This document shows positions 1 through 64,000 of a stretch of 64,000 nucleotides of DNA, one piece after another (the stretch's first letter is position 1; each line of letters opens with the position of its first letter). The notes below the pieces were generated by a model, which was not told where the DNA came from, made no database searches, and saw only the letters and a list, made by a program, of their open reading frames with translations. Source of the DNA: Turritopsis dohrnii (Eukaryota; Cnidaria; Hydrozoa; Anthoathecata; Oceaniidae); assembly GCA_027922465.2 (NCBI GenBank), contig BQMF02000676.1, positions 62,001 to 126,000 of the forward strand. The letters are read 5' to 3'. The position numbers were made by a program, and so were the translations under genes.

Positions 1-1650
1 CTTTTTATTAGTGAATGAATGAACGAAATGAAATAAAACAGATAAAGTCCTCAATATATATGCGGAACTATTGGTTGAACTAAAGGAACATGGAGCAATC
101 TCGTACCTAGACTTCACTTTATGACGGTACTAAGTGAATTTCTAACCCTATTGATCATCGAATCAAGTATTACTAAGTCAAAACAAAAGTACGAGGTGAG
201 CTTTGCTTTCTTGTTCTCTCCCGGTTTTACCGATTTAAGGATCTCTCGAGCAAAATTACATCTAAAATCTACCAAATATAGGATAAATAACTAGTAAATC
301 AATAAAAGTGTCAATGAATAAGTTATTTGGATTAATTGGACAGTCAAAAATTCCAAAATTTGGTTCACTAGAAATCATTGCCAAGGATATGTATCACATG
401 TATTTTCGCATTGTCAAAATATTTTTTTCAAGATTTTTCATGTACTGGAACTGTTGTGTGACCAAGGAAGGAAAATCACGATTCAATATTACTTATCAGT
501 AATTTTTTTATTGGCAATCAAGCCAACAAAATGCTTGGCAAAAGATTGTTTCTTCGTATAATCGGATTCCAGGTCTATCTTCATGATTTTAAAAAGAATT
601 CTTCCAAGATTAATTTTATATAATTTCCTGTTTAATATTTTGTTCCTGCAGGTTATCTATATGGCAAAATGAATCCGATATGTCAAACAATTTAATCAGA
701 TTAAACTAGATTAAGATTTCGGGATACAAAGTATCATAATGTATTATCAAAACAACTTACCGTAACTATACTTCTCTATTATGGAAGGTAATAAAATGTT
801 TAGCATCTGAAAACCTTGTACGTTCTTCATAACAGTGTAAATGAAACACAATCTTTTGAACACATATAGTTCATATGAAAGAGAAGTGCGTAAAAGTGTC
901 ACTTGAAAATTTTGTTTACGCAGAAACGTAAGGTAAACAATGGTTGTCATGACTTCTCAAAGTGAATCTTATCGATATCAATACTTTTTATTGTTCACTT
1001 TTTTTCATCCTTCATTTTATAGGGCCCTCATTGTTGTTGCTATTGTTGTTTGTTTGTTTGTTTTTGTTTTTGTTTTTGTTATTGTTTTATTTATTTGTAT
1101 TATTTCATGTTTTATCACAGGGACAGAATTTTGTTTGGGGGTGCTGACTAATTTGCGAATTTTATTGAACTAGAATGGCTAAAACTTATATGTATAATTA
1201 AAAATTACTATTTACGATAAAATTACTAGCCACCGTTCTGCGCGGTCTCTGTATATTATTACTGTTACTAGCATGTAGGTTTAGCTAAAAATGTCCCCGC
1301 GCACAAGCTTTCGTCTTTGTACACATAACAAGCTATACCTTAAAAAAAAAACTTTCCGCCCAAACATTTTGTAGTTTTAGGATCAAAGTGTCTGTATGCA
1401 GTGAAGAAAGATCGTGCCGAACATCACATATTTAAGTGTAAATATTTAAGTTTTACAATACAACGAAATATTTAATGAGTCGTGTAACCTTATGGCATAG
1501 TTTAGCGGTGGCTACACAAACTTCGAATATGCAAACCAAGTAAATCTACTTCATAAAACTTTGTTACTTTTTGTTATCTCTTAGGCCTAAGTCACACTAA
1601 TGCTAATATACCTTTCAAAAAGTGTAAATAAGGCTTAACAAGTAATATCA
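1..1650. other. Gene-free AT-rich stretch
   Basis: I see no supportable gene here. Open frames are short and of skewed composition. The most conspicuous feature is a T/G-rich low-complexity run at about 1030-1110 (TTG and TTTTTG units), which produces two artificial hydrophobic reading frames. Confidence 0.6.
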
Positions 1651-1653
1651 GAA

Positions 1654-1803
1654 AGTATTGCTACAAGCAAAAGAAATGTGTGAACTGCAACCATGGACAC
1701 ATATGTTATAATCAAAATAAGATTTGTTAAAAAAAACTTATCCAAAAAAAATTAAAGCAAAAAATCCATTTTAATCTGTGTGTTTTAAACTTTGATTCAA
1801 AAA
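1654..1803. repeat. Copy of the flank found 3' of secreted-protein unit D
   Basis: This segment matches 63299-63443 in the same orientation, with long shared strings such as GCTACAAGCA, AATGTGTGAACTG, CAAAATAAGATTTGTTAAA and ACTTTGATTCAAAA. The other copy lies about 350 bp downstream of the stop codon of unit D. The copy here may therefore be the flank of a lost unit, or an unrelated dispersed repeat. I found no exon of the secreted family to its right. Confidence 0.55.
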
Positions 1804-2284
1804 ATGTAGCCAAAAAATTTACAGAAAAAAAACAAGAAAAAATTTGTTAGTTTTTATTGCTGATAATCATACTAGGTTTGGACAGTTTGGACGAAGAACA
1901 ACAATTTGTCTTTTTCGCATGTACACAGAAATCAAATTACAAGTCTTTAAAAATCTTTTCAAGGAAAGATCCGCGAAAAATCAGTGCATTTAATAAATAA
2001 CACGAAGAAGACAAGATCAATAAAATGACTTCGCAAGTTTTTGTTTTATTTTTCCCGCTATATTTGTGTTCTATCAATGTTAGTCCAGGCTCCACCATTG
2101 AAGCCCATAAAAATTTTTAGTAGGAAATTCGATGCCGATATCACATCGGAAACACTAGTTTATAATCCAGTTATATGGTGCAAGAGGACGCAAACCGAAG
2201 AATGGAGAGCATATTATTTCTTAGAAGAAACATTGTGGAGATAAACAAATTTTATGTCAAAGCAAAGCGGAAAATCACAGACTT

Positions 2285-2660
2285 CGTTTGAAATTCCTGA
2301 AACAGCGTCTGAAAGCACGCATCATTCCTAAACTCTTGAGGTTCAGAGTCCCTAACAACGGCCGTGTTGATGAAAGACCAATTATAAATTTCCAGATGCA
2401 AACCGTAAATCGACACCTTCCTAATCAAATACTCAACGAATACTAATTTTAACAACATATTGCATTCCATCTACAAATCACATCATGGCAATCCCATTTC
2501 TTGACATAAAAATCATCCGATTGGGCAATGGTATGGAATACAGATTGATGATGAACTTTCACTCACTTGTGCTGTTGAAGTACAGTTTTATTGGCAGTAT
2601 ATTCAGGGCTTGCAGTGATTGGAAAAACTCTCATGAAACTTAAACTACAGCTAATAGATC
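2285..2660 (+). pseudogene. Decayed Penelope-like element fragment (tentative)
   Basis: An open stretch from 2285 to about 2446 reads RLKFLKQRLKARIIPKLL and onward and has no start codon. It is followed at about 2484-2640, in another frame, by IPFLDIKIIR and then FRACSDWKNSHE. The FLDIKI and RACSDW-type strings resemble blocks downstream of the catalytic motif in Penelope-like reverse transcriptases, such as the FLDVEIF block seen at 57190-57230. The catalytic block itself is missing, so this would be a heavily deleted relic. Alternatives are chance resemblance or another retroelement. Confidence 0.35.
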
Positions 2661-4836
2661 CTACGTTAACCAATTCCTCCCTCCTTTTGTGAGCCCATTA
2701 TTGAAAAAAAAAACCCAATTAAATCGACCGTGTCGAAAGGCAATAAAATTGAGAAAGAATCCGAAAGCTACCGTGAAAAACTGTCCGAAAAAATTTGAAA
2801 GTCTTTGAAAAATCTGGAGATCCCATGTAAAGTTATTTAAAACTTATGAAAATTGAACTCTAGTTTGCGCTCACTAAAAGCGGAAATTCATGTATCCTTG
2901 CGAAGTAGACTAACAAATTAAACGCCCATACTGACCGCATGCTATGTTTGCAGCGATATGCTCTATCGAATCAGGGAGCATCGAAGAAAATCAAGTCTCG
3001 TGGGTACGCATTTTTCTGCAATTGTCAGTTAACAATGGATGAAGTCAAAGTTGTACATTACGATCGTTAATCCTATAAGCTGGCTCAGACCTAACATTTA
3101 TTACGATTACAGCAATTAAAATTCTGTGTAATCGTCATAACTGTCGTCATATTCTAATGTGAACTCTATTGTAATCGCCAATGTCGTCGTAAACGCCTGT
3201 CGAGTACGACGATAAAATATCAAATTTTACTGATTGAATAGCTACCAATGTTTTCAATACGAAATTAACAACATTTGACACCAGCAATATTGCGAATTAT
3301 ATTGATAAAGAAGTATTAGGATTATCTCTTACCGTTCCTCTTATTCTCCCTTGAGCTCCACATGAAATAAACTGATATATTTTTAAAACTAGTACATTTA
3401 TACTGAAAAATGATAATTTACGATAATGATAATTGGAGATAAATATAGACTAACAATAACATTTTATATTACAAAGTCAGAATTGTATTTTTATCTGCTT
3501 AAAATCCCGCCCAATTTCCAGTTATCATAATATCTCCATCATCATGACTATACCATTGTTTGTTGTCGCTAATGTTTTTGTTGTTGGTGGTGAAATCGCA
3601 TACACAACTGTCTGTATCCTGTAACACTGATCTTTCATTGGTCTTGGCAAATGTCCAATGAAAAAATGATGTTTTAAGGGCGGTTCTTTCGTTTTTGTTT
3701 ACAAGTATATCTAAGCACATAAGAAAAATCATATGACTTGTGAAAGCCGGACTTAATTAATTTGCACGCATATTTTATGAAAAAAATAACTAAAAACACT
3801 TGTTAGATTAAGATATCATATTTGCGATGAAAGGTACCATGATCAAATACTGCTCTACAGAATAATCTTGATCATTAAGATCTCCAAGAGCTCAAAAGCA
3901 AGATGTGCAATCATAGCAAAAAAAGGAAATAGAAGAAGGTACCATGAATATTCAAGATGGCAGCCTATGTTACGGACCTCAATTTTTCTCTCACCATTCG
4001 CGCCAAAATCTTCCCCACATACGTGAGCTGTTTGACGTCAGTATTTTTGCTTACTTATCGTGTTGACATTGGCGTAAGAAAGCAAACGAAACCCTAATTT
4101 GGTTCAATTTTTGTCCAAGATTTAAAGAGCAGTAAAGGTGTTCAGGAAATAGACTAAATGACTCAAGAATATTTTCTCAAAATTCTTCTGAATAGCAACT
4201 TCAAACGCAAGGCTTTTTCAATATCGCTTGCCGTTCGTATATCAGGAAGCCAGGAGAGCATGCGTTCAAAGGTGCTAATGAAGATGTGAATTGTAGTAAG
4301 ACAAGTATTACAGTTGGCCGTTTGGAGAACACTTTCAGGGTTTCCTTTTGTCCGCAATATTTCGTCCGGATTGATTGTACGGTATTTATGAATAACCGAT
4401 ATATTTTTATCCATTAGCCTCATTACTTTACGAACTTTGTTCATTACAATCAACTTTATTTTTTCTCTTTCATATCAGAAATTTCTAAGCATAATTTTTT
4501 CATGTACTTATTTATATATATATATATGTATATATTATGGATTAATTTACATCGGAATGTAATGTATAATCAAAATGCCCAGAAATGATCCCGTGCCATA
4601 AAATCCTCAAAATTTTCAAACTTTCGTATTTTAGTGTCAGTGTCCGAAAAAAAAGAGTTTTATTCTCTTTGATGTAATCTTATTCTAGTGTAAACTGAGA
4701 ACACCAAACCAAAACAAGTCAAGTGTGTACCATGCCATAACGAACTTAAATATTGATTTCACAATTTGTTTTCACTTTGAGAAAAAAAGAAAGAATACAC
4801 AGAAAATCACGGAAGGTTTTTCTCCATAGTTGTTGT
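2661..4836. other. Gene-free stretch
   Basis: No gene is supported. Minus-strand open frames at 3499-3732 and 4163-4453 (77 and 96 residues) show no motif I recognise, no signal peptide and no paralogue in the window. A TA microsatellite lies near 4511-4535. Confidence 0.5.
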
Positions 4837-4974
4837 TAAAGTCTGTTCCAAAAATATGTGGACTGATTTCAGCTTTTATATAAAAACCAGGCTCAAGGGA
4901 ATTGATGTAATTTGCTAAATCTGGTTTCCACATGGTAACTGAAATTAGTCCACATATTTTTTGAACAGACTTTA
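4837..4974. mobile_element. 138-bp palindromic MITE or hairpin
   Basis: The left arm starts TAAAGTCTGTTCCAAAAATA and the right arm ends TATTTTTTGAACAGACTTTA. About 36 bases pair with few mismatches, and pairing continues weakly inward (AACCAGG with CTGGTTT). It sits wholly inside a 94-codon minus-strand open frame, which makes that frame unlikely to be a gene. A short MITE is the simplest reading; a transcribed hairpin RNA is possible but unsupported. Confidence 0.65.
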
Positions 4975-6258
4975 GTTTACCGGCGATGTCACCGTAGTTT
5001 GAAATCTGTTTTTGACAAATCAAAATACACTGATTACGTTTTTGGCGGGAACACATTAACCATACATTTTTTAAGAATTATTTTTTACAATGGAATGTGA
5101 TAAAAATGTCACGATCAGACTTGAAGTACTTTATTTTTAGACAACACGATGAAATATTTTTAATATCAAACAAGTGTCAGTTGCAAGTCGGTTCCGTAAA
5201 AATGGTTTGTTTGTTAACCATAATTCATACTTAACGCAAGGGAAATTCCCAGTAGTGAAAACAACTATTTTGTTCTCAATTGAAAATTTGAAACTTTGTA
5301 TTTACTTCCAACCAAAATAAAAACATAACAGTCCATGTTTTGTTATTTGTTTTCTTTCATTTATTTATCATTAACCCACTTCGTACCCAACTCATCGACT
5401 CGCATATATTATGGTTTTATATCTAACACAAACTTCAGAAGGTCATTTATTATGAAATCTTGGTGGTATTTTGATTATGAAATTTCGAGTGCGTTCTTAA
5501 AAGCTTTCATCTTTGGCAAGTAAAAGTAAACAGACTTGTTACAAATATGCTGAATCATCAATTTGTCATCGCTTTTCTTCGTTCTTCACTAGATAATATC
5601 TCTATGAATTTGTTTCGCGAAGTTTAAAACAAATGTACTGGTCACATTTTTCCCATTTGTTTATCTTTGGAAAAAATGGAGGAGGAAACTGGTTGTGCTA
5701 ATACCCCAAAACAATGAGCATGATTTTGAATGTGGTTCTTAACATTTCACTTTTTCATATCAAACTGCTTTTATCGTCTCATTTATTATTTTCTCGTCAA
5801 ATAGAGAGAGGTAACCTTGCTTTTCGGCATGATTAATTAAATAATCATCACAAATGGTTGAAATAAACTCATTCGATTCACCAATTTCAGATCTATAACG
5901 TCAATCACAATATTGCTGATTGACATGGAAGTGGTCTCCAAATTTTATTTGCAACAAAACCTTCAATGTTTGTATGATGTTGAACGATGAATATTTAAAT
6001 CAAAAAAAGGGTCAAACTTTCAAAACAGCAAGATCTTTTCTATTGCGATTGCAATCTATATTGGGTAACGTTCCCACTTGCAGGAAAGAATTTGAAATCT
6101 TTAAGTAGAAAAGAAACCGATGGAAGTTCATTGTACATACAGAGTAACGAACACATTGTTGACTTCAAGATATAATCGGAAACAACAACAAAATTCTAGT
6201 TAAAACAAAAATAAAATTCGAAAAGTTGTTAAAGAAAAAAATAAATAGCATTAAAATT
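4975..6258. other. Gene-free stretch
   Basis: Only short open frames occur (62 codons at 5335-5523 and 5920-6108), without recognisable domains or repeats. I see nothing further that I can support. Confidence 0.5.
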
Positions 6259-6415
6259 TTAAAATATGTGGTCACACACACTTTGAAAAATGTGGTCACA
6301 CACACCTTGAAAAATATGATCACACACACATTTTAAAATATGATCATACACACATTTTAAAATATGGTCACACACACATTGAAAAATATGGTCACACACA
6401 CATTGAAAAATGTGT
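6259..6415. repeat. 24-bp minisatellite, about 6.5 copies
   Basis: The unit is approximately AAAAATATGGTCACACACACATTG. Because the period is a multiple of three, the minus strand stays open and translates as a repeat of DHIFQCVC-like octapeptides. I treat that frame as a by-product of the repeat, since it has no start context or paralogue. Confidence 0.8.
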
Positions 6416-6932
6416 CTGACCATAGCAAAAGGAAAGTCTATCTGATACTCTTTGAAAAATTTAATTTTCAAATCCGAAAATGGACACGGATATGAAAATA
6501 ATACCTTCCACATTTTGACAACCTTAATCCATTACTTTATCAACCTGTCTATTTTACAACACTGCTTACATAAAAAGAGCCTGGGAAAGAGTTGAGGATG
6601 CTTGTAATCGATTTCAGTACAAGATAACTTTGGTTAGAGAATGTGAGAGTACTTCTATCAAAAAATGAAACTAGAGTGGTTTTCTCACAAGATAAAGATT
6701 CCTTTGCTTTTATGAAAAATCATATATAAAAAAGAAATCGTGAACATATTAACTTCTGTGACATAGCGTCGTTGTGGTATCTTTGAGTGTGTTATGCTCA
6801 AGGGTGGTTGGCACTTAGTGTATCCTGAGAGCTGCACCACGTGACATACTTTGCACCGTACATTTTACAAATTCTGCATTGTATATTGCTATACTAACGC
6901 CAATTTTTTTTTCTGAAATTGAAATTGATAAA

Positions 6933-7412
6933 TACCGTATTTGCTCTAATAAACGCGGCGGCGTTTATTGCAAATTCCAGTTTTTGGATGCGGCGTTTAA
7001 TAGAGGGCGGCGTTTATTTCAAAATGAAAAATTGGACAGAAGCAAACTTAAACAATAATGTTTCCTTATCCTTAAAAAGGTTACAAAAGATTATGTGAAA
7101 ATGTTTTACACAAAAGATATGTTCACAAAAATGTCAAAGAAGAGCAATATCACTGTCGCCGTTCTCTTCTATGAGATGAAAACTTTTCTAGCAGTTAATT
7201 ACACATCGAAATATTCATGCAAACGTGGAAGAATTTGTTGATTGAAAACAAATCAAACTATTAACTATTAAACCAATTCTTGTTTAGCCGGTTTTCTAAT
7301 AAACGCCGCTTTCCAAGTTGCGGCGTTTATTAGAGGGCGGCGTTTACTACAAATGTTAGGCTATAAGTGCGGCGTTTATCACAGGGTAGCGTTTATTAGA
7401 GGAAATACAGTA
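6933..7412. mobile_element. MITE with CTCTAATAAACGC ends
   Basis: The element begins TACCGTATTTGCTCTAATAA and ends, read on the other strand, TACTGTATTTCCTCTAATAA. Both ends continue into repeats of GCGGCGTTTATT, so each terminus carries subterminal copies in both orientations. It is about 480 bp with no coding capacity, which indicates a non-autonomous DNA transposon. The superfamily is not clear from the termini. Confidence 0.75.
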
Positions 7413-7835
7413 GGTATAAAATGAACTCATTTTTGACGATGATGGGAGTATTGCAACACATTTAGGTGGGAATTATTGTAGCAATAATAAAAAAAATAAT
7501 TATATTTCGACCCGCGCTATGTATGTATGTATGTTCTTTATTTAACGTCGGTAAAATTTACAATAGTATTTTTATGCTTGAACACACAAAAAACTAATCA
7601 AAACCGACAAAATTAGAAGAATTACGGCAATGACGTAAAGAATTCGTAAGATTAAAAAGAAAACACCTCTACACTACCCCCCGGAAAGTATAAAAACTGT
7701 AATAGTTGCTTGTCTAACTTAAAAGTCTTTTCTGTTTCTGTTCTTTTACGCTTGCTTACACGGAAAGGAGAAAAACCATTTCAATGTTTCGAATTCGAAA
7801 ATATGTTTTCGACTCACCTAGGCATGGTATAAATT

Positions 7836-10585
7836 CCCAGCCGGCAAAAAGACGTTTTAAAAACGTCTTAAAGACGTCTTGGAAGACGTCTTAAATCCGT
7901 CTTAAACTGGTCGGATTTGTCCGTTTAGAAAACGTCTTTTCAAGACGTCTTTAAGACGTCTTCCAAGACGTCTTTAAGACGTTTTTAAAACGCATTTTAG
8001 ACGTATAAAACTTCTTTAAGACGTTTAGAAAACGTCTTTCCAAGACGTCTTTAAGACGTTGTAAAAAGACGATTTCTAAACGGACAAATCCGACTAGTTT
8101 AAGACGGATTTAAGACGTCTTTTTCTAACGTTTTAAAGACGTCTTCATTTTATCTGCTAAAAACACTTTTAAAACCACTTTAAGATGTGTTTTCAGGTGC
8201 GTTTCTCCTTGGGTAACAGAAGACTCATAATTAGTTTTTCAATGTCTTTATGTTTCAGTATTAATGAATGAATGAATGAATGAATGAATAAAGAAATCAA
8301 TAAGAAAACTAATGATAAAATCTTCTTATTCAAATAAATATTTACAAAATAAATTAATTGGGGAACAAATAACTCATAACACTGCCAAAGTTTAAAGTTG
8401 GTCATTATTAAAAAATATTCCATAATAACGTAAGTATAGTCTTTCATAAAATATAAAGGTATAAAAACGACTCTTGAAAAAGGGTTAACTAAATCGAAGT
8501 AATGTTCAAATTTTAGAAATTGTCATGGGTTGGAACTGTTTCTTGTTTGATTTTACTAAACTAAAACTCAGAATGACAGAAACTCTTTGAAAACCAACCA
8601 AAAAGACATGCAAATAAAAATGGTGATTTTTCAATTAGCAGGAGCAGCTGTTGTTGTCATGTTTTTCTTCAGTGAAACAAGATCAGTTTTTAGTTTATCG
8701 CATGATTTTGTGTATTTCCTCCTCCTCAGCTTTTTTGACAGTAATCTAAAATACAAAAACCCTATTTAATGAGAGGTGTTATAACAATCACAATAATGAA
8801 AACATCTAGAGTAAACAGGACACATACCAGTAACTGCTTGATATAATATTTTCTTCTCACTTTTTTTGTTATCATGTTAAGGGAACAATAAGCAACTTGG
8901 GTGGAAAATAATCTAAATAAAGAATGACAAACACTTTTAGCAGAACAGAACAAACAGAATGCAGAAAGGATACACACAATAAAGTAATGTGTGCAACAAG
9001 CATAGATAAGCATGAAAATTAAATTAAAGAAGTTAATTACCATTTCAGTATTAAATTAACAGCGTACTGGAAATCTGATTTATTTACTTGGATTAGCTGA
9101 AACCTGAAAAACAGGCAAAACATTCATGTCTATCATTAAACTCCATAGATATTTCGAAACATCATCGAAGTGTATATGACAGAACAACAAACTCATAACA
9201 AGCACAAAAATTAAATCACTGCAACAAACACAAGAATAACATAGATACTGATGTAATTTTATTTTTAAATCTTGAATATAAAAACAAATATGACATACAA
9301 ACTTTTCCAAAAACTTGTTATTGTGCTAGTTATTGGGTAAAATAAAATAATCTAGAGTATCTTAATCAAAGTGACGTGTCTAAACTTTAAATGTCTAAAC
9401 TAAACTTTGCATTCATCATAGTAAAACAACCATCATTTGAGAAATTCATCTTTTCGTACAACTTCAAAGCTCTGAATGGAAAAAAATATTTCATGCGTTC
9501 GAAAATTTGTTCTAAAATTTTTGCAATGTCATTGTGGATGGTTTCTACTTATTGGTAGTGAGTTATTAATCAGAAATGATTACTACAGATAAATTTGTGA
9601 TGAATTACTGATTAATTTACTAAAAATTATAACTTATGATTTTACCCTTCAAAAAGGATTCCATAATTTCATGGTACTACATTATACTATACTGCTAGGA
9701 TCACTTTTAATCATATGAATATTCTGAAGTAACTACAAGCAAAAAAATCACAGCCATCATCTATCAGCCATTCACAAATCACTTCATTACATTACTACAC
9801 TTCTACTACTACATTAAACCAACGACAAAGCAAATTGAAACAGAAAAAATCTCTCACGGAATGAAACAGGAAAGTCAGTAAGTTGCTAATATAAAGTTAA
9901 ACAACGAAACTCAAAACTTGAAATATTGCTAGAGATCTTTATAAATAAAGCATAAATCTTCCACTACTGACTACTCACGCCCTCAAACTAACATAAACAT
10001 TGACTTAATCTCAAGTAACAAAATCATATAGATTTATATATTTAAAATTATATTTAAAAAGTAAAAAACACTTACCGATTTATCAGCGAAGTCTTGGTTT
10101 ATGCAATGAGAAATCACAACTTCCAGAAATATTTTGTAAAATTGACGAACGGGAGATCCGATAATATTAGAAAATGTTTCAAAGCTTTTTACCAATGAAA
10201 TGTAAAATTTTTTGCTACTTAAAAGAAAGATATAATAGTTGTTTTTGTAAAATTAAAAAAAAACTGACATGTTTGAAACTTTTATATCAATATTTACGAA
10301 TACACTATTAATATTTACCCCCGTCATTTCTTCCCGCCACGCGCGAAATCGAAATTCAAGGACGTCTTAAATACGCATTAAAAACGTCTTTCCAAGTCCT
10401 CCTTTAAAACATGAATTCGACGGCATTGCGAAAACGATAATAAGACGTCTTCAAAACGTCTGATTCTAAGACGTCTTCTGAAGACGCATTATGGGCGTTT
10501 TAAATGCGCATTATCAAGATACGTCTTATGAAGACCTGATTAAGACGAATTAAAGACGTCTTCAAAACGTCTTGTGCCGGCTGGG
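7836..10585. mobile_element. 2.75-kb non-autonomous DNA element with AAGACGTCTT subterminal arrays
   Basis: The ends are inverted copies: CCCAGCCGGCA at 7836 and TGCCGGCTGGG ending at 10585. Just inside each end lies a dense array of the palindrome AAGACGTCTT and variants (about 7855-8150 and 10360-10575), in both orientations. The interior is AT-rich, with short open frames (for example 8762-9043 minus and 9080-9310 minus) and no transposase motif. This is the structure of a foldback-like non-autonomous DNA transposon. A (GAAT)n run lies at 8262-8289. A smaller element with the same kind of terminus lies at 23728-24167. Confidence 0.75.
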
Positions 10586-11551
10586 TTGTTTTCCTTTTTA
10601 AGTATTAAGAACGAAAAATATTTGGGGAATTTCCAATTATCATATTGAAAGAAGTGGATCACAACAGAACATAGACTTTGTAAGGATTTTTGCTAAATAG
10701 TATCACTCTAACTCAGACGTTATTGTAATATCTTGATTATTTTCTTCTTATATTGAAAATATTGAGTCAGGGAAAAGTGACTAATTTCAAAAATTGGTCG
10801 GAAAAAAGTGACTAAAATTTCCTTAGGTGACTAAAATTTTCCCCGACTAAAATTTTCCCTGACTAAATTTTTTACAGACTTTTTATTACCCAATAAGATA
10901 TTTCACGTTACTGGAAAAGCAGTTGCTGAGCAATTGGTTCCTGTAGATGTCTGTGAATGCAAAAAGAGGGTGCAATTTTATTGAGAATTATATACTTAGA
11001 GAAAAAATTCTCGTTATTGCTTCACTTTATGCATCACAAAACTTTTTCTCAAAATGGCGTCTCGCGACTTTTAATGTACGCGACTTTCATGACAATTAAT
11101 GCTCGCGACTTTTACAAGTAAAAAGCTCGCGAGTTTTTGTGCCTTTAAGGTAGAACATACATTAATACATAAACAAAGATATTGACCGTACGATCAAAAA
11201 TTAGCGAATAGGAACAGAGGAACAGACGCATGTTCTTGTTCAAGAGAGAGGCTATTCCCTATGGATCAATAAGCTCTCTTTAATTTGGGGATCAAATTAT
11301 TACTGCGGTGGAGAGTATGGTAAAGTTATCTAAACCAAATGAAAAAATAACCTCAAACTTACAAGATGACAAGTGTTTATTAAGTTTATTAAGTGTTTTC
11401 TTCTAACGAGTGCGAACGCTAAGCGATACCAGTTCCAAAAATTGAAAACTTATCAAAACGTCACGTTTCGGTATTGTTAGAGCAACCTCTGTTTTACCTG
11501 AAACAATTTATCAAGAAATGACTTGATACAGCGGTCGATTAAGCTTAGGAA
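10586..11551. other. Gene-free stretch with two short-period repeats
   Basis: At about 10785-10885 the unit GACTAAAATTTTCCC recurs four to five times. At about 11055-11140 the unit CTCGCGACTTTTA recurs three to four times, the last copy partly inverted. No gene is supported. Confidence 0.55.
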
Positions 11552-11715
11552 CAGAGGCGTAGCCAGAGGTCAGTCAAAATTTGTGGAGGAGAGTTAAGTC
11601 ATTTAGGATAGAAAAGGAAAGCGTGCAAGTAACCTAATCGATACTTAAGACTGAAAAGAAATATCATAATGTTGTACTCCTCCACTTTTTTTGACTGACC
11701 CTAACTACGCCTCTG
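11552..11715. mobile_element. 164-bp MITE with CAGAGGCGTAG ends
   Basis: The left end CAGAGGCGTAGCCAGAGGTC and the right end, on the other strand, CAGAGGCGTAGTTAGGGTC pair over about 40 bases and then continue into GTCAGTCAAAA and GTGGAGGA. CAGAGGCGTAG-type termini are common in hAT-derived MITEs. I could not confirm an 8-bp target duplication by eye. Confidence 0.75.
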
Positions 11716-11959
11716 GGAAGTGTAGCAATTTTTTCCTTACCAGTTTAGTCCGTTTTCTCTATTCGCAATCGACGAGTCTCTGTTAGTTTAATGTGCCAAT
11801 AATTTTTTAGAACAATTTTTATATAATTTTTTAATTCTATCTAATTTCTTATTTATTTATTGATGGTTTTGAATTTTAACGAATAATCCTATGTTGTATA
11901 TATTTTATGAACCTTAATTGTATATTAAAAGAATTTTTTATATATTTTGAAGATTCTAA

Positions 11960-12700
11960 AAATTAACGTCATAAACGAGACTCGTTTTATACTCGATTGG
12001 TAAAAAAACTAGAAAAATCAGTATAGATACCACTGAAAGGAGGTTTCCTATAGTTACAATGAAATAATAACTACTTGGACTTTGAGTAACATTAACATCA
12101 AGAAATGGCATGCGGTCAATGTTTTCCTATTCTGACGTAAAAGATGTGTTGGCATGTCTATAGTTCAAGTATGCTTTAAGGAGAGGCAAATGTGTCACTG
12201 AAGAAAAAAACATAAACATCATCAACATACCCTCTATAATAAAAAGCCTTAATAAAGCCTATAATAAAGCCTTAAACTCTGATGGACAGTTATCCAACCA
12301 TGTTTTCTCGTAGTGTGATAGAAACAAGGCCAATGACAAGAGGAGAGAACACTATCCGCTTGTTAATAACGGTTCTGTTTAGCTGAAGACAGGAATCATT
12401 CTTGTTCAAATTATCAATTGTCATAGCATCAGAAAATAACTTATCAACACTATGTCTATAGTTTTTACTAAATGTATGCTTGTGAAAAGAGAATCAATGT
12501 CCGAACTAGCTATGAAATACGCAGAATTCAACAAATAGAAAAGAGTCGGACCCAGTGCACTGATTGATCGCCAGGGGGGTTTGAAAACGGATAAAATAAA
12601 TCTGAAGGGTGAACTGCCATTTACTTATCAACTTCTCATAAATTTCTTTCTTCATAGACCCATAATTAACAAGCTGAAATTTGAAAAGGTTCTCTCAAAA
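11960..12700 (-). pseudogene. Decayed Penelope-like reverse transcriptase
   Basis: Reading the minus strand from about 12700 down, fragments in several frames give SDIDSLFTSIHLVKTIDI, then RGYVDDVYVFSSVTHLPLL, HANTSFTSE, MPFLDVNV, and finally YRKPPFSGIYTDFSSF near 11990. These follow the same order as the better-preserved element at 56395-57916 (DVDSLFTNVPLEETIDI, RYVDDIFVLF, FLDVEIF, YRKPTFSGVY). The YVDD catalytic motif survives, but stops, frameshifts and a short internal duplication (AATAAAGCCT repeated at 12250-12275) leave it dead. No GIY-YIG domain is visible downstream. Confidence 0.7.
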
Positions 12701-13786
12701 TGTTGTTCAACTTGAATCACCAAAGCCCACAACATGATAAAACACATCAGCAAAACCTTCTAATGTTCAAACACGAACCTTAAAAAACTGGAATTAACTT
12801 TTTATTTGCAAATGAGGAAAAACCTTTCGTTTATAAAAATTTTCTTTCGTCCATTTGTTTTTTTGCTGATCTTTTTGTAGTTGTTATCTTTTGTACCAAA
12901 ACTGATGTAGAATACACGTAAAATGATTCGAAAAAATCTTAACTCTTGCAATCACAGTGAATTCGTATTGAATTTCACATCATTAACTATGTGGGAATGA
13001 ATCAAAATTTCATGAGAAGGACTCCTTGATGAACATTTTTATTTCACAATCTTTCGATATACGTGACCACTCCAATATTCACGCAGGAAATAACAAACTT
13101 ATAGAAGGAAAAAACCACAATCTCTATCAACATTGTTGAATATACACGATTGCTTCTCTTTTTATTAATTTATAGACCGGCAGGAGACCTAGAAGGGTAG
13201 GGTCTACCAGCAATGCAGGATGTTAGGGCTTAAAGTCTCATCTACATCGTTGAGTTAATCTATCCAACTGAGACTATACAAACTTGATCGAGACAATGTC
13301 CTAAGAGATTTTTTAATTGAGAATTTAAAGGAACCTTCTGTAGAACAATTAGGGACTCGAAATGTTCTAAACAGAAATGACCTTGGACGAAATTTTCAAA
13401 TTCGTTCTGAAATTTATTACTCAAATCAACTTGACTATGCTGAGTTTGAATTTTTCATAATTTAATTACAGAAAGAGAAATTTGGGCTTTGTTTGGACTA
13501 AATTTCCTACTGGACGGAACGTTGGGAAAAATTTACACTGATTTGATCATGCTGGGTAATATTTCGGATGAGGACCTTGGACTTAAGATACATTTTTGAC
13601 CTGGTGTCATAATATGTCGGTTGCATTCTTTTTAAAGGAATTTTGACAAATTTCTCAATAATATCCTTTTCAAACTGTTTATGTTTAGAGAAGTTAAAGT
13701 AAGAATTATTTCTTAACACTACAAGCAGATTGGAAGGCCATTAAATAAAAAGGATGAGGTAATAAAAAGGTTTTTTGTATAACATA
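12701..13786. other. Mostly gene-free stretch with one unassigned open segment
   Basis: From 13259 to 13465 on the plus strand there is an open frame of about 68 codons without a methionine start (LRLYKLDRDNVLRDF and onward). It could be an exon or a retroelement scrap; I do not recognise it. The rest has no supported gene. Confidence 0.3.
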
Positions 13787-13985
13787 CAGTCGACTCTCGA
13801 TATCTCGAACTCTCAGGGGACCGGTGTAACAATAAATAAGTACTCCCCCCAAAAAAGTACTCCCCCAGTTCTTATTTACTAGGAAATAAGTACTCCCTTA
13901 GGAAATAAGTATTCCCCTGTGACAAGATATTCCATTTTTCTGAGACGGTCTAGTTAGAAAAAAGTACTCCCTTGACAAAATCTAA

Positions 13986-14337
13986 GGAAGCTATTACCAA
14001 GCTCCAAATGTTATCAAAGTCGGCGAAAAAGTGCTTATGAAGAACCGGAAACGTGAAGATAGAACAGATGGTAAGTTTACCCACAAATGGTTGGGTCCTT
14101 ATATCATTCACAAGATGCACAATATAAACTGCTCGTTGATCAATGAAACAGGAAAAAACTAAAACGAAAATGCAATCCCTGCTGAAAAAGTACCTGCAAC
14201 CAGCAGATCTCAATGCAGATCTTCCTACTCATGAAGATGCCAAAGCTGATTTTCCTGGTGATCTTTCTACTAAAGAAGATTCCCAAGGTTATCCAGCTGC
14301 TGATTTCCCTAATCCAGAAGATCCACAAAGAGCCTAA
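13986..14337 (+). pseudogene. Integrase C-terminal (GPY/F-type) remnant
   Basis: From 13986 the frame reads YYQAPNVIKVGEKVLMKNRK, then a basic linker, KFTHKWLGPYII, and CSLINETGKN before a stop near 14160. The pattern VGEKVLMKN, then KWLGPYxI, then a short strand matches the C-terminal GPY/F module of retroelement-type integrases (Ty3/Gypsy and Ginger-like). A frame change near the stop leads into KTKMQSLLKKYLQPA and an acidic tail with DLPTHEDAKADFPGDL-type repeats ending at 14337. The catalytic core is absent. It lies wholly within the pogo-ended element, so it was captured by, or inserted into, that element. Confidence 0.65.
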
Positions 14338-14605
14338 AATCCAAAAATGACGTTATTGAGAGTATTGTATATGCTATATTTTGTATGTTTCTAACGCTTC
14401 TTTTTCTCTCATATGTCAGAAATGACTCTCACCCTCTCTCATTTACAGCGGTTTGAAAGAGTATTACCAGTTTAAGCACCCCACAAAATCTGAAAAAAAC
14501 CATTAAAATGGAAAAAAATGGAGTTAAGGCGCTTTGTCAAATCATGGTAGTGTTAATACATTCCCTAAATTCCATTAATTGTAATTCACAATATTATCGG
14601 GGTGT

Positions 14606-14985
14606 TTCACTGCGCATGCGCGATTTTTGGTTTTATTATATGGCCACCTGATAGCCCTTGAAAAGTTACCTGGTGAAGAAGTCCATGTGTTTTGCCTAAT
14701 TATGACTGATTTTACGTGTACTAACAGGCTGTAAATGCGCATGCGCAAATTACAGGCTTATTACACAGCCACCTGATAGCACTGGAAAAATTACTTGGCG
14801 ACGATCTTAATGTGTTTTTCCTATTTACGGTTCATTCAGCTCATATTAGCATCTTTTTTACTGCGCATGCCCGATTTTGGTTTTAATTATGCGGACACCT
14901 GATAAAATGGCTTTAAATGGCTTAAAAGTTACCTGGTTAAGACCTTCACGTGTTTGGCCTAATTATGGCTCATTCCAAACTTAAA
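14606..14985. repeat. Three diverged tandem copies of a unit of about 130 bp
   Basis: Each copy starts near TGCGCATGC and contains CACCTGATA, a TTACCTGG-type string and GTGTTT(T)GCCTAATTATG. Copies begin at about 14608, 14737 and 14866. They lie inside the pogo-ended element and look like internal amplification. Confidence 0.65.
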
Positions 14986-15157
14986 GGTGTTTACTACATT
15001 TGTCGTAGAAAATTTACTACATTTGACGGAGTTACTACATTTGACGGTGTAACAAAAGTTCGAGATAACGAGAGAAAATCAGCCAGGGGATCGGAAATAT
15101 TGTTCGAGATACCGAAAAGTTCGAGATATTGAGGTTCGAGATATCGAGAGTCGACTG

Positions 15158-15479
15158 TAATTGCAAGTTTAAGAATTTCTATCGTGTCTATTCGACAAAG
15201 GAAAAAAGGTTCCTATTTTTCCCTCAAGAGTAAATAAGAAGCAATTTCGAAATGGAAAAACACAATCTATCAACTAAAACGTTGGAAAAAGAAAAACACA
15301 TGCATGGAAATTGATTAAAACAACCATGGATACTTGAGTCCAATTTTAAATATTTTGTCCATCCGACATAAATATCAGCAAGGGAAAACAGAATCGTTCG
15401 AATAATAGAGAGTTCGAATAATAGAGATTGATATTGCAAGGTTTTAGTTTGAAGGGACCCAATGATTCAGTTCGAATTA
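15158..15479. other. Spacer with a second pogo-like terminus fragment
   Basis: GTTCGAATAATAGAGA occurs twice (about 15396-15427), followed by CAGTTCGAATTATGGAGAG at about 15468. These resemble Tigger-type ends, but no partner end is evident. No gene is seen. Confidence 0.4.
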
Positions 15480-17131
15480 TGGAGAGTTTCGACAAATGTC
15501 CAACCATTTGACACGCCAAAACAAAAGGAGTGCTTCCTGGTGAACGTTTAGAATTTCCAACACCATCAAACTTCGCGTGCAATGCTCTATTTGCCGTGAA
15601 ACCACGAAGACATACAATCCGCTTTCCAATGGCCAAATACCAAAAACGCTTCGCAGCACTCCACCAAAAGTATTATAACGTCTTTGACACTGTCCACTAC
15701 CTGTAATTGCGCTGCAGGATCCCTGAAAGCTGTCGTTAATATGGGCTTGGTCCTTTTATCCCAACAAAAAAGAAACTCTCACAATATTCAAAGAATAAAT
15801 TGGATGAACTACAGATTGAATTTGGATGTCTTGAGTCGTAAGGTGCTTTCACCAGACCAGCTGATATTGAAGTCGTGGCCAAGTACTTCAATCGTTTTTT
15901 CTCGTCAGGTGGTCACTGTCTTGCCACAGCTTATGCAGAAGTAGGCACATGCTTTAAACCCTTACTATCCTTCATGTCCAATGTCGACTCTTCACTGCGC
16001 CAAATCGCTCAGTGGAACTACCTCATCACCACAGACCTCAACAGGACATTCTACCATCCCATTCAGAGGAGTCCACGTTCATTCTGGTCCTGACATAGTT
16101 TCAAGGTACCACCAGTGCTACTAAGCATCGCACCTCTGCGCTATCCACTTGTGATCCCCTAAAACTGGCAAGAGCTTGTGTTCTTTTGTGGGCGCCATTA
16201 AAATACTATCAGACCAAATCGTACTTCAGCCCACTGGAAGACCTCACCAATGGCTGCAAGTGTACGGAAAGCATCCATTAGACAGACTCACCTTTGCCAA
16301 GTTTACTGCCGCCAAGAGTGTCATTTACTCGACTTAAACTATATATTTACATCGACCCTCCGATCAATTGTGGATCGTAGCCGATGGCGCTTTCAAGTCC
16401 CACGGTCTTGCTGCAATCTTTTATATTTTATACTGCGATGGAAGTGAACCGTAGCTGTCCGGTTTCTTCAGTCCCAAGTTTCAGAGTTTTGAAAGCGCAA
16501 ACTTGAATGGCAACAATATGAGATGGAAGCCTTGTGTATCACTGCTGCCACCTGAAACTTCGCACCCGATATGAACCAGTCGAACCACTCAACATGTATC
16601 CACACTGACAGTAAGTCGTGGCGTACTAAAAGCAAACTAGAAGCTCAGTCGAGGAGAAAATTTTCCGCAAGCTTCCACCTAACCACCTTTCTAAACTCTG
16701 AAAGCCGTTACCAAGTTTCCATACTTCGCCACCATGGAGGATTCAGTCGTCAGTTCCATCACTATCCAAGATATCGTTACCAGATGTGCCAAGTTACCTT
16801 TCAATACACGTTCAGCTTGGAAGAGTACTCAACAGGATTACTTCTTCTTACTTCTTCGCTTTTGACATGGACCGCTACATCCAGGAGGCCTGTGCTACAC
16901 TCAAATCTTCCTGTATGTTGCTGTCGAACACGCTTCGTCTACACTACGTCGGAACAACTTTATCCACTGACGTCATTCGCCACCACAGAAAACTCATCTT
17001 TGTGTTACGTAACTTGCTATGCCCTTGCCAGAACAACACCACACTCTCCACGACGCCATTTTGACCCTCTGCCTTTAGTTTTGAGCCACAGAGGGCCTAC
17101 CCTGCGACAGTCGGTGTCAAATCAGCCCTAA
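15480..17131 (+). pseudogene. Ty3/Gypsy-type pol relic (reverse transcriptase, RNase H, linker)
   Basis: Fragments in shifting plus-strand frames keep the order of a Gypsy pol. They are AGSLKAVVNMGLVLLS near 15720; a block ending FMSNVDSSLRQIAQWNYLIT near 16020, which corresponds to the start of the RT fingers/palm; TTDLNRTFYH followed by a deletion into PFRGVHVH; WIVADGAFKSHGLAAILY near 16370-16430, an RNase H first strand; SGFFSPKFQSF; and TDSKSW with KFSASFHLTTFLNSESRYQV near 16600-16710. The later part (near 16780-17030) resembles the linker before integrase. The YxDD palm block is lost, and many stops and indels are present. No LTRs were identified. This is an old, inactive copy. Confidence 0.7.
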
Positions 17132-17590
17132 GGCTTTCAGGCACTCAGAGAAGAAACAATCCTACAGTATCATCAAATCACAATGCAAAAACAAAAACAA
17201 GAACCCAGTAGGCGCATGCGCTGTGCAAACACTTGAAGTTGAAATACTCCGACAGGTAATCCAGAAAGCACCGCTGCGCTCACATTAGCAGTGAACCATC
17301 TCAACTCCTGTATCAGAACACGATGACTCTCCGCCAGAGTAATGCTAACACGATCAGTTCAGCAATAAATAGATCACCACCTCCGATCTTCACCACCATC
17401 TTCACAGTTTCTTCCTGCAACTTTTTTTCTTTTTTTCTAACAAGTATGAAAATATTAAAGTCTGGTCCGTAGAAACTGCTTATAAAGAAATCCGTCCCCA
17501 ATATTGCTAATAATCCATAGGAAGCTATATTGATCTTGGAATAAATTGAGCGTCCAAACGTTGCATAGAACGACAAGAAAAATCATCGTA
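17132..17590. other. Spacer
   Basis: This stretch lies between the Gypsy relic and the 3' flank of secreted unit A. A minus-strand 87-codon frame (17313-17576) has no recognisable feature. Nothing else is supported. Confidence 0.4.
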
Positions 17591-18075
17591 AGTTCAGCTT
17601 CACTTGCAACACTTTATGTCCGCAGCTTTTTTCAAAGTAACGAAAAAAAATCGCACCTTCCGTAACATTTTCTTCCCATAAGAATTTCTAAGCAACTGGA
17701 GATTGTTCGATCATTTATCACCTGATGATTTCTGCTAGACCTCATAAAAAACCCTTTTTATTCTTTCTATTTGAGATTTATCAAAATGGAAATGATTTTA
17801 CGGTAATTAAAACTCTTGGAATATTGATTATTAAAGGTATCCTTTTCAGAGGAAAAGGAAATAAACAAGTGTTGCAGTTATCTTTTTATCATCATTAAAT
17901 GCAAAGAAAGTCACAAGTTTTGTGAACATAAAGGCAACCCGAAGAACAGATCTTGTATAGATCAAAAATAACATTTTACCACAAAGATACTTTCAGAAGT
18001 TCAAAAAAGCAACGACTGTTTTGGAACAAACTGGAACGTTGAAAATATGAGAATTTCAGCATGCTGAGTATCTGT
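17590..18075 (-). other. 3' flank of unit A, shared with unit B and partly unit C
   Basis: Strings around 17695-17825 (ATCATTTATCACC, TTTCTATTTGAGATTT, AAAATGGAAAT) recur in order at 22805-22900 downstream of unit B. Weaker matches occur at 29630-29780 downstream of unit C. The duplicated block therefore extends several hundred bases past the coding region. No poly(A) site was assigned with confidence. Confidence 0.55.
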
Positions 18076-19389
18076 CTATGGAGCTTGATCAGAAGAATAG
18101 ATACCACGGGTAGTTTCTTTGTACGTTTCGTGGTATTTTGTTGCAAATGTTTTAGAATCGGTTGTGAGGTCGTTTCGGGTAACTTTGTGGTTCCGATTTG
18201 GATGATATGTCAGCATGGGATCATAATAATCACCAATGTCATTATTAGTCTGTGAATACCCGGGACGAATATTTCCAGGTGCATTGAACAGACAGTGGCA
18301 TACGTAGTCGATATCATTAGCCAAAGTAGCACCGTTAATCTGTCCTCTAAAATTCGAGGTCGGTATGTCACTTACGTATTTTTTGCATAGGTCCAAGTTA
18401 GCGTTTGTATATTTAATGAAGTCCTATGAAAAAAATAAGAATTTAAAGCAAAGTTGATTTCTTATCGAATTTCAAATCCTGACATTGAATATAATAATAG
18501 CAATAGCTATTAATGACTGCATGTCAGCCGACATTGGTTCGCATTCAAATGATAACTACTTTGTACAAATCTGCTGCAGGTTTATTTTTCTCAGATACAG
18601 TTGGACTGTTGATGACTTAGATGTACGTAACGATGTGACTTTCGGATTACACAAAGCAAAGGGTTTTGTTGAATGGAACTAGCGTAACTTAATGAGTGAG
18701 AATGTCTATTCTAAATCGTAACATTTCTTTGGCGCGGTTCTTTTTTCTCGAAAATTATGTGTAAATAGGACAAAACCAATGACGCAAAAAGTTCGTCTCA
18801 GTAACAATTTTTGTCTGTTATGTTCCTGTTTGAAGCCAAAAGAAAAAAAACCAACAGTATAATTGTTTTAAAAGTAAATGAACAACTACGTGAGATTTTG
18901 AAATTCTTGAAATTTCCCTTTTCTGTATTAATAATAGTGAGAATGAGTAAAGTATTACTGCTAAAGGTTCCAATCCTACATAGTTTCTAGTTTTGATATA
19001 TATTTAATCAATATACTTACTTGTTTGTTTTGCAACTTTTTATAACCAAAATATTCTTTATCGATACTATGAAGGTCAAACGCAAGACTATTTACCACTT
19101 TTTTCCAGTTATGGATGTGTGTTTCGTAATTGGTCCAAAGTCTAGGAAAATTGTTAAGTATCTTTGCTTTGATCGTAACGTAAGGTATGCGATGTGCTCT
19201 GCTATAAGCACCTTTGTTAATCCCCATATCTTTAGCCATCATGTCCATTGCATTTTTAGCATTTGAATTCCATTTGTCCTGTCCCCAACTACTATAAGAG
19301 CATTTTCCACTCAAGTGCTGATATGGTTGCAGAGAATAAACATTTTTGATTATCGATATTGTAAAAAGTATGAGGAGTACACGAGCCAT
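18076..19389 (-). CDS. Secreted-protein family, unit A (two coding exons, apparently intact)
   Basis: The coding exons are 19389-19021 and 18423-18076, joined in phase 0 across a 597-bp intron (donor CAA|GTAAGT, acceptor TTTTTTCATAG|GAC), giving 238 residues. I chose the ATG at 19389 because the acceptor TTTAG lies two bases upstream and paralogues in units B and C start at the same place. The longer open frame to 19515 is intronic. Residues 1-19 form a signal peptide (MARVLLILFTISIIKNVYS), so the product is probably secreted. The mature part has LQPYQ, Cys30, AHRIPY (65-70), NNFPRLW, WK, Cys136, CHC (165-167), NAPGNIRPG (170-178), DIGDYYDPML (185-194) and SSDQ near the end. Four cysteines would allow two disulfides. 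I do not recognise the family. The paired His/Arg and Asn motifs could form a catalytic site, but that is speculation. Confidence 0.8.
18424..19020 (-). other. Intron 2 of unit A
   Basis: A 597-bp intron without an evident mobile element. A segment near 18770-18870 (CTCAGTAACAATTTTTGTCTG and flanks) recurs in the introns of unit B (about 26690-26800) and unit C (about 33700-33830). This shows that whole genes, introns included, were duplicated. Confidence 0.65.
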
Positions 19390-20147
19390 CTCTAAAGATA
19401 AAACGATTATGTCTCGTGATATATTCAGAGTAAGAACATTGCTTACATCTCCTTCTGAAAAGTTATCAGATAGAAAAACAACATGGAAAACATTTAACGT
19501 TAGGAGCGAAAGCAAACACCTTACTAGAACACCTTTGGAACACTCCTTTGTCTACTGCCGGACATAGACTGCCGTAACTTAACAAAAGAAAGTGAGTGAC
19601 ATACCCGTAATTTTGAAGAAATTGCAAAAAAGTGAAAAATGAAAATCCTTGCCATCATCAGAACTTTCTGGAAACGTTCTGTTACTTTTTTAGCTTACTT
19701 TTAAGACCAAAAAATCGAACCACTAAAGAGTGCCATTTATCCAAAAAAAACATTTCATGCAAATACTCGGTTTTTCAAAAATTGTCATTTTTTTCCTTTT
19801 GCGAAGTTACGACATTCTATGCTACATAGATTCTAATGAAGGAATGCAGGCTTTATAATTTCGGTTTTATATATCGAACATTTAAGAATACACGTTCCTT
19901 GATATTTTATCACTTGATTCATGAAGGAATGGTTGTTATTGAAATAGGTCTACATAAAATTAGGGCTTTCAGCTACTTTTACTTACTGAAAACAGCTACA
20001 TTGATATTTGAAATTCGATGTAACTAGCTATGTAAAAGATATCTCACTTGCGGTAAACAAGCTTTAACGAACTTCTTGATCGTTCTCCTATAAGAAAGCT
20101 TTTATGCTGAAATTGGAGAAATTGAGAAAAGGAAATGAAATTCTTAC

Positions 20148-20198
20148 CTCTGCTTGATCAACGTTCTTTTGAGAATTACCAGAACGAACACTACTGAT
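20148..20198 (-). other. Non-coding first exon of unit A (3' end at 20148)
   Basis: The donor GAG|GTAAGA is at 20148/20147. The intron ends at the TTTAG two bases before the ATG at 19389. The upstream end is only an estimate, about 30 bases below the TTTAAAAG box. Units B and C have donors at the equivalent position. Confidence 0.5.
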
Positions 20199-20220
20199 CC
20201 CCATCTGCCATGTTGTGGGC

Positions 20221-20273
20221 CTTTTAAAGCATTAAAATTTTCGCGGACAGGAAATGTATTCATTTTGATTGGG
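20221..20273 (-). promoter_or_regulatory. Unit A promoter: CCAAT box, GTCCGCG motif, TATA-like box
   Basis: In the direction of transcription: CCCAATCAAAAT (20273-20262), CTGTCCGCG (20250-20242), then CTTTAAAAG (20229-20221). The first two motifs recur at exactly the same spacing upstream of units B and C, while the sequence between them differs. Confidence 0.6.
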
Positions 20274-20279
20274 TGATGA

Positions 20280-21428
20280 GAAAAGTCAGGCGGAAATGCA
20301 AAAAATGTACCATATTTTTCCGGCTGGCCTACGAATCAAATAATACCATGCCAAGTTCCGGGATTTTGGTGAAGAAAAATTACGTTTATAACTTAAATGA
20401 AAAACCAACTTTTGGGGACATGGGGACAAAAACTGTGTCAATGCAGAAAAGTTTGATTGTTCAACATTTTGTCAAAAATGTGTAGTTATCTGATTAAAGT
20501 CTAAATATGAAAAGAATTTCGATCTCATGGAACATGAAATCAACAATGTAGAAAGACCAGCCTCTAGGAATTATCAAAAAAAGTTTTCAATGGAAACTGG
20601 TTTAAAGAAAAAAAAGTGAAAAAATAAAACCTTTTTTACTCTAACTTCAATCTAGTAATACTCCGTAGCTTGGCCAACACACGCTACACCATTTGAGCAG
20701 ACGGAGATTTCTTCTTCTGAGATAGCATCACAGCTATGTTGGGTGAATTTCTAAAATAAAGCCAAAATGGTTCCAATAGAGTCTGCTACAGGACCTTTGG
20801 TCAATAACATATCACTCTTTTATTATTGTTATTATCATTATCACGAATTTTTATACAGGATGGCCAATCTCAAAAACTAGAAATATTACACTATATACTT
20901 ATTTACAAATTTCTGTTGTTATGTGGGTCCTGCAAATGTATCGAATAAAAAAGAGAAAGACTAAAAATCACATATAAAGACATCTTAAAACAAAGTAAAA
21001 GTATATAAAAAAAACACGATAAAAGCATGTACGTTAAGACATGTAGCATAAGGACAAAACAAAAAGATGTCTACAAACCCAAAGAACAAATGATAAGGAC
21101 TGAGAAGTTAAAACTTCAGGTGTTAACTTCTATGTTGTCGAAAAAAAAATTAATTGAAAGGAAAGGAAAGAACGGGATTTGAGCAGTAAGTTTAGCCGTA
21201 TCGAGGAGCTGCAATACGGCTCAAAACTTTTGGTTATATAACTCGTATCATCATTGATCAAAAGGAGCCGATTTTTGGGCCGTAAAGAAGAACAATAGAG
21301 GTTATTACGATTTCCGAGATTACCCGAAATGCAACACGATCAGCAATCTTGGTAGACCTTGGTAGTAAAGTAAAAAGCTATCAACTGCGTACTGTGTGTG
21401 GCTGTAGTTTTTTTGTAGTGTTTGTGGT
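20280..21428. other. Spacer between unit A promoter and transposase relic
   Basis: No gene is supported. A 70-codon plus-strand frame begins at 20273 inside the promoter region and has no recognisable feature. Confidence 0.4.
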
Positions 21429-22287
21429 GTGCATTTTATTGGTGGCTCACCAGCCAATGCTTTGGATGAAACCAATCCCTATTGGGTCTCGTCACTAAAG
21501 TTGGGTTATGTAAAAAGTAGTGACCCACAAAATGTATCTAGTAGTAGTGCTAGTGGTGGTAGTGCTGTTAGCAGTGGTAGTGCTGTTAGTAATAGTAGTC
21601 TTGCTAGGTATGAAAGATGTATTGGTAGAAAGAAGAGGGTATATGAAAGGGATATGGAAGTAGCTGTAAAATTATCAGAGTGTAGTTTTGCAGAAGAAAG
21701 TGCAGTTGTTGATGATGATGGTGGTGTGGTTGATGATGATGATGGTGGTGTGGTTGATGATGGTGATGAGGTTGATAGTGTAGTAGTGAGTAATCCTGGT
21801 AATAATGTAGATTCTGTTGTGTTAAGGAAACAAGATGAAGAGCTTAAAATGCTACGTATGGAAAATGTCTCTTTGCAAAGAAAGGTTTACTTACTTAGTA
21901 AAGCTGTTGACACAGTCAGGTTGCTTGATGAAAGGGATTATCGATTTGCTGTATGTCAATTTGAAGCCAGCAATATTTTGGCCACATCGAGATGATTTTG
22001 TTAAATCAATGCCGATGGTTTTTCGTGAACATTTTGGTCGTAAAGTTGCTGCAATTATTGATTTTTTTGAGGTATTTGTTGGAAGGCCATCAAATCTTTA
22101 TGCAAGAGCTCAAACATGGTCTAACTACAAGCACCACAACACCATCAAATACCTTATCGGAATCACACCACAAGGCTCAATAAGCTTCATATCAGATGTT
22201 TGGGTTTGCAGTTATAGCTTACCTAAAATTTGCGATTCAAATGAGGGGCCAACAAATTATGCGCTAATGCACAAAAAGACATATTGA
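21429..22287 (+). pseudogene. THAP/DDE_Tnp_4 transposase relic (ISL2EU/Harbinger-like)
   Basis: The first frame (21429-21995) opens with HFIGGSPANALDETNPYW, which resembles the tail of a THAP zinc finger. A Ser-rich stretch, an acidic Asp/Val repeat and a coiled-coil-like segment ([19 protein letters not shown]) follow. A frame change near 21970 gives [16 protein letters not shown], then [40 protein letters not shown] and [14 protein letters not shown]. This is the start of a DDE_Tnp_4 endonuclease domain; the Asp of IIDFFE is the likely first catalytic residue. The helix-turn-helix region between the halves and everything after about 22210 are lost. The second and third acidic residues are missing, so the copy cannot be active. 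Confidence 0.75.
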
Positions 22288-22690
22288 CAGATTTTCAAGT
22301 ACAGGGTGACGCGTCACTCGACGGTATCGCGTGGTTATGACGGGATTACTGAAACGGAGCTAAGAAGCACGGCAGTAGATCATTTATAAATCATTCTCTT
22401 GACTAAATTTTGCTACGGCTTGAGCTGTATGAGCTGTACTCTGTGTCCGCCCCTGGGTCGAAATGTATGTTTTGTAATAGTGTGATTTAGGCTAAGAGAT
22501 AATCATTTTGTTTGTTTTAAGTGTTGAGTGTTAAGAATGGCAGTAAAATATGGAAGTTCTAACAAATCCTCTATAGGAGTTTGAAGTTCCATATGATTTC
22601 TACCCTTATTCAATTTTGGTGATAAGGCGGTGGGACTGAGTAAAAGTAAGGCAAGAAAACAGAACAAATGCGTTTATTTACACATTTTAC
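22288..22690. other. Spacer
   Basis: This stretch lies between the transposase relic and the 3' flank of unit B. No gene or repeat is supported. Confidence 0.4.
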
Positions 22691-23233
22691 TTCTCTTTCT
22701 GCTCAATGCAGAAAAATCCGGTAGAAGGCAGAACTTCAGTTTTTGCTACATTGTAAAGAAAAGTTCTTTGATTGCTTTCATAGAAAATTAACTTAAGGTT
22801 TTGCAATCATTTATCACCACAAGAAATTCTGTTGGGCTTCAAAACCCGTTTTTTATATTTTTTCTATATGAAATTTAAAAAAATGGAAATAACTTTATTG
22901 GGTAAATAAGAAAAATAGTAAACGTTAGCTTGATCAAGAAGAAACAACGAGGCTGGAAGAGCAATGAAACAACAAGTGTGGTGAAACGTGAATGTTTATT
23001 ATCAGTGTGTACTGGGAAAACAACGTTAGTTAACCTAGAAGAATGAATCCCATCAAATTGATGTAGATCAAAATAAAAATCTACCCATCATGATGCAAGC
23101 TATGTTGCACATGTGTGCTATAGCGCAAAACTAGAACGTTATAAAGCTGTTTCAAATCTTTTCTTTTTCCGATTGTATACGCTAAGAGAGAAGTCAATCA
23201 GAGGACAAGATTCCATGTCTCCTTGGTTCTGTA
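22691..23233 (-). other. 3' flank of unit B, closely shared with unit C
   Basis: Segments at 22965-23215 match 30235-30545 downstream of unit C (for example GTGAAACGTGAATGTTT versus GTGTGAAACATGAATGTTT, then TTAACC-AGAAGAA, and TAGAGCAAAACTA). Segments at 22790-22900 match the flank of unit A. This places B and C as the closest pair. Confidence 0.55.
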
Positions 23234-23727
23234 TCAGGAGCGTAAATTGTACCTTATAGCAAAGGTTAAAGAATCGGACGTTAGATCATCACGGGTAATT
23301 CTTCTTCTGAAGACCCTATGTCTTTTAAGCATTGGGTCAAAATTATCGCCAATATCACCATTTCTTCCTGTGTGTCCGGGACGGATATTGCCAAGTGCGT
23401 TGTACATACAGTGACATAAGTCGTCGACTTCTCTGGCCATTATGGTACCTCTATTACCACGATTTGTGTTCGGTATTTGATCGACATAGCCTAAACACTT
23501 TCTTCTGTTCACGTTGGCCAACCGTTTAAATTCCTTGAACAGAAAAACACTTAAACAGAAACGCAGACTTGAATTTGCCGAAAGTGCTTATGGAATCGAA
23601 CAATTCTGATTTGTTTCTTTTGGACATTCTTTTGGACAGACAGTTTAATTCATCATCGGTAAATTTGCGCAATGTGGAAAATCAAGTTTTGAAGTCGTGT
23701 TGAGAACGGGCATATATAAGATAGGTT

Positions 23728-24167
23728 CCCAGTTAGCACACGACGTCAATACAACGTTGTTTAATAGTCGTTCTAACGTCGCAACCAAAAACCACTATTC
23801 ACCGACGTTAAGAACACGTCGGGGCTGGTTGAAAAAAACCCATTTAAAATCATTTATTTACTAAACAGCCAATTCTGACGTTGAAGATGAAGAAAGAAAC
23901 GGTTCAATTCCCGCTGGTGACTTTTCATTTGTTGTCATTACCTTTCGTCGTCAATTTGACCGTGCTACAACGTCAATGCAACGTTGTTTTCGGTCTTTTG
24001 ACCGTTGCACTATGTCCGTATAACGTCATCTTTGGGTTTCCCTAATCGTCGCTTTGACGTCAAAATCCGACGTTGCTTTGCTGTTTCCATTTTGACCATT
24101 AAACAACCATCATGCGACGATAGACTACGACGTCGAAACAACGTTGAAACAACGTCTTTGTGCTGGG
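23728..24167. mobile_element. 440-bp MITE with CCCAG-type ends, in unit B intron
   Basis: The left end is CCCAGTTAGCACACGACGTC. The right end, on the other strand, is CCCAGCACAAAGACGTTGTT. Inside, ACGTC, ACAACGTTG and related units recur many times in both orientations. It has no coding capacity. Terminus type and subterminal repeat style match the 2.75-kb element at 7836-10585. Confidence 0.75.
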
Positions 24168-24803
24168 TTTCTTTTATGTATTTGGATACCACTATTAGTC
24201 ATTTTCAGTCGATTTTTTTATATTCGTTTGTTTGCAAGAAAACCCTTATAATTCGTGGGATTTAATTTCACAATTTTTCCAAAAAAAACTCGTGAAAAAA
24301 TTGTGTTCATGGGAAAAGTAACTTAATTGTACACTGACAGTTTTAGCGGAGTCATTGCGACTCCTGAAAGGGAGTCATTGAGCAATGATAACCTAAGGGA
24401 GTAAATCAGATGATACAGAGAGCATCTTAAGGGAGTCATTTTGCTTTTAAGGGGTGTCAATTTCAATTCCCTTAAAATGACCACCTTGAAGGGAATCAAT
24501 TTGACTCCTTTAAGTGATCATAAGTGAGGTAAGTTAAATGGCTCTTTAAGGGAGTCATTTTGATGCTCGTCGGAGAGTCAAATCGAAAAACAAAGCCACT
24601 TTTTCGCACGTTTTAAAAAATTTTACGTAAGCATATCTTAATGAGAGTCTCAGATGTCACATAACGGTATAAAAGATTTTACACCTTTAAACAATGAAGA
24701 TACGGTTATTAACTCTTAACGGTACTTTCTTTGCTTTTTACTAAATAATTATTCTTTTGTATAGATATTTCCCTATATAACCACAAAAATTGTAAACTTA
24801 TTT

Positions 24804-24825
24804 AATGCGATCGTACGATCGCATT
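24804..24825. repeat. Perfect 22-bp palindrome
   Basis: The sequence reads AATGCGATCGT followed by its exact inverse, with no spacer. It lies inside the 24331-26503 element and could be a protein-binding or cruciform site. Confidence 0.6.
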
Positions 24826-25290
24826 GAATAAAAAAAACATCTATAGCTAATTTATTAACTTCACTGGTTCACTGGTTTCATTGGTTACATATACATATTT
24901 CATATAAGGAGATATGTAGTTGTACTATTCTTGGATTCCTTTCTTGACGAAACTGAATGTGTCCGCGTGACTGACAGTTTCTTTCGTTTGTTTTCTTGTT
25001 CTTAAATAATCGGATATTAATATTCTATATGATAAGTTAGCTTGCTTACTCCTTAAATTTCTTTTAAAGAACAACAAAACACTGATGATGCCCACAAAAC
25101 ACGGTTGGCTATGCAGACAGTAACTAAATATGTTATAAGTAGCTACACTGTTTTTCTTTATCAGCCATAAACTTCAAATGAAAGTATTTGGGGAAAAGCT
25201 AAATGATTTTGAATGATTAGCTACTATATTTTGATTACTTGTGACAGCTTTACTTTTTACAGTATACTACTTTTTCTTTAGATTCTTATT

Positions 25291-25733
25291 ATGAAATTTT
25301 CCTGTCAATTTGATTGCTCTTATAAAACAGCCAATTACAAATGGCTCGTGCAATATTTTTGGAACTTTCATGCAATACAGGGCAGCTTCGCTATTCAATG
25401 CAATATTTCTGGATGTGTATTAAAATTCAAAAATCAAAACAGCTGTGCAAAAACACCAAAGTTCAACATCAAGACTTGAAGCGACTTTTGGATATCAATG
25501 CAAGTGACAATAATCTTGCTGGTGATAGCAGTGATGATGAAGATGTTGATGATCAGTTTTTTGAGTTCGCACTGTATTATTGGTATAGTTTCATTTGTAA
25601 ACGTCATTATTCGGCTGTATGTGACGTAATTTTTGAAAAGTCATCTTATTTAATCTGCAATCCAAAATTCAATTTTTCTTTGTGTTTCTTTTTATTCTTA
25701 CTATTTTCGAGACAAAATTGGTATTCATCTTGA
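25291..25733 (+). pseudogene. Zinc-finger-like frame inside the foldback-type element
   Basis: The frame at 25291-25479 reads MKFSCQFDCSYKTANYKWL, then FWNFHAIQGSFAIQCNISGC. The spacing of Cys and His resembles paired C2H2-like fingers with one His replaced. In the overlapping frame (25341-25733) an acidic stretch, DSSDDEDVDDQFFEF, follows. Together these suggest a frameshifted remnant of a protein once carried by the element, either a DNA-binding accessory protein or a captured exon. Confidence 0.35.
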
Positions 25734-26829
25734 ATGAAATATTAATTAACACAAATTAGCGCCGTGAACTTTCTTCGTGGTTTTTCTTCATTCTCAGTCT
25801 ACCTTTTGTTGAAAAGTGGGGGAGACAATCGAATTATAATGCATAAAAAAGATATATTGTATATCGTAGAAATTAAAAAACACGCAAAAAATATTTATTG
25901 TTATGAAATATCCAAGTTTGTATATAAGCTATTTGCGTTTTCATGAATGTTTTTGTATGTATATATTCATAGTGTTTAGATGAAAAGATCAATACATGAT
26001 TTCAAGTAAATGGCATTGTTTTCTTAATTATCTTGAGATCACCATGAAATCCGGGGGCAAGATCAGCAAGATGACTAAGCGTTGAGAAGTGCCTCAATAT
26101 TATGATACTAGAATGGGAGTCATTTAATATTAACACATTATGCCCAAAAGGGCGTCATTTGATATCAGCGCAATGATGCTCTGAAGGGACTCATGGCGGA
26201 TTGAAGCTCTTAAGGTGATCAAAAAATGACTCTTGTTTGAGCGTTAATTCAAAATGATACTCAAACGGGAATCACGAAATGAGAATCGTAAGAGAGTCAT
26301 TTTCAAATGACTCCCTTTGGAGAGTCACAAATATCGTCATTTTTGAGAACTGAAAGGGAGTCATTCATGGTAATGAGAAGCTAAAGGGAGTAAAAAAAGA
26401 TACTTGTAAGGGAGTCAAAATGACTCGCAAAAGGAGTCGCTACAGGCACTCTGAAATGACTCCCTTAGAGTTCTCATATTGACTCTATTAAAATTGTCAG
26501 TGTAGTACACACCACATGTACTTTCTGATTGGCAATTTGTACGATGGGATAAGGGGGACTTAACACCTTAAGGCCTGTGGTTAAATATTTACATCACTTC
26601 GTTTTTGTACGTAAGCATGGAACACATTTGTTTTACGGAACTGAAGAAACGGAACTGAACGTAAGAAGAGGAATTACAACCATCACGTGACCTTTGTGCA
26701 TTGGTTTTGAACAGGAACTTAACGAAATACAAGATGATGCTGATGACGTAAATATCTCATTTCAGTAACAATTTTTTGTCTGTTCCGTTCTCAAACAATG
26801 AAACAGAAATGTCAGCGAAAAGAACAAAC

Positions 26830-27419
26830 TACACCTTTTTTTTATAAGCATAAGGTAAATTTGGCTCAGCCTCAGTTATGCTTAACAAAATTCAGAATTG
26901 AGACTTAATCCATGCTTACAATATGCTTTTTATGCCAAAGCCAAAAAAGGATAAATGTTGAGTTTCAGCCTTATTTTATGCTTGTTGTTACTTTCTCATG
27001 CATTTGTTCTATCTGTTATAGTACTGCGTTCGACAACACTACTGTATGTCCCATCACAATCAATAACAATTTGTTAGGTTTGCATAAAAAATGAATTTCT
27101 TGTACGTGATATCAGTTCTGATTTATTTTGCTTTATTTTTACAGTTAAACCTTGAGTTTTTATCAAGTATATAGGATTTCTTAGCACGAAGTCTCTTAAA
27201 GGCTTCTTTTTTTTAAAGCAGGTTTTTAACAGATGTAAATAGAGAAACAAGAAAAAAGAAAGATTTCAAGTGCGAGTTAATTTTGATTGTGTTGGGTAAA
27301 TTAAGTTCGTCTTACTTCATGCTCAGGCTCGAGGTTATGCTCAGTATATGCTTAAATTTTTACCAATTTTCAGCCTAATTATGCTTTATATCCGTTATGC
27401 TTATTTAAAAAAAGGTGTA
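26830..27419. mobile_element. 590-bp MITE with TACACCTTTTTTT ends, in unit B intron
   Basis: The left end is TACACCTTTTTTTTATAAGC. The right end, on the other strand, is TACACCTTTTTTTAAATAAG. Both continue into CATAA and repeated TTATGCTTA units. It has no coding capacity; the plus-strand frame at 26912-27094 is internal noise. Confidence 0.7.
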
Positions 27420-28172
27420 ATACATGTTTTTACAGACGAAACATTTTTTTTTCGCACATCAGTCGCGACAATGAACATTGGAAATTGCTAATAGCTTAAT
27501 AGAAATCTTACCTGTTTGTTCCTCACAGATTTATAGCCAACATACTGTGTATCGACTTATGTCGTTGACAAGGCTTCTCATTTTGCCTTTCCATGTTCGT
27601 ATATTTCGATCGTACGCTCTCCAAAATCGAGGGAAATTATTAATAATGATGTGTTTGATTTTAGCATAAGGTACCCGATGCGCTTTCACAGCATTATTGT
27701 TTCCCAAACCAGTAATCATCATTCTCATCGCGGTTTCGGTCCTTGGATACCACCTGTGCCTCCAGGAGCGTTTATTACATTTTCCTCTTAAGTACTCGTG
27801 TGGTTGACGGCATTGAATATATTTGAATATTAATATTGCAGAAAGTATTAGAATGAATCGAGCCATGTCTAGAGATAAAAAGATTCCAATTTTATGCCGA
27901 ATGTTTTGAAGGGCGTCTCATCCATGAAGTAATTTGCTATACTCAGAGTGAAAATGATGCCTGTGTCAACAATCATACTGTAAGAAGTTATCCGGCGCAT
28001 AAACAATATTAAGGATATTGTCGTTTGGGTATATTGTGGGTTTAAAGTCAGTGCTTTTCAAGAGATTGCAGCAACTAAGCCGGATAAAAATTTCTGTTAA
28101 TTGTTAAAATCCATTATGTTATCCATTTGTTATAACACACTAAATGGAAAAAGGAAAATGATATTCACTTAC

Positions 28173-28215
28173 CGCTTATTGAAGGAAGTTCCTTTCTTAA
28201 TTGTTAAAATCAACA
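28173..28215 (-). other. Non-coding first exon of unit B (3' end at 28173)
   Basis: The donor GCG|GTAAGTGAA matches the unit C donor GCA|GTAAGTGAA, with the same preceding sequence CTTTCAATAAGC or CCTTCAATAAGC. The 304-bp intron ends TCTCTAG two bases before the ATG. The 5' limit is not determined. Confidence 0.5.
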
Positions 28216-28267
28216 CACAGTGTAAATAAACAATGGACCATTTTTCATTCAGCGTACACAGAATCTG

Positions 28268-28300
28268 CGCGGACAGAAAATCAAAGAATTTTGATTGGCT
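28268..28300 (-). promoter_or_regulatory. Unit B promoter module: CCAAT box and GTCCGCG motif
   Basis: On the minus strand AGCCAATCAAAAT is followed by TTTTCTGTCCGCGCAGAT. The distance between the two motifs is the same 25 bases as in units A and C. No TTTAAAAG box is visible in this copy; GTTTATTTAC near 28231 is a weak substitute. Confidence 0.6.
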
Positions 28301-28973
28301 CTTTGCCGAACAATTTGTGGTTGTTTGAAGAAAGTTTTTTGAATCAGAATAAAAGTTTTATGAAATTTTTCGTCAAATGTTACAAAAACCATTAACCATT
28401 TAAAGAGTAGCAAAAACTAATACCTCAGTATTCTAACCTAGACATTTTTTCAAAGATGTTGAATGCATCAATATTATCATAGTTGTTGTCCCCGCAGTGA
28501 GCCTAAGCGCGAGAGGAGGCGTAAAGATTTCACGAGATAGACGGAAGTCAGTTTTCGATTTTGTTCATCATAATAATCTTCCGATTTTTCGTGTTGCTGT
28601 TACACACCAGTATTCACTAATTTTTTCCCCGTTTCAAAACATGATATTAATTTTGAAAGACCACTACCGTTTTGTGTCCTATGGATCTTGCTTATATTTA
28701 ATACTAGTACCTCAAGTAAAGGTTTTTTACGGGTTTTAATTTCGAAAACGATGTGCGCAAATCAGGTGTTGGAAATAGGTAATGAGAAATAAAATCACAG
28801 AAGTACAAACGGAAAGTATACCCATGTTTAGAGCGCGAAAAACAGATCAAAAAATGTATGGGATCTTTTCGCTATCAAGATATCAGCAATCAAAGATTTT
28901 GATGACAGTACCAAATAAAAATTAGGCCCAGAAATTTCATCACCCTAATCAAGTTTCAGCGTCTCAAACTCAT
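28301..28973. other. Spacer upstream of unit B
   Basis: No gene is supported. An 80-codon plus-strand frame (28497-28739) lacks recognisable features. Confidence 0.4.
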
Positions 28974-29384
28974 TAGGGAGCTTACGAAACTGCGACGGCA
29001 ACGTGAACGACGACGTGAAACAAAAGATTCACTTTACTCCATAGATTTCTTTTAGAATGAAAGTCATTTCACACTATACTATTAGGAAATGTTTTAAATT
29101 TTACTAATATCATTATTAGATTTGCACGTTCTACACACAACGTAAAAAGTAATATTTTGAAGTCGTACCGAAAACGAAGACGTGAGAATAGCAGTACTTC
29201 CGATAAATTTTCCTCGGTTCCTTCATGGTTCTGTCTCTCAAAGTTCAAAAAACAAACTTCAAAGGCATAATATAAATAAACTTCTTAACACAAGTGTATA
29301 GTTTCTGCTCTTTTGTGATTCGTTGAAGATGAATATCTTGTACGTCGTCGTCCACGTTGCCGTCGTACTTTCGTAAGTTCCCTA
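28974..29384. mobile_element. 410-bp MITE with TAGGGAGCTTACG ends
   Basis: The left end is TAGGGAGCTTACGAAACTGC. The right end, on the other strand, is TAGGGAACTTACGAAAGTAC. Pairing extends through GACGGCAACGTGAACGACG to about 45 bases per arm. No coding capacity. Confidence 0.75.
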
Positions 29385-30545
29385 TTAATTATTCATGACG
29401 CGTTGACTTTTTGATGTACAATTTAAATTTGAAGCCTTAAAACTATGTCTTAAAAGAAAGATTTTTCCAGAATCTTTACGTGTAAACCCCCCTTTAATCT
29501 CCTCTCTAAATTTCGAAAAAAATTAATAAGTGCCTGAATGGAGTTACAATGAATGTAAAGCAAAACAAAAAACCAAAAAAAAAAAAAAACAGCACATGTC
29601 CACTTATTGACTTATTCCATGACTTTTTCTGCACACTGCCTAAAATTCAGTAGAAAACAGAACTCCAGTTCTTGTTATACTCTGAAGAAATTTCATTAAA
29701 ATGTAGAAGATTGTCCAATAACTTCTTTCATGTCTCAAAACCTATATTCTTCGTATTCGTATTTTTTAAAGGGGACTTTGTCGGGAAAAACACGTACGAT
29801 ATTGAAAACACTAATCGCCTGAGGGTGCGAGGTGTTTTAACGAATTACCCACTAATATAAAGAAAATCAACTCGATGAAAAGTTCCGAAATTATTATTTT
29901 GATAAAGCTACTGCTAGAGTGCTTAATGGGAAAATAGATTAATAGTAATGGGAAAAAAGATTTTATTTTTTTTGTTATTATAACCTACTATCTACAACCC
30001 TCCACGAAATATATTGGGAAAACTTAAAAAATTGGTTTTAAAGGGGAAAATGCCCCTGCAAGTTCATAAGCCAGGTCTCCCCATACATTGTACACAGCAC
30101 ATACACTACTTTATAACTTCTTGTAAGAAGAGAACCAATAATATTTTTGGAGACAAGAATGTATTGATGAAAAAAATAAATAAAAAAATAAAATAAAATA
30201 AAATAAAATAAATGCAAAAGTGGTTGTTGTTTGACCAGGAAGAAACAAAAGGAAGAAAAGGAAAAGTAAAACAAAAAGTGTGAAACATGAATGTTTTTTC
30301 ACTGAATACAACAAAAAAAAAACAGAGTTAATTAACCCAGAAGAACAAATCTGATCCATAATATGTGGATCAAATTTCAGATTCCACCCATTAAGATACA
30401 AGGCACATTGCGTAATAAAGATGCAATATTAATATCAGAATACATGAAGATATCTTATTAAAGCAATGCACAAGAGATGAAAGAAAAGAAATGTACTATA
30501 GAGCAAAACTAAAACCTAAAAGGTGATTCTACCCGATTGTACACA
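29385..30545 (-). other. 3' flank of unit C
   Basis: From about 29630 this stretch aligns by eye with the flank of unit B (AGAAAACAGAACTCCAGTT versus AGAAGGCAGAACTTCAGTT), and again at 30235-30545. An (AAAAT)n run at about 30186-30212 breaks the match and creates phenylalanine-rich artificial frames on the minus strand. Confidence 0.55.
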
Positions 30546-33500
30546 CTAAGCTCGCCATCGAGTGAAATCATCAGAAGATATGATATTCCGGTTCCTAATT
30601 CGGTAGTTTATATTGTAAGTTCTTGCAAAGTTTATAGAATCGGCCGTTAGATCAGCACGAGTTATTGTTCTTTTTACATCCCTATGTCTCCTTAACATTG
30701 GGTCATAGTAATTGTCAATATAGTGATTTCTTCCTCTGTGTCCGGGACGGATATTGCCAAGTGCGTTGTACATGCAGCGACATAAGTCGTCGACTTGTCT
30801 CGCCATAGTGGTACCGCTGTTGCCGCGACTTCTGGTCGGTATTTGATTAACAAAGCCTAAACAACGTGCCTTGTTCGCGTTGGCCTTCCGTATAAATATC
30901 TTGAACAGAAATAAACATAATTTAAAAAAGAAATTAATCAGAAATACAGATTTGAATTGATTTACTGATAATGCTTACAGAATCGAAAAATTCTAATTTG
31001 TGGAATTCCTTTACAAATTAGTATAAACTTTATAACACTACCATTTGATTCAAATTATCAATAATCTTGAGATCACTTTCCACCATGAAAATAAGTAAAT
31101 ACTTTTACGAATCGCAAAAGGTTTTTCTGTCTACTAAACGTAACCTCTAATTCATTTTACAAACGTCTTTGTCTTTTTTATATATTTGCATACGCTTTTT
31201 TCTATTTTTTTATTTTCTTCTATCTCTTCTATCTCTTCTTTCTTCTATCTCTTATCCTTTTCCATAATCATCATGTTGTATCATTCTGTTTCTCCTCTGA
31301 AGTTGGACGACGAACTTTAAAATTCTATTAAGAAGCAAGCTTTAAGCTACCTATTTTCTAATAGAAGGAATGGTCGCCACAAAGCACAAGCACTTTTTGA
31401 TTTGGTGGTTGTAAGATTAGATAAAGGCAAATTTACACAACATAAAGACTGAATTATTATTATTATTGACAATATTTATACAGCGTTTTTCGTCAGTTTT
31501 AAAAAACTGTTATAAATGAAATAGCTGTTTAAAATAATCAAAACTAAAAATGGCCAAAATTCAAATATATTAATCTAAAATTATAAAAATCTAAAATTAT
31601 CTAATAAAAAAAAACCAAGTTGTAAAAAAAATTGTTGTCATCGTAATTGAACTGAGATGTTTAGAAAAGGTAAAGAAAAGAGAAAAGAGGTTAAAGACTG
31701 AAATAGAGTACACACAAAATGAATAAAATGAGATTGAGTAAAACTAATAAAAAAGTAATAAATAAATGAGTAGATAAATAAATAAAATAAACAAATAAAT
31801 AAATAAATAAAAAATCAGTATAAAATGCATAATTAAAAACAATATTCTACGACAATGACGATGTACGTGATTAGCAAATCATTACGAAGTGTAGTTGAGA
31901 GCAAAGATTGTAAATTCCACTATCGAAAAACCATAAAATTACGAAGTAGAAATTGTTCAGGAGACAATTAAGTTCTATAAAATTTCCTAATTTCACTTTT
32001 AAATTTCATTATGTTATCTACGGTAACAAGATCATTTGGCAGTGTGTTATAAACTAAGGCACCTTGAAATTTGAACATTTTTCTGCCATTTTCCGTTTTC
32101 ACTTTTGGCAGTTTTAAACACTTTCCATTTCCACGAGTGCTCTTCCCATGTTGAAATACTTCGAAACATCCTTTAAAAATATCTGGAACTTGATGATGTA
32201 GCATTTTATGAACCAGAGTACATACTTGTTCAGAACATAGGTGTTTGATGCTTGGCCATTTATTCGATGAACGTTTCCCATAAACAATTTTGTGAACTCT
32301 GTCTTGAATCGACTGATACTTTTTGTTTATAACAGTTGAAGAGAGAGTTTCATTGTCACATGTCATCAACAATGGCAGAATCATTGATTTATAAATACAT
32401 TCGGCAGCATGTGGTGTCGTTTCGTGTCGAATACGTGATAATAATCTTACTCTAGAATTAACTTTCTTGCAAATTTTGTTGAAATTCAATTTGAAATTTA
32501 GTGAACAATCGATAACTGTTCCTAGGTATTCATACTTTTCAACAGTGTTAATCATGACATTGTTTGTGGAGATATTCAACTTTTCTGATCTTCTAAGCTT
32601 TTGTGGGGTGCCAAATAATACCGCTTCTGTTTTTCCGGGTTTTAAATTGATGATCAGGTCATTTTCATTGAGCCATTTGGTAACCTTCTGAAATTCATAA
32701 TTTAGAACATATTCGACATTCTTCGAATCGTTGTTACTATAAAACATGACCATGTCATCAGCATATAAAAGCATTTCTGTTTCTGTCAATTGTTGTGTAA
32801 TGTCATTGATATGGAGAGTGAACAGAAGAGGCCCAAGAATGGAACCTTGCGGTACTCCAGTTGTGATAAAATGACTATCAGACAAAGAATTTTCAAATTG
32901 AACACGTTGTTGTCTTCCAAAGAGGTAGTCAGTAAACCAATTCAATTCTTTTTCTTTTATTCCATAATGTGGTAGTTTCTGTAATAACGTAGCATGGCTA
33001 ACCGTATCAAACGCCTTTTTAAGGTCAATATATATAGCTCCTGTATATTGACCTCTGTCCATATTTTCTCTGATAAAATCTGTCAGATATGTTAGAGCAT
33101 GTTTCGTATTTCGTCCTTTTCGAAATCCAAATTGACGAGATGTAATAAGTTGGTTCGCTTCAAGATATTCGTACAACTGTTTATGTACAATGCGTTCTAA
33201 AATCTTTGATGTTATCGGTAAAACTGATATTGGACGGTAATTATCAAATTCTGAATGACTTTCGGATTTATATAAAGGAGTAACTTTACCAAGTTTTTCC
33301 TCGGTAGGAAACGTCGACTCTGCTAGGGAACGATTTATCAGGTGACATAGTACAAATGCTATTTCTTCAGCACCATCTTTAACTAAATCTGGCGGTATTT
33401 GATCGATACCAGCTGATTTTCCTTTTTTAATTTGTTTTAACTCCTTCAATACATCTTTCAGCTCAACTTCTTTGAAACAAAACTGTTTGTTTTCGGGATT

Positions 33501-36500
33501 GATTCGAATCAGATTATTACCTAGCTGTTTATTATCTTTCCAGATTCGATCGTTAATGAAAATCGCAGCACTTTGAAGATTTTTACCAATATCGGTGAAG
33601 AATTTACAAAAACCATTTGAAATTTTTGTTTCGTAATACACGCAGCATATGTTATATGTTTCTCGCTGACCTCCCTCAAAGAGGAAATACAAATTCCTAT
33701 ATCCTGTTACTTTTGTGCAGTGGTTTTGAACAGGAACGTATTAAATTGTTGCAATTGACTAAAATCTCAGTAACAATTTTTTGTATGTTCCTGTATCGTT
33801 TCAGAAACAACAGTATAAAAATGTTAACGAAAATAACGAAGTGGTTCATATCAGTACAGGTCGAAAATCTCCCTTCCTGCATGTCTGTCGTGACAATGAA
33901 CATTGAAAATCGGTTATCTTTTTATTCAATTTCCGCGCCTTAGCGAAGGAAATTGTTTGATTTAGACATTCTATCTATCTCTCTCACTCTCTCCGTAACA
34001 GTTTTTTGCTGTTTTCGGAAAGTCCGTTCGGATTTCGGATTGTTTGTTTATTCAGAATAGTTAATGACAGACCCAAAACTCTATGCAAAATGTAATACAA
34101 AAAGGCCACTTTCAATAATAATTCACAAAAATGATAAATTTTTTATACTTTTCAAACACTTTTAGAAGTTATTTTAGCCGTTTTATATTTAAAACTTTCC
34201 AATTCAATTATTTTTAAAATTTCTTTAAAAAGTCAGTAAAATATGCCCACCGAACACGTGAAACGTTCTCGAACCGATTTGTTTTATGTTTTGAGGGTAG
34301 ACAGATGTAGATGTAGAAGAAGCTTTGAAGAAGAATTTTAAGACTTTATCTACTATTGCAATCGAATTATAATCATGAGAACATTACTTATGGAGGAAAT
34401 ATTGATGTTTAGCTGACTCTGGGAAAAATTCTTGAAAAAGAAGGTGAAGGTTTGATAGTAAACGAAACTTAGCTGTGAAAAAACTTTCAATATCACAGCA
34501 GAAGTATGTAGTATCAACATTACTGGTGAATACATCTTATCAATAAATGCATGAAACGTGTTCAATTCATTTAATAAATATTACACCGAAAGTTGAAGAT
34601 ATTGAAAAAAACAAAAAACAAATGAAATTATCATTCATTGCAGCGCACACACAAATCATATCACAGTGAATTAATTGACCCAAACATATATACATACTGA
34701 AAGTACGCAAGTAGGTAAATAAACGAGATTTAGTTTATCCGTACTAATAGTTTCATGCCACCGTAATATCTTCAGCTGAAGATTGTTACCGAGTACGGTG
34801 GCATGAAACTATTAGTACGGATAAACTAAATCTCGTTTATTTACCTACTTGCGTACCACGCTCTGTTGAGAGACATTGAGCACTTTTCTGAAAAAGAAGA
34901 TAAAACTTATACTACATACTGAAAGTATAAACATGTGCAAGATATTGGTGAACGATGTGTCTTATAAAACTGTTTTTCTGGCTTCGAAACGTCATAGTGA
35001 ATTGAAAAGCGGTAATAAATTAAAGAAGGGAGCAATTTGGGGAATTCCAGACTGTATCAAATTATTCATCACTGTACAATGCTCGGTCAAGTTATCACTT
35101 GTGTGGAACTGATTAGTTTTAAATTCACGTTTAAAAGATTTTAAGATGACATCGTTCAAAATAATCCTGCAAACCGCTCAATGGAGGCACAATGATTTAG
35201 TTTGGATATATATATATGTCAGAGGAAAACAAACTTTTTGGATGAAGATTAGATTCCAACCAATTATATACATACAATGAGATCAGTAAAGCCTTGTGAG
35301 AATTTGGAGTGTAATATGTTCTAGGACACAATACGCTAAGGGGATTTTTTTTTGCGTGGATTAAGTTTTGCAATAAATCCACGCAAAACGTCAAGACATA
35401 AACGATTCGCGAAAATAAATCCACGCAAAATTTCATGATTTTATTTGCTCATTTTTTGGCTCTGCGTACCTTTCATACATTAACTATTTCCTTGTATATA
35501 TATGAAGCACCTATTGGTTTTGCAATGTGGCAGGCATGGAAATGGTGATTTTTGCTGCTACTTCTAAGCTATATTATAAAGTACACACATTGCACTTTGT
35601 GCCCATTCGCAAATATAAATCAAAACATTTTCCTTGAGAAGCTCTGAATTAAAAATATTAATCCACGTAAAACGCTCTCAAACTTTCGCTCGCAAAAATT
35701 AGTCCACGCAAAAAAAATCCCCTTAAGGTATACCATGTTCGAAAAGAAGATTTTCATACAGATTCTAACAAAGTTTTATTGTGTTATTTGTCTCTTCGGG
35801 CACATTGGTGTTATTTGTAGACTCCATAGAAGTGGTAATATGCAGACATTGGTGGATCTAGAGTGTAGTCGCAACTTGTGGAGAAGCGCATAAACATAAG
35901 TTGTGAATTCAGTTCATGTTATCAATGGGATTATTTGAACCTTTTTCTTTTTTATGTTTGAATTGCTAACACTCTCCTACACAAGTTGTGGCTTACCTCT
36001 GGATCCGCCACTGGCGCGCTTAGTAGAAATAGATTTTTCGTATTGTATGTTATGTTGATTTAAGTTATGTATAATTTTTATCTTCTTGTAATTCCTGTTA
36101 AATGTCATGGATTAAAATCTTTGAAATGCCCAAGTTTCTTCTGCTCGTATTAATGCAAGTTATGAACAATTTCAATGTTTATTTAAATATATATTACCAA
36201 CAATGTTACTTAAATATATTACCGAATTCACATTTCTGACAAAATTTGGAAGGTGTGCACAAATAACAATTGGAAGGTCCTGATATTAAAGTTGGCAGTT
36301 ACTTGCAGATTTTTCCCTGATTTTTCCTTGATTTTCAAATGATTTTGGTTCACTTCTATCGAATATCATTTCATTCTTCATGTGAACCATAAGTCATACT
36401 TTGGGAATTGTGATAGACCTGTTCTCACGTACGCAACAAGAACAGAATGGATAGCCATTCAGATATCTTGAAAAATTAGCCTAAAGCTATTTCCTCTAGG

Positions 36501-36958
36501 CCTGATGCGGAAATTGTTCAAGCCCTGAGGCTTCTAGTTTTGATTAAACTGTCAATTTTAATATCTATCTAATAATAATAATAAAAAGTTACCTGTTTGT
36601 CGTTTCCCCTCAAGGATTTATAGCCAACATACTGTGTATCGACTGTATGCATGTCATTGATAATCCCTCTCATTTTGTCTTTCCATGCTCCAATGTTTCT
36701 ATTGTACCCCTCCCATAATCGTGGGAAATCAGTAACAATAATGTTTTTTAAGGTTGAGTAAGGTACCCGATGTGCACTTTGCCAATTTCTGACATTTAAC
36801 CCATTAGCCATCATAGTCATCGCCCTGTTAGTTTCTTGTTCCCAGGGCCACCTCCAATTGGCTACTCTACATTTTCCGTTTAAATATTGATATGGTTGGA
36901 GACATTGCACACACTTGAATATCAATATTGCAAAAAGCATTAGAATAAATCGAGCCAT
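30546..36958 (-). CDS. Secreted-protein family, unit C (two coding exons, apparently intact)
   Basis: The coding exons are 36958-36593 and 30899-30546, joined in phase 0 (donor CAG|GTAAC, acceptor TTCTGTTCAAG|ATA), giving 239 residues. The start follows TCTTTAG|GC by two bases, as in units A and B. Residues 1-19 form a signal peptide (MARFILMLFAILIFKCVQC). LQPYQYLNGKC, AHRVPY (62-67), TDFPRLW, WK, DTQYVGYKSL, then Cys, LCRCMYNALGNIRPG, YYDPML, DLTADS and an Arg-rich tail follow. Compared with unit A, the last exon reads YIDNYYDP where A has DIGDYYDP, so the Gly of that motif is missing here. The 5.7-kb intron holds a LINE reverse transcriptase, a palindrome and a MITE, all within spliced-out sequence. 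Function unknown; secretion is the only firm prediction. Confidence 0.8.
31756..31812. repeat. (TAAA)n-type microsatellite at the LINE 3' side
   Basis: Imperfect AAAT/TAAA repeats lie about 150 bp beyond the stop codon of the minus-strand reverse transcriptase. Short tandem repeats are common 3' ends of non-LTR elements, so this may mark the element's tail. The exact junction is not resolved. Confidence 0.45.
31968..33692 (-). CDS. Non-LTR retrotransposon reverse transcriptase (CR1/Jockey-like), 5'-truncated
   Basis: A 574-codon open frame on the same strand as unit C and inside its intron. Visible RT blocks in order are GKSAGIDQIPPDLV near residue 94, FDNYRPISVLPITSKILERI near 150, FGFRKGRNTKHAL near 190, YIDLKKAFDTVSH near 222, TGVPQGSILGPLLF near 280, LLYADDMVMF with the YADD catalytic pair at 310-313, and LNxxKT-type and YLG blocks. 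The C-terminal thumb region is present. No apurinic endonuclease domain precedes it. At about 33695 the sequence passes straight into intron sequence shared with unit B, so the insertion is 5'-truncated. The frame has no internal stop, which suggests a fairly recent insertion. The methionine given as start is arbitrary. Confidence 0.85.
   Translation of the reverse strand: MYFLFEGGQRETYNICCVYYETKISNGFCKFFTDIGKNLQSAAIFINDRIWKDNKQLGNNLIRINPENKQFCFKEVELKDVLKELKQIKKGKSAGIDQIPPDLVKDGAEEIAFVLCHLINRSLAESTFPTEEKLGKVTPLYKSESHSEFDNYRPISVLPITSKILERIVHKQLYEYLEANQLITSRQFGFRKGRNTKHALTYLTDFIRENMDRGQYTGAIYIDLKKAFDTVSHATLLQKLPHYGIKEKELNWFTDYLFGRQQRVQFENSLSDSHFITTGVPQGSILGPLLFTLHINDITQQLTETEMLLYADDMVMFYSNNDSKNVEYVLNYEFQKVTKWLNENDLIINLKPGKTEAVLFGTPQKLRRSEKLNISTNNVMINTVEKYEYLGTVIDCSLNFKLNFNKICKKVNSRVRLLSRIRHETTPHAAECIYKSMILPLLMTCDNETLSSTVINKKYQSIQDRVHKIVYGKRSSNKWPSIKHLCSEQVCTLVHKMLHHQVPDIFKGCFEVFQHGKSTRGNGKCLKLPKVKTENGRKMFKFQGALVYNTLPNDLVTVDNIMKFKSEIRKFYRT
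33922..34056. repeat. 135-bp dispersed repeat, inverted copy at 62290-62432
   Basis: Shared strings include ATTCAATTTCCGCGC, GGAAATTGTTTG, CATTCTA, TTTTCGGAAAGTCCGTTCGG and ATTTCGGATTGTTTGT. CAATTTCC and GGAAATTG form a short hairpin at one end. It is probably a SINE or MITE fragment. No polymerase III boxes were recognised. Confidence 0.65.
34703..34856. repeat. Perfect 63-bp inverted repeat with a 28-base centre; hammerhead-like cores
   Basis: The arms 34703-34765 and 34794-34856 are exact inverse copies. The centre contains TCTTCAGCTGAAGA, itself palindromic. On the plus strand CTGAAGA (34775-34781) is followed by a predicted 8-bp stem, TGTTACCG/CGGTGGCA with an AGTA loop, and then TGAAAC. 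That is the order of a hammerhead core (CUGANGA, stem II, GAAA). GTACGGATAAAC follows, comparable to GTACTAAGATAATAAAC after the candidate ribozyme at 58988. It lies in the intron of unit C. Cleavage activity is inference. Confidence 0.6.
35332..35730. mobile_element. 399-bp MITE with CTTAAGGGGATTTTTTTTGCG ends, in unit C intron
   Basis: The right end, on the other strand, is TACCTTAAGGGGATTTTTTT. The left end is TACGCTAAGGGGATTTTTTT. Both continue into GCGTGGA, and the interior repeats AAATCCACGCAAAA. It shares TACCTTAAGGG and similar length with the MITE at 51243-51651. Confidence 0.75.
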
Positions 36959-37179
36959 GCCTAAAGATAAAAAATATGATCTATAACTAATACATTGAAG
37001 GGATCATACAATTGACTTGATATATTCAGGGTGCACTTGTGATCACGTTGTAAGAGGTCATAATACATGTCGCTTGGATGAACATTTTGTGTACTTTAGG
37101 TTAATGCTTTTCAATGTTAAAATCTGTTAGTTTTAGTGTATATCACACTGAGTAAAAAAAAGAAATTATATTCACTTAC

Positions 37180-37225
37180 TGCTTATTGAAAGGAGTTCCT
37201 ATCGCAGTCGTCAAATCCAACAACA
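37180..37225 (-). other. Non-coding first exon of unit C (3' end at 37180)
   Basis: The donor GCA|GTAAGTGAA is preceded by GGAACTCCTTTCAATAA, near-identical to unit B. The 219-bp intron ends TCTTTAG two bases before the ATG at 36958. The transcription start was not determined; the TTTAAAAG box lies about 70 bases upstream of the donor. Confidence 0.5.
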
Positions 37226-37248
37226 AGACGTGTCAAGCACACTTCGAG

Positions 37249-37331
37249 CTTTTAAAGAGAAAAAAAGAATGGGCCGTTTTCCATTAAGCGTTAACATCTG
37301 CGCAGACAGAAAAACTTTGCATTTTGATTGG
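37249..37331 (-). promoter_or_regulatory. Unit C promoter: CCAAT box, GTCTGCG motif, TTTAAAAG box
   Basis: On the minus strand GAGCCAATCAAAAT (37331-37321 core) is followed by TTTTCTGTCTGCGCAGAT (from 37314) and, further down, CTTTAAAAG (37257-37249). The CCAAT to GTCTGCG spacing equals that of units A and B; the TATA-like box lies about 30 bases further away than in A. Confidence 0.6.
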
Positions 37332-38042
37332 CTCCTTGGAAAAGTCAGAGGCTAATATTTAAATTTTCATTGGCCGAAAAGTTAGTTATTAAAAGGAAGG
37401 GAATCACCATCTTCAAATACTCTGCTGATTGGAAAACAAAGGTCGCACGAAAAGATTGTCAGTAGTTGTTCTCAGGGAATCTTCATGAAAATAAAGTAAC
37501 GTTTATGGTTTTCAACACTCGTAAGTTTTGAAACTTTTGTCTTCAGTTTGGTCTTTTTTCCCAAAGTAAAAATCATAACCAGTAACGTCAACAAAATGAA
37601 CGAATCGGAAAAAAAATGTTGATTGAATTGAATTTATTTTTCATCTCACTTTTTTCTCTCGTGAGCATAAAGAGGTTTTGATAAACAGCATTTTGTGGTT
37701 GTTTGAGGAAATTTGAAAACATTTATCAACTACAATTTTTAATCTAGTGTGACACTAACAAAATACGACATTCACCTTTTCGGAATATGTGAAAGTAGTA
37801 CCACCAAGCACTTTCATCTATACACTTTTGAAAGATGCTTAGTGTCTCAACGCTATTATTGTTATTTTTGGCATTGCGTTTATAAAATGCATGGTTTTAA
37901 ATCACATGGATTTTTGATCAGCTTTTCGAGCTCTACAACATGGATACACTTACCAGTCACAACTCCGTGATTTAATTTTTAATCACGGGGTACACACACG
38001 GGAACGCGGGATTTCCGCACATTCTTTTACGCGAGTTGCTAG
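37332..38042. other. Spacer between unit C and the Helitron array
   Basis: No gene is supported. Just before the array, TCCGTGATT and AATCACGGG form a hairpin (about 37965-37988). AGCTCTACAACATGGATACAC near 37928 is a scrap of Helitron interior, so a degraded copy probably preceded the first full unit. Confidence 0.45.
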
Positions 38043-38938
38043 TCTATATATTAATAGCCGATTCTCTGTTTGTCTATTTGTCTGTTTGACTTTCACGCAA
38101 AATGGTAGATTGAGTTGTGAAGAGATTATCTTATTGTATTTTGTGCGACGTCACCCTAATCGAATGCGACATTTAGGAAAAATTATCTCCGTAACCAATA
38201 AAGATAACCAATAGGGATTCCCTCAGAGTTATCAAAACCAATCCATCTTCACTACTTTCAAATCCATGGAACGAGAGAAGAAAAACAAGTACAATGTTCG
38301 TGTAATTGAAAAAGAACACGGTTTTTTCTCCCCGTTAATCTTTTCATCAAATGGAGGGATGGGCTGAGAGAGTAGAATATTTTACGCACGTCTTGCCGAA
38401 CTGATATCGGAAAAATACGATCCAAAATTTTCCGAAGCAATGGCATGGGTCAAGAGAAAAATATGTTTTGCGTTGTTAAGAACGTTTTTAAGAATTATAA
38501 GAGGAACAAAATCACGAAAGTGTGAAGTCCCTGTCGGCGAGTTAAAAGACATTTCTTTAATGAACAATGAACTAAAAATTGAACTGTAAATTATCCACAA
38601 TTTTCACAATTAAATCTTAATGAATTTTTCAGATATTTTTGTATTATATTAATTTCTCGACTATTTCCGTTGTAAATACACTAGTCGGCGATACAGACGA
38701 TAGAGTGACGAAAAATTTGTCTAATTGTTTGGGGGGATGGGTCCATGATGTCATCAAAATTTTCATCAACAATATCTCCGTAGTAACGGTTGGTCGTAGC
38801 AAAACGATCCCATTCATTTTTTGATCAGTTTTTCGAGCTCTACAACATGGGCACACTTGCCAATTCCTTAATTTTATTTTTCGTGAACGCAGGCTGAAAG
38901 TGGACAAGGGCGGCGAGCGACGCCGCTTTGACGGCTAG
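38043..38938 (+). mobile_element. Helitron copy 1
   Basis: 896 bp. It keeps the 5' end, with 3' hairpin variant GCCGCTTTGACGGCTAG. Its 5' junction is TGCTAG|TCTATA. It contains an extra segment at about 38190-38640 not seen in copy 2. Confidence 0.7.
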
Positions 38939-39365
38939 TCTATATATTAATAGCCGAATCTCTGTTTGTTTGTTTGTCTGTTTATCTGTCATGGAAAATG
39001 GTAGGTGAGCTGCGAGATAAATTATTTCTTATCTTTTGCGTGACGTCAGTGCGAAGCCATTTCATTGAGACCCTAATAGAACGCGACGTTTAGGGAAAAT
39101 TATCTCGGTAACCAATACGTTTTTTGGGGTCCGCGATACAGGCAATGGGGTGACAAAAAGTTTGGGTCTAATTTTTTTGGGGGGACGGGTCTGTAACGTC
39201 ATCAAAATCTTTGATCGTAGGAAAACGATCTCATACATTTTTTTGATCAGTTTTTCGAGCTCTACAACATGGGTACACTTATCATTGCCTATTCCTTAAT
39301 TTTATTTTTAGTGAACTGGACGCAGGCTGAACGTCGGCGGCGAGCGACGCTGCCTTGGCGTCTAG
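38939..39365 (+). mobile_element. Helitron copy 2
   Basis: 427 bp, close to the minimal length. Its 3' end reads CTTGGCGTCTAG. Confidence 0.75.
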
Positions 39366-39866
39366 TCTATATATTAATAGCCGATTCTCCGTCTGTTTGT
39401 TTGTTTGTTTGTTTGTAAGTCACGCAAAATGGTAGATGTGAACTGCGAAAGAGAGTCAGCAATGTAAGATCACACATAAATTATTTCTCTTCTTGTGCGC
39501 GACGTCAGTGTGAAACCATTGTATTGAGACCCTAATCGAATGCGACGTTTAGGGAAAAATATCTCGGTAACCAATAGGGATAACTGACGTTTTTTGGGGT
39601 CCGCGATACAGGTTATGGGGTGACGAAAAAATTTAGGCCAAATTTTTTTTGCGACGGGTGTGTGACGTCATCAAAATCTTTGATCGACGATATCTCTTTA
39701 ACGGTGCGTCATAAACATATGATCCCATACATTTTCTTGCTCAGAATTTCGAGTTCTACAAGATGGTAACACTTTCTATTATCAATTCCTTAATTCCATT
39801 TTTCGTGAACTCTTTGGGAGGTGACACAATGCAGGGTGAACCTGGGCGGCGAGCTACGCCGCCTTG
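39366..39866 (+). mobile_element. Helitron copy 3 (3' end clipped)
   Basis: 501 bp. After the hairpin GGCGGCGAGCTACGCCGCC it stops at TTG and the next copy begins, so the last eight bases including CTAG are missing at this junction. Confidence 0.7.
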
Positions 39867-40730
39867 TCTATATATTAATAGCCGATTCTCTGTCTGTCTG
39901 TCTGTCTGTTTGTTTGTCTGTCACGCAAAATGGTAGATTAAGTTGTGAGCGAAATTATTTCTTTTTTTGTGTGCGACGTGAGTTCGAAGCAAACACATTG
40001 CAACCCCAATCGAACGTGACTTTTTTTGGCTGATGAACTAATAGAAATAACGTTTTGTTTTTATCATTATTGTTAGTTTTATATTCCACGTTGACTTGGC
40101 TTTGAAAACAGTACATCAACTAAATACAAAGAAACTAACTGATTAAACATTTTGGACAAAAAACAGCAGTGGCAGAACGTGGTAGCATCTCGGTTTGCCA
40201 GTGTATCCTAACGTATCCTTACCTGACTGTCTGAGACGGGTGAACTTTTTTTTCGAGTAATCAAAATGTTTAAAAACCTATAGGTAAAAAAAGAGTATCA
40301 TAAAACAAATTTTTTTTTTTTGCTTTTGTCATAATAGTTGTCTTTAATCAATTTATTTTATTTTATTTTATATCAGATCGAACGTTTCTTTTATTCACTT
40401 GATTCATTTAGCACGTGCCTTTTCTTCTCTCCTCCCGTGTGATCTTTTTAAGAAGAGAAACCATTTCCCCCTGACGTTTGATAGCCCCCATGTTAGAGCG
40501 CGTGACTTTTTTAAAACAAAAGCTAATAAAAAGTTGAAGTTTTCTCTCTCTACGTTTTGAGTGTATTGTTACACTGATAAAGGTTGGTTTTACCAGAGGT
40601 TGTGACTTCGAATCTGCTTCTGGTTGAACACAAGTTGTACGAGCCGTTTATAAGGAAATTTGACGTTTATTGATACAGTGATACAGAACAGGTGGACATG
40701 GGCGGCGAGCGACGCCGCCTTGGCGGCTAG
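39867..40730 (+). mobile_element. Helitron copy 4 with passenger segment
   Basis: 864 bp. It carries an insert of about 550 bp at 40020-40570 (starting GACTTTTTTTGGCTGATGAA) that recurs in copy 5. It ends with a perfect GCGGCTAG. Confidence 0.7.
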
Positions 40731-41794
40731 TCTATATATTAATAGTCGATTCTCTGTTTGTCTGTTTGTTTGTAAGTCACGCAAAATGGTAGATTGAGTT
40801 GTGAGCGAAATTATTTCTCTTTTTGTGTGCAAGGTGAGTTCGAAGCAAATACATTGCAAACCCAATCGAACGTGACTTTTTTTGGCTGATGAACTAATAG
40901 GAATAACGTTTTGTTTTTATTATTATTGTTAGTTTTATATTCCACGTTGACTTGGCTTTGAAAACAATACATCAACTAAATACAAAGAAACTAACTGATT
41001 AAACATTTTGGACAAAAAGCAGCAGTGGCAGAACGTGGCAGCATGTGCGCTTTACCAGTGTATCCTAACGTATCCTTGCCTTACTGCCTGAGACGGGTGA
41101 ACATTTTTTCGAGCAATCAAAATGTTTAAAAACCGATAGGTAAAAAAAGAGTATCATGAAACAAAATGTTTTTTTGCTTTTCTTTTAATAATTTAATTTC
41201 TTTTTATAAAGCTCTTCTGATCGAACGTTTTTTTATTCTCTTTATTCATTTAGCACGTGCCTTTTTTCTCTCCTCCCGTGTGAACTTTTTAAGAAGAGAA
41301 ACCATTTTCCCCCTGTTTGATAGCACCCATGTTAGAGCGCGTAACTTTTTTAAAACAAAAGCTAATAAAAAGTTTTTTTCTCTCTACGTTTTGAGTGTAT
41401 TATTGTACTGATCAACGATTGTTTTAAAAAACAAATAACACATCATGAAATTTTGGTTTTTTTGGAACCATTGTTTAAACTGATATTTGATATTTGATTT
41501 CGAATCTGCCTCTAGGGCTAACTGACGTTATCTGGGGTCCGCGATACAGGCGATGGGGTGACGAAAAATTTGGGTCTAATTTTTTTGGGAGGGGTCTGTG
41601 ACGTCATATAAATCTTTGAAGAATGATATCTCTGTAACGGTTGATCGTAGCGGAACGATCCCATACATTTTTTGATCAGGTTTTCGAGCTCTACAACATG
41701 GTAACACTTTCGGTTGCCAATTCCTTAATTTTATTTTTCGTGAAGTCAACGCATGCTGAACATGGGCGGCGAGCGACGCCGCCTTGGCGGCTAG
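40731..41794 (+). mobile_element. Helitron copy 5 with the same passenger segment
   Basis: 1064 bp. The segment 40870-41410 matches 40020-40570 of copy 4. Unlike copy 4, it then re-enters standard Helitron interior at about 41520 and ends GCGGCTAG. Confidence 0.7.
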
Positions 41795-42290
41795 TCTATA
41801 TATTAATAGCTGACTCTCTGTTTGTCTGTCTGTCACGCAAAATGGTAGATGTGAACTGCGAAAGAAATCGGGGATCTGCAATGCAAGATCACATATAAAT
41901 TATTTCTCTTCTTGTGCGCGACGTCATTGTGAAACCATTGTATTGAGACCCTAATCGAATGCGACGTTTAGGGAAAATTATCTCGATAACCAATAGGGAT
42001 AACAGACGTTTTTTGGGCTCCGCGATACAGGCAATGGGGTGACGAAAAATTTGGGTCTAATTTTTTGGAGAAGGGTCTGTGACGTCATCAAAATATTTGA
42101 TCGACGATATCTCCGAAACGGTGCGTCATAGACATATGATCCTATACATTTTCTTGCTCAGAATGTCAAGCTCTACAAAATGGTAACACTTTCTATTGTC
42201 AATTCCTTAATTCTGTTTATTGTGAACTCTTTGGGAGGTGAGAAAACGCAGGCGGAAGATGTGGGGCGAGCGACGCCGCCTTAGCGGTTA
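41795..42290 (+). mobile_element. Helitron copy 6
   Basis: 496 bp. The 3' end is changed to TTAGCGGTTA. The interior is close to copy 3, sharing CTTTGGGAGGTGA near the end. Confidence 0.7.
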
Positions 42291-44989
42291 TCTATATACT
42301 AATACCCGATTCTCTGTCTGTCTGTTTGTATGTTTGTCTGATAAGCAAAATGGTAGATTGAGTTGTGAAGGGATTATCTTATTGGTCAGCGCCGCAAGGA
42401 AGCTGATCTTTCATTTCCCCGTGTCAGTCAGTCAGTCAGTCAGTCAGTAATGTCGCAGTTGTAGGCTGATACCATGCAGGCTGCCAGAATTCAGGCTATT
42501 TTGGTCCGTGGTTCAATTAAGAATTGTTTCGTGATGGAGTAGTTACATATTTTTTTTCATGGTAAGTGTGGCATAAAATTAAAAAATTGGAACATGCACT
42601 TCTTAGAAGAAAGATTCAGCGTCAGTTTGTTTGCGAAATTTTGAAATGAATCAGAGTGCATTCATACATATTATGCCCATGCTACCAAGAAGGCAAAAGA
42701 ATTCTCATAACTGTGACCGTGTATTTTGAGTGACTTTAGATTATATATATACGGAATTTTGTGGAGTTATTTGTGGTGATGTGTAAAGTAAGGGTGGTAA
42801 ATCTAAATGACCTAATGGATATGATTAGCTCTGCTGCTGCTTCCAAGGGTCCATATTCTCTTGGATATACATGTTTTCATTTTTTATCTTGTCTGTTTTT
42901 TTTATTATAATCATTCATTCGAGTTAATACTCTACTACCTGAACTAAAAAGCAAAGAAAAATTGATTGACAGTGTCAATAATGTGCATCATTATTTCATT
43001 GCTTTTTTTTGTTTAAAACCTTATGGTAAAAAATAATTGGATTCTATACAAACCAACAGTGCATATATTTATTTATTTGATAATTAATTTTGATTTTATT
43101 AAATCATCTTCAGCTCTAAAATACATTTAAAAAAATAGAAATAGTCAGTCTCCACTTGTCGTTACGTAAATAAATACCTTTAAAGAACTACAAAGTAGTC
43201 CTACCGGATCGCTCTTAATTATCTTTATAATTATTTTTTTCTGAAACCTTTTAACCGTGTAAATACATTTCTAGCAGTTTTTATTTGTACATTTGAACAA
43301 GTGCCACAAGCACGAAACTCAGAGTTATGTACTTTGCTTTTAACTTTTAGTTTTGAAATATATTCATATTACGTAGCTCTATTCACCAATATTGAGCACT
43401 CTCGTCATCGTTGTTCATGAATTTTGATATTGATATTGATAAAAATAGAAATATCTAACAAAGTCAAGTACTATTTATATACATTGTTATACACTTGACT
43501 TTGACTTGATTGTTTCTAGAGAACCAATAAACAGATAAAACAGTTTGTAATGTATAATAAAGAATATTTTATTTCCTGGGAAGGTGTGTGCATGCTCACA
43601 GGAAAATGATATATAGTATTCTATAATGAAACATGTTACACAGAAATTATCAAATAATAAATGTTAATGTTTATAAACATTACGTCACTTGGTAAGTCAT
43701 CTATATAAAAGTTGTTTTGTTGTACGTTGTTATTGCTAGCAACTAAACTAGTATAATAATCACATTTACATAAGTCAAAAAGGAAAAAGTATTTGTCATT
43801 CTATTTGCGTTCCTCTCTGCTAAGGAACCCTTTATAATTCTGATGATCACAATAACCTGTATTGTCAAGAAAATATATATACTTACTACTGTGGAGATAG
43901 TAATTTTATAGATGACTGCCAATTTATTGCTTTTGGGGAGAACAGTTACTTGAAGTTAGAAACAAAGATGGCATAATATGTACTATAATTTCTGCAGATT
44001 TGTTTATATAGAGATAACTGATTATCGTATGCAAGTTTGCTTTAAATGCTATGTATTTTTGGTTTTTATACCTATATACCATAATACATTAACTGTTTTT
44101 TAAGTAAACGTGATAAACATTAACCAGTGCTGAAGTGTATATATTTCTTTTCTTTAGTGAAAAGAAAGAGGGAAACTAAGTTGTGATTTTCCATGATTCG
44201 AAAGGCAATGTCTCATAAATTTCATTTCAATCTACAGAAAGTACCCAATGCTTTGTTTATTTATTAGATACAGTATTAGTTAAAAATTCTAAAGATTCAT
44301 TTTATGTAATCAAATTTATGAATTCACTCAAATCAACACAATGATTTTCCCTTCATTGTCTGTGTTACTAAGATCTGATCCTAGAGGTTTTTGTAAACAA
44401 TTTGTCAATGACTTCTGGTTATGTTAATTATAATGCATAGTAATTAGGACATTTACTCATTCTCAAATATGTGTATAACAAATCAGAGTTTGTGCATTTG
44501 TAATTATCAATATTATATTAACCTGCGTAATGTGTACCTGAAAATTTGATGCAATTTTTGGATTTGAACTCTCTGCTTTAATTGTACATCCTGTTTGGAA
44601 GGAGGTGTAGTGCTTATTTATCCTATTGGTTAGCGCCGCAAGAATTTCCCCGTGTCTGTGGGTTAGTGATTCAATCATTCTGTGTATAATTTTGCAGTTG
44701 TTTTTGTCGTTTCTTGTTATATATCTTTAAATTTTTCGGTTCAAAATCAGAAACTTTGATTCTTAGCATTAATTCTTGAAAAATTAGCCTTAATAATTTA
44801 ATAATCTAATTGAAGGAATATTGAAGTTTTTATGTTAAATCTTTAAAGTTTTCTTTGGTGCTGACCTTAAGGCCTAAGGGCCTCTTGTTGTATTTTGTGC
44901 GACGTCAGTGTGAAACCATTGTATTGAGACCCTAATCGAATGCGACGTTAAGGGAAAATTATCTCGAGAACCAATAGGATGGCAGACGT
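42291..44989 (+). mobile_element. Helitron copy 7, split by an insertion
   Basis: The 5' part is 42291-42384, ending GATTATCTTATTG. The continuation TTGTATTTTGTGCGACGTCA resumes at about 44887 and fades out at about 44989 after ACCAATAGGATGGCAGACG. Copy 1 has the two parts contiguous. The 3' hairpin end is missing. Confidence 0.65.
42385..44886. mobile_element. 2.5-kb unidentified insertion in Helitron copy 7
   Basis: The borders are set by comparison with intact copy 1. It begins GTCAGCGCCGCAAGGAAGCT and ends AAGGCCTAAGGGCCTC. Near its right side, 44617-44680 repeats the left border (TTATCCTATTGGTTAGCGCCGCAAG, TTTCCCCGTGTC). A (CAGT)n run lies at 42424-42449. The interior is AT-rich and non-coding. 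No terminal inverted repeat matches a known class, so the element type is open. Confidence 0.5.
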
Positions 44990-45311
44990 AACGGTCGCAA
45001 ATCGTCACTCTCGTAAATGCGGAAACGGAAAATCTTGATGAAATGACTTTGAAGCGAGTTTATACAAACATTTTTCAATTTTTTAAAGAAATCCAATCAA
45101 GATTGGTTAACCGTGGATGTTTAAAATTTTTACAGAGTCGATTTCGATAGAATCTTGCTACTTAATTTAGAAATTCTTAATCGTCACAATTGAAGATAAA
45201 TTTTACAGTGATTTATTGGCTTACAACTGCAACGATCAACTAACTAAATACTGCAGGGGATTGAGGAGTAGGAGTAGATTGGGCTCTGATTGATACTGCA
45301 TATTTAGAAAA
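44990..45311. other. Spacer, probably 5' part of the LINE
   Basis: No separate feature is supported. It directly precedes the zinc-finger start of the R2-like element and may be its 5' untranslated region. Confidence 0.4.
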
Positions 45312-48230
45312 ATGTCTGAAGATCAAACGACGTCATCTTCCCACATTAACAACAACGGGCGATTAAACGATCAAAATAAGTTGCAATGTATCGACTGTAC
45401 ACGTATTTTTAGAAGTTTGTCTGGTCTAAAAAATCACCAGAGAGCATGTAAATCAAGAGATAACAACATTGCCATTGATGTAAGTAGTCAAGCTGATAAT
45501 TTTTTTAACAAGAGCATAAGCGATGCGTACACAAAAATGAGCGTATGGAGGTGAAATCTATTTCAACTTGCTAAAGGAAGCATCGGAAAAAAGTTCATTA
45601 ATGAACTTACTCAAACTATAGAATTATGAAATAATGACTCATAGAGATGTTTCACTCAAAATGTTCATGTTGATGCCGAGTCTGTTACTATAACGAACAA
45701 GTCCAAAAACAACAACACTCGAGAACAAAAAGACTTTAGAAGGAAGATTAGAATTGTGGCGGCAGAAAGAGATTTCTACCTTACTCGCTGAATGTCTTGT
45801 TATACAAAGTCGCTTAAGCAAAGGTTTGTCGCCAGACAGAAAAAGGAATTTGGGTGATGAATTTCAAAAAATGATGATCAAAGGGACTATCAACGGTGCT
45901 TTAAGATTGCTAACGTCAGATCAAGGCAATGGTATCTTACCACTGAATGACGACACGATGAATAAACTCCATCTAAAATATCCTGTTGCAAGCAGGGTCC
46001 AATACAAAAATACCTTCTTCTCCAGGGTCCAATTGCTAATGTAAATGACACAATCTACGAAAGTATAGATGACACTAGCATTCTGTGAGCGTGTCTCAAA
46101 AGTAAAGGTGCTACAGGAGTTTCTGGATGGGATGCAGATGAACGTAGAGTCATGGGCAGCAGCATTTTTGGGACGGCTGCAAATGATTTTAGAAAATCGC
46201 TAGCGAGATTCACAAGAATTCTGTGTTCAAGGCGTGTGTCCGATCCAGAAAGCTTGGAAGCTCTATTAGCGTGTCGATTAACCCCTTTAGACAAAAACCC
46301 AGGGTTGAGACCCAGTGGGATTGGAGAGGTATTGCAACGCACAATTGGAAAAACAGTCATCATGTGCGAAAGAAAAGACATAATCAATGCTAATGGAAAT
46401 TTGCAGCTATGTGCAGGAATAAAATCTGGTTGTGAGATTGCGGTTCACGCATCAGTTGATATGTTTGCTGATGAAGAGAATCACGGGTTATTACAGATCG
46501 ATGCTTCAAATGCATTTAACTCGATAAACAGAGCAGTGACGTTACATAACATGGATATACTTAGTACGGAATTTTCAGCATACATTTTCAACTGTTATCA
46601 AACACCCGCCCACCTTTTCATATCCGGAGGGAAAGAAATTCGATCAAATGAGAGTACTACTCAGGGTGATCCTGTTGCTATGGGTATGTACGCTATTGGT
46701 ATTCTACCGTTACATCAATTGCGTGAAAATTCTAGTAACAACGAGATTCCAAAACGCGTTGCCTATGCTGATGAGTTTACTGGCATAGGAAAACTAACAG
46801 AGACTCGATCATGGTAGGAAAATGTAGCAACACATGGTTCAAATATCGGCTATCATCCAAAAGCTAGAAAGAGTTGGTTAATTGTGAAAGAACAATACCT
46901 CACTGAAGCAGTCGCATTATTTAATGGTACTGGTGTTCAAATTACCACAGACGGTAACCGCCATTTGGGAGCCATTGTTGGTAGTAACGAATGCAAAAAG
47001 AACTATGTCTCAAAACTTGTGAGACAATGGGTGGAAGAAATCGAAACCTTAACACAAGTAGCCAAAGTATATCCCCACACCGCCTATACAGCTTTTGGTT
47101 TTGGTTATCAACATAAATTCACGTACCTTTTTAGAACTGTATCTGATATCTCCGCTGATTTGCAGTCTCTAAAGGATGCTATTAGAGGCAGTTTCGTGAA
47201 AGCAATCCTTACCGGTTACGTGTTCAATGATGATGAAAGAATATTATTCTCGCTGCCCGTGAAAAATGGTGGATTAGCTATTTATAATCCATGTGAATGT
47301 TGCGATATTGAATACCATAATTCGAGGTCAGTGACAAGTTTAATGGTGAAAAAAGTAAGAAACCAAGTTGAAATATACGACAAGTATGCAATACTTTAAA
47401 AACAGAGAAATCAAAGAGGAATGAAGGCTTGCTGCAAGAAATAAAATCAAAGATAACTGACAAAGTTTGTATTAGAACCCTTGAAGCCAGCTGGGAAGTT
47501 GGGGCATTAAACTGGCTTACAACATTGCCCATCAAAAAACATGGTTTTTTGTTAGATAAACAGTCATTTTGGGATAGTACCTATATTTGCTATAACATAC
47601 AATTAAAGTTTCTTCCTTCAACTTGTGTTTGCGGTGCTCCTTTTGAACTCGAACGCGCTCTTTCGTGTCATAAAGTTGGCTTCATATCGATTCGTCACAA
47701 TGAGGTTAGAGATTTCACAGCAGAGTTATTGTCGGAATGCTGTAAAAATGTTTCAACAGAACCAGTATTACAAGAACTAACTGGCAAAGATTTACCACCG
47801 TGAACTATCCAAACAAATGATGCTCGTGTCGATGTTGCTGCATGTGGATTCTGGGTTAAGGGGCAAGTAGCGTACTTTGATGTTAAGGTTTTCAATCCTA
47901 CAGCTAAAAGCTACTTAACCCAGTCTCTAACTGCAACACACAAAAACAATGAAAAATTAAAGAAAAGAAGCTATAACTAAAGGGCAAAACAATATTGACC
48001 AAGGAATCTTCACACCACTAGTCTTCACTTGCTTTGGCGGTATGTCGCGAGAATGCTCCACCTTTTTTCAATTGGGGAGAAAAGAAACGAACCGATCCAC
48101 ATTATTAAAAATTGGATAAGATGTAGAATAAACTTTAGCCTTCTCAGATGCCAATTGCTATGTCTCAGAGGATATAGAGGATCAAAAAGGCTGTTTGCTG
48201 AATAAGATGACGTAAATATGATCACCACCG
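45312..48230 (+). pseudogene. R2-like non-LTR retrotransposon (restriction-like endonuclease type), broken
   Basis: The domains are in the expected order but in several frames. Near 45380-45450 there is a CCHC finger, LQCIDCTRIFRSLSGLKNHQRAC. The RT at about 46080-46820 includes LTPLDKNPGLRPSGIGEVL, LQIDASNAFNSINRAV, STTQGDPVAMGMYAIGILPL and AYADEFTGIGKL, and its thumb region runs 46884-47390. A C-terminal endonuclease follows from about 47620, with CxC, a His/Cys pattern (SCHKVGFISIRHNEVRDF), then DARVDVAACGFW and VAYFDVKVFNP, the PD-(D/E)xK-type core. The catalytic YADD reads YADE. Stops at 45552, 46042, 46815, 47397 and 47801 and frame changes make it inactive. The family order (finger, RT, C-terminal endonuclease) fits R2/R4/NeSL-type LINEs rather than CR1. 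Confidence 0.75.
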
Positions 48231-48740
48231 AATGTCAAATACAACCCTGAATCATAACGCTTTTCTATTTCTACTTCTATTATTATAATATTGTTTATGC
48301 TGTGATTGGGAAGTAGTCATTTTTGGGAAGTAGTCATAGTAGGGAAGTAGGGAAGTAGAGAAGTATGGAAGTAGTCATCCCCGCTTTTTCAGATGGCAAA
48401 AATCAATAAATAAATAAGCGTGATGTTAATGGAAACTAGCAAGGAATATTCTGGGAAGCTCGAAGCTTTGCTTTCATCAGTTTACATCTACAGAAGTTGG
48501 TGTTTGTGGTGCTGTTTCACACTTCAAACAAGTATAGCAAATTTTGACTGATTTTACCGTCAAATTTGTATTAAGGATTTTCATATGATAATGAATTTTC
48601 CTGGCTTTGGTGTTGGGTTTTTCTAAAAGCCGAAAGAGCAAATTTTCACGTACAAAAAATTTCAAGCTTGTATCTGTTTCTTTGAAAGTTTAATGAAAGT
48701 GGATGTTGAGCACAAAAAACTCTTGAGGATCTTCATATTA
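48231..48740. other. Spacer with GGGAAGTAGTCAT minisatellite
   Basis: At 48308-48379 the unit GGGAAGTAG(TCAT) recurs about six times with length variants. Otherwise no gene is supported; the 62-codon minus-strand frame near 48477 has no recognisable feature. Confidence 0.5.
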
Positions 48741-50413
48741 TTGGATTTCTGCGAAAGCAAGAAATACATTAAAACCGGCTCTGTTTTTCTTTTTCTTCTT
48801 TTTCTTACTGTCCAAACCTAGCGGTTTTTTGAAAATTCATGCATGCGGTTACATGAAGCCAAAGCACTCTGCCATGCATGTCAGCGGGAAGAAACTCTTT
48901 TAGATTTACCAAGGATTTACACAAGTGGATTTTTAAGATGAAAAACGAAAACATGTGATCGTGTTGAAATATGTGACGCTCATTTTCAGCACAATGACTT
49001 TATTATGTTCGATGTTCTTATTAATGTATTGTGTTCACGCACGTGGTTTTTTATTAGGCATGTTATTCTTTTTAGTTTTTTCGTTCGTTGTAGTTTTTAT
49101 AAGAGAGAAAAACGTACTCGTTGAACTCTGTGTGTCTGTTTTTATCAGATCGTTCTGTTCTAACTAAAACAAAATTCTCAACGTTTTGTAAACAGAAGAG
49201 TCAGAAAGGTATATATTTGTTAGTTTTTAGTGGAAGCATGTCTTGAGATGTCTTGAAAAGCCTGAATGAAAACATCTTTGTTTGTTTCGTATATAGGCTG
49301 TTATGCTTTTTAAGCTCTGGATACTTAAGCTCAGCTCAGTTTCCTGTTAAGTTCCAACATCAAAAATGATTGTCTACTCTCTGCACCACTTACTTTTAAT
49401 GTTTGATGTTCTAATGTTTTTAATATTTTATATCAGTTTTTAAGTTATACCCTGTCGATAATGTCCCTTATTATGAATGGCTTTCCTAATCAGCGAATTA
49501 AACCATCTTCCAACTCTCTGTAAATTCAGTGCACATGAAACACGATACAATACTTTCATTTCAGTTACATAATTTATGTGTGTGCTTGAGCATACTATAA
49601 GTATCCGTACGTATAAGTATACTTTCAAAATCTTTATTTACTTTTTGTGTTTTCAATATATATTGAGAAATCCATTCATAATTAAGAAGATTGACAGTAC
49701 ATATCACATGTTTAAAGAGTACGATTAACATACGAAATCACTGATATCTGAAAAGATCAATAAAAGGTTAATATTTTGCTCCCCAAAAATATAGGATGTT
49801 TATGTCATCACACAGTGTTGATTGCACTTTCCCAATGCCCTGGAGTGCCTATGAAATCAGAAATGCAATGCTGTGTTGTAAAAATCATTCAACCTTATTT
49901 TCAAATTTCTTAAAGAAACAAATGTCAACTTAGATTAAGAATGTTTGTGAGTGTATGCCATATCAATCAAACTAAAACAAAAATATCTGATTTCAGTTAT
50001 ATGTTGATTTTGGTCTATGTAGATGTATTTTGCATGACCAAAATCTGTGTGCCTTTTCGTGCTTGTGATTTAGGAAGATTGACACAAAGTTATCAAATTC
50101 AGAAATTCATATCTTTTAGAGTTTATGAGTTATGTGCTCATTCATTATGATATCTGCAAGGTCAATATATCCTTGATATTGTTTCGTTCCAAAAAAATAA
50201 GTAATCCAGTTTATTGGCAGTATATACTGCATTACAAATCTCAGATAGTGTCAGTTATCGTTTGACAATGTCTTTGGGGAGTACATGATTAGAAATGTGA
50301 TGTTTTGTTTTGGAAATCATATAACCTCTTTCACATTTTTAGTCACATAGTCTTTTATTTTTCATTTTTCAGCAGATTTTGCAGAAATCCGTTTGCCTGT
50401 TAGGGCATCTTGT
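48741..50413 (+). repeat. 1.67-kb direct repeat, copy 1
   Basis: It starts TTGGATTTCTGCGAAAGCAA and ends TAGGGCATCTTGT. Nearly every line matches copy 2 at 52734-54412, with scattered substitutions and short indels (for example an extra TTTATAAACAGGCCACG in copy 2). The ends are neither TG...CA nor inverted, so LTRs are not obvious. A hydrophobic 70-codon frame (48955-49167) is disrupted in copy 2 and is unlikely to be a gene. Confidence 0.8.
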
Positions 50414-51242
50414 TCTTTGTTAGTTTCAATTTTGGGGGATATTTCAGATCATTGAATAGTTTCACTGGCTTATATATGCATGCTAATACCATTTACAAAC
50501 TGAAAAGTAATTAAAATCTGTATCAAAGTAAGTGAAAGTGCTAATGTCTATTTTTAAACGTCTTCGTTATTATCAAAATGACCCCTCAGAGGACTAAGTC
50601 GACAGAAAACGACTTGATCCTTAAGAAATTATCAAGAAAAGAACACATATGCATTATAAACAATGTCACTTAGAAAGTCATCTGTTATATATAAAGGGAA
50701 AAGAAAATAGAAAGGGAGGGGGGAAACCTAGAAAAGGCTACGAAAAAACTCCAAAACATTAATATACCTTTTGAGACACCAAACTTGGTAAGAAAAAGCT
50801 AATAAAGCATGATTTACAGTCAACCTGCCCAGACACAGAATACCTTGATACATCTCTATTAAAGTAAATTTTAAGCGTGACATATGGTTTTATAAAGATT
50901 ATCCATTCTTTTCATGAGAATTTGCAGAAACTCGTAATGATATTTTCTGTTGATTTTAAGGGTTCTATTATGGGTCTTTCCATAAAATGGACTTTTCCGT
51001 TCCTAAAGGCTTTACGAATGTCATGAACCTAGCTGTTATTTAAAAATGTAGGATCTTCTCTCACAGAATTCAATCTTTGCCCAGATGACTTGGGGCCTTT
51101 TATTAAGTGATTCTTTTTTATTAAGGATATTTTTATCGTAAGTCATAAGCATATTGTATAAAGAGACAGTTTTTTCTCCTAGCCTAAATGTTTATATGCA
51201 ATTACACACAAATTGTAATCTGCCAAAACCTACCAGATTATA
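50414..51242. other. Spacer between the direct repeats
   Basis: No gene or recognisable element is seen. A short purine-rich run occurs at about 50698-50725. Confidence 0.45.
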
Positions 51243-51651
51243 TACCTTAAGGGAAGAAATTGTTTTCGAAAGAAATTTGTGCGGAACTTTCGCTCAAATC
51301 CTCAAAATTAAATTCTGTAAAAATGAATAAATATTGGTCATCCGCAAAAATAGATTCCGCAAAATTCTCCATATTTTTTATCCATAAAGAATTGAATTTT
51401 CACTTTGCTTTGCATATAAATACAAAACGTTTGAAAAATGATAAAGGAAAGAAGTCGAAGTTATTGAACATCTAAGGACTTATTACTTATTCGTCAATAA
51501 CAATACCAGCAGCATCTGCACTTGCAAGAGGTTATTAAATTCCTTGCATCCGCAAAAATTAATTCCGCAAAATATGGCATTTTTGTGTCATTTATCCGCA
51601 AAAATATATTCGCAAAAATTTCTTCCGCAAACCATTTCTTCCCTTAAGGTA
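51243..51651. mobile_element. 409-bp MITE with TACCTTAAGGGAAGAAAT ends
   Basis: The left end is TACCTTAAGGGAAGAAATTG. The right end, on the other strand, is TACCTTAAGGGAAGAAATGG. The interior repeats ATTCCGCAAAA in both orientations. The 71-codon frame from 51260 lies inside it and is not a gene. Confidence 0.75.
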
Positions 51652-51947
51652 CACAAATGGGAACTAGGAGCAGAAATCTTTTTAAAGAAACGGTTGGCTA
51701 GCCATTTTCAACTCTTTTGATTAATTTCAATGTTTTATTTATATAAATACATAACAAAAGCAGATATCTTATAAATATTTTATATTATGAGAGGTGTGTA
51801 CAACTACCAAGAGGGCTCAATGGTATTCCAGAGCATGAAATACATTTCAAATTATACTACATACCTAAAGTATACTTGTGCAATACAGATTTTCACATAC
51901 TTTTAGTGTAGATTGGTGTTGGTGTGAATATAAAGCAATTATATATA

Positions 51948-52402
51948 CTAGCCGCCAAGGCGGCGTCGTTCGCCACCCATGTTCAGCATACATTGACTTC
52001 ACGAAAAATAAAATTAAGGAATTAGCAATGATAAGCGTGCCCATGTTGTAGAGCTCGAAAAACTGATCAAAAAAATGTATGGGATCGTTTCGCTACGACC
52101 AACCGTTACGGAGATATTGTTGATCAAAATTTTGATGACGTCATAGACCCGTCCCCCAAAAAAATTAGACCCAAATTTTTCGTCACTCTGTCGCCTGTAT
52201 CGCGGACCCCAAAAAACGTCAGTTATCCCTATTGGTTACGGAGATAATTTTCCCTAAACGTCGCATTCCATTAGGGTCTCAATACAATGGTTTCACACTG
52301 ACGTCGCACAAACTAAAATAAAATAGTCACTTTCACAACTCAATCTACCATTTTGCGTGACAGACAAACAGACAGACAGAGAATCGGCTATTAATATATA
52401 GA
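51948..52402 (-). mobile_element. Solo full-length non-autonomous Helitron
   Basis: 455 bp. On the minus strand it starts TCTATATATTAATAGCCG and ends with the hairpin and CTAG. It is flanked by A on one side and T on the other, the canonical Helitron insertion dinucleotide. It gives the clean ends used to split the array at 38-42 kb. Confidence 0.85.
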
Positions 52403-52733
52403 TGAATTAGAACAAATTACTGGTTAGCTGAATGTCGTGCACTACCAAAGTCTGTACATAAAATGTAATCTCAAGTTTTGAATAATTGGAGTGGGTGGGA
52501 AATTTCTTTGTGATTAATATACAGGTTGCGCGGAATTTTTGCTCAAAATAAATAAATGGGGTGGGTGGAAAAAGTCATATTATTTCAATAAGGTAGGTAA
52601 TATTATTGAAACTATGTTTCATGTGCTTTAGATTCTAAATGTAGATATTAGTTTGCAATTATGTATGGTACATAAGGTACACAAGAAAAACATTTGAAAA
52701 GTTGAAATTTAATATCCTTCCCTTCCATACTTT

Positions 52734-54412
52734 TTGGATTTCTGCGAAAGCAAGAAATACATTACAACCGGCTCTGTTTTTCTTTTTCTTCTTTTTCTTA
52801 CTGTCCAAACCTAGCGGTTTTTTGAAAATTCATGCGTGCGGTTACATGAAAGCACCGTGCCATGCATGTCAGCGGGAAGAAACCCTTTTAGATTTACCAA
52901 GGATTTACACAAGTGGATTTTTAAGATGAAAAACGAAAATATGTGATCGTGTTGAAATATGTGACGCTCATTTTCAGCACAATGGTTTTTATTATGTTCG
53001 ATGTTCTTATTAATGTATTGTGTTCACGCACGTGGCCCTTTTTATCACGCATGTTATTCTTTTTAGTTTTTTCGTTCGTTTGTAGTTTTTATAAGAGAGA
53101 AAAACGTACTCGTTGAACTCTGTGTGTCTGTTTTTATCAGATCGTTCTGTTCTAACTAAAACAAAATTCTCAACGTTTTGTAAACAGAAGAGTCAGAAAG
53201 GTATATATTTGTTAGTTTTTAGTGGAAACATGTCTTGAGATGTCTTGAAAAGCCTGAATGAAAACATCTTTGTTTGTTTCATATATAGGCTGTTATGCTT
53301 TTTAAGCTCTGGATACTTAAGCTCAGCTCAGTTTCCTGTTAAGTTCCAACATCAAAAATGATTGTCTACTCTCTGCACCACTTACTTTTAATGTTTGATG
53401 TTCTAATGTTTTTAATATTTCATATCAGGTTTTAAGTTATACACTGTCGATAATGTCTCTTATTATGAATGGCTTTCCTAATCAGCGAATTAAACCACCT
53501 TCAACTGTAAATTCAGTGCACATGAAACATGATACAAAACTTTCCTTTCAGTTATATAATTTATGTGTGTGCTGGAACATACTGTAAGTATACGTACGTA
53601 TAAGTATACTTTCAAAATCTTTATTTACTTTTTGTGTTTTCAATATTGAGAAATCCATTCATAATTAAGAAAATTGACGGTACATATCACATGTTTAAAG
53701 AGTACGTTTAACATACGAAATCTTTGATATCTGAAAAGATCAATAAAAGGTTAATATTTTGCTCCCCAGAAATATAGGATGTTTATGTCATCACACAGTG
53801 TTGATTGCACTTTCCCAATGCCCTGGAGTGCCTATGAAATCAGAAATGCAATACCGTGTTGTAAATATCATTCAACCTTATTTTCAAATTTCTTTAAGAA
53901 ATTTTATAAACAGGCCACGAATGTCAACTTAGATTAAGAATGTTTGTGAGTGTATGCCATATCAATCAAACTAAAACAAAAATGTCTGATTTCAGTTATA
54001 TGTTGATTTTGGTCTATGTAGTGTATTTTGCATGACCAAAATCTGTGTGCCTTTTCGTGCTTGTGATTTAGGAAGATTGACACTAAGTTATCAAATTCAG
54101 AAATTCGTATCTTTTAGAGTTTATGAGTTATGTGCTCATTCATTATGATATCTGCAAGGATCAATATATCCTTGATATTGTTTCGTACCAAAAAAATAAG
54201 TAATCCAGTTTATTGGCAGTATATACTGCATTACAAATCTCAGATAGTGTCAGTTATCGTTTGACAATGTGTTTGGTTAGTACATGATTAGAAATGTGAT
54301 GTTTTATTTTGGAAATCATATAACCTCTTTCACATTTTTAGTCACATGGTCTTTTATTTTTCATTATTCAGCAGATTTTGCAGAAATCCGTTTGCCTGTT
54401 AGGGCATCTTGT
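52734..54412 (+). repeat. 1.67-kb direct repeat, copy 2
   Basis: This is the partner of 48741-50413, in the same orientation about 4.0 kb away. After the shared end TAGGGCATCTTGT the two copies diverge at once (CTTCTTCTATTTTG here, TCTTTGTTAGTTTC in copy 1). Confidence 0.8.
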
Positions 54413-55475
54413 CTTCTTCTATTTTGTTGCAGCATTTTTGTTAAAGCATTATATTCAAAAACCATGTTGAGTCTTCTCAAAATCAAATCAAATCTCCACC
54501 ACCAAATTAAACTAAATTTGGATAAAAATTTTGAAAATTATTCAATTCTAATGAAAATTTATATTTATATAAGGGTTTAGATTTTCAATAGTCACCCATG
54601 AAAAAAAGATTGCTCAATTTTAGTATATATGTGGAAGATCTCCTCCATGTCCATCAAGACAGGTATCACCAATATGTGGTAGTAAGTTCAAATTTCAACT
54701 TAGGATCAGTTTGGTAAATATAAAAAAAATGACGTAGAGCTAAATCCATTGTCTGCCTGTATTCAACAGAAAGCACCACAACTTTCTTATAGCTAGAGGA
54801 TACTACTACTACTAAGTGAACAAATTTTTGTAGAGACAGAGTTTTTGACTCAACGTACAAAACTTTAATGGCCCGCGACAAGTATTACAAAAAAAGTTGG
54901 CACAAAACAGGTCGGTCGGATGACAGCAACACCATAAGGTGCTATTTGTTTTAGGGTCAGGGTTAGATTTGGATCAGATACATTTAGGGAGGGGGAGGGG
55001 AGGGGGGATGCGAAAAGGAAATAGCGCCCATGAAAGGGTGGGCCACAAAGAGCTTTGAAAATTGAATAAAAAAACAGATACAAACAAGACATCTTAAAAA
55101 AATATTAGATAAAAGATGGAAGAATCACATACACATAGTAGTATTTCAAAGAAAATTCGTTTTGTCTGCGATTTGATAGGTAGAAATTCAGTAAAATTTA
55201 CATGTCGAACACATAATGTTTGTTGACAAAATTTTATTTTCTTCCTCGATTTTTCTTCAAAATAGATTTACGAATAACAAGTTCCATCGTCAGGTAATCA
55301 TTTCCAATATTAAACTGGGTTAATTATTCTAGATTACCTATTGAATAACCTGAAAAGGTAAACACAAGTAAAATTTGTGCCACCGCCATTTGCCTGTTTC
55401 TTCTCCGTCTCGAGTCTTGTTTCTATTGCGCATGCTCACAATAAGATTCGCTCTCGCCGCACAAGTAAACAGACG
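54413..55475. other. Spacer with a G-run cluster
   Basis: At 54987-55007 four runs of three to six G separated by single A could form a G-quadruplex on the plus strand. No gene is supported; the 75-codon minus-strand frame at 54865-55092 owes its Pro/Leu content to this cluster. Confidence 0.5.
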
Positions 55476-55917
55476 TGAGCGGAACGATGCTATACATTTT
55501 TTTTATCAGTTTTTCAAGCTCTACAACATAGGCACACTCGGCTATTATTTCATTTTGTGCGACGTCAGAGTGAAACCATTGTATTGAGACCCTAATCGAA
55601 TTCGACGTTTAGGGAAAGTTATCTCGGTAACCAATAGGGATAACCGACGTTTTGGGGGGTTCGCGATACAGGCGATAGGGTGACGAAACATTTGGGCCTA
55701 ATTTGTTATAAACGGTCGTGTGACATCATTAAAATCTTTGATCCACGATATCTCCGTAACGACTGGTCGTAGCAAATTGATGCCATACATTTTTTTGATC
55801 AGTTATTTGAGCTCTACAACATTGGCACACGTATCAATGCCAATTTTTTAATTTTATTTTTCGTGAACTCAACACAGGCTGAACATTGGCGGCGAGCAAC
55901 ACCACCTTGGCGTTTAG
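55476..55917 (+). mobile_element. Truncated, rearranged Helitron copy
   Basis: It begins inside the element (GAGCGGAACGATGCTATACA), jumps at about 55542 from CACAC to TCGGCTATTATTTC, then runs through the standard interior to the 3' end GGCGGCGAGCAACACCACC...TTTAG. It lacks the 5' terminus. The last bases read TTAG rather than CTAG. Confidence 0.7.
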
Positions 55918-56059
55918 TCTAATACACGCTTTTTTTTATATAAGAATGGTGTTTTTTCGTTTCATGATGGATATTCTTAACTTTTTAGTCGAAATTATCC
56001 TATTATATTCTTAAGTAGATTCTTAAGGCTATACCAAACTTTTCGTATCCAAGAACAAA

Positions 56060-56391
56060 AAATTTTATTTTTTATTTTATTTGGTATTATTTTACGTGGC
56101 TAGCCTCACTCAGTTGCTACTGCATCTGCTTTCCAGGAGGGGCCACGGCTTAGGTTGGAGGCTCCGAAGTATTTGACACTCTCATGAGTGACACAAACCC
56201 AATCAAGGACCTGTGCTCTTCTGGATGACCTCCTGCAACACCCGATGTATCATCTACCCAATTTCCCTCACATGGCATGGGTCGACCCGGCGCTATGGTA
56301 CATTCACTCGCGCATGGTGAATCGCCGCCAAGGGGAATTGAACCCCGATCTCTCGCATGAAATGTGAGAGTGATAACCACTATACTACGGC
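56060..56391 (-). mobile_element. tRNA-derived SINE
   Basis: On the minus strand the head reads GCCGTAGTATAGTGGTTATC, with the box A-like TAGTATAGTGG at 56087-56077 counted from the head (plus coordinates 56377-56387). Then come TCGGGG and GGTTCAATTCC (box B, plus 56334-56344). The acceptor stem does not close well, so it is not a functional tRNA. A non-tRNA body follows, and the A/T-rich tail lies at about 56060-56095. The head abuts the Penelope-like element on its right. Confidence 0.75.
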
Positions 56392-56394
56392 AAA

Positions 56395-57916
56395 AAACTC
56401 AAAAGGCAAAAAAAGAGTAAAACGATTAACTTAAAGACTTCAGGTAACCAAGAAAAGAAAGTTAAGCAAATTCTCAAGTCTCTTAAAAGTAGAGGTTGTT
56501 TGTCTATTAAAACGTATAATGATTTAAGCCCTGTAGGATCCAAACTAGGTGTTTTATATGGTTTGTGTAAAGTTCATAAGAAACTGATCGATGGATGTCC
56601 ACCTTTTCGACCGATTTTATCAGCCATCGGCACTCCTACTTACAAATTAGCCAAATTTTTAGTACCTTTGCTATCTGGTATAACTACCAACGTATTCACA
56701 GTTAAAGACTCTTTTTCGTTTTCTTCAGAAATAATTGCACAGGACTCTAACCTTTTTATGGGCAGTTTAGATGTTGATTCTTTATTTACCAATGTACCTC
56801 TAGAAGAAACTATTGATATTTGTACTGACAAACTTTTTGAAAATATTGAGAAAGTTAATGGTTTATCAAAGAGTGATTTTAAATCTTTATTATCATTAGC
56901 TACTAAAGAATCTCATTTTATGTTTGATAATGAGTTTTACCAACAGATTGATGGAGTGGCCATGGGTTCTCCCCTAGGTCCCACCCTAGCTAATGCTTTT
57001 TTGGCACACTATGAAAAGATATGGTTGGAAAACTGTCCTCTTGAATTCAAACCTGTTTTTTATAGTCGTTATGTTGACGATATATTTGTTTTATTTAAGT
57101 CAGCCGATCATTTGCCCCTTTTTAAAAATTATTTGAACACTTGTCATGATAGTATTTCTTTTACTTCTGAGTCTGAAATGAATAATAAGATGAGTTTTTT
57201 AGATGTTGAAATTTTTCGAGATAACAAACTCTTTTCCACATCTGTTTATAGAAAGCCCACTTTTAGTGGCGTTTACACACACTATGACAGTTTTTTACCT
57301 TCAGTGTTTAAATTTGGTATGATTTACACTATAATATATAGATGTTTGCTCTAGTTACAGTAATTTTCACTTAGAACTTGGAAAAGTTAAAAGTATTTTT
57401 AAGAAGAACGGTTATCCACTTTCCTTTATTGACCGTTGCATCAAAACATTTTTAGACAAGTTTCACACTCCTAAAGTCACCGTTAGTACAACTGAGAAAA
57501 AATCTCTTCTCATTGTTCTTCCATATCTTGGTCCCATTTCGGACCAAATAAGAACTAGTCTTTACAAAATTATTTCAAAGAATTTATCTTGTTGTAAAGT
57601 TAAATTAGTCTTTAAAGCCTCGTGCAGACTATCTAATTTTTTCCACTTTAAAGATCGTCCTTGCAAAGATCTTATTTCTGGCATTGTTTACAAGTTTTCG
57701 TGTGGTTGCTGCAATGCTTCCTATATTGGCCAAACTAAGCGCCATTTTAAAGTCAGAATGAGTGAGCACATGGGCATTTCTGCACTTACTGGCAAAGCTA
57801 CTTCGAGTGGAATTCTCACTGCTATCCGCCAACATGTGTCTACTTCTGGACACCCGGCTGGTTATGATGCATTTAGCATTCTTGCTCACGCCAATAGTTC
57901 ATATTTATTACGGTAG
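56395..57916 (+). pseudogene. Penelope-like element: reverse transcriptase plus GIY-YIG endonuclease
   Basis: An open frame to 57354 (284 codons from the first ATG at 56500, but clearly coding from about 56440: KKVKQILKSLKSRG) shows LGVLYGLCKVHK, PFRPILSAIGTPTYKLAKFL, GSLDVDSLFTNVPLEETIDI, DGVAMGSPLGPTLANAFLAH, FYSRYVDDIFVLF with the YVDD catalytic pair, MSFLDVEIF and YRKPTFSGVY. A one-base loss near 57345 shifts the frame. The next frame continues to a stop at 57914-57916 and contains the GIY-YIG nuclease (SGIVYKFSCGCCNASYIGQT, KRHFKVRMSEH). The N-terminus and the last residues of the nuclease are missing. RT plus C-terminal GIY-YIG is diagnostic of EN-positive Penelope-like elements. The single frameshift suggests it is much younger than the relic at 12 kb. 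Confidence 0.85.
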
Positions 57917-58987
57917 CAGCGAAGCGAATACCCTATTAAAACACCCTTGGACTACTCCTCCTCCTCCTCCTCCTCCTACTGCCGACCGAAATGACAGTTT
58001 AGCCTGTGCAGTCTGCCAATGTCAATTCCGAAACTGCGTAAATTGCAACTAAAGAACGGAGGCTAATAATAACTATCAAAACATTCTTTACATATAAGTT
58101 ATTTTAGTATTTTACCATAGATTCGCCATTAAATAAACATTTTCCTATTAAAAACACGGTGGGGAACTTTAGTTGCACCTAATTTGAAACACGGTTAAAA
58201 TAAACTTAAGATTTTGTTTTTGGTTAACATCTTGTGCTTCGAAGTTCGAAGCTCTCTTCTTCTTGCCTGCAGTTACAAAGATTCATTGAAATTCATCGAA
58301 CTTAAACTTTTTAAAAGCATTTTACATTTTTTTATATTTCGTACGTGTGTATTTTGTTTGCTTGTCTACAAAAATGTCTTGGATTAAAGTTTGAAACGGT
58401 TTTACTTTGTTTCTTATATTTTTAGAAAACGTTTGCTTTTTTTCTCTTTTCGGTCTTACATAGCTTTCTTTTTATAAAAAACTCTGATATAAAAAAAACA
58501 TAGTTTCATGCATTGTGCATATTTCTTTTGTTTGTATCATATAGTTTTCTGGTGGTTTTAGTTAAGCCCTGTTCACACTTTTTCAAATGAAAATTGCCAT
58601 TAATTTAAGCCTAGGAGATAAACAAAGGTCGACAAAGCTTCATGGGGCTTTCAGATTAATTAATTTAGAATCTATTTAGTTTTGTACATTGCGAGTTGAA
58701 ATGCTGCTACCGTTTTGTGCCATATGGCTCTTGTTAGAACTTAAAGAGTCTCTTTTTATTTTACGAGAAAATCCGGTTCTAAACCGGACTATACGTTCTG
58801 CTCCACTGTATCTTTATAATTAGCTTCCTTTTTTCTTTTTTCTATCACGCTTGTTAATTTTTTTTCTTTACTTATTTATACTCCTTTGAGATTGTTTTGT
58901 ATGTATTAGTTCCTTTTATGGAAAAGATTTATCACTTCACGACACTTATATTTTTGTATAAAAGAGCTATACATTGTATAAAAATCT
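57917..58987. other. 3' region of the Penelope-like element and spacer
   Basis: A CTC triplet repeat (57955-57976) gives a proline run in one frame. The remainder is AT-rich and non-coding. The element probably extends through here to the hammerhead-like tail at 58988. Confidence 0.4.
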
Positions 58988-59026
58988 GTACTTGATAATG
59001 GGCGTTGAACGCTCGAAACGTCGTAC
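58988..59026 (+). ncRNA. Hammerhead-ribozyme-like motif at the Penelope-like 3' end
   Basis: The order is GTAC, TTGATAA, a stem GGGCG/CGCTC with a TTGAA loop, GAAAC, GTC and GTAC. The flanking GTAC copies can pair as stem I, and GTC would be the cleavage triplet. The CUGANGA box is changed to UUGAUAA, so activity may be lost. Hammerhead motifs in the terminal repeats of Penelope-like elements are established. Confidence 0.5.
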
Positions 59027-59559
59027 TAAGATAATAAACTTGGATGTGTCGAAGAAACTTGTCGTTTTGTTTTTGTTTTGTTTTTATTCCTTGTATTAAA
59101 AAGATAATTGGATTTTTTCATGGTTAAATCCTTAATTGTTTCCAAACTAAAAAGTTTTGGAGAACAAAATGTATATTAAAATCTATGAATAAAATCCTAT
59201 TGAATGGTGTAAAAATTACTGAAATCTGATATATGTGTGAATAGTTATGAGCTGTTAAAATCTCAGACCGAAATTCTCTGGGACACACTGTAGTCTGTTT
59301 TTAAAACACTAAAAAGCTATAATTTGGAGTAAAGTATTAAAGAAAACTTCCTTGAGGAGGCTCCGACCCCTAAAACCCCTGCTGGTGGGCTTAGAGCCCC
59401 CGCGACCCCCGACTCAAAATATTTTCTCGCTCGCTTTGCTCGCTCCAATTTTTTTAGCCCCCTCAATATTTTTGAAGAAATTACGGCCCTGAGTTTTGGT
59501 CTGATAAGCTTTCTCAATAGCACATAAATTAAAAGATATAAAACATAAAAAATGCGACC
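59027..59559. other. Spacer with a GC-richer low-complexity patch
   Basis: At about 59345-59480 there is a patch rich in CCCC and GCTCGC repeats (TTTCTCGCTCGCTTTGCTCG), unlike its AT-rich surroundings and probably a dispersed repeat fragment. No gene is supported. Confidence 0.4.
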
Positions 59560-59853
59560 ATTAGGGAGATTCGTAAACTCGACGAGCCTGTTACACGAAA
59601 AAAATCAATTACTTGTGAGAATTTTTTTGAAACTGTTCTACTAAAACGGTACTTCAGAGATTTAAAGCCTTTTGTTGTATCAAAAGAAACATCATTACTT
59701 TGCACGTTTATTTCAAGTGTTAATGTGAAGTTTCTAATGACTTTGTAGGGAAAAATTCACGAACAACTCTACTAAGTTGTATACAATTCCCTACAAATCT
59801 ATGGAAAAATAGTTTCGTGTAAACGAAACATGATTTTTCCGAATCCCGCTAAT
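59560..59853. mobile_element. 294-bp MITE with ATTAGGGAGATTCG ends
   Basis: The left end is ATTAGGGAGATTCGTAAACT. The right end, on the other strand, is ATTAGCGGGATTCGGAAAAA. The terminal match is about 14 bases, with weaker pairing inward. It has no coding capacity. Confidence 0.6.
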
Positions 59854-59985
59854 AGTGTGTTTTAAAACGGGGGTTGAACATATGATTCTATAGAAAAGTG
59901 GAACAAAGATTATTTTATCCATAATTTGCTACATTGTGTCCTTTAAAAAACCTTGTTCTTGAAAAACTGTATATAATAAAGGATA

Positions 59986-62085
59986 ATGAGTTATTTCAGA
60001 AACGCAGTATCTAAATTATACAACGCTGTTTCATCGCCTGTTACAGCAACTCGTGATGCACTCGCAGATCGATTGCAGAAGATTCGCGAGTCGGTTACTT
60101 CTTTTTATAATCAGACTAAGGAGAGGCTAGGCTATGGGCAGTCACCACTGATTTCGGCTGTTGAACGCCAAGCTATGAGAGAAGAGGAGGCAAGCATGCA
60201 AGATATCAAGCATCTGTTTGTCACTCCTTGGGAACAGCCTAATGACGCTGCACTCGAAGATATTCAGGAACTCTTCGTCAAGTACGACACACGAGTGTTA
60301 GAATATGGAAATCGGGTCAAGACTTGGCGGTTTACCAAGAATCTTAACCGATCCTTAGCAGATGCTATTATGCGGAAAATAACACGGCATATAGACATGA
60401 GAGTCAATTTCGTCTACTAATTTATCTGCGATATATATGATAGTGATGGTGGAGTTACGCCCTATCCAAAAACGAAAGGATCTAAAATTTCACTTACAAG
60501 CCTGCCAGAGATCGAAGCATTCATAGAGCGATGTGAGAACCATGACGATCATGAATTTTGGTCCAAGGCTTACTTGCCACAGGAGAGGACTATCGAGTCA
60601 CCTTAATCGTATGAAGGTAAGGTTGTGTTCGGCCATGTGCAGATCAAGATCATAGTTACTAGAGAGCCGTTGTTAGGTTGTGGACCATTACCAGATTGGC
60701 TACGAAAGAAACGTTGCACCTTCGCTGTAGACAGTAAACACGAAAGAATCGACAACTTGTGCATGTGGCGATGTTTAGCAATCTACACGAGACAGGGAGA
60801 AAGAACGAGGCTGTGAATTTCTTACAAAGGAAGCCCTTAGATTGGTTAGAGACTACCATGAGCAACCGAAGCTAAAGCGAAAGGATGTGCGCGGAACAAA
60901 ACTAATGAACATCGAAGGCATTGCGAAGCATTTTAACCTAAATATTAGAGTGTATGAGCCAAAGGCAAACGCCGACAAGGCACCTTGGAGACTCGTGTAT
61001 GGTCAGAAGCAACACAAGCAAGGACTAGATACCATCAACCTTGGAATGCTATACGGAAATTGCTTCTACATCAATGATTTGGATGTTCTCAGCAAAAGCT
61101 GGGAATGCGAAGCTTGCAAACAGGTGTTTACAAGAGTCGCTACACTCACCCGACACAAGGAAAAAGAGTGTGAGGGAGCAAAAATGAATATCGTTTGCAA
61201 AGGTGAGAAAGTAACACGGTTAGTAAGCAAGGCGGAGCTAGTGTTTTACGGTAAAGACATTAGCTATAACGCATGCCGCGAGAGACGGGAAGACACATAC
61301 ATGCTGTGACTCTGCGGACATGGTGGAGAACGAGTAATACGGGTGGAGGTCAACAAAACGGTCTACGAGTACAACGGTTGTAAATGGCATGGCTGTCCTT
61401 GTCAAGGGGGTGGAAACCCACATCGGTATGAGCGAACACAAGCCAAAGAAGCAAGCATAAGAGAGCTTGGATACAAACTTGTGTCAGTATGGGAATGCGA
61501 GAATCCACCAAAGGTCGAGCAGTACTTCAAGAAAAGTTTACACCATATCCTCACTAGATAGTGTTTGAATTTGAAGCTCTATTGGCAGGCTTAAACCAGC
61601 AGCAAACAGATGATCTCAAGTACACTTCGAGACACATACCAGTTAGTGTTTCGATTCACGATAGTTTGAATGCAGAACCGGTGACGTTTCTTGTGCATGA
61701 AGATGCCCAGGTATTGATCGAGCGGTTTGTGATAGAGCTAGAAAGGAGACCAGCGCTCATTGTAGCCGAAATAGAGAGAATGTACCCGAGACCTGAAGAT
61801 TTTCATATGCTCCCGAAAATGACGCAAGATAAGTGGGATGAATGAGTAAACCAAGTCGCAGTCATTGGCTTCAACAGTGGTAAATACGATCTCAACTTGA
61901 TCAAGCGGTATTTCGTCGAAGAAGTCGCAAAGGTTGAAGACAAGTCGATCATGGTGGCAACGAAGGATAATAACTACATGTACTTGACCCCAAGGAAATT
62001 CAAGTTTCTCGACATCAAAAACTTTATCGCTCCACACATGAGTTACGAAGAATGGTGTAAGTTGTTACAAATTGTCCAATTTTAG
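59986..62085 (+). pseudogene. Maverick/Polinton-type protein-primed DNA polymerase B, N-terminal half, broken
   Basis: The first frame (59986-60420) reads MSYFRNAVSKLYNAVSSPVT, a helical basic N-terminus. After an in-frame stop at 60418 the same frame continues (EIEAFIERCE, FWSKAYLPQERT). Further pieces are NLCMWRCLA near 60760, VRDYHEQPKLKRKDVRGTKL at 60842 onward, and a C2H2-like finger, CEACKQVFTRVATLTRHKEK, near 61105-61165. A YEYNGCKWHGCPC...VWECE block (61360-61500) resembles a Vsr-like nuclease fold. The 3'-5' exonuclease start follows, with FEFEALLAGL (ExoI position) at 61563 and GFNSGKYDLN (ExoII type) at 61866-61900. It stops before the palm, so no polymerase active site remains. 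At least four stops or frameshifts are present. No capsid, ATPase or integrase genes are visible, so this is a fragment. Confidence 0.7.
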
Positions 62086-62275
62086 TCAATTTTGACAAAA
62101 TGACTGTCAAATTTGAAATCAGCACCTTTCAAATGTAATCCATGCAAATATTCATGAAATTTGGTCCAAATTTGGCCCAAATTGTCCAATTTTAGTCAAG
62201 TCTGACAAAATGACTGTCAACTTCGAAATCAGCGCCTTGTCTAAATTGCCCAATTTTAGTCAAACCTGTCCTAAA
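62068..62275. repeat. Tandem repeat, 2.5 units of about 100 bp
   Basis: The string TTGTCCAATTTTAGTCAA, GACAAAATGACTGTCAA and TCGAAATCAGC recurs at 62072 and 62180, with a partial copy at 62245. It begins just where the PolB coding similarity ends. Confidence 0.65.
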
Positions 62276-62289
62276 TTCCTATTCCTTTT

Positions 62290-62432
62290 GTCTATTCTAT
62301 TCTGAATAGACAAACAATCCGAAATCCGAACGGACTTTCCGAAAACGACTAAAAACAGTGACAGAGATAGATACTTAGGTAGAATGTGTAAACCAAACAA
62401 TTTCCTACGCTATAAGCGCGGAAATTGAATAA
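62290..62432. repeat. Inverted copy of the 33922-34056 repeat
   Basis: It reads as the reverse complement of the intronic copy in unit C, with the same hairpin-forming CAATTTCC/GGAAATTG end at the right. Confidence 0.65.
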
Positions 62433-63298
62433 GGCTTAAGGATAGTCATCACCCCTTGCTGCATGTTTTCAGTTTTGTGTCCTTAACTTTTGATGTGGTT
62501 ATTTTTTCATCAACAAAGTATATATTTTTGAAAACCTTATAAAATTCCCGATCTAATGAATATAATTTTATTTTCAATATTTAGTAATTTAGTAATAATT
62601 TAGTTTTAAAAAGTTATTGCGGATAAGGGCATTTTGAAAATGCTTAATTTCTAGGAGCTCCACGGACCCTTTGAAAAATATTTTCTGCGACATTTTTATG
62701 TCATTGTGTTCTATGTTTACTAATTTAAAAAAAGTTACTACAGTTTTTCTAGTCCTAGTTCTGATGAAATAAAAGATTTACGAAAAACACTCATTAAAAT
62801 AGCCTTTCCTTGTCTTTCTTCCTTCATCGCAGAGCAAATATTTGCTTAAAGAAAAAATTGTAGTAGCGTTTTGTTCTTATAAACCTATTCTTTCAATTGC
62901 AAAAAATTATGTAACGATACCTTCATCGTAGGGGCTTTTGGAGGTATTTAAAGACAGATAAGTAACGCAAACATACTTATCGAGAAAACGTCTTCCAAAG
63001 AAATTCCATTTTGCGATCAGTTGAATAAACCACTTTGCAAAAGAAACAATAGCTGTTATTTGCTAACATGAATAATTAATAAGTCTATTATTAAAAGAGA
63101 ACAAAGTTCTTGTAAACATGCTGAATAGGTTCTGTAAACAAATTGCAATAAGCATGAAATGAAATACCACTAAATTTAAAATATTGTACCAAATGATAAA
63201 TTTTTATAGCATCATACATTTTCAGAAAGCTCTCTGAAAGCTTTATCTTTTTATGAAATAAAAAAAAATTGACTATCCTTAACTAGAACTAACGGCGA
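62433..63298. other. Gene-free stretch upstream of the unit D flank
   Basis: No gene or repeat is supported. It is AT-rich with short open frames only. Confidence 0.5.
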
Positions 63299-63443
63299 GT
63301 ATTTGCTACAAGCAATATGCACAATGTGTGAACTGTAGCCATGGATGCGTATGTTTTATCAAAATAAGATTTGTTAAAGAAATTATGTAAGAGCCAAAAG
63401 AAAAATTTCCACTACAAACTGCGTTACAAACTTTGATTCAAAA
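63299..63443. repeat. Unit D flank repeat, second copy at 1654-1803
   Basis: See the entry at 1654. This copy lies about 350 bp downstream (in the transcription sense) of the unit D stop codon. Confidence 0.55.
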
Positions 63444-63787
63444 CAATATTCAAACTGTTCATAATTATTGAAATGGGAATTGAGAATAAAAGAGACTATC
63501 ATTAAGCTGTAAAGTAATGACATTAGTGGAACAATGAATCGCATAAAAACGAGGTTAGATATGAAACTCAGTCACAGTTCAGTGTTTAAAATGAATTTCG
63601 GGATAGGCCTAGCGGTTTGTCGATTGAATCACGATTCATTTCTGAAGTGAGTTTTAATTAAAAAAAGAAAACCTTGCAGATGAACTTTCGTATTTTGCCT
63701 CTCACGTCCGAAAAAAGTAATCAGTTCAGTATTGGATACCTCGTGAAACTGTTATGCCTCCTCGGTCGCTTATGCTCATTGCGGGGG

Positions 63788-64000
63788 TTATAACTTTTGA
63801 TCAGAGGAATAGATGCCATTTTGATGTTTCTTATAATCTAGGTGGTACTTCTCTTCAAATTTTAATGAATCCAGCGTGAGATCGTCTATGGTAACTCTTT
63901 CACCTGGCATACGGCGGCGATTGAGCATGGGATCGTAGTTATCTCCAATTACGTTATTAGTTTCTGGATATCCGGGTCGGATATTCCCGGGGGCGTTATA
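63788..64000 (-). CDS. Secreted-protein family, unit D (last exon, partial, cut by window edge)
   Basis: The minus strand from 64000 to the TAA at 63790-63788 is open for 70 codons. It carries the family signature YNAPGNIRPGY, NNVIGDNYDPML, DDLTLDS and NGIYSSDQKL. It is closest to unit A (IRPGY, IGD, IYSSDQ at the end) rather than to B or C. The CxC pair, the first coding exon and the promoter lie beyond the window. The frame has no defect in the part seen. Confidence 0.8.
   Translation of the reverse strand, partial: YNAPGNIRPGYPETNNVIGDNYDPMLNRRRMPGERVTIDDLTLDSLKFEEKYHLDYKKHQNGIYSSDQKL

Follow-up and report, generated by a model that had tools for sequence, protein, structure and literature searches.

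Within the 64,000 nucleotides of Turritopsis dohrnii DNA analysed here (the window, part of contig C676), the minus strand carries both coding exons of three units (A, B and C) and only the last exon of a fourth (D). The features are:

18076..18423, minus strand: unit A, last coding exon, stop included (CHC, NAPGNIRPG, YDPM, SSDQ)
19021..19389, minus strand: unit A, first coding exon (hydrophobic N-terminus, C30, SRAHRIPY, FPRLW, HxxD)
20148..20230, minus strand: unit A, probable untranslated first exon (donor 20147; start estimated; read by eye)
20227..20289, minus strand: unit A, upstream CCAAT-like block, CTGTCCGCG, common to B and C (E 8e-9 versus C, 2e-4 versus B)
23234..23533, minus strand: unit B, last coding exon, premature end
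27512..27866, minus strand: unit B, first coding exon, frame broken near 27557
28094..28305, minus strand: unit B, promoter-like block and probable untranslated exon (donor after 28173; E 1e-17 versus C)
30546..30899, minus strand: unit C, last coding exon, stop included
36593..36958, minus strand: unit C, first coding exon
37107..37348, minus strand: unit C, promoter-like block and probable untranslated exon (donor after 37180)
63788..64000, minus strand: unit D, last coding exon, stop included, truncated by the window end and running on to contig position 126129
G000:C676:129659 down to about 129306, outside the window, 3.3 kb beyond its end: unit D, first exon

Matches between units within the window reach 42–65% identity over 67–120 residues (E 4e-14 to 9e-39), which rules out chance similarity. 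The junctions between the two coding exons are in phase 0 in A, B and C. Homologous tandem copies carry both exons, in agreement with an earlier note that had proposed a tandem family with a conserved two-coding-exon core. The same note had described four units with a signal-peptide exon; the motifs, the strand and the two exons hold, but only three such exons lie in the window. AHR[IV]PY and FPR[LF]W occur there three times each (AHR at 19180, 27666 and 36758), and NAxGNIRPG four times (at 18259, 23375, 30741 and 63971). The GKC ascribed to the signal exon of all four units reads GTC in D, whose exon is outside the window, and the YDPM ascribed to the last exon is FDPM in B. Nor is B the equal of the other units: A and C are intact, whereas B has a disrupted first-exon frame and a premature end in the last exon.

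A promoter-like block, CCAATCAAAAT...CTGTCYGCG, is common to A, B and C. Duplication of introns, untranslated exons and flanks, also claimed previously, applies chiefly to the B/C pair, together with this block in all three units; no upstream similarity to A–C was found for D or for the C228 member. A gene of the array would probably have three exons: an untranslated one, one that opens the coding region with the signal peptide, and a final coding exon that follows it in phase 0.

We then looked at the genome as a whole. The exon-1 search found 29 places and a separate exon-2 search 37 (35 at E < 0.01), together on 19 contigs; in the 436 Mb genome, 37 places is a lower bound. Each of the 29 exon-1 places is followed, within 10 kb downstream on the same strand, by an exon-2 place. 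In 11 of the 13 closely spaced exon pairs, all of them paralogous places, the two halves form a single intronless open frame of 261–299 residues; one single-exon member is found at C59:586286–586894. A single-exon member (267 aa) used as a query gave 32 matches, including pieces of all four C676 units. These intronless paralogs lend strong comparative support to the two-exon core. Fully read members are 234–289 residues long, and one further member has a longer tail; for the C228, C15, C225, C330 and C14 members, exon junctions were placed by analogy with A–C. Some family places are near-identical copies on different contigs. In the family tree the deep forks are open and the branches long, and the intronless state may have arisen once or more often. 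Judged by sequence comparison, this is a genuine multigene family whose gene structure the comparison itself reveals, and the C676 array is one spliced branch of it. The family is therefore not merely local, as the window alone might suggest, and the place of the array within a genome-wide family had been overlooked.

Mobile elements abound in the array: the intron of unit C contains a reverse transcriptase frame (31968–33740), and a DDE transposase piece and more reverse transcriptase-like frames are found between units. This would suit the idea that the exons are not host genes but parts of a transposable element or an artefact of assembly. However, the exons match no transposon family, and no match to a transposable element protein, which the earlier note had named as the finding that would speak against its model, was found. 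The exons also keep their order at 29 of 29 places, the copies are diverged, constrained and few, and an upstream block is common to A, B and C. Such an origin is very improbable and largely refuted.

We estimated dN/dS at about 0.34 for A versus C and 0.51 for B versus C. Among 12 pairs of single-exon members, nine gave values of 0.18–0.90, one gave 0, and two were not computable. Taken together, these values indicate that the coding sequence is constrained overall. The description of the family as fast-changing is accordingly half right: divergence is present, but so is constraint. The array may have grown by tandem duplication, with divergence under real but modest constraint, while other branches would represent intronless copies that have themselves expanded.

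A hydrophobic, signal-peptide-like stretch is found by hydropathy only at the start of exon 1. On the same measure alone, the N-terminal peak is 1.67–3.38 in 16 of 17 members; the exception, J_C14 (0.77), has an unsure start codon. No second peak above 1.2 was found among the 17 members. Family members are probably secreted, and the near absence of N-glycosylation sites is an oddity for such proteins. The calculated pI, with 20 residues removed first, exceeds 8 in 11 of 17 members. For I_C225b, a His/Pro-rich tail was removed before the hydropathy, pI and invariant-residue counts. We infer that the mature protein forms a single domain, mostly helical and stabilised by disulfides, to which both exons contribute. 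AlphaFold runs on two single exons taken apart gave poor models (pLDDT 43 and 51), and these provide no fold backing for a site.

Searches for relatives agree with the earlier view that no known domain can be assigned. No match was found above the curated cut-offs of Pfam, NCBIfam and PHROGs; weak hits there involved one member each (best E 0.0058) and were below the cut-offs where these were shown. Against PDB sequences, a single-protein query gave no match, and three profiles gave first nothing and then uricases (E 0.19) and a kinase (E 0.54), both chance. One protein and two alignments were also searched against 5.8 billion proteins, of which those of 0.55–1.75 times the query length are considered; of the 74, 480 and 2250 word candidates returned, not one reached E ≤ 10. 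Scans of genome contigs and viral contigs revealed no relatives, and we found no paper for the family motif strings. The lack of relatives refers to the libraries named, which include no eukaryote protein database and no predicted-structure library.

Identity to unit A is 24–53% (14 members). Nevertheless, 14 residues besides the start are kept in all 17 aligned members (C30, F81, P82, H107, D110, C136, C167, N174, R176, P177, G178, P192, T210 and D235), including HxxD, NxRPG and three cysteines. The motif histidine H66, within [ACS]H[IVR][IVLM][PS][FYW], is kept in 16 of 17. The exception is I_C225b (L039/L040), in which H66 is replaced by Arg, position 183 is Ala, and D191 is replaced by Asn; in the other 16 members position 183 is Asn (12) or Asp (4). 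When sequences diverge this far, His, Asp, Asn and Arg residues that stay invariant are a typical mark of active sites. The invariant His, HxxD and NxRPG had been overlooked as a possible active site in the first reading of the window.

The unvarying residues suggest an unrecognised secreted enzyme. H66, H107xxD110, N174xR176PG and N/D183 would line one site, and the enzyme's target may be extracellular, with a role in defence, digestion or venom. The paralog that lacks the motif His and has Ala at 183 would then count as a pseudoenzyme; only this one paralog has lost both H66 and N/D183. Against an enzyme, no catalytic family was matched in Pfam, NCBIfam, PHROGs or the PDB sequences searched, and profile comparison with two nuclease families of the His type yielded nothing. 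The conserved polar residues may also be structural.

It is quite possible, at somewhat under even odds, that these are non-catalytic secreted proteins (matrix, mucus, adhesive, binding or toxin-like) in which the invariant residues serve the fold or ligand binding. The lack of a match to any enzyme family fits this explanation, the frequently basic pI, conserved cysteines and tandem arrays suit such roles, and one paralog (L039) bears the His/Pro-rich tail. HxxD, NxRPG and the near-invariant motif His nonetheless exceed what cysteines and a hydrophobic core would need.

A further explanation is a nuclease of the His-Me finger (beta-beta-alpha-metal) class, of EndoG/NucA type but very diverged, in which H66 would be the base, N183 the metal ligand and D191 the helix acid. 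The N-x2-P-x5-N-x7-D spacing in A–D and C228 corresponds to N-x2-P-x5-N-x7-E of EndoG chains, in which the residues presumably have these roles. The pattern N..P.....N.......[DE] arose in 1 of 20000 shuffles of the C676-invariant column string, a test devised after the motif had been seen. Also in line with it, the paralog without H66 lacks N/D183 and has Asn for D191. However, when the family was compared by hhalign with an EndoG motif alignment (4 rows, one a typed consensus), the probability was 0.5% and the wrong columns were paired. The distance from the His to the Asn motif is 108 residues in unit A versus 22 in the CG8862 chain, and all 17 members have a proline just after position 191, whereas the EndoG chains have none there. 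Pfam hits at E ≤ 10 for 10 members contain no nuclease; with the hhalign result, this leaves membership in Endonuclease_NS (PF01223) unsupported, and we rejected it. We regard the EndoG/NucA relationship as distinctly improbable. Membership in Endonuclease I (PF04231) was likewise rejected: the hhalign score of 11.7 is below the median of 13.1 for 60 column shuffles, and no Glu precedes the His in any of 17 members.

Overall, we suggest that the best explanation as a whole is a multigene family with a spliced array, encoding a secreted, disulfide-stabilised enzyme (probability roughly 0.4). A narrower version is unlikely: a eukaryote-lineage-restricted secreted enzyme family with a His/HxxD/NxRPG/Asn-or-Asp site, possibly a metal-dependent nuclease independent of the His-Me finger or diverged beyond it, with intronless radiations and at least one pseudoenzyme beside an intact paralog. 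If the proteins are enzymes, a whole secreted enzyme family has been missed by the domain libraries searched, and the invariant H66, H107, D110, N174, R176 and N/D183 offer direct mutants to test. Even if they are not, the spliced array and the intronless branches make a case for studying how an orphan secreted family originates, changes its introns, expands and decays, with the broken copy B standing between intact ones.

Many members of EndoG/NucA (PF01223) elsewhere are secreted. The window units resemble them in having a Pro three residues after the His, as in the typed consensus. They differ in the distant His and Asn motifs, in the proline after 191 and in the absence of DRGH, since Ala, Cys or Ser precedes the motif His in 17 of 17 members. 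We know of no counterpart in EndoG/NucA of the HxxD and cysteine pattern. With Endonuclease I (EndA/Vvn), some members share [x]H[VI][VI]P and a second D[LM]H about 36–41 residues later, but the residue before the His is never Glu. Lineage-restricted tandem families of cysteine-bearing secreted proteins occur in invertebrates. The present family shares with them a signal-peptide-like start, small size, tandem arrays, orphan status and copy birth and death (unit B), and departs from them in its many invariant polar, enzyme-like positions and its parallel intronless branches.

The exons of A and C were used as tblastn queries in the window, and contig C676 (168,288 bases), of which the window is 62001-126000, was also examined beyond it. 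We found the motifs of the earlier note on the strand and in the region it had named. The coding exons lie as follows (window coordinates unless stated).

19389-19021, minus strand: unit A exon 1
18423-18079, minus strand: unit A exon 2
27866-27558, minus strand: unit B exon 1, with the remainder in a different frame
23533-23249, minus strand: unit B exon 2
36958-36593, minus strand: unit C exon 1
30899-30549, minus strand: unit C exon 2
64000-63797, minus strand: unit D exon 2, cut by the window end
129659 to ~129306 of the contig, minus strand: unit D exon 1
126129 down to ~125788 of the contig, minus strand: unit D exon 2

With the remainder of the contig added, D is complete, so C676 carries four units, of which A, C and D are intact and B is broken; in the window itself D is truncated. 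Exon 1-exon 2 junctions are phase 0 in A, B and C (donors CAA/GTAAGT, CAG/GTAAGA and CAG/GTAACT, respectively; T-rich acceptors with TAG or AAG at their end), and two adjacent phase-0 donors are possible in D. By eye, A, B and C also have a probable untranslated exon whose end, at /GTAAG, lies ~220-760 bases ahead of the start codon. The same note held that introns, untranslated exons and flanks are duplicated as well. This is true of B and C, which are alike over long stretches, intron included (77% across 394 bases, 72% across 402), and of a CCAAT-like upstream block common to A, B and C (A-C, E 8e-9; A-B, E 2e-4; B-C, E 1e-17). However, A resembles B or C over shorter stretches, and no such block was found upstream of D or of the family member on contig C228.

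Mobile elements and repeats occur in and between the units. The intron of C holds a 590-residue open frame on the strand of C (31968-33740, minus; RVT_1 reverse transcriptase domain, E 1.3e-40) and, by eye, a long, near-perfect inverted repeat, GCATGAAACTATTAGTACGGATAAACTAAATCTCGTTTATTTACC (~34700-34870); the intron of B has many scattered GACTCCC/GGGAGTC words in both directions (~24340-26560, by eye). A DDE_Tnp_4 transposase piece lies between A and B (21408-22287, plus; E 3.5e-15), and reverse transcriptase-like frames lie between C and D (plus; 56377-57916, RVT_1 E 7e-10; 45694-47803, E 0.015). Clustered diverged repeats of families D1-D3, D5, D6, D8 and D12 (37911-42384 and 55499-55956) contain CTGTCTGTTTG runs and, in several copies, a GTCCGCGATACAGG core. 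A direct repeat of ~1.7 kb (48734-50413 and 52726-54412; 94.9% identity, ~4 kb apart) may stem from a recent duplication at this locus or be a non-autonomous element; the region 48001-56000 has no stop-to-stop frame above 99 residues. Elsewhere on the contig (contig coordinates), three minus-strand open frames (41704-60903) resemble a single kind of G-protein coupled receptor, a frame at 27507-28577 is exosome subunit-like, and large frames at the contig end (157947-168286) resemble a Polinton/Maverick-type element.

Across the genome (436 Mb, 891 contigs), exon 2 of A matched 37 places at E<=1 (35 with E<0.01), and exon 1 of C, searched separately, matched 29 at E<=0.1. Some of the places counted are near-identical to one on another contig (L031/L032, L035/L036, L038/L041, L039/L040, L047/L048) and are probably uncollapsed alleles. 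All 29 exon-1 places are followed downstream, within 10 kb and in the same orientation, by an exon-2 place. Of the 37 exon-2 places, eight lack a partner among the 29 listed; for three of the eight, a single-exon query spans exon 1 and exon 2 alike (C232, C59:433810, C59:550778). The halves are 440-5697 bases apart in 16 pairs and 40-151 in 13, and in 11 of these 13 close pairs both halves share a single open frame (261-299 residues); the remaining two (C229:421622 and C81:1044720) are broken. This pairing, together with the single open frames, is strong comparative evidence, at the sequence level, that exons 1 and 2 code for one protein. Searched back, a single-exon member gave 32 matches (weakest E 0.001), including pieces of all four C676 units.

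We aligned 17 members (A, C, D, C228, one of C15, two of C225, C14, one of C330 and eight single-exon), leaving out near-copies, B and places not read. In their unrooted tree, which has long branches and open forks, spliced and single-exon kinds are separated by one label change (support 76/77; 81% of 200 bootstrap trees). Intron loss via retrocopying in the single-exon kind would be likelier than intron gain. C30, F81, P82, H107, D110, C136, C167, N174, R176, P177, G178, P192, T210 and D235 are invariant, C165 is absent only from the C229 kind, and position 191 is D in 15 members and N in two. H66 is present in 16 of 17 and position 183 is N in 12 and D in four; the exception at both is one C225 paralog (R66, A183). 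This paralog (C225:334704-335688, with a near-copy on C329) has a His/Pro-rich tail and lies ~4 kb from a paralog with the motif His, and the two could be an enzyme/pseudoenzyme pair. The dN and dS values are 0.50 and 1.44 for A-C (dS near saturation) and 0.28 and 0.54 for B-C; among 12 single-exon pairs, dN/dS is 0.18-0.90 in nine, 0 in one and not computable in two. On these comparisons, we regard the genes, their membership in one family and their coding constraint as established.

Judging by the conserved cysteines and the hydrophobic N-terminus, the product would be a secreted domain with disulfide bonds. N-glycosylation sequons past the first 20 residues are depleted (3 versus 28.7 expected; 0 of 2000 shuffles as low), with the 17 members related rather than independent and shuffles as the only baseline. 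AlphaFold models, made exon by exon, are mostly helical and too poor for use. The first reading we put forward is a secreted enzyme (probability roughly 0.4), whose secretion, disulfides, site, catalysis and role are inferred; we give equal weight to a non-catalytic secreted protein.

The earlier note could not assign the family to a known domain; there were no accepted matches in Pfam, NCBIfam, PHROGs, PDB sequences, genome_contigs, viral_contigs or a 5.8-billion protein set, which is length-filtered and may lack a eukaryote family. Among known systems, two motif resemblances were pursued. Membership in Endonuclease I, the second of these, is unsupported by profile comparison (score below the shuffled median), as is membership in EndoG/NucA (probability 0.5%). 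A nuclease is possible, at a low probability. The likeness to EndoG/NucA nucleases lies in motif spacing: units A-D and C228 share N-x2-P-x5-N-x7-[DE] with them, an arrangement reached by 1 of 20000 shuffles in a post hoc test.
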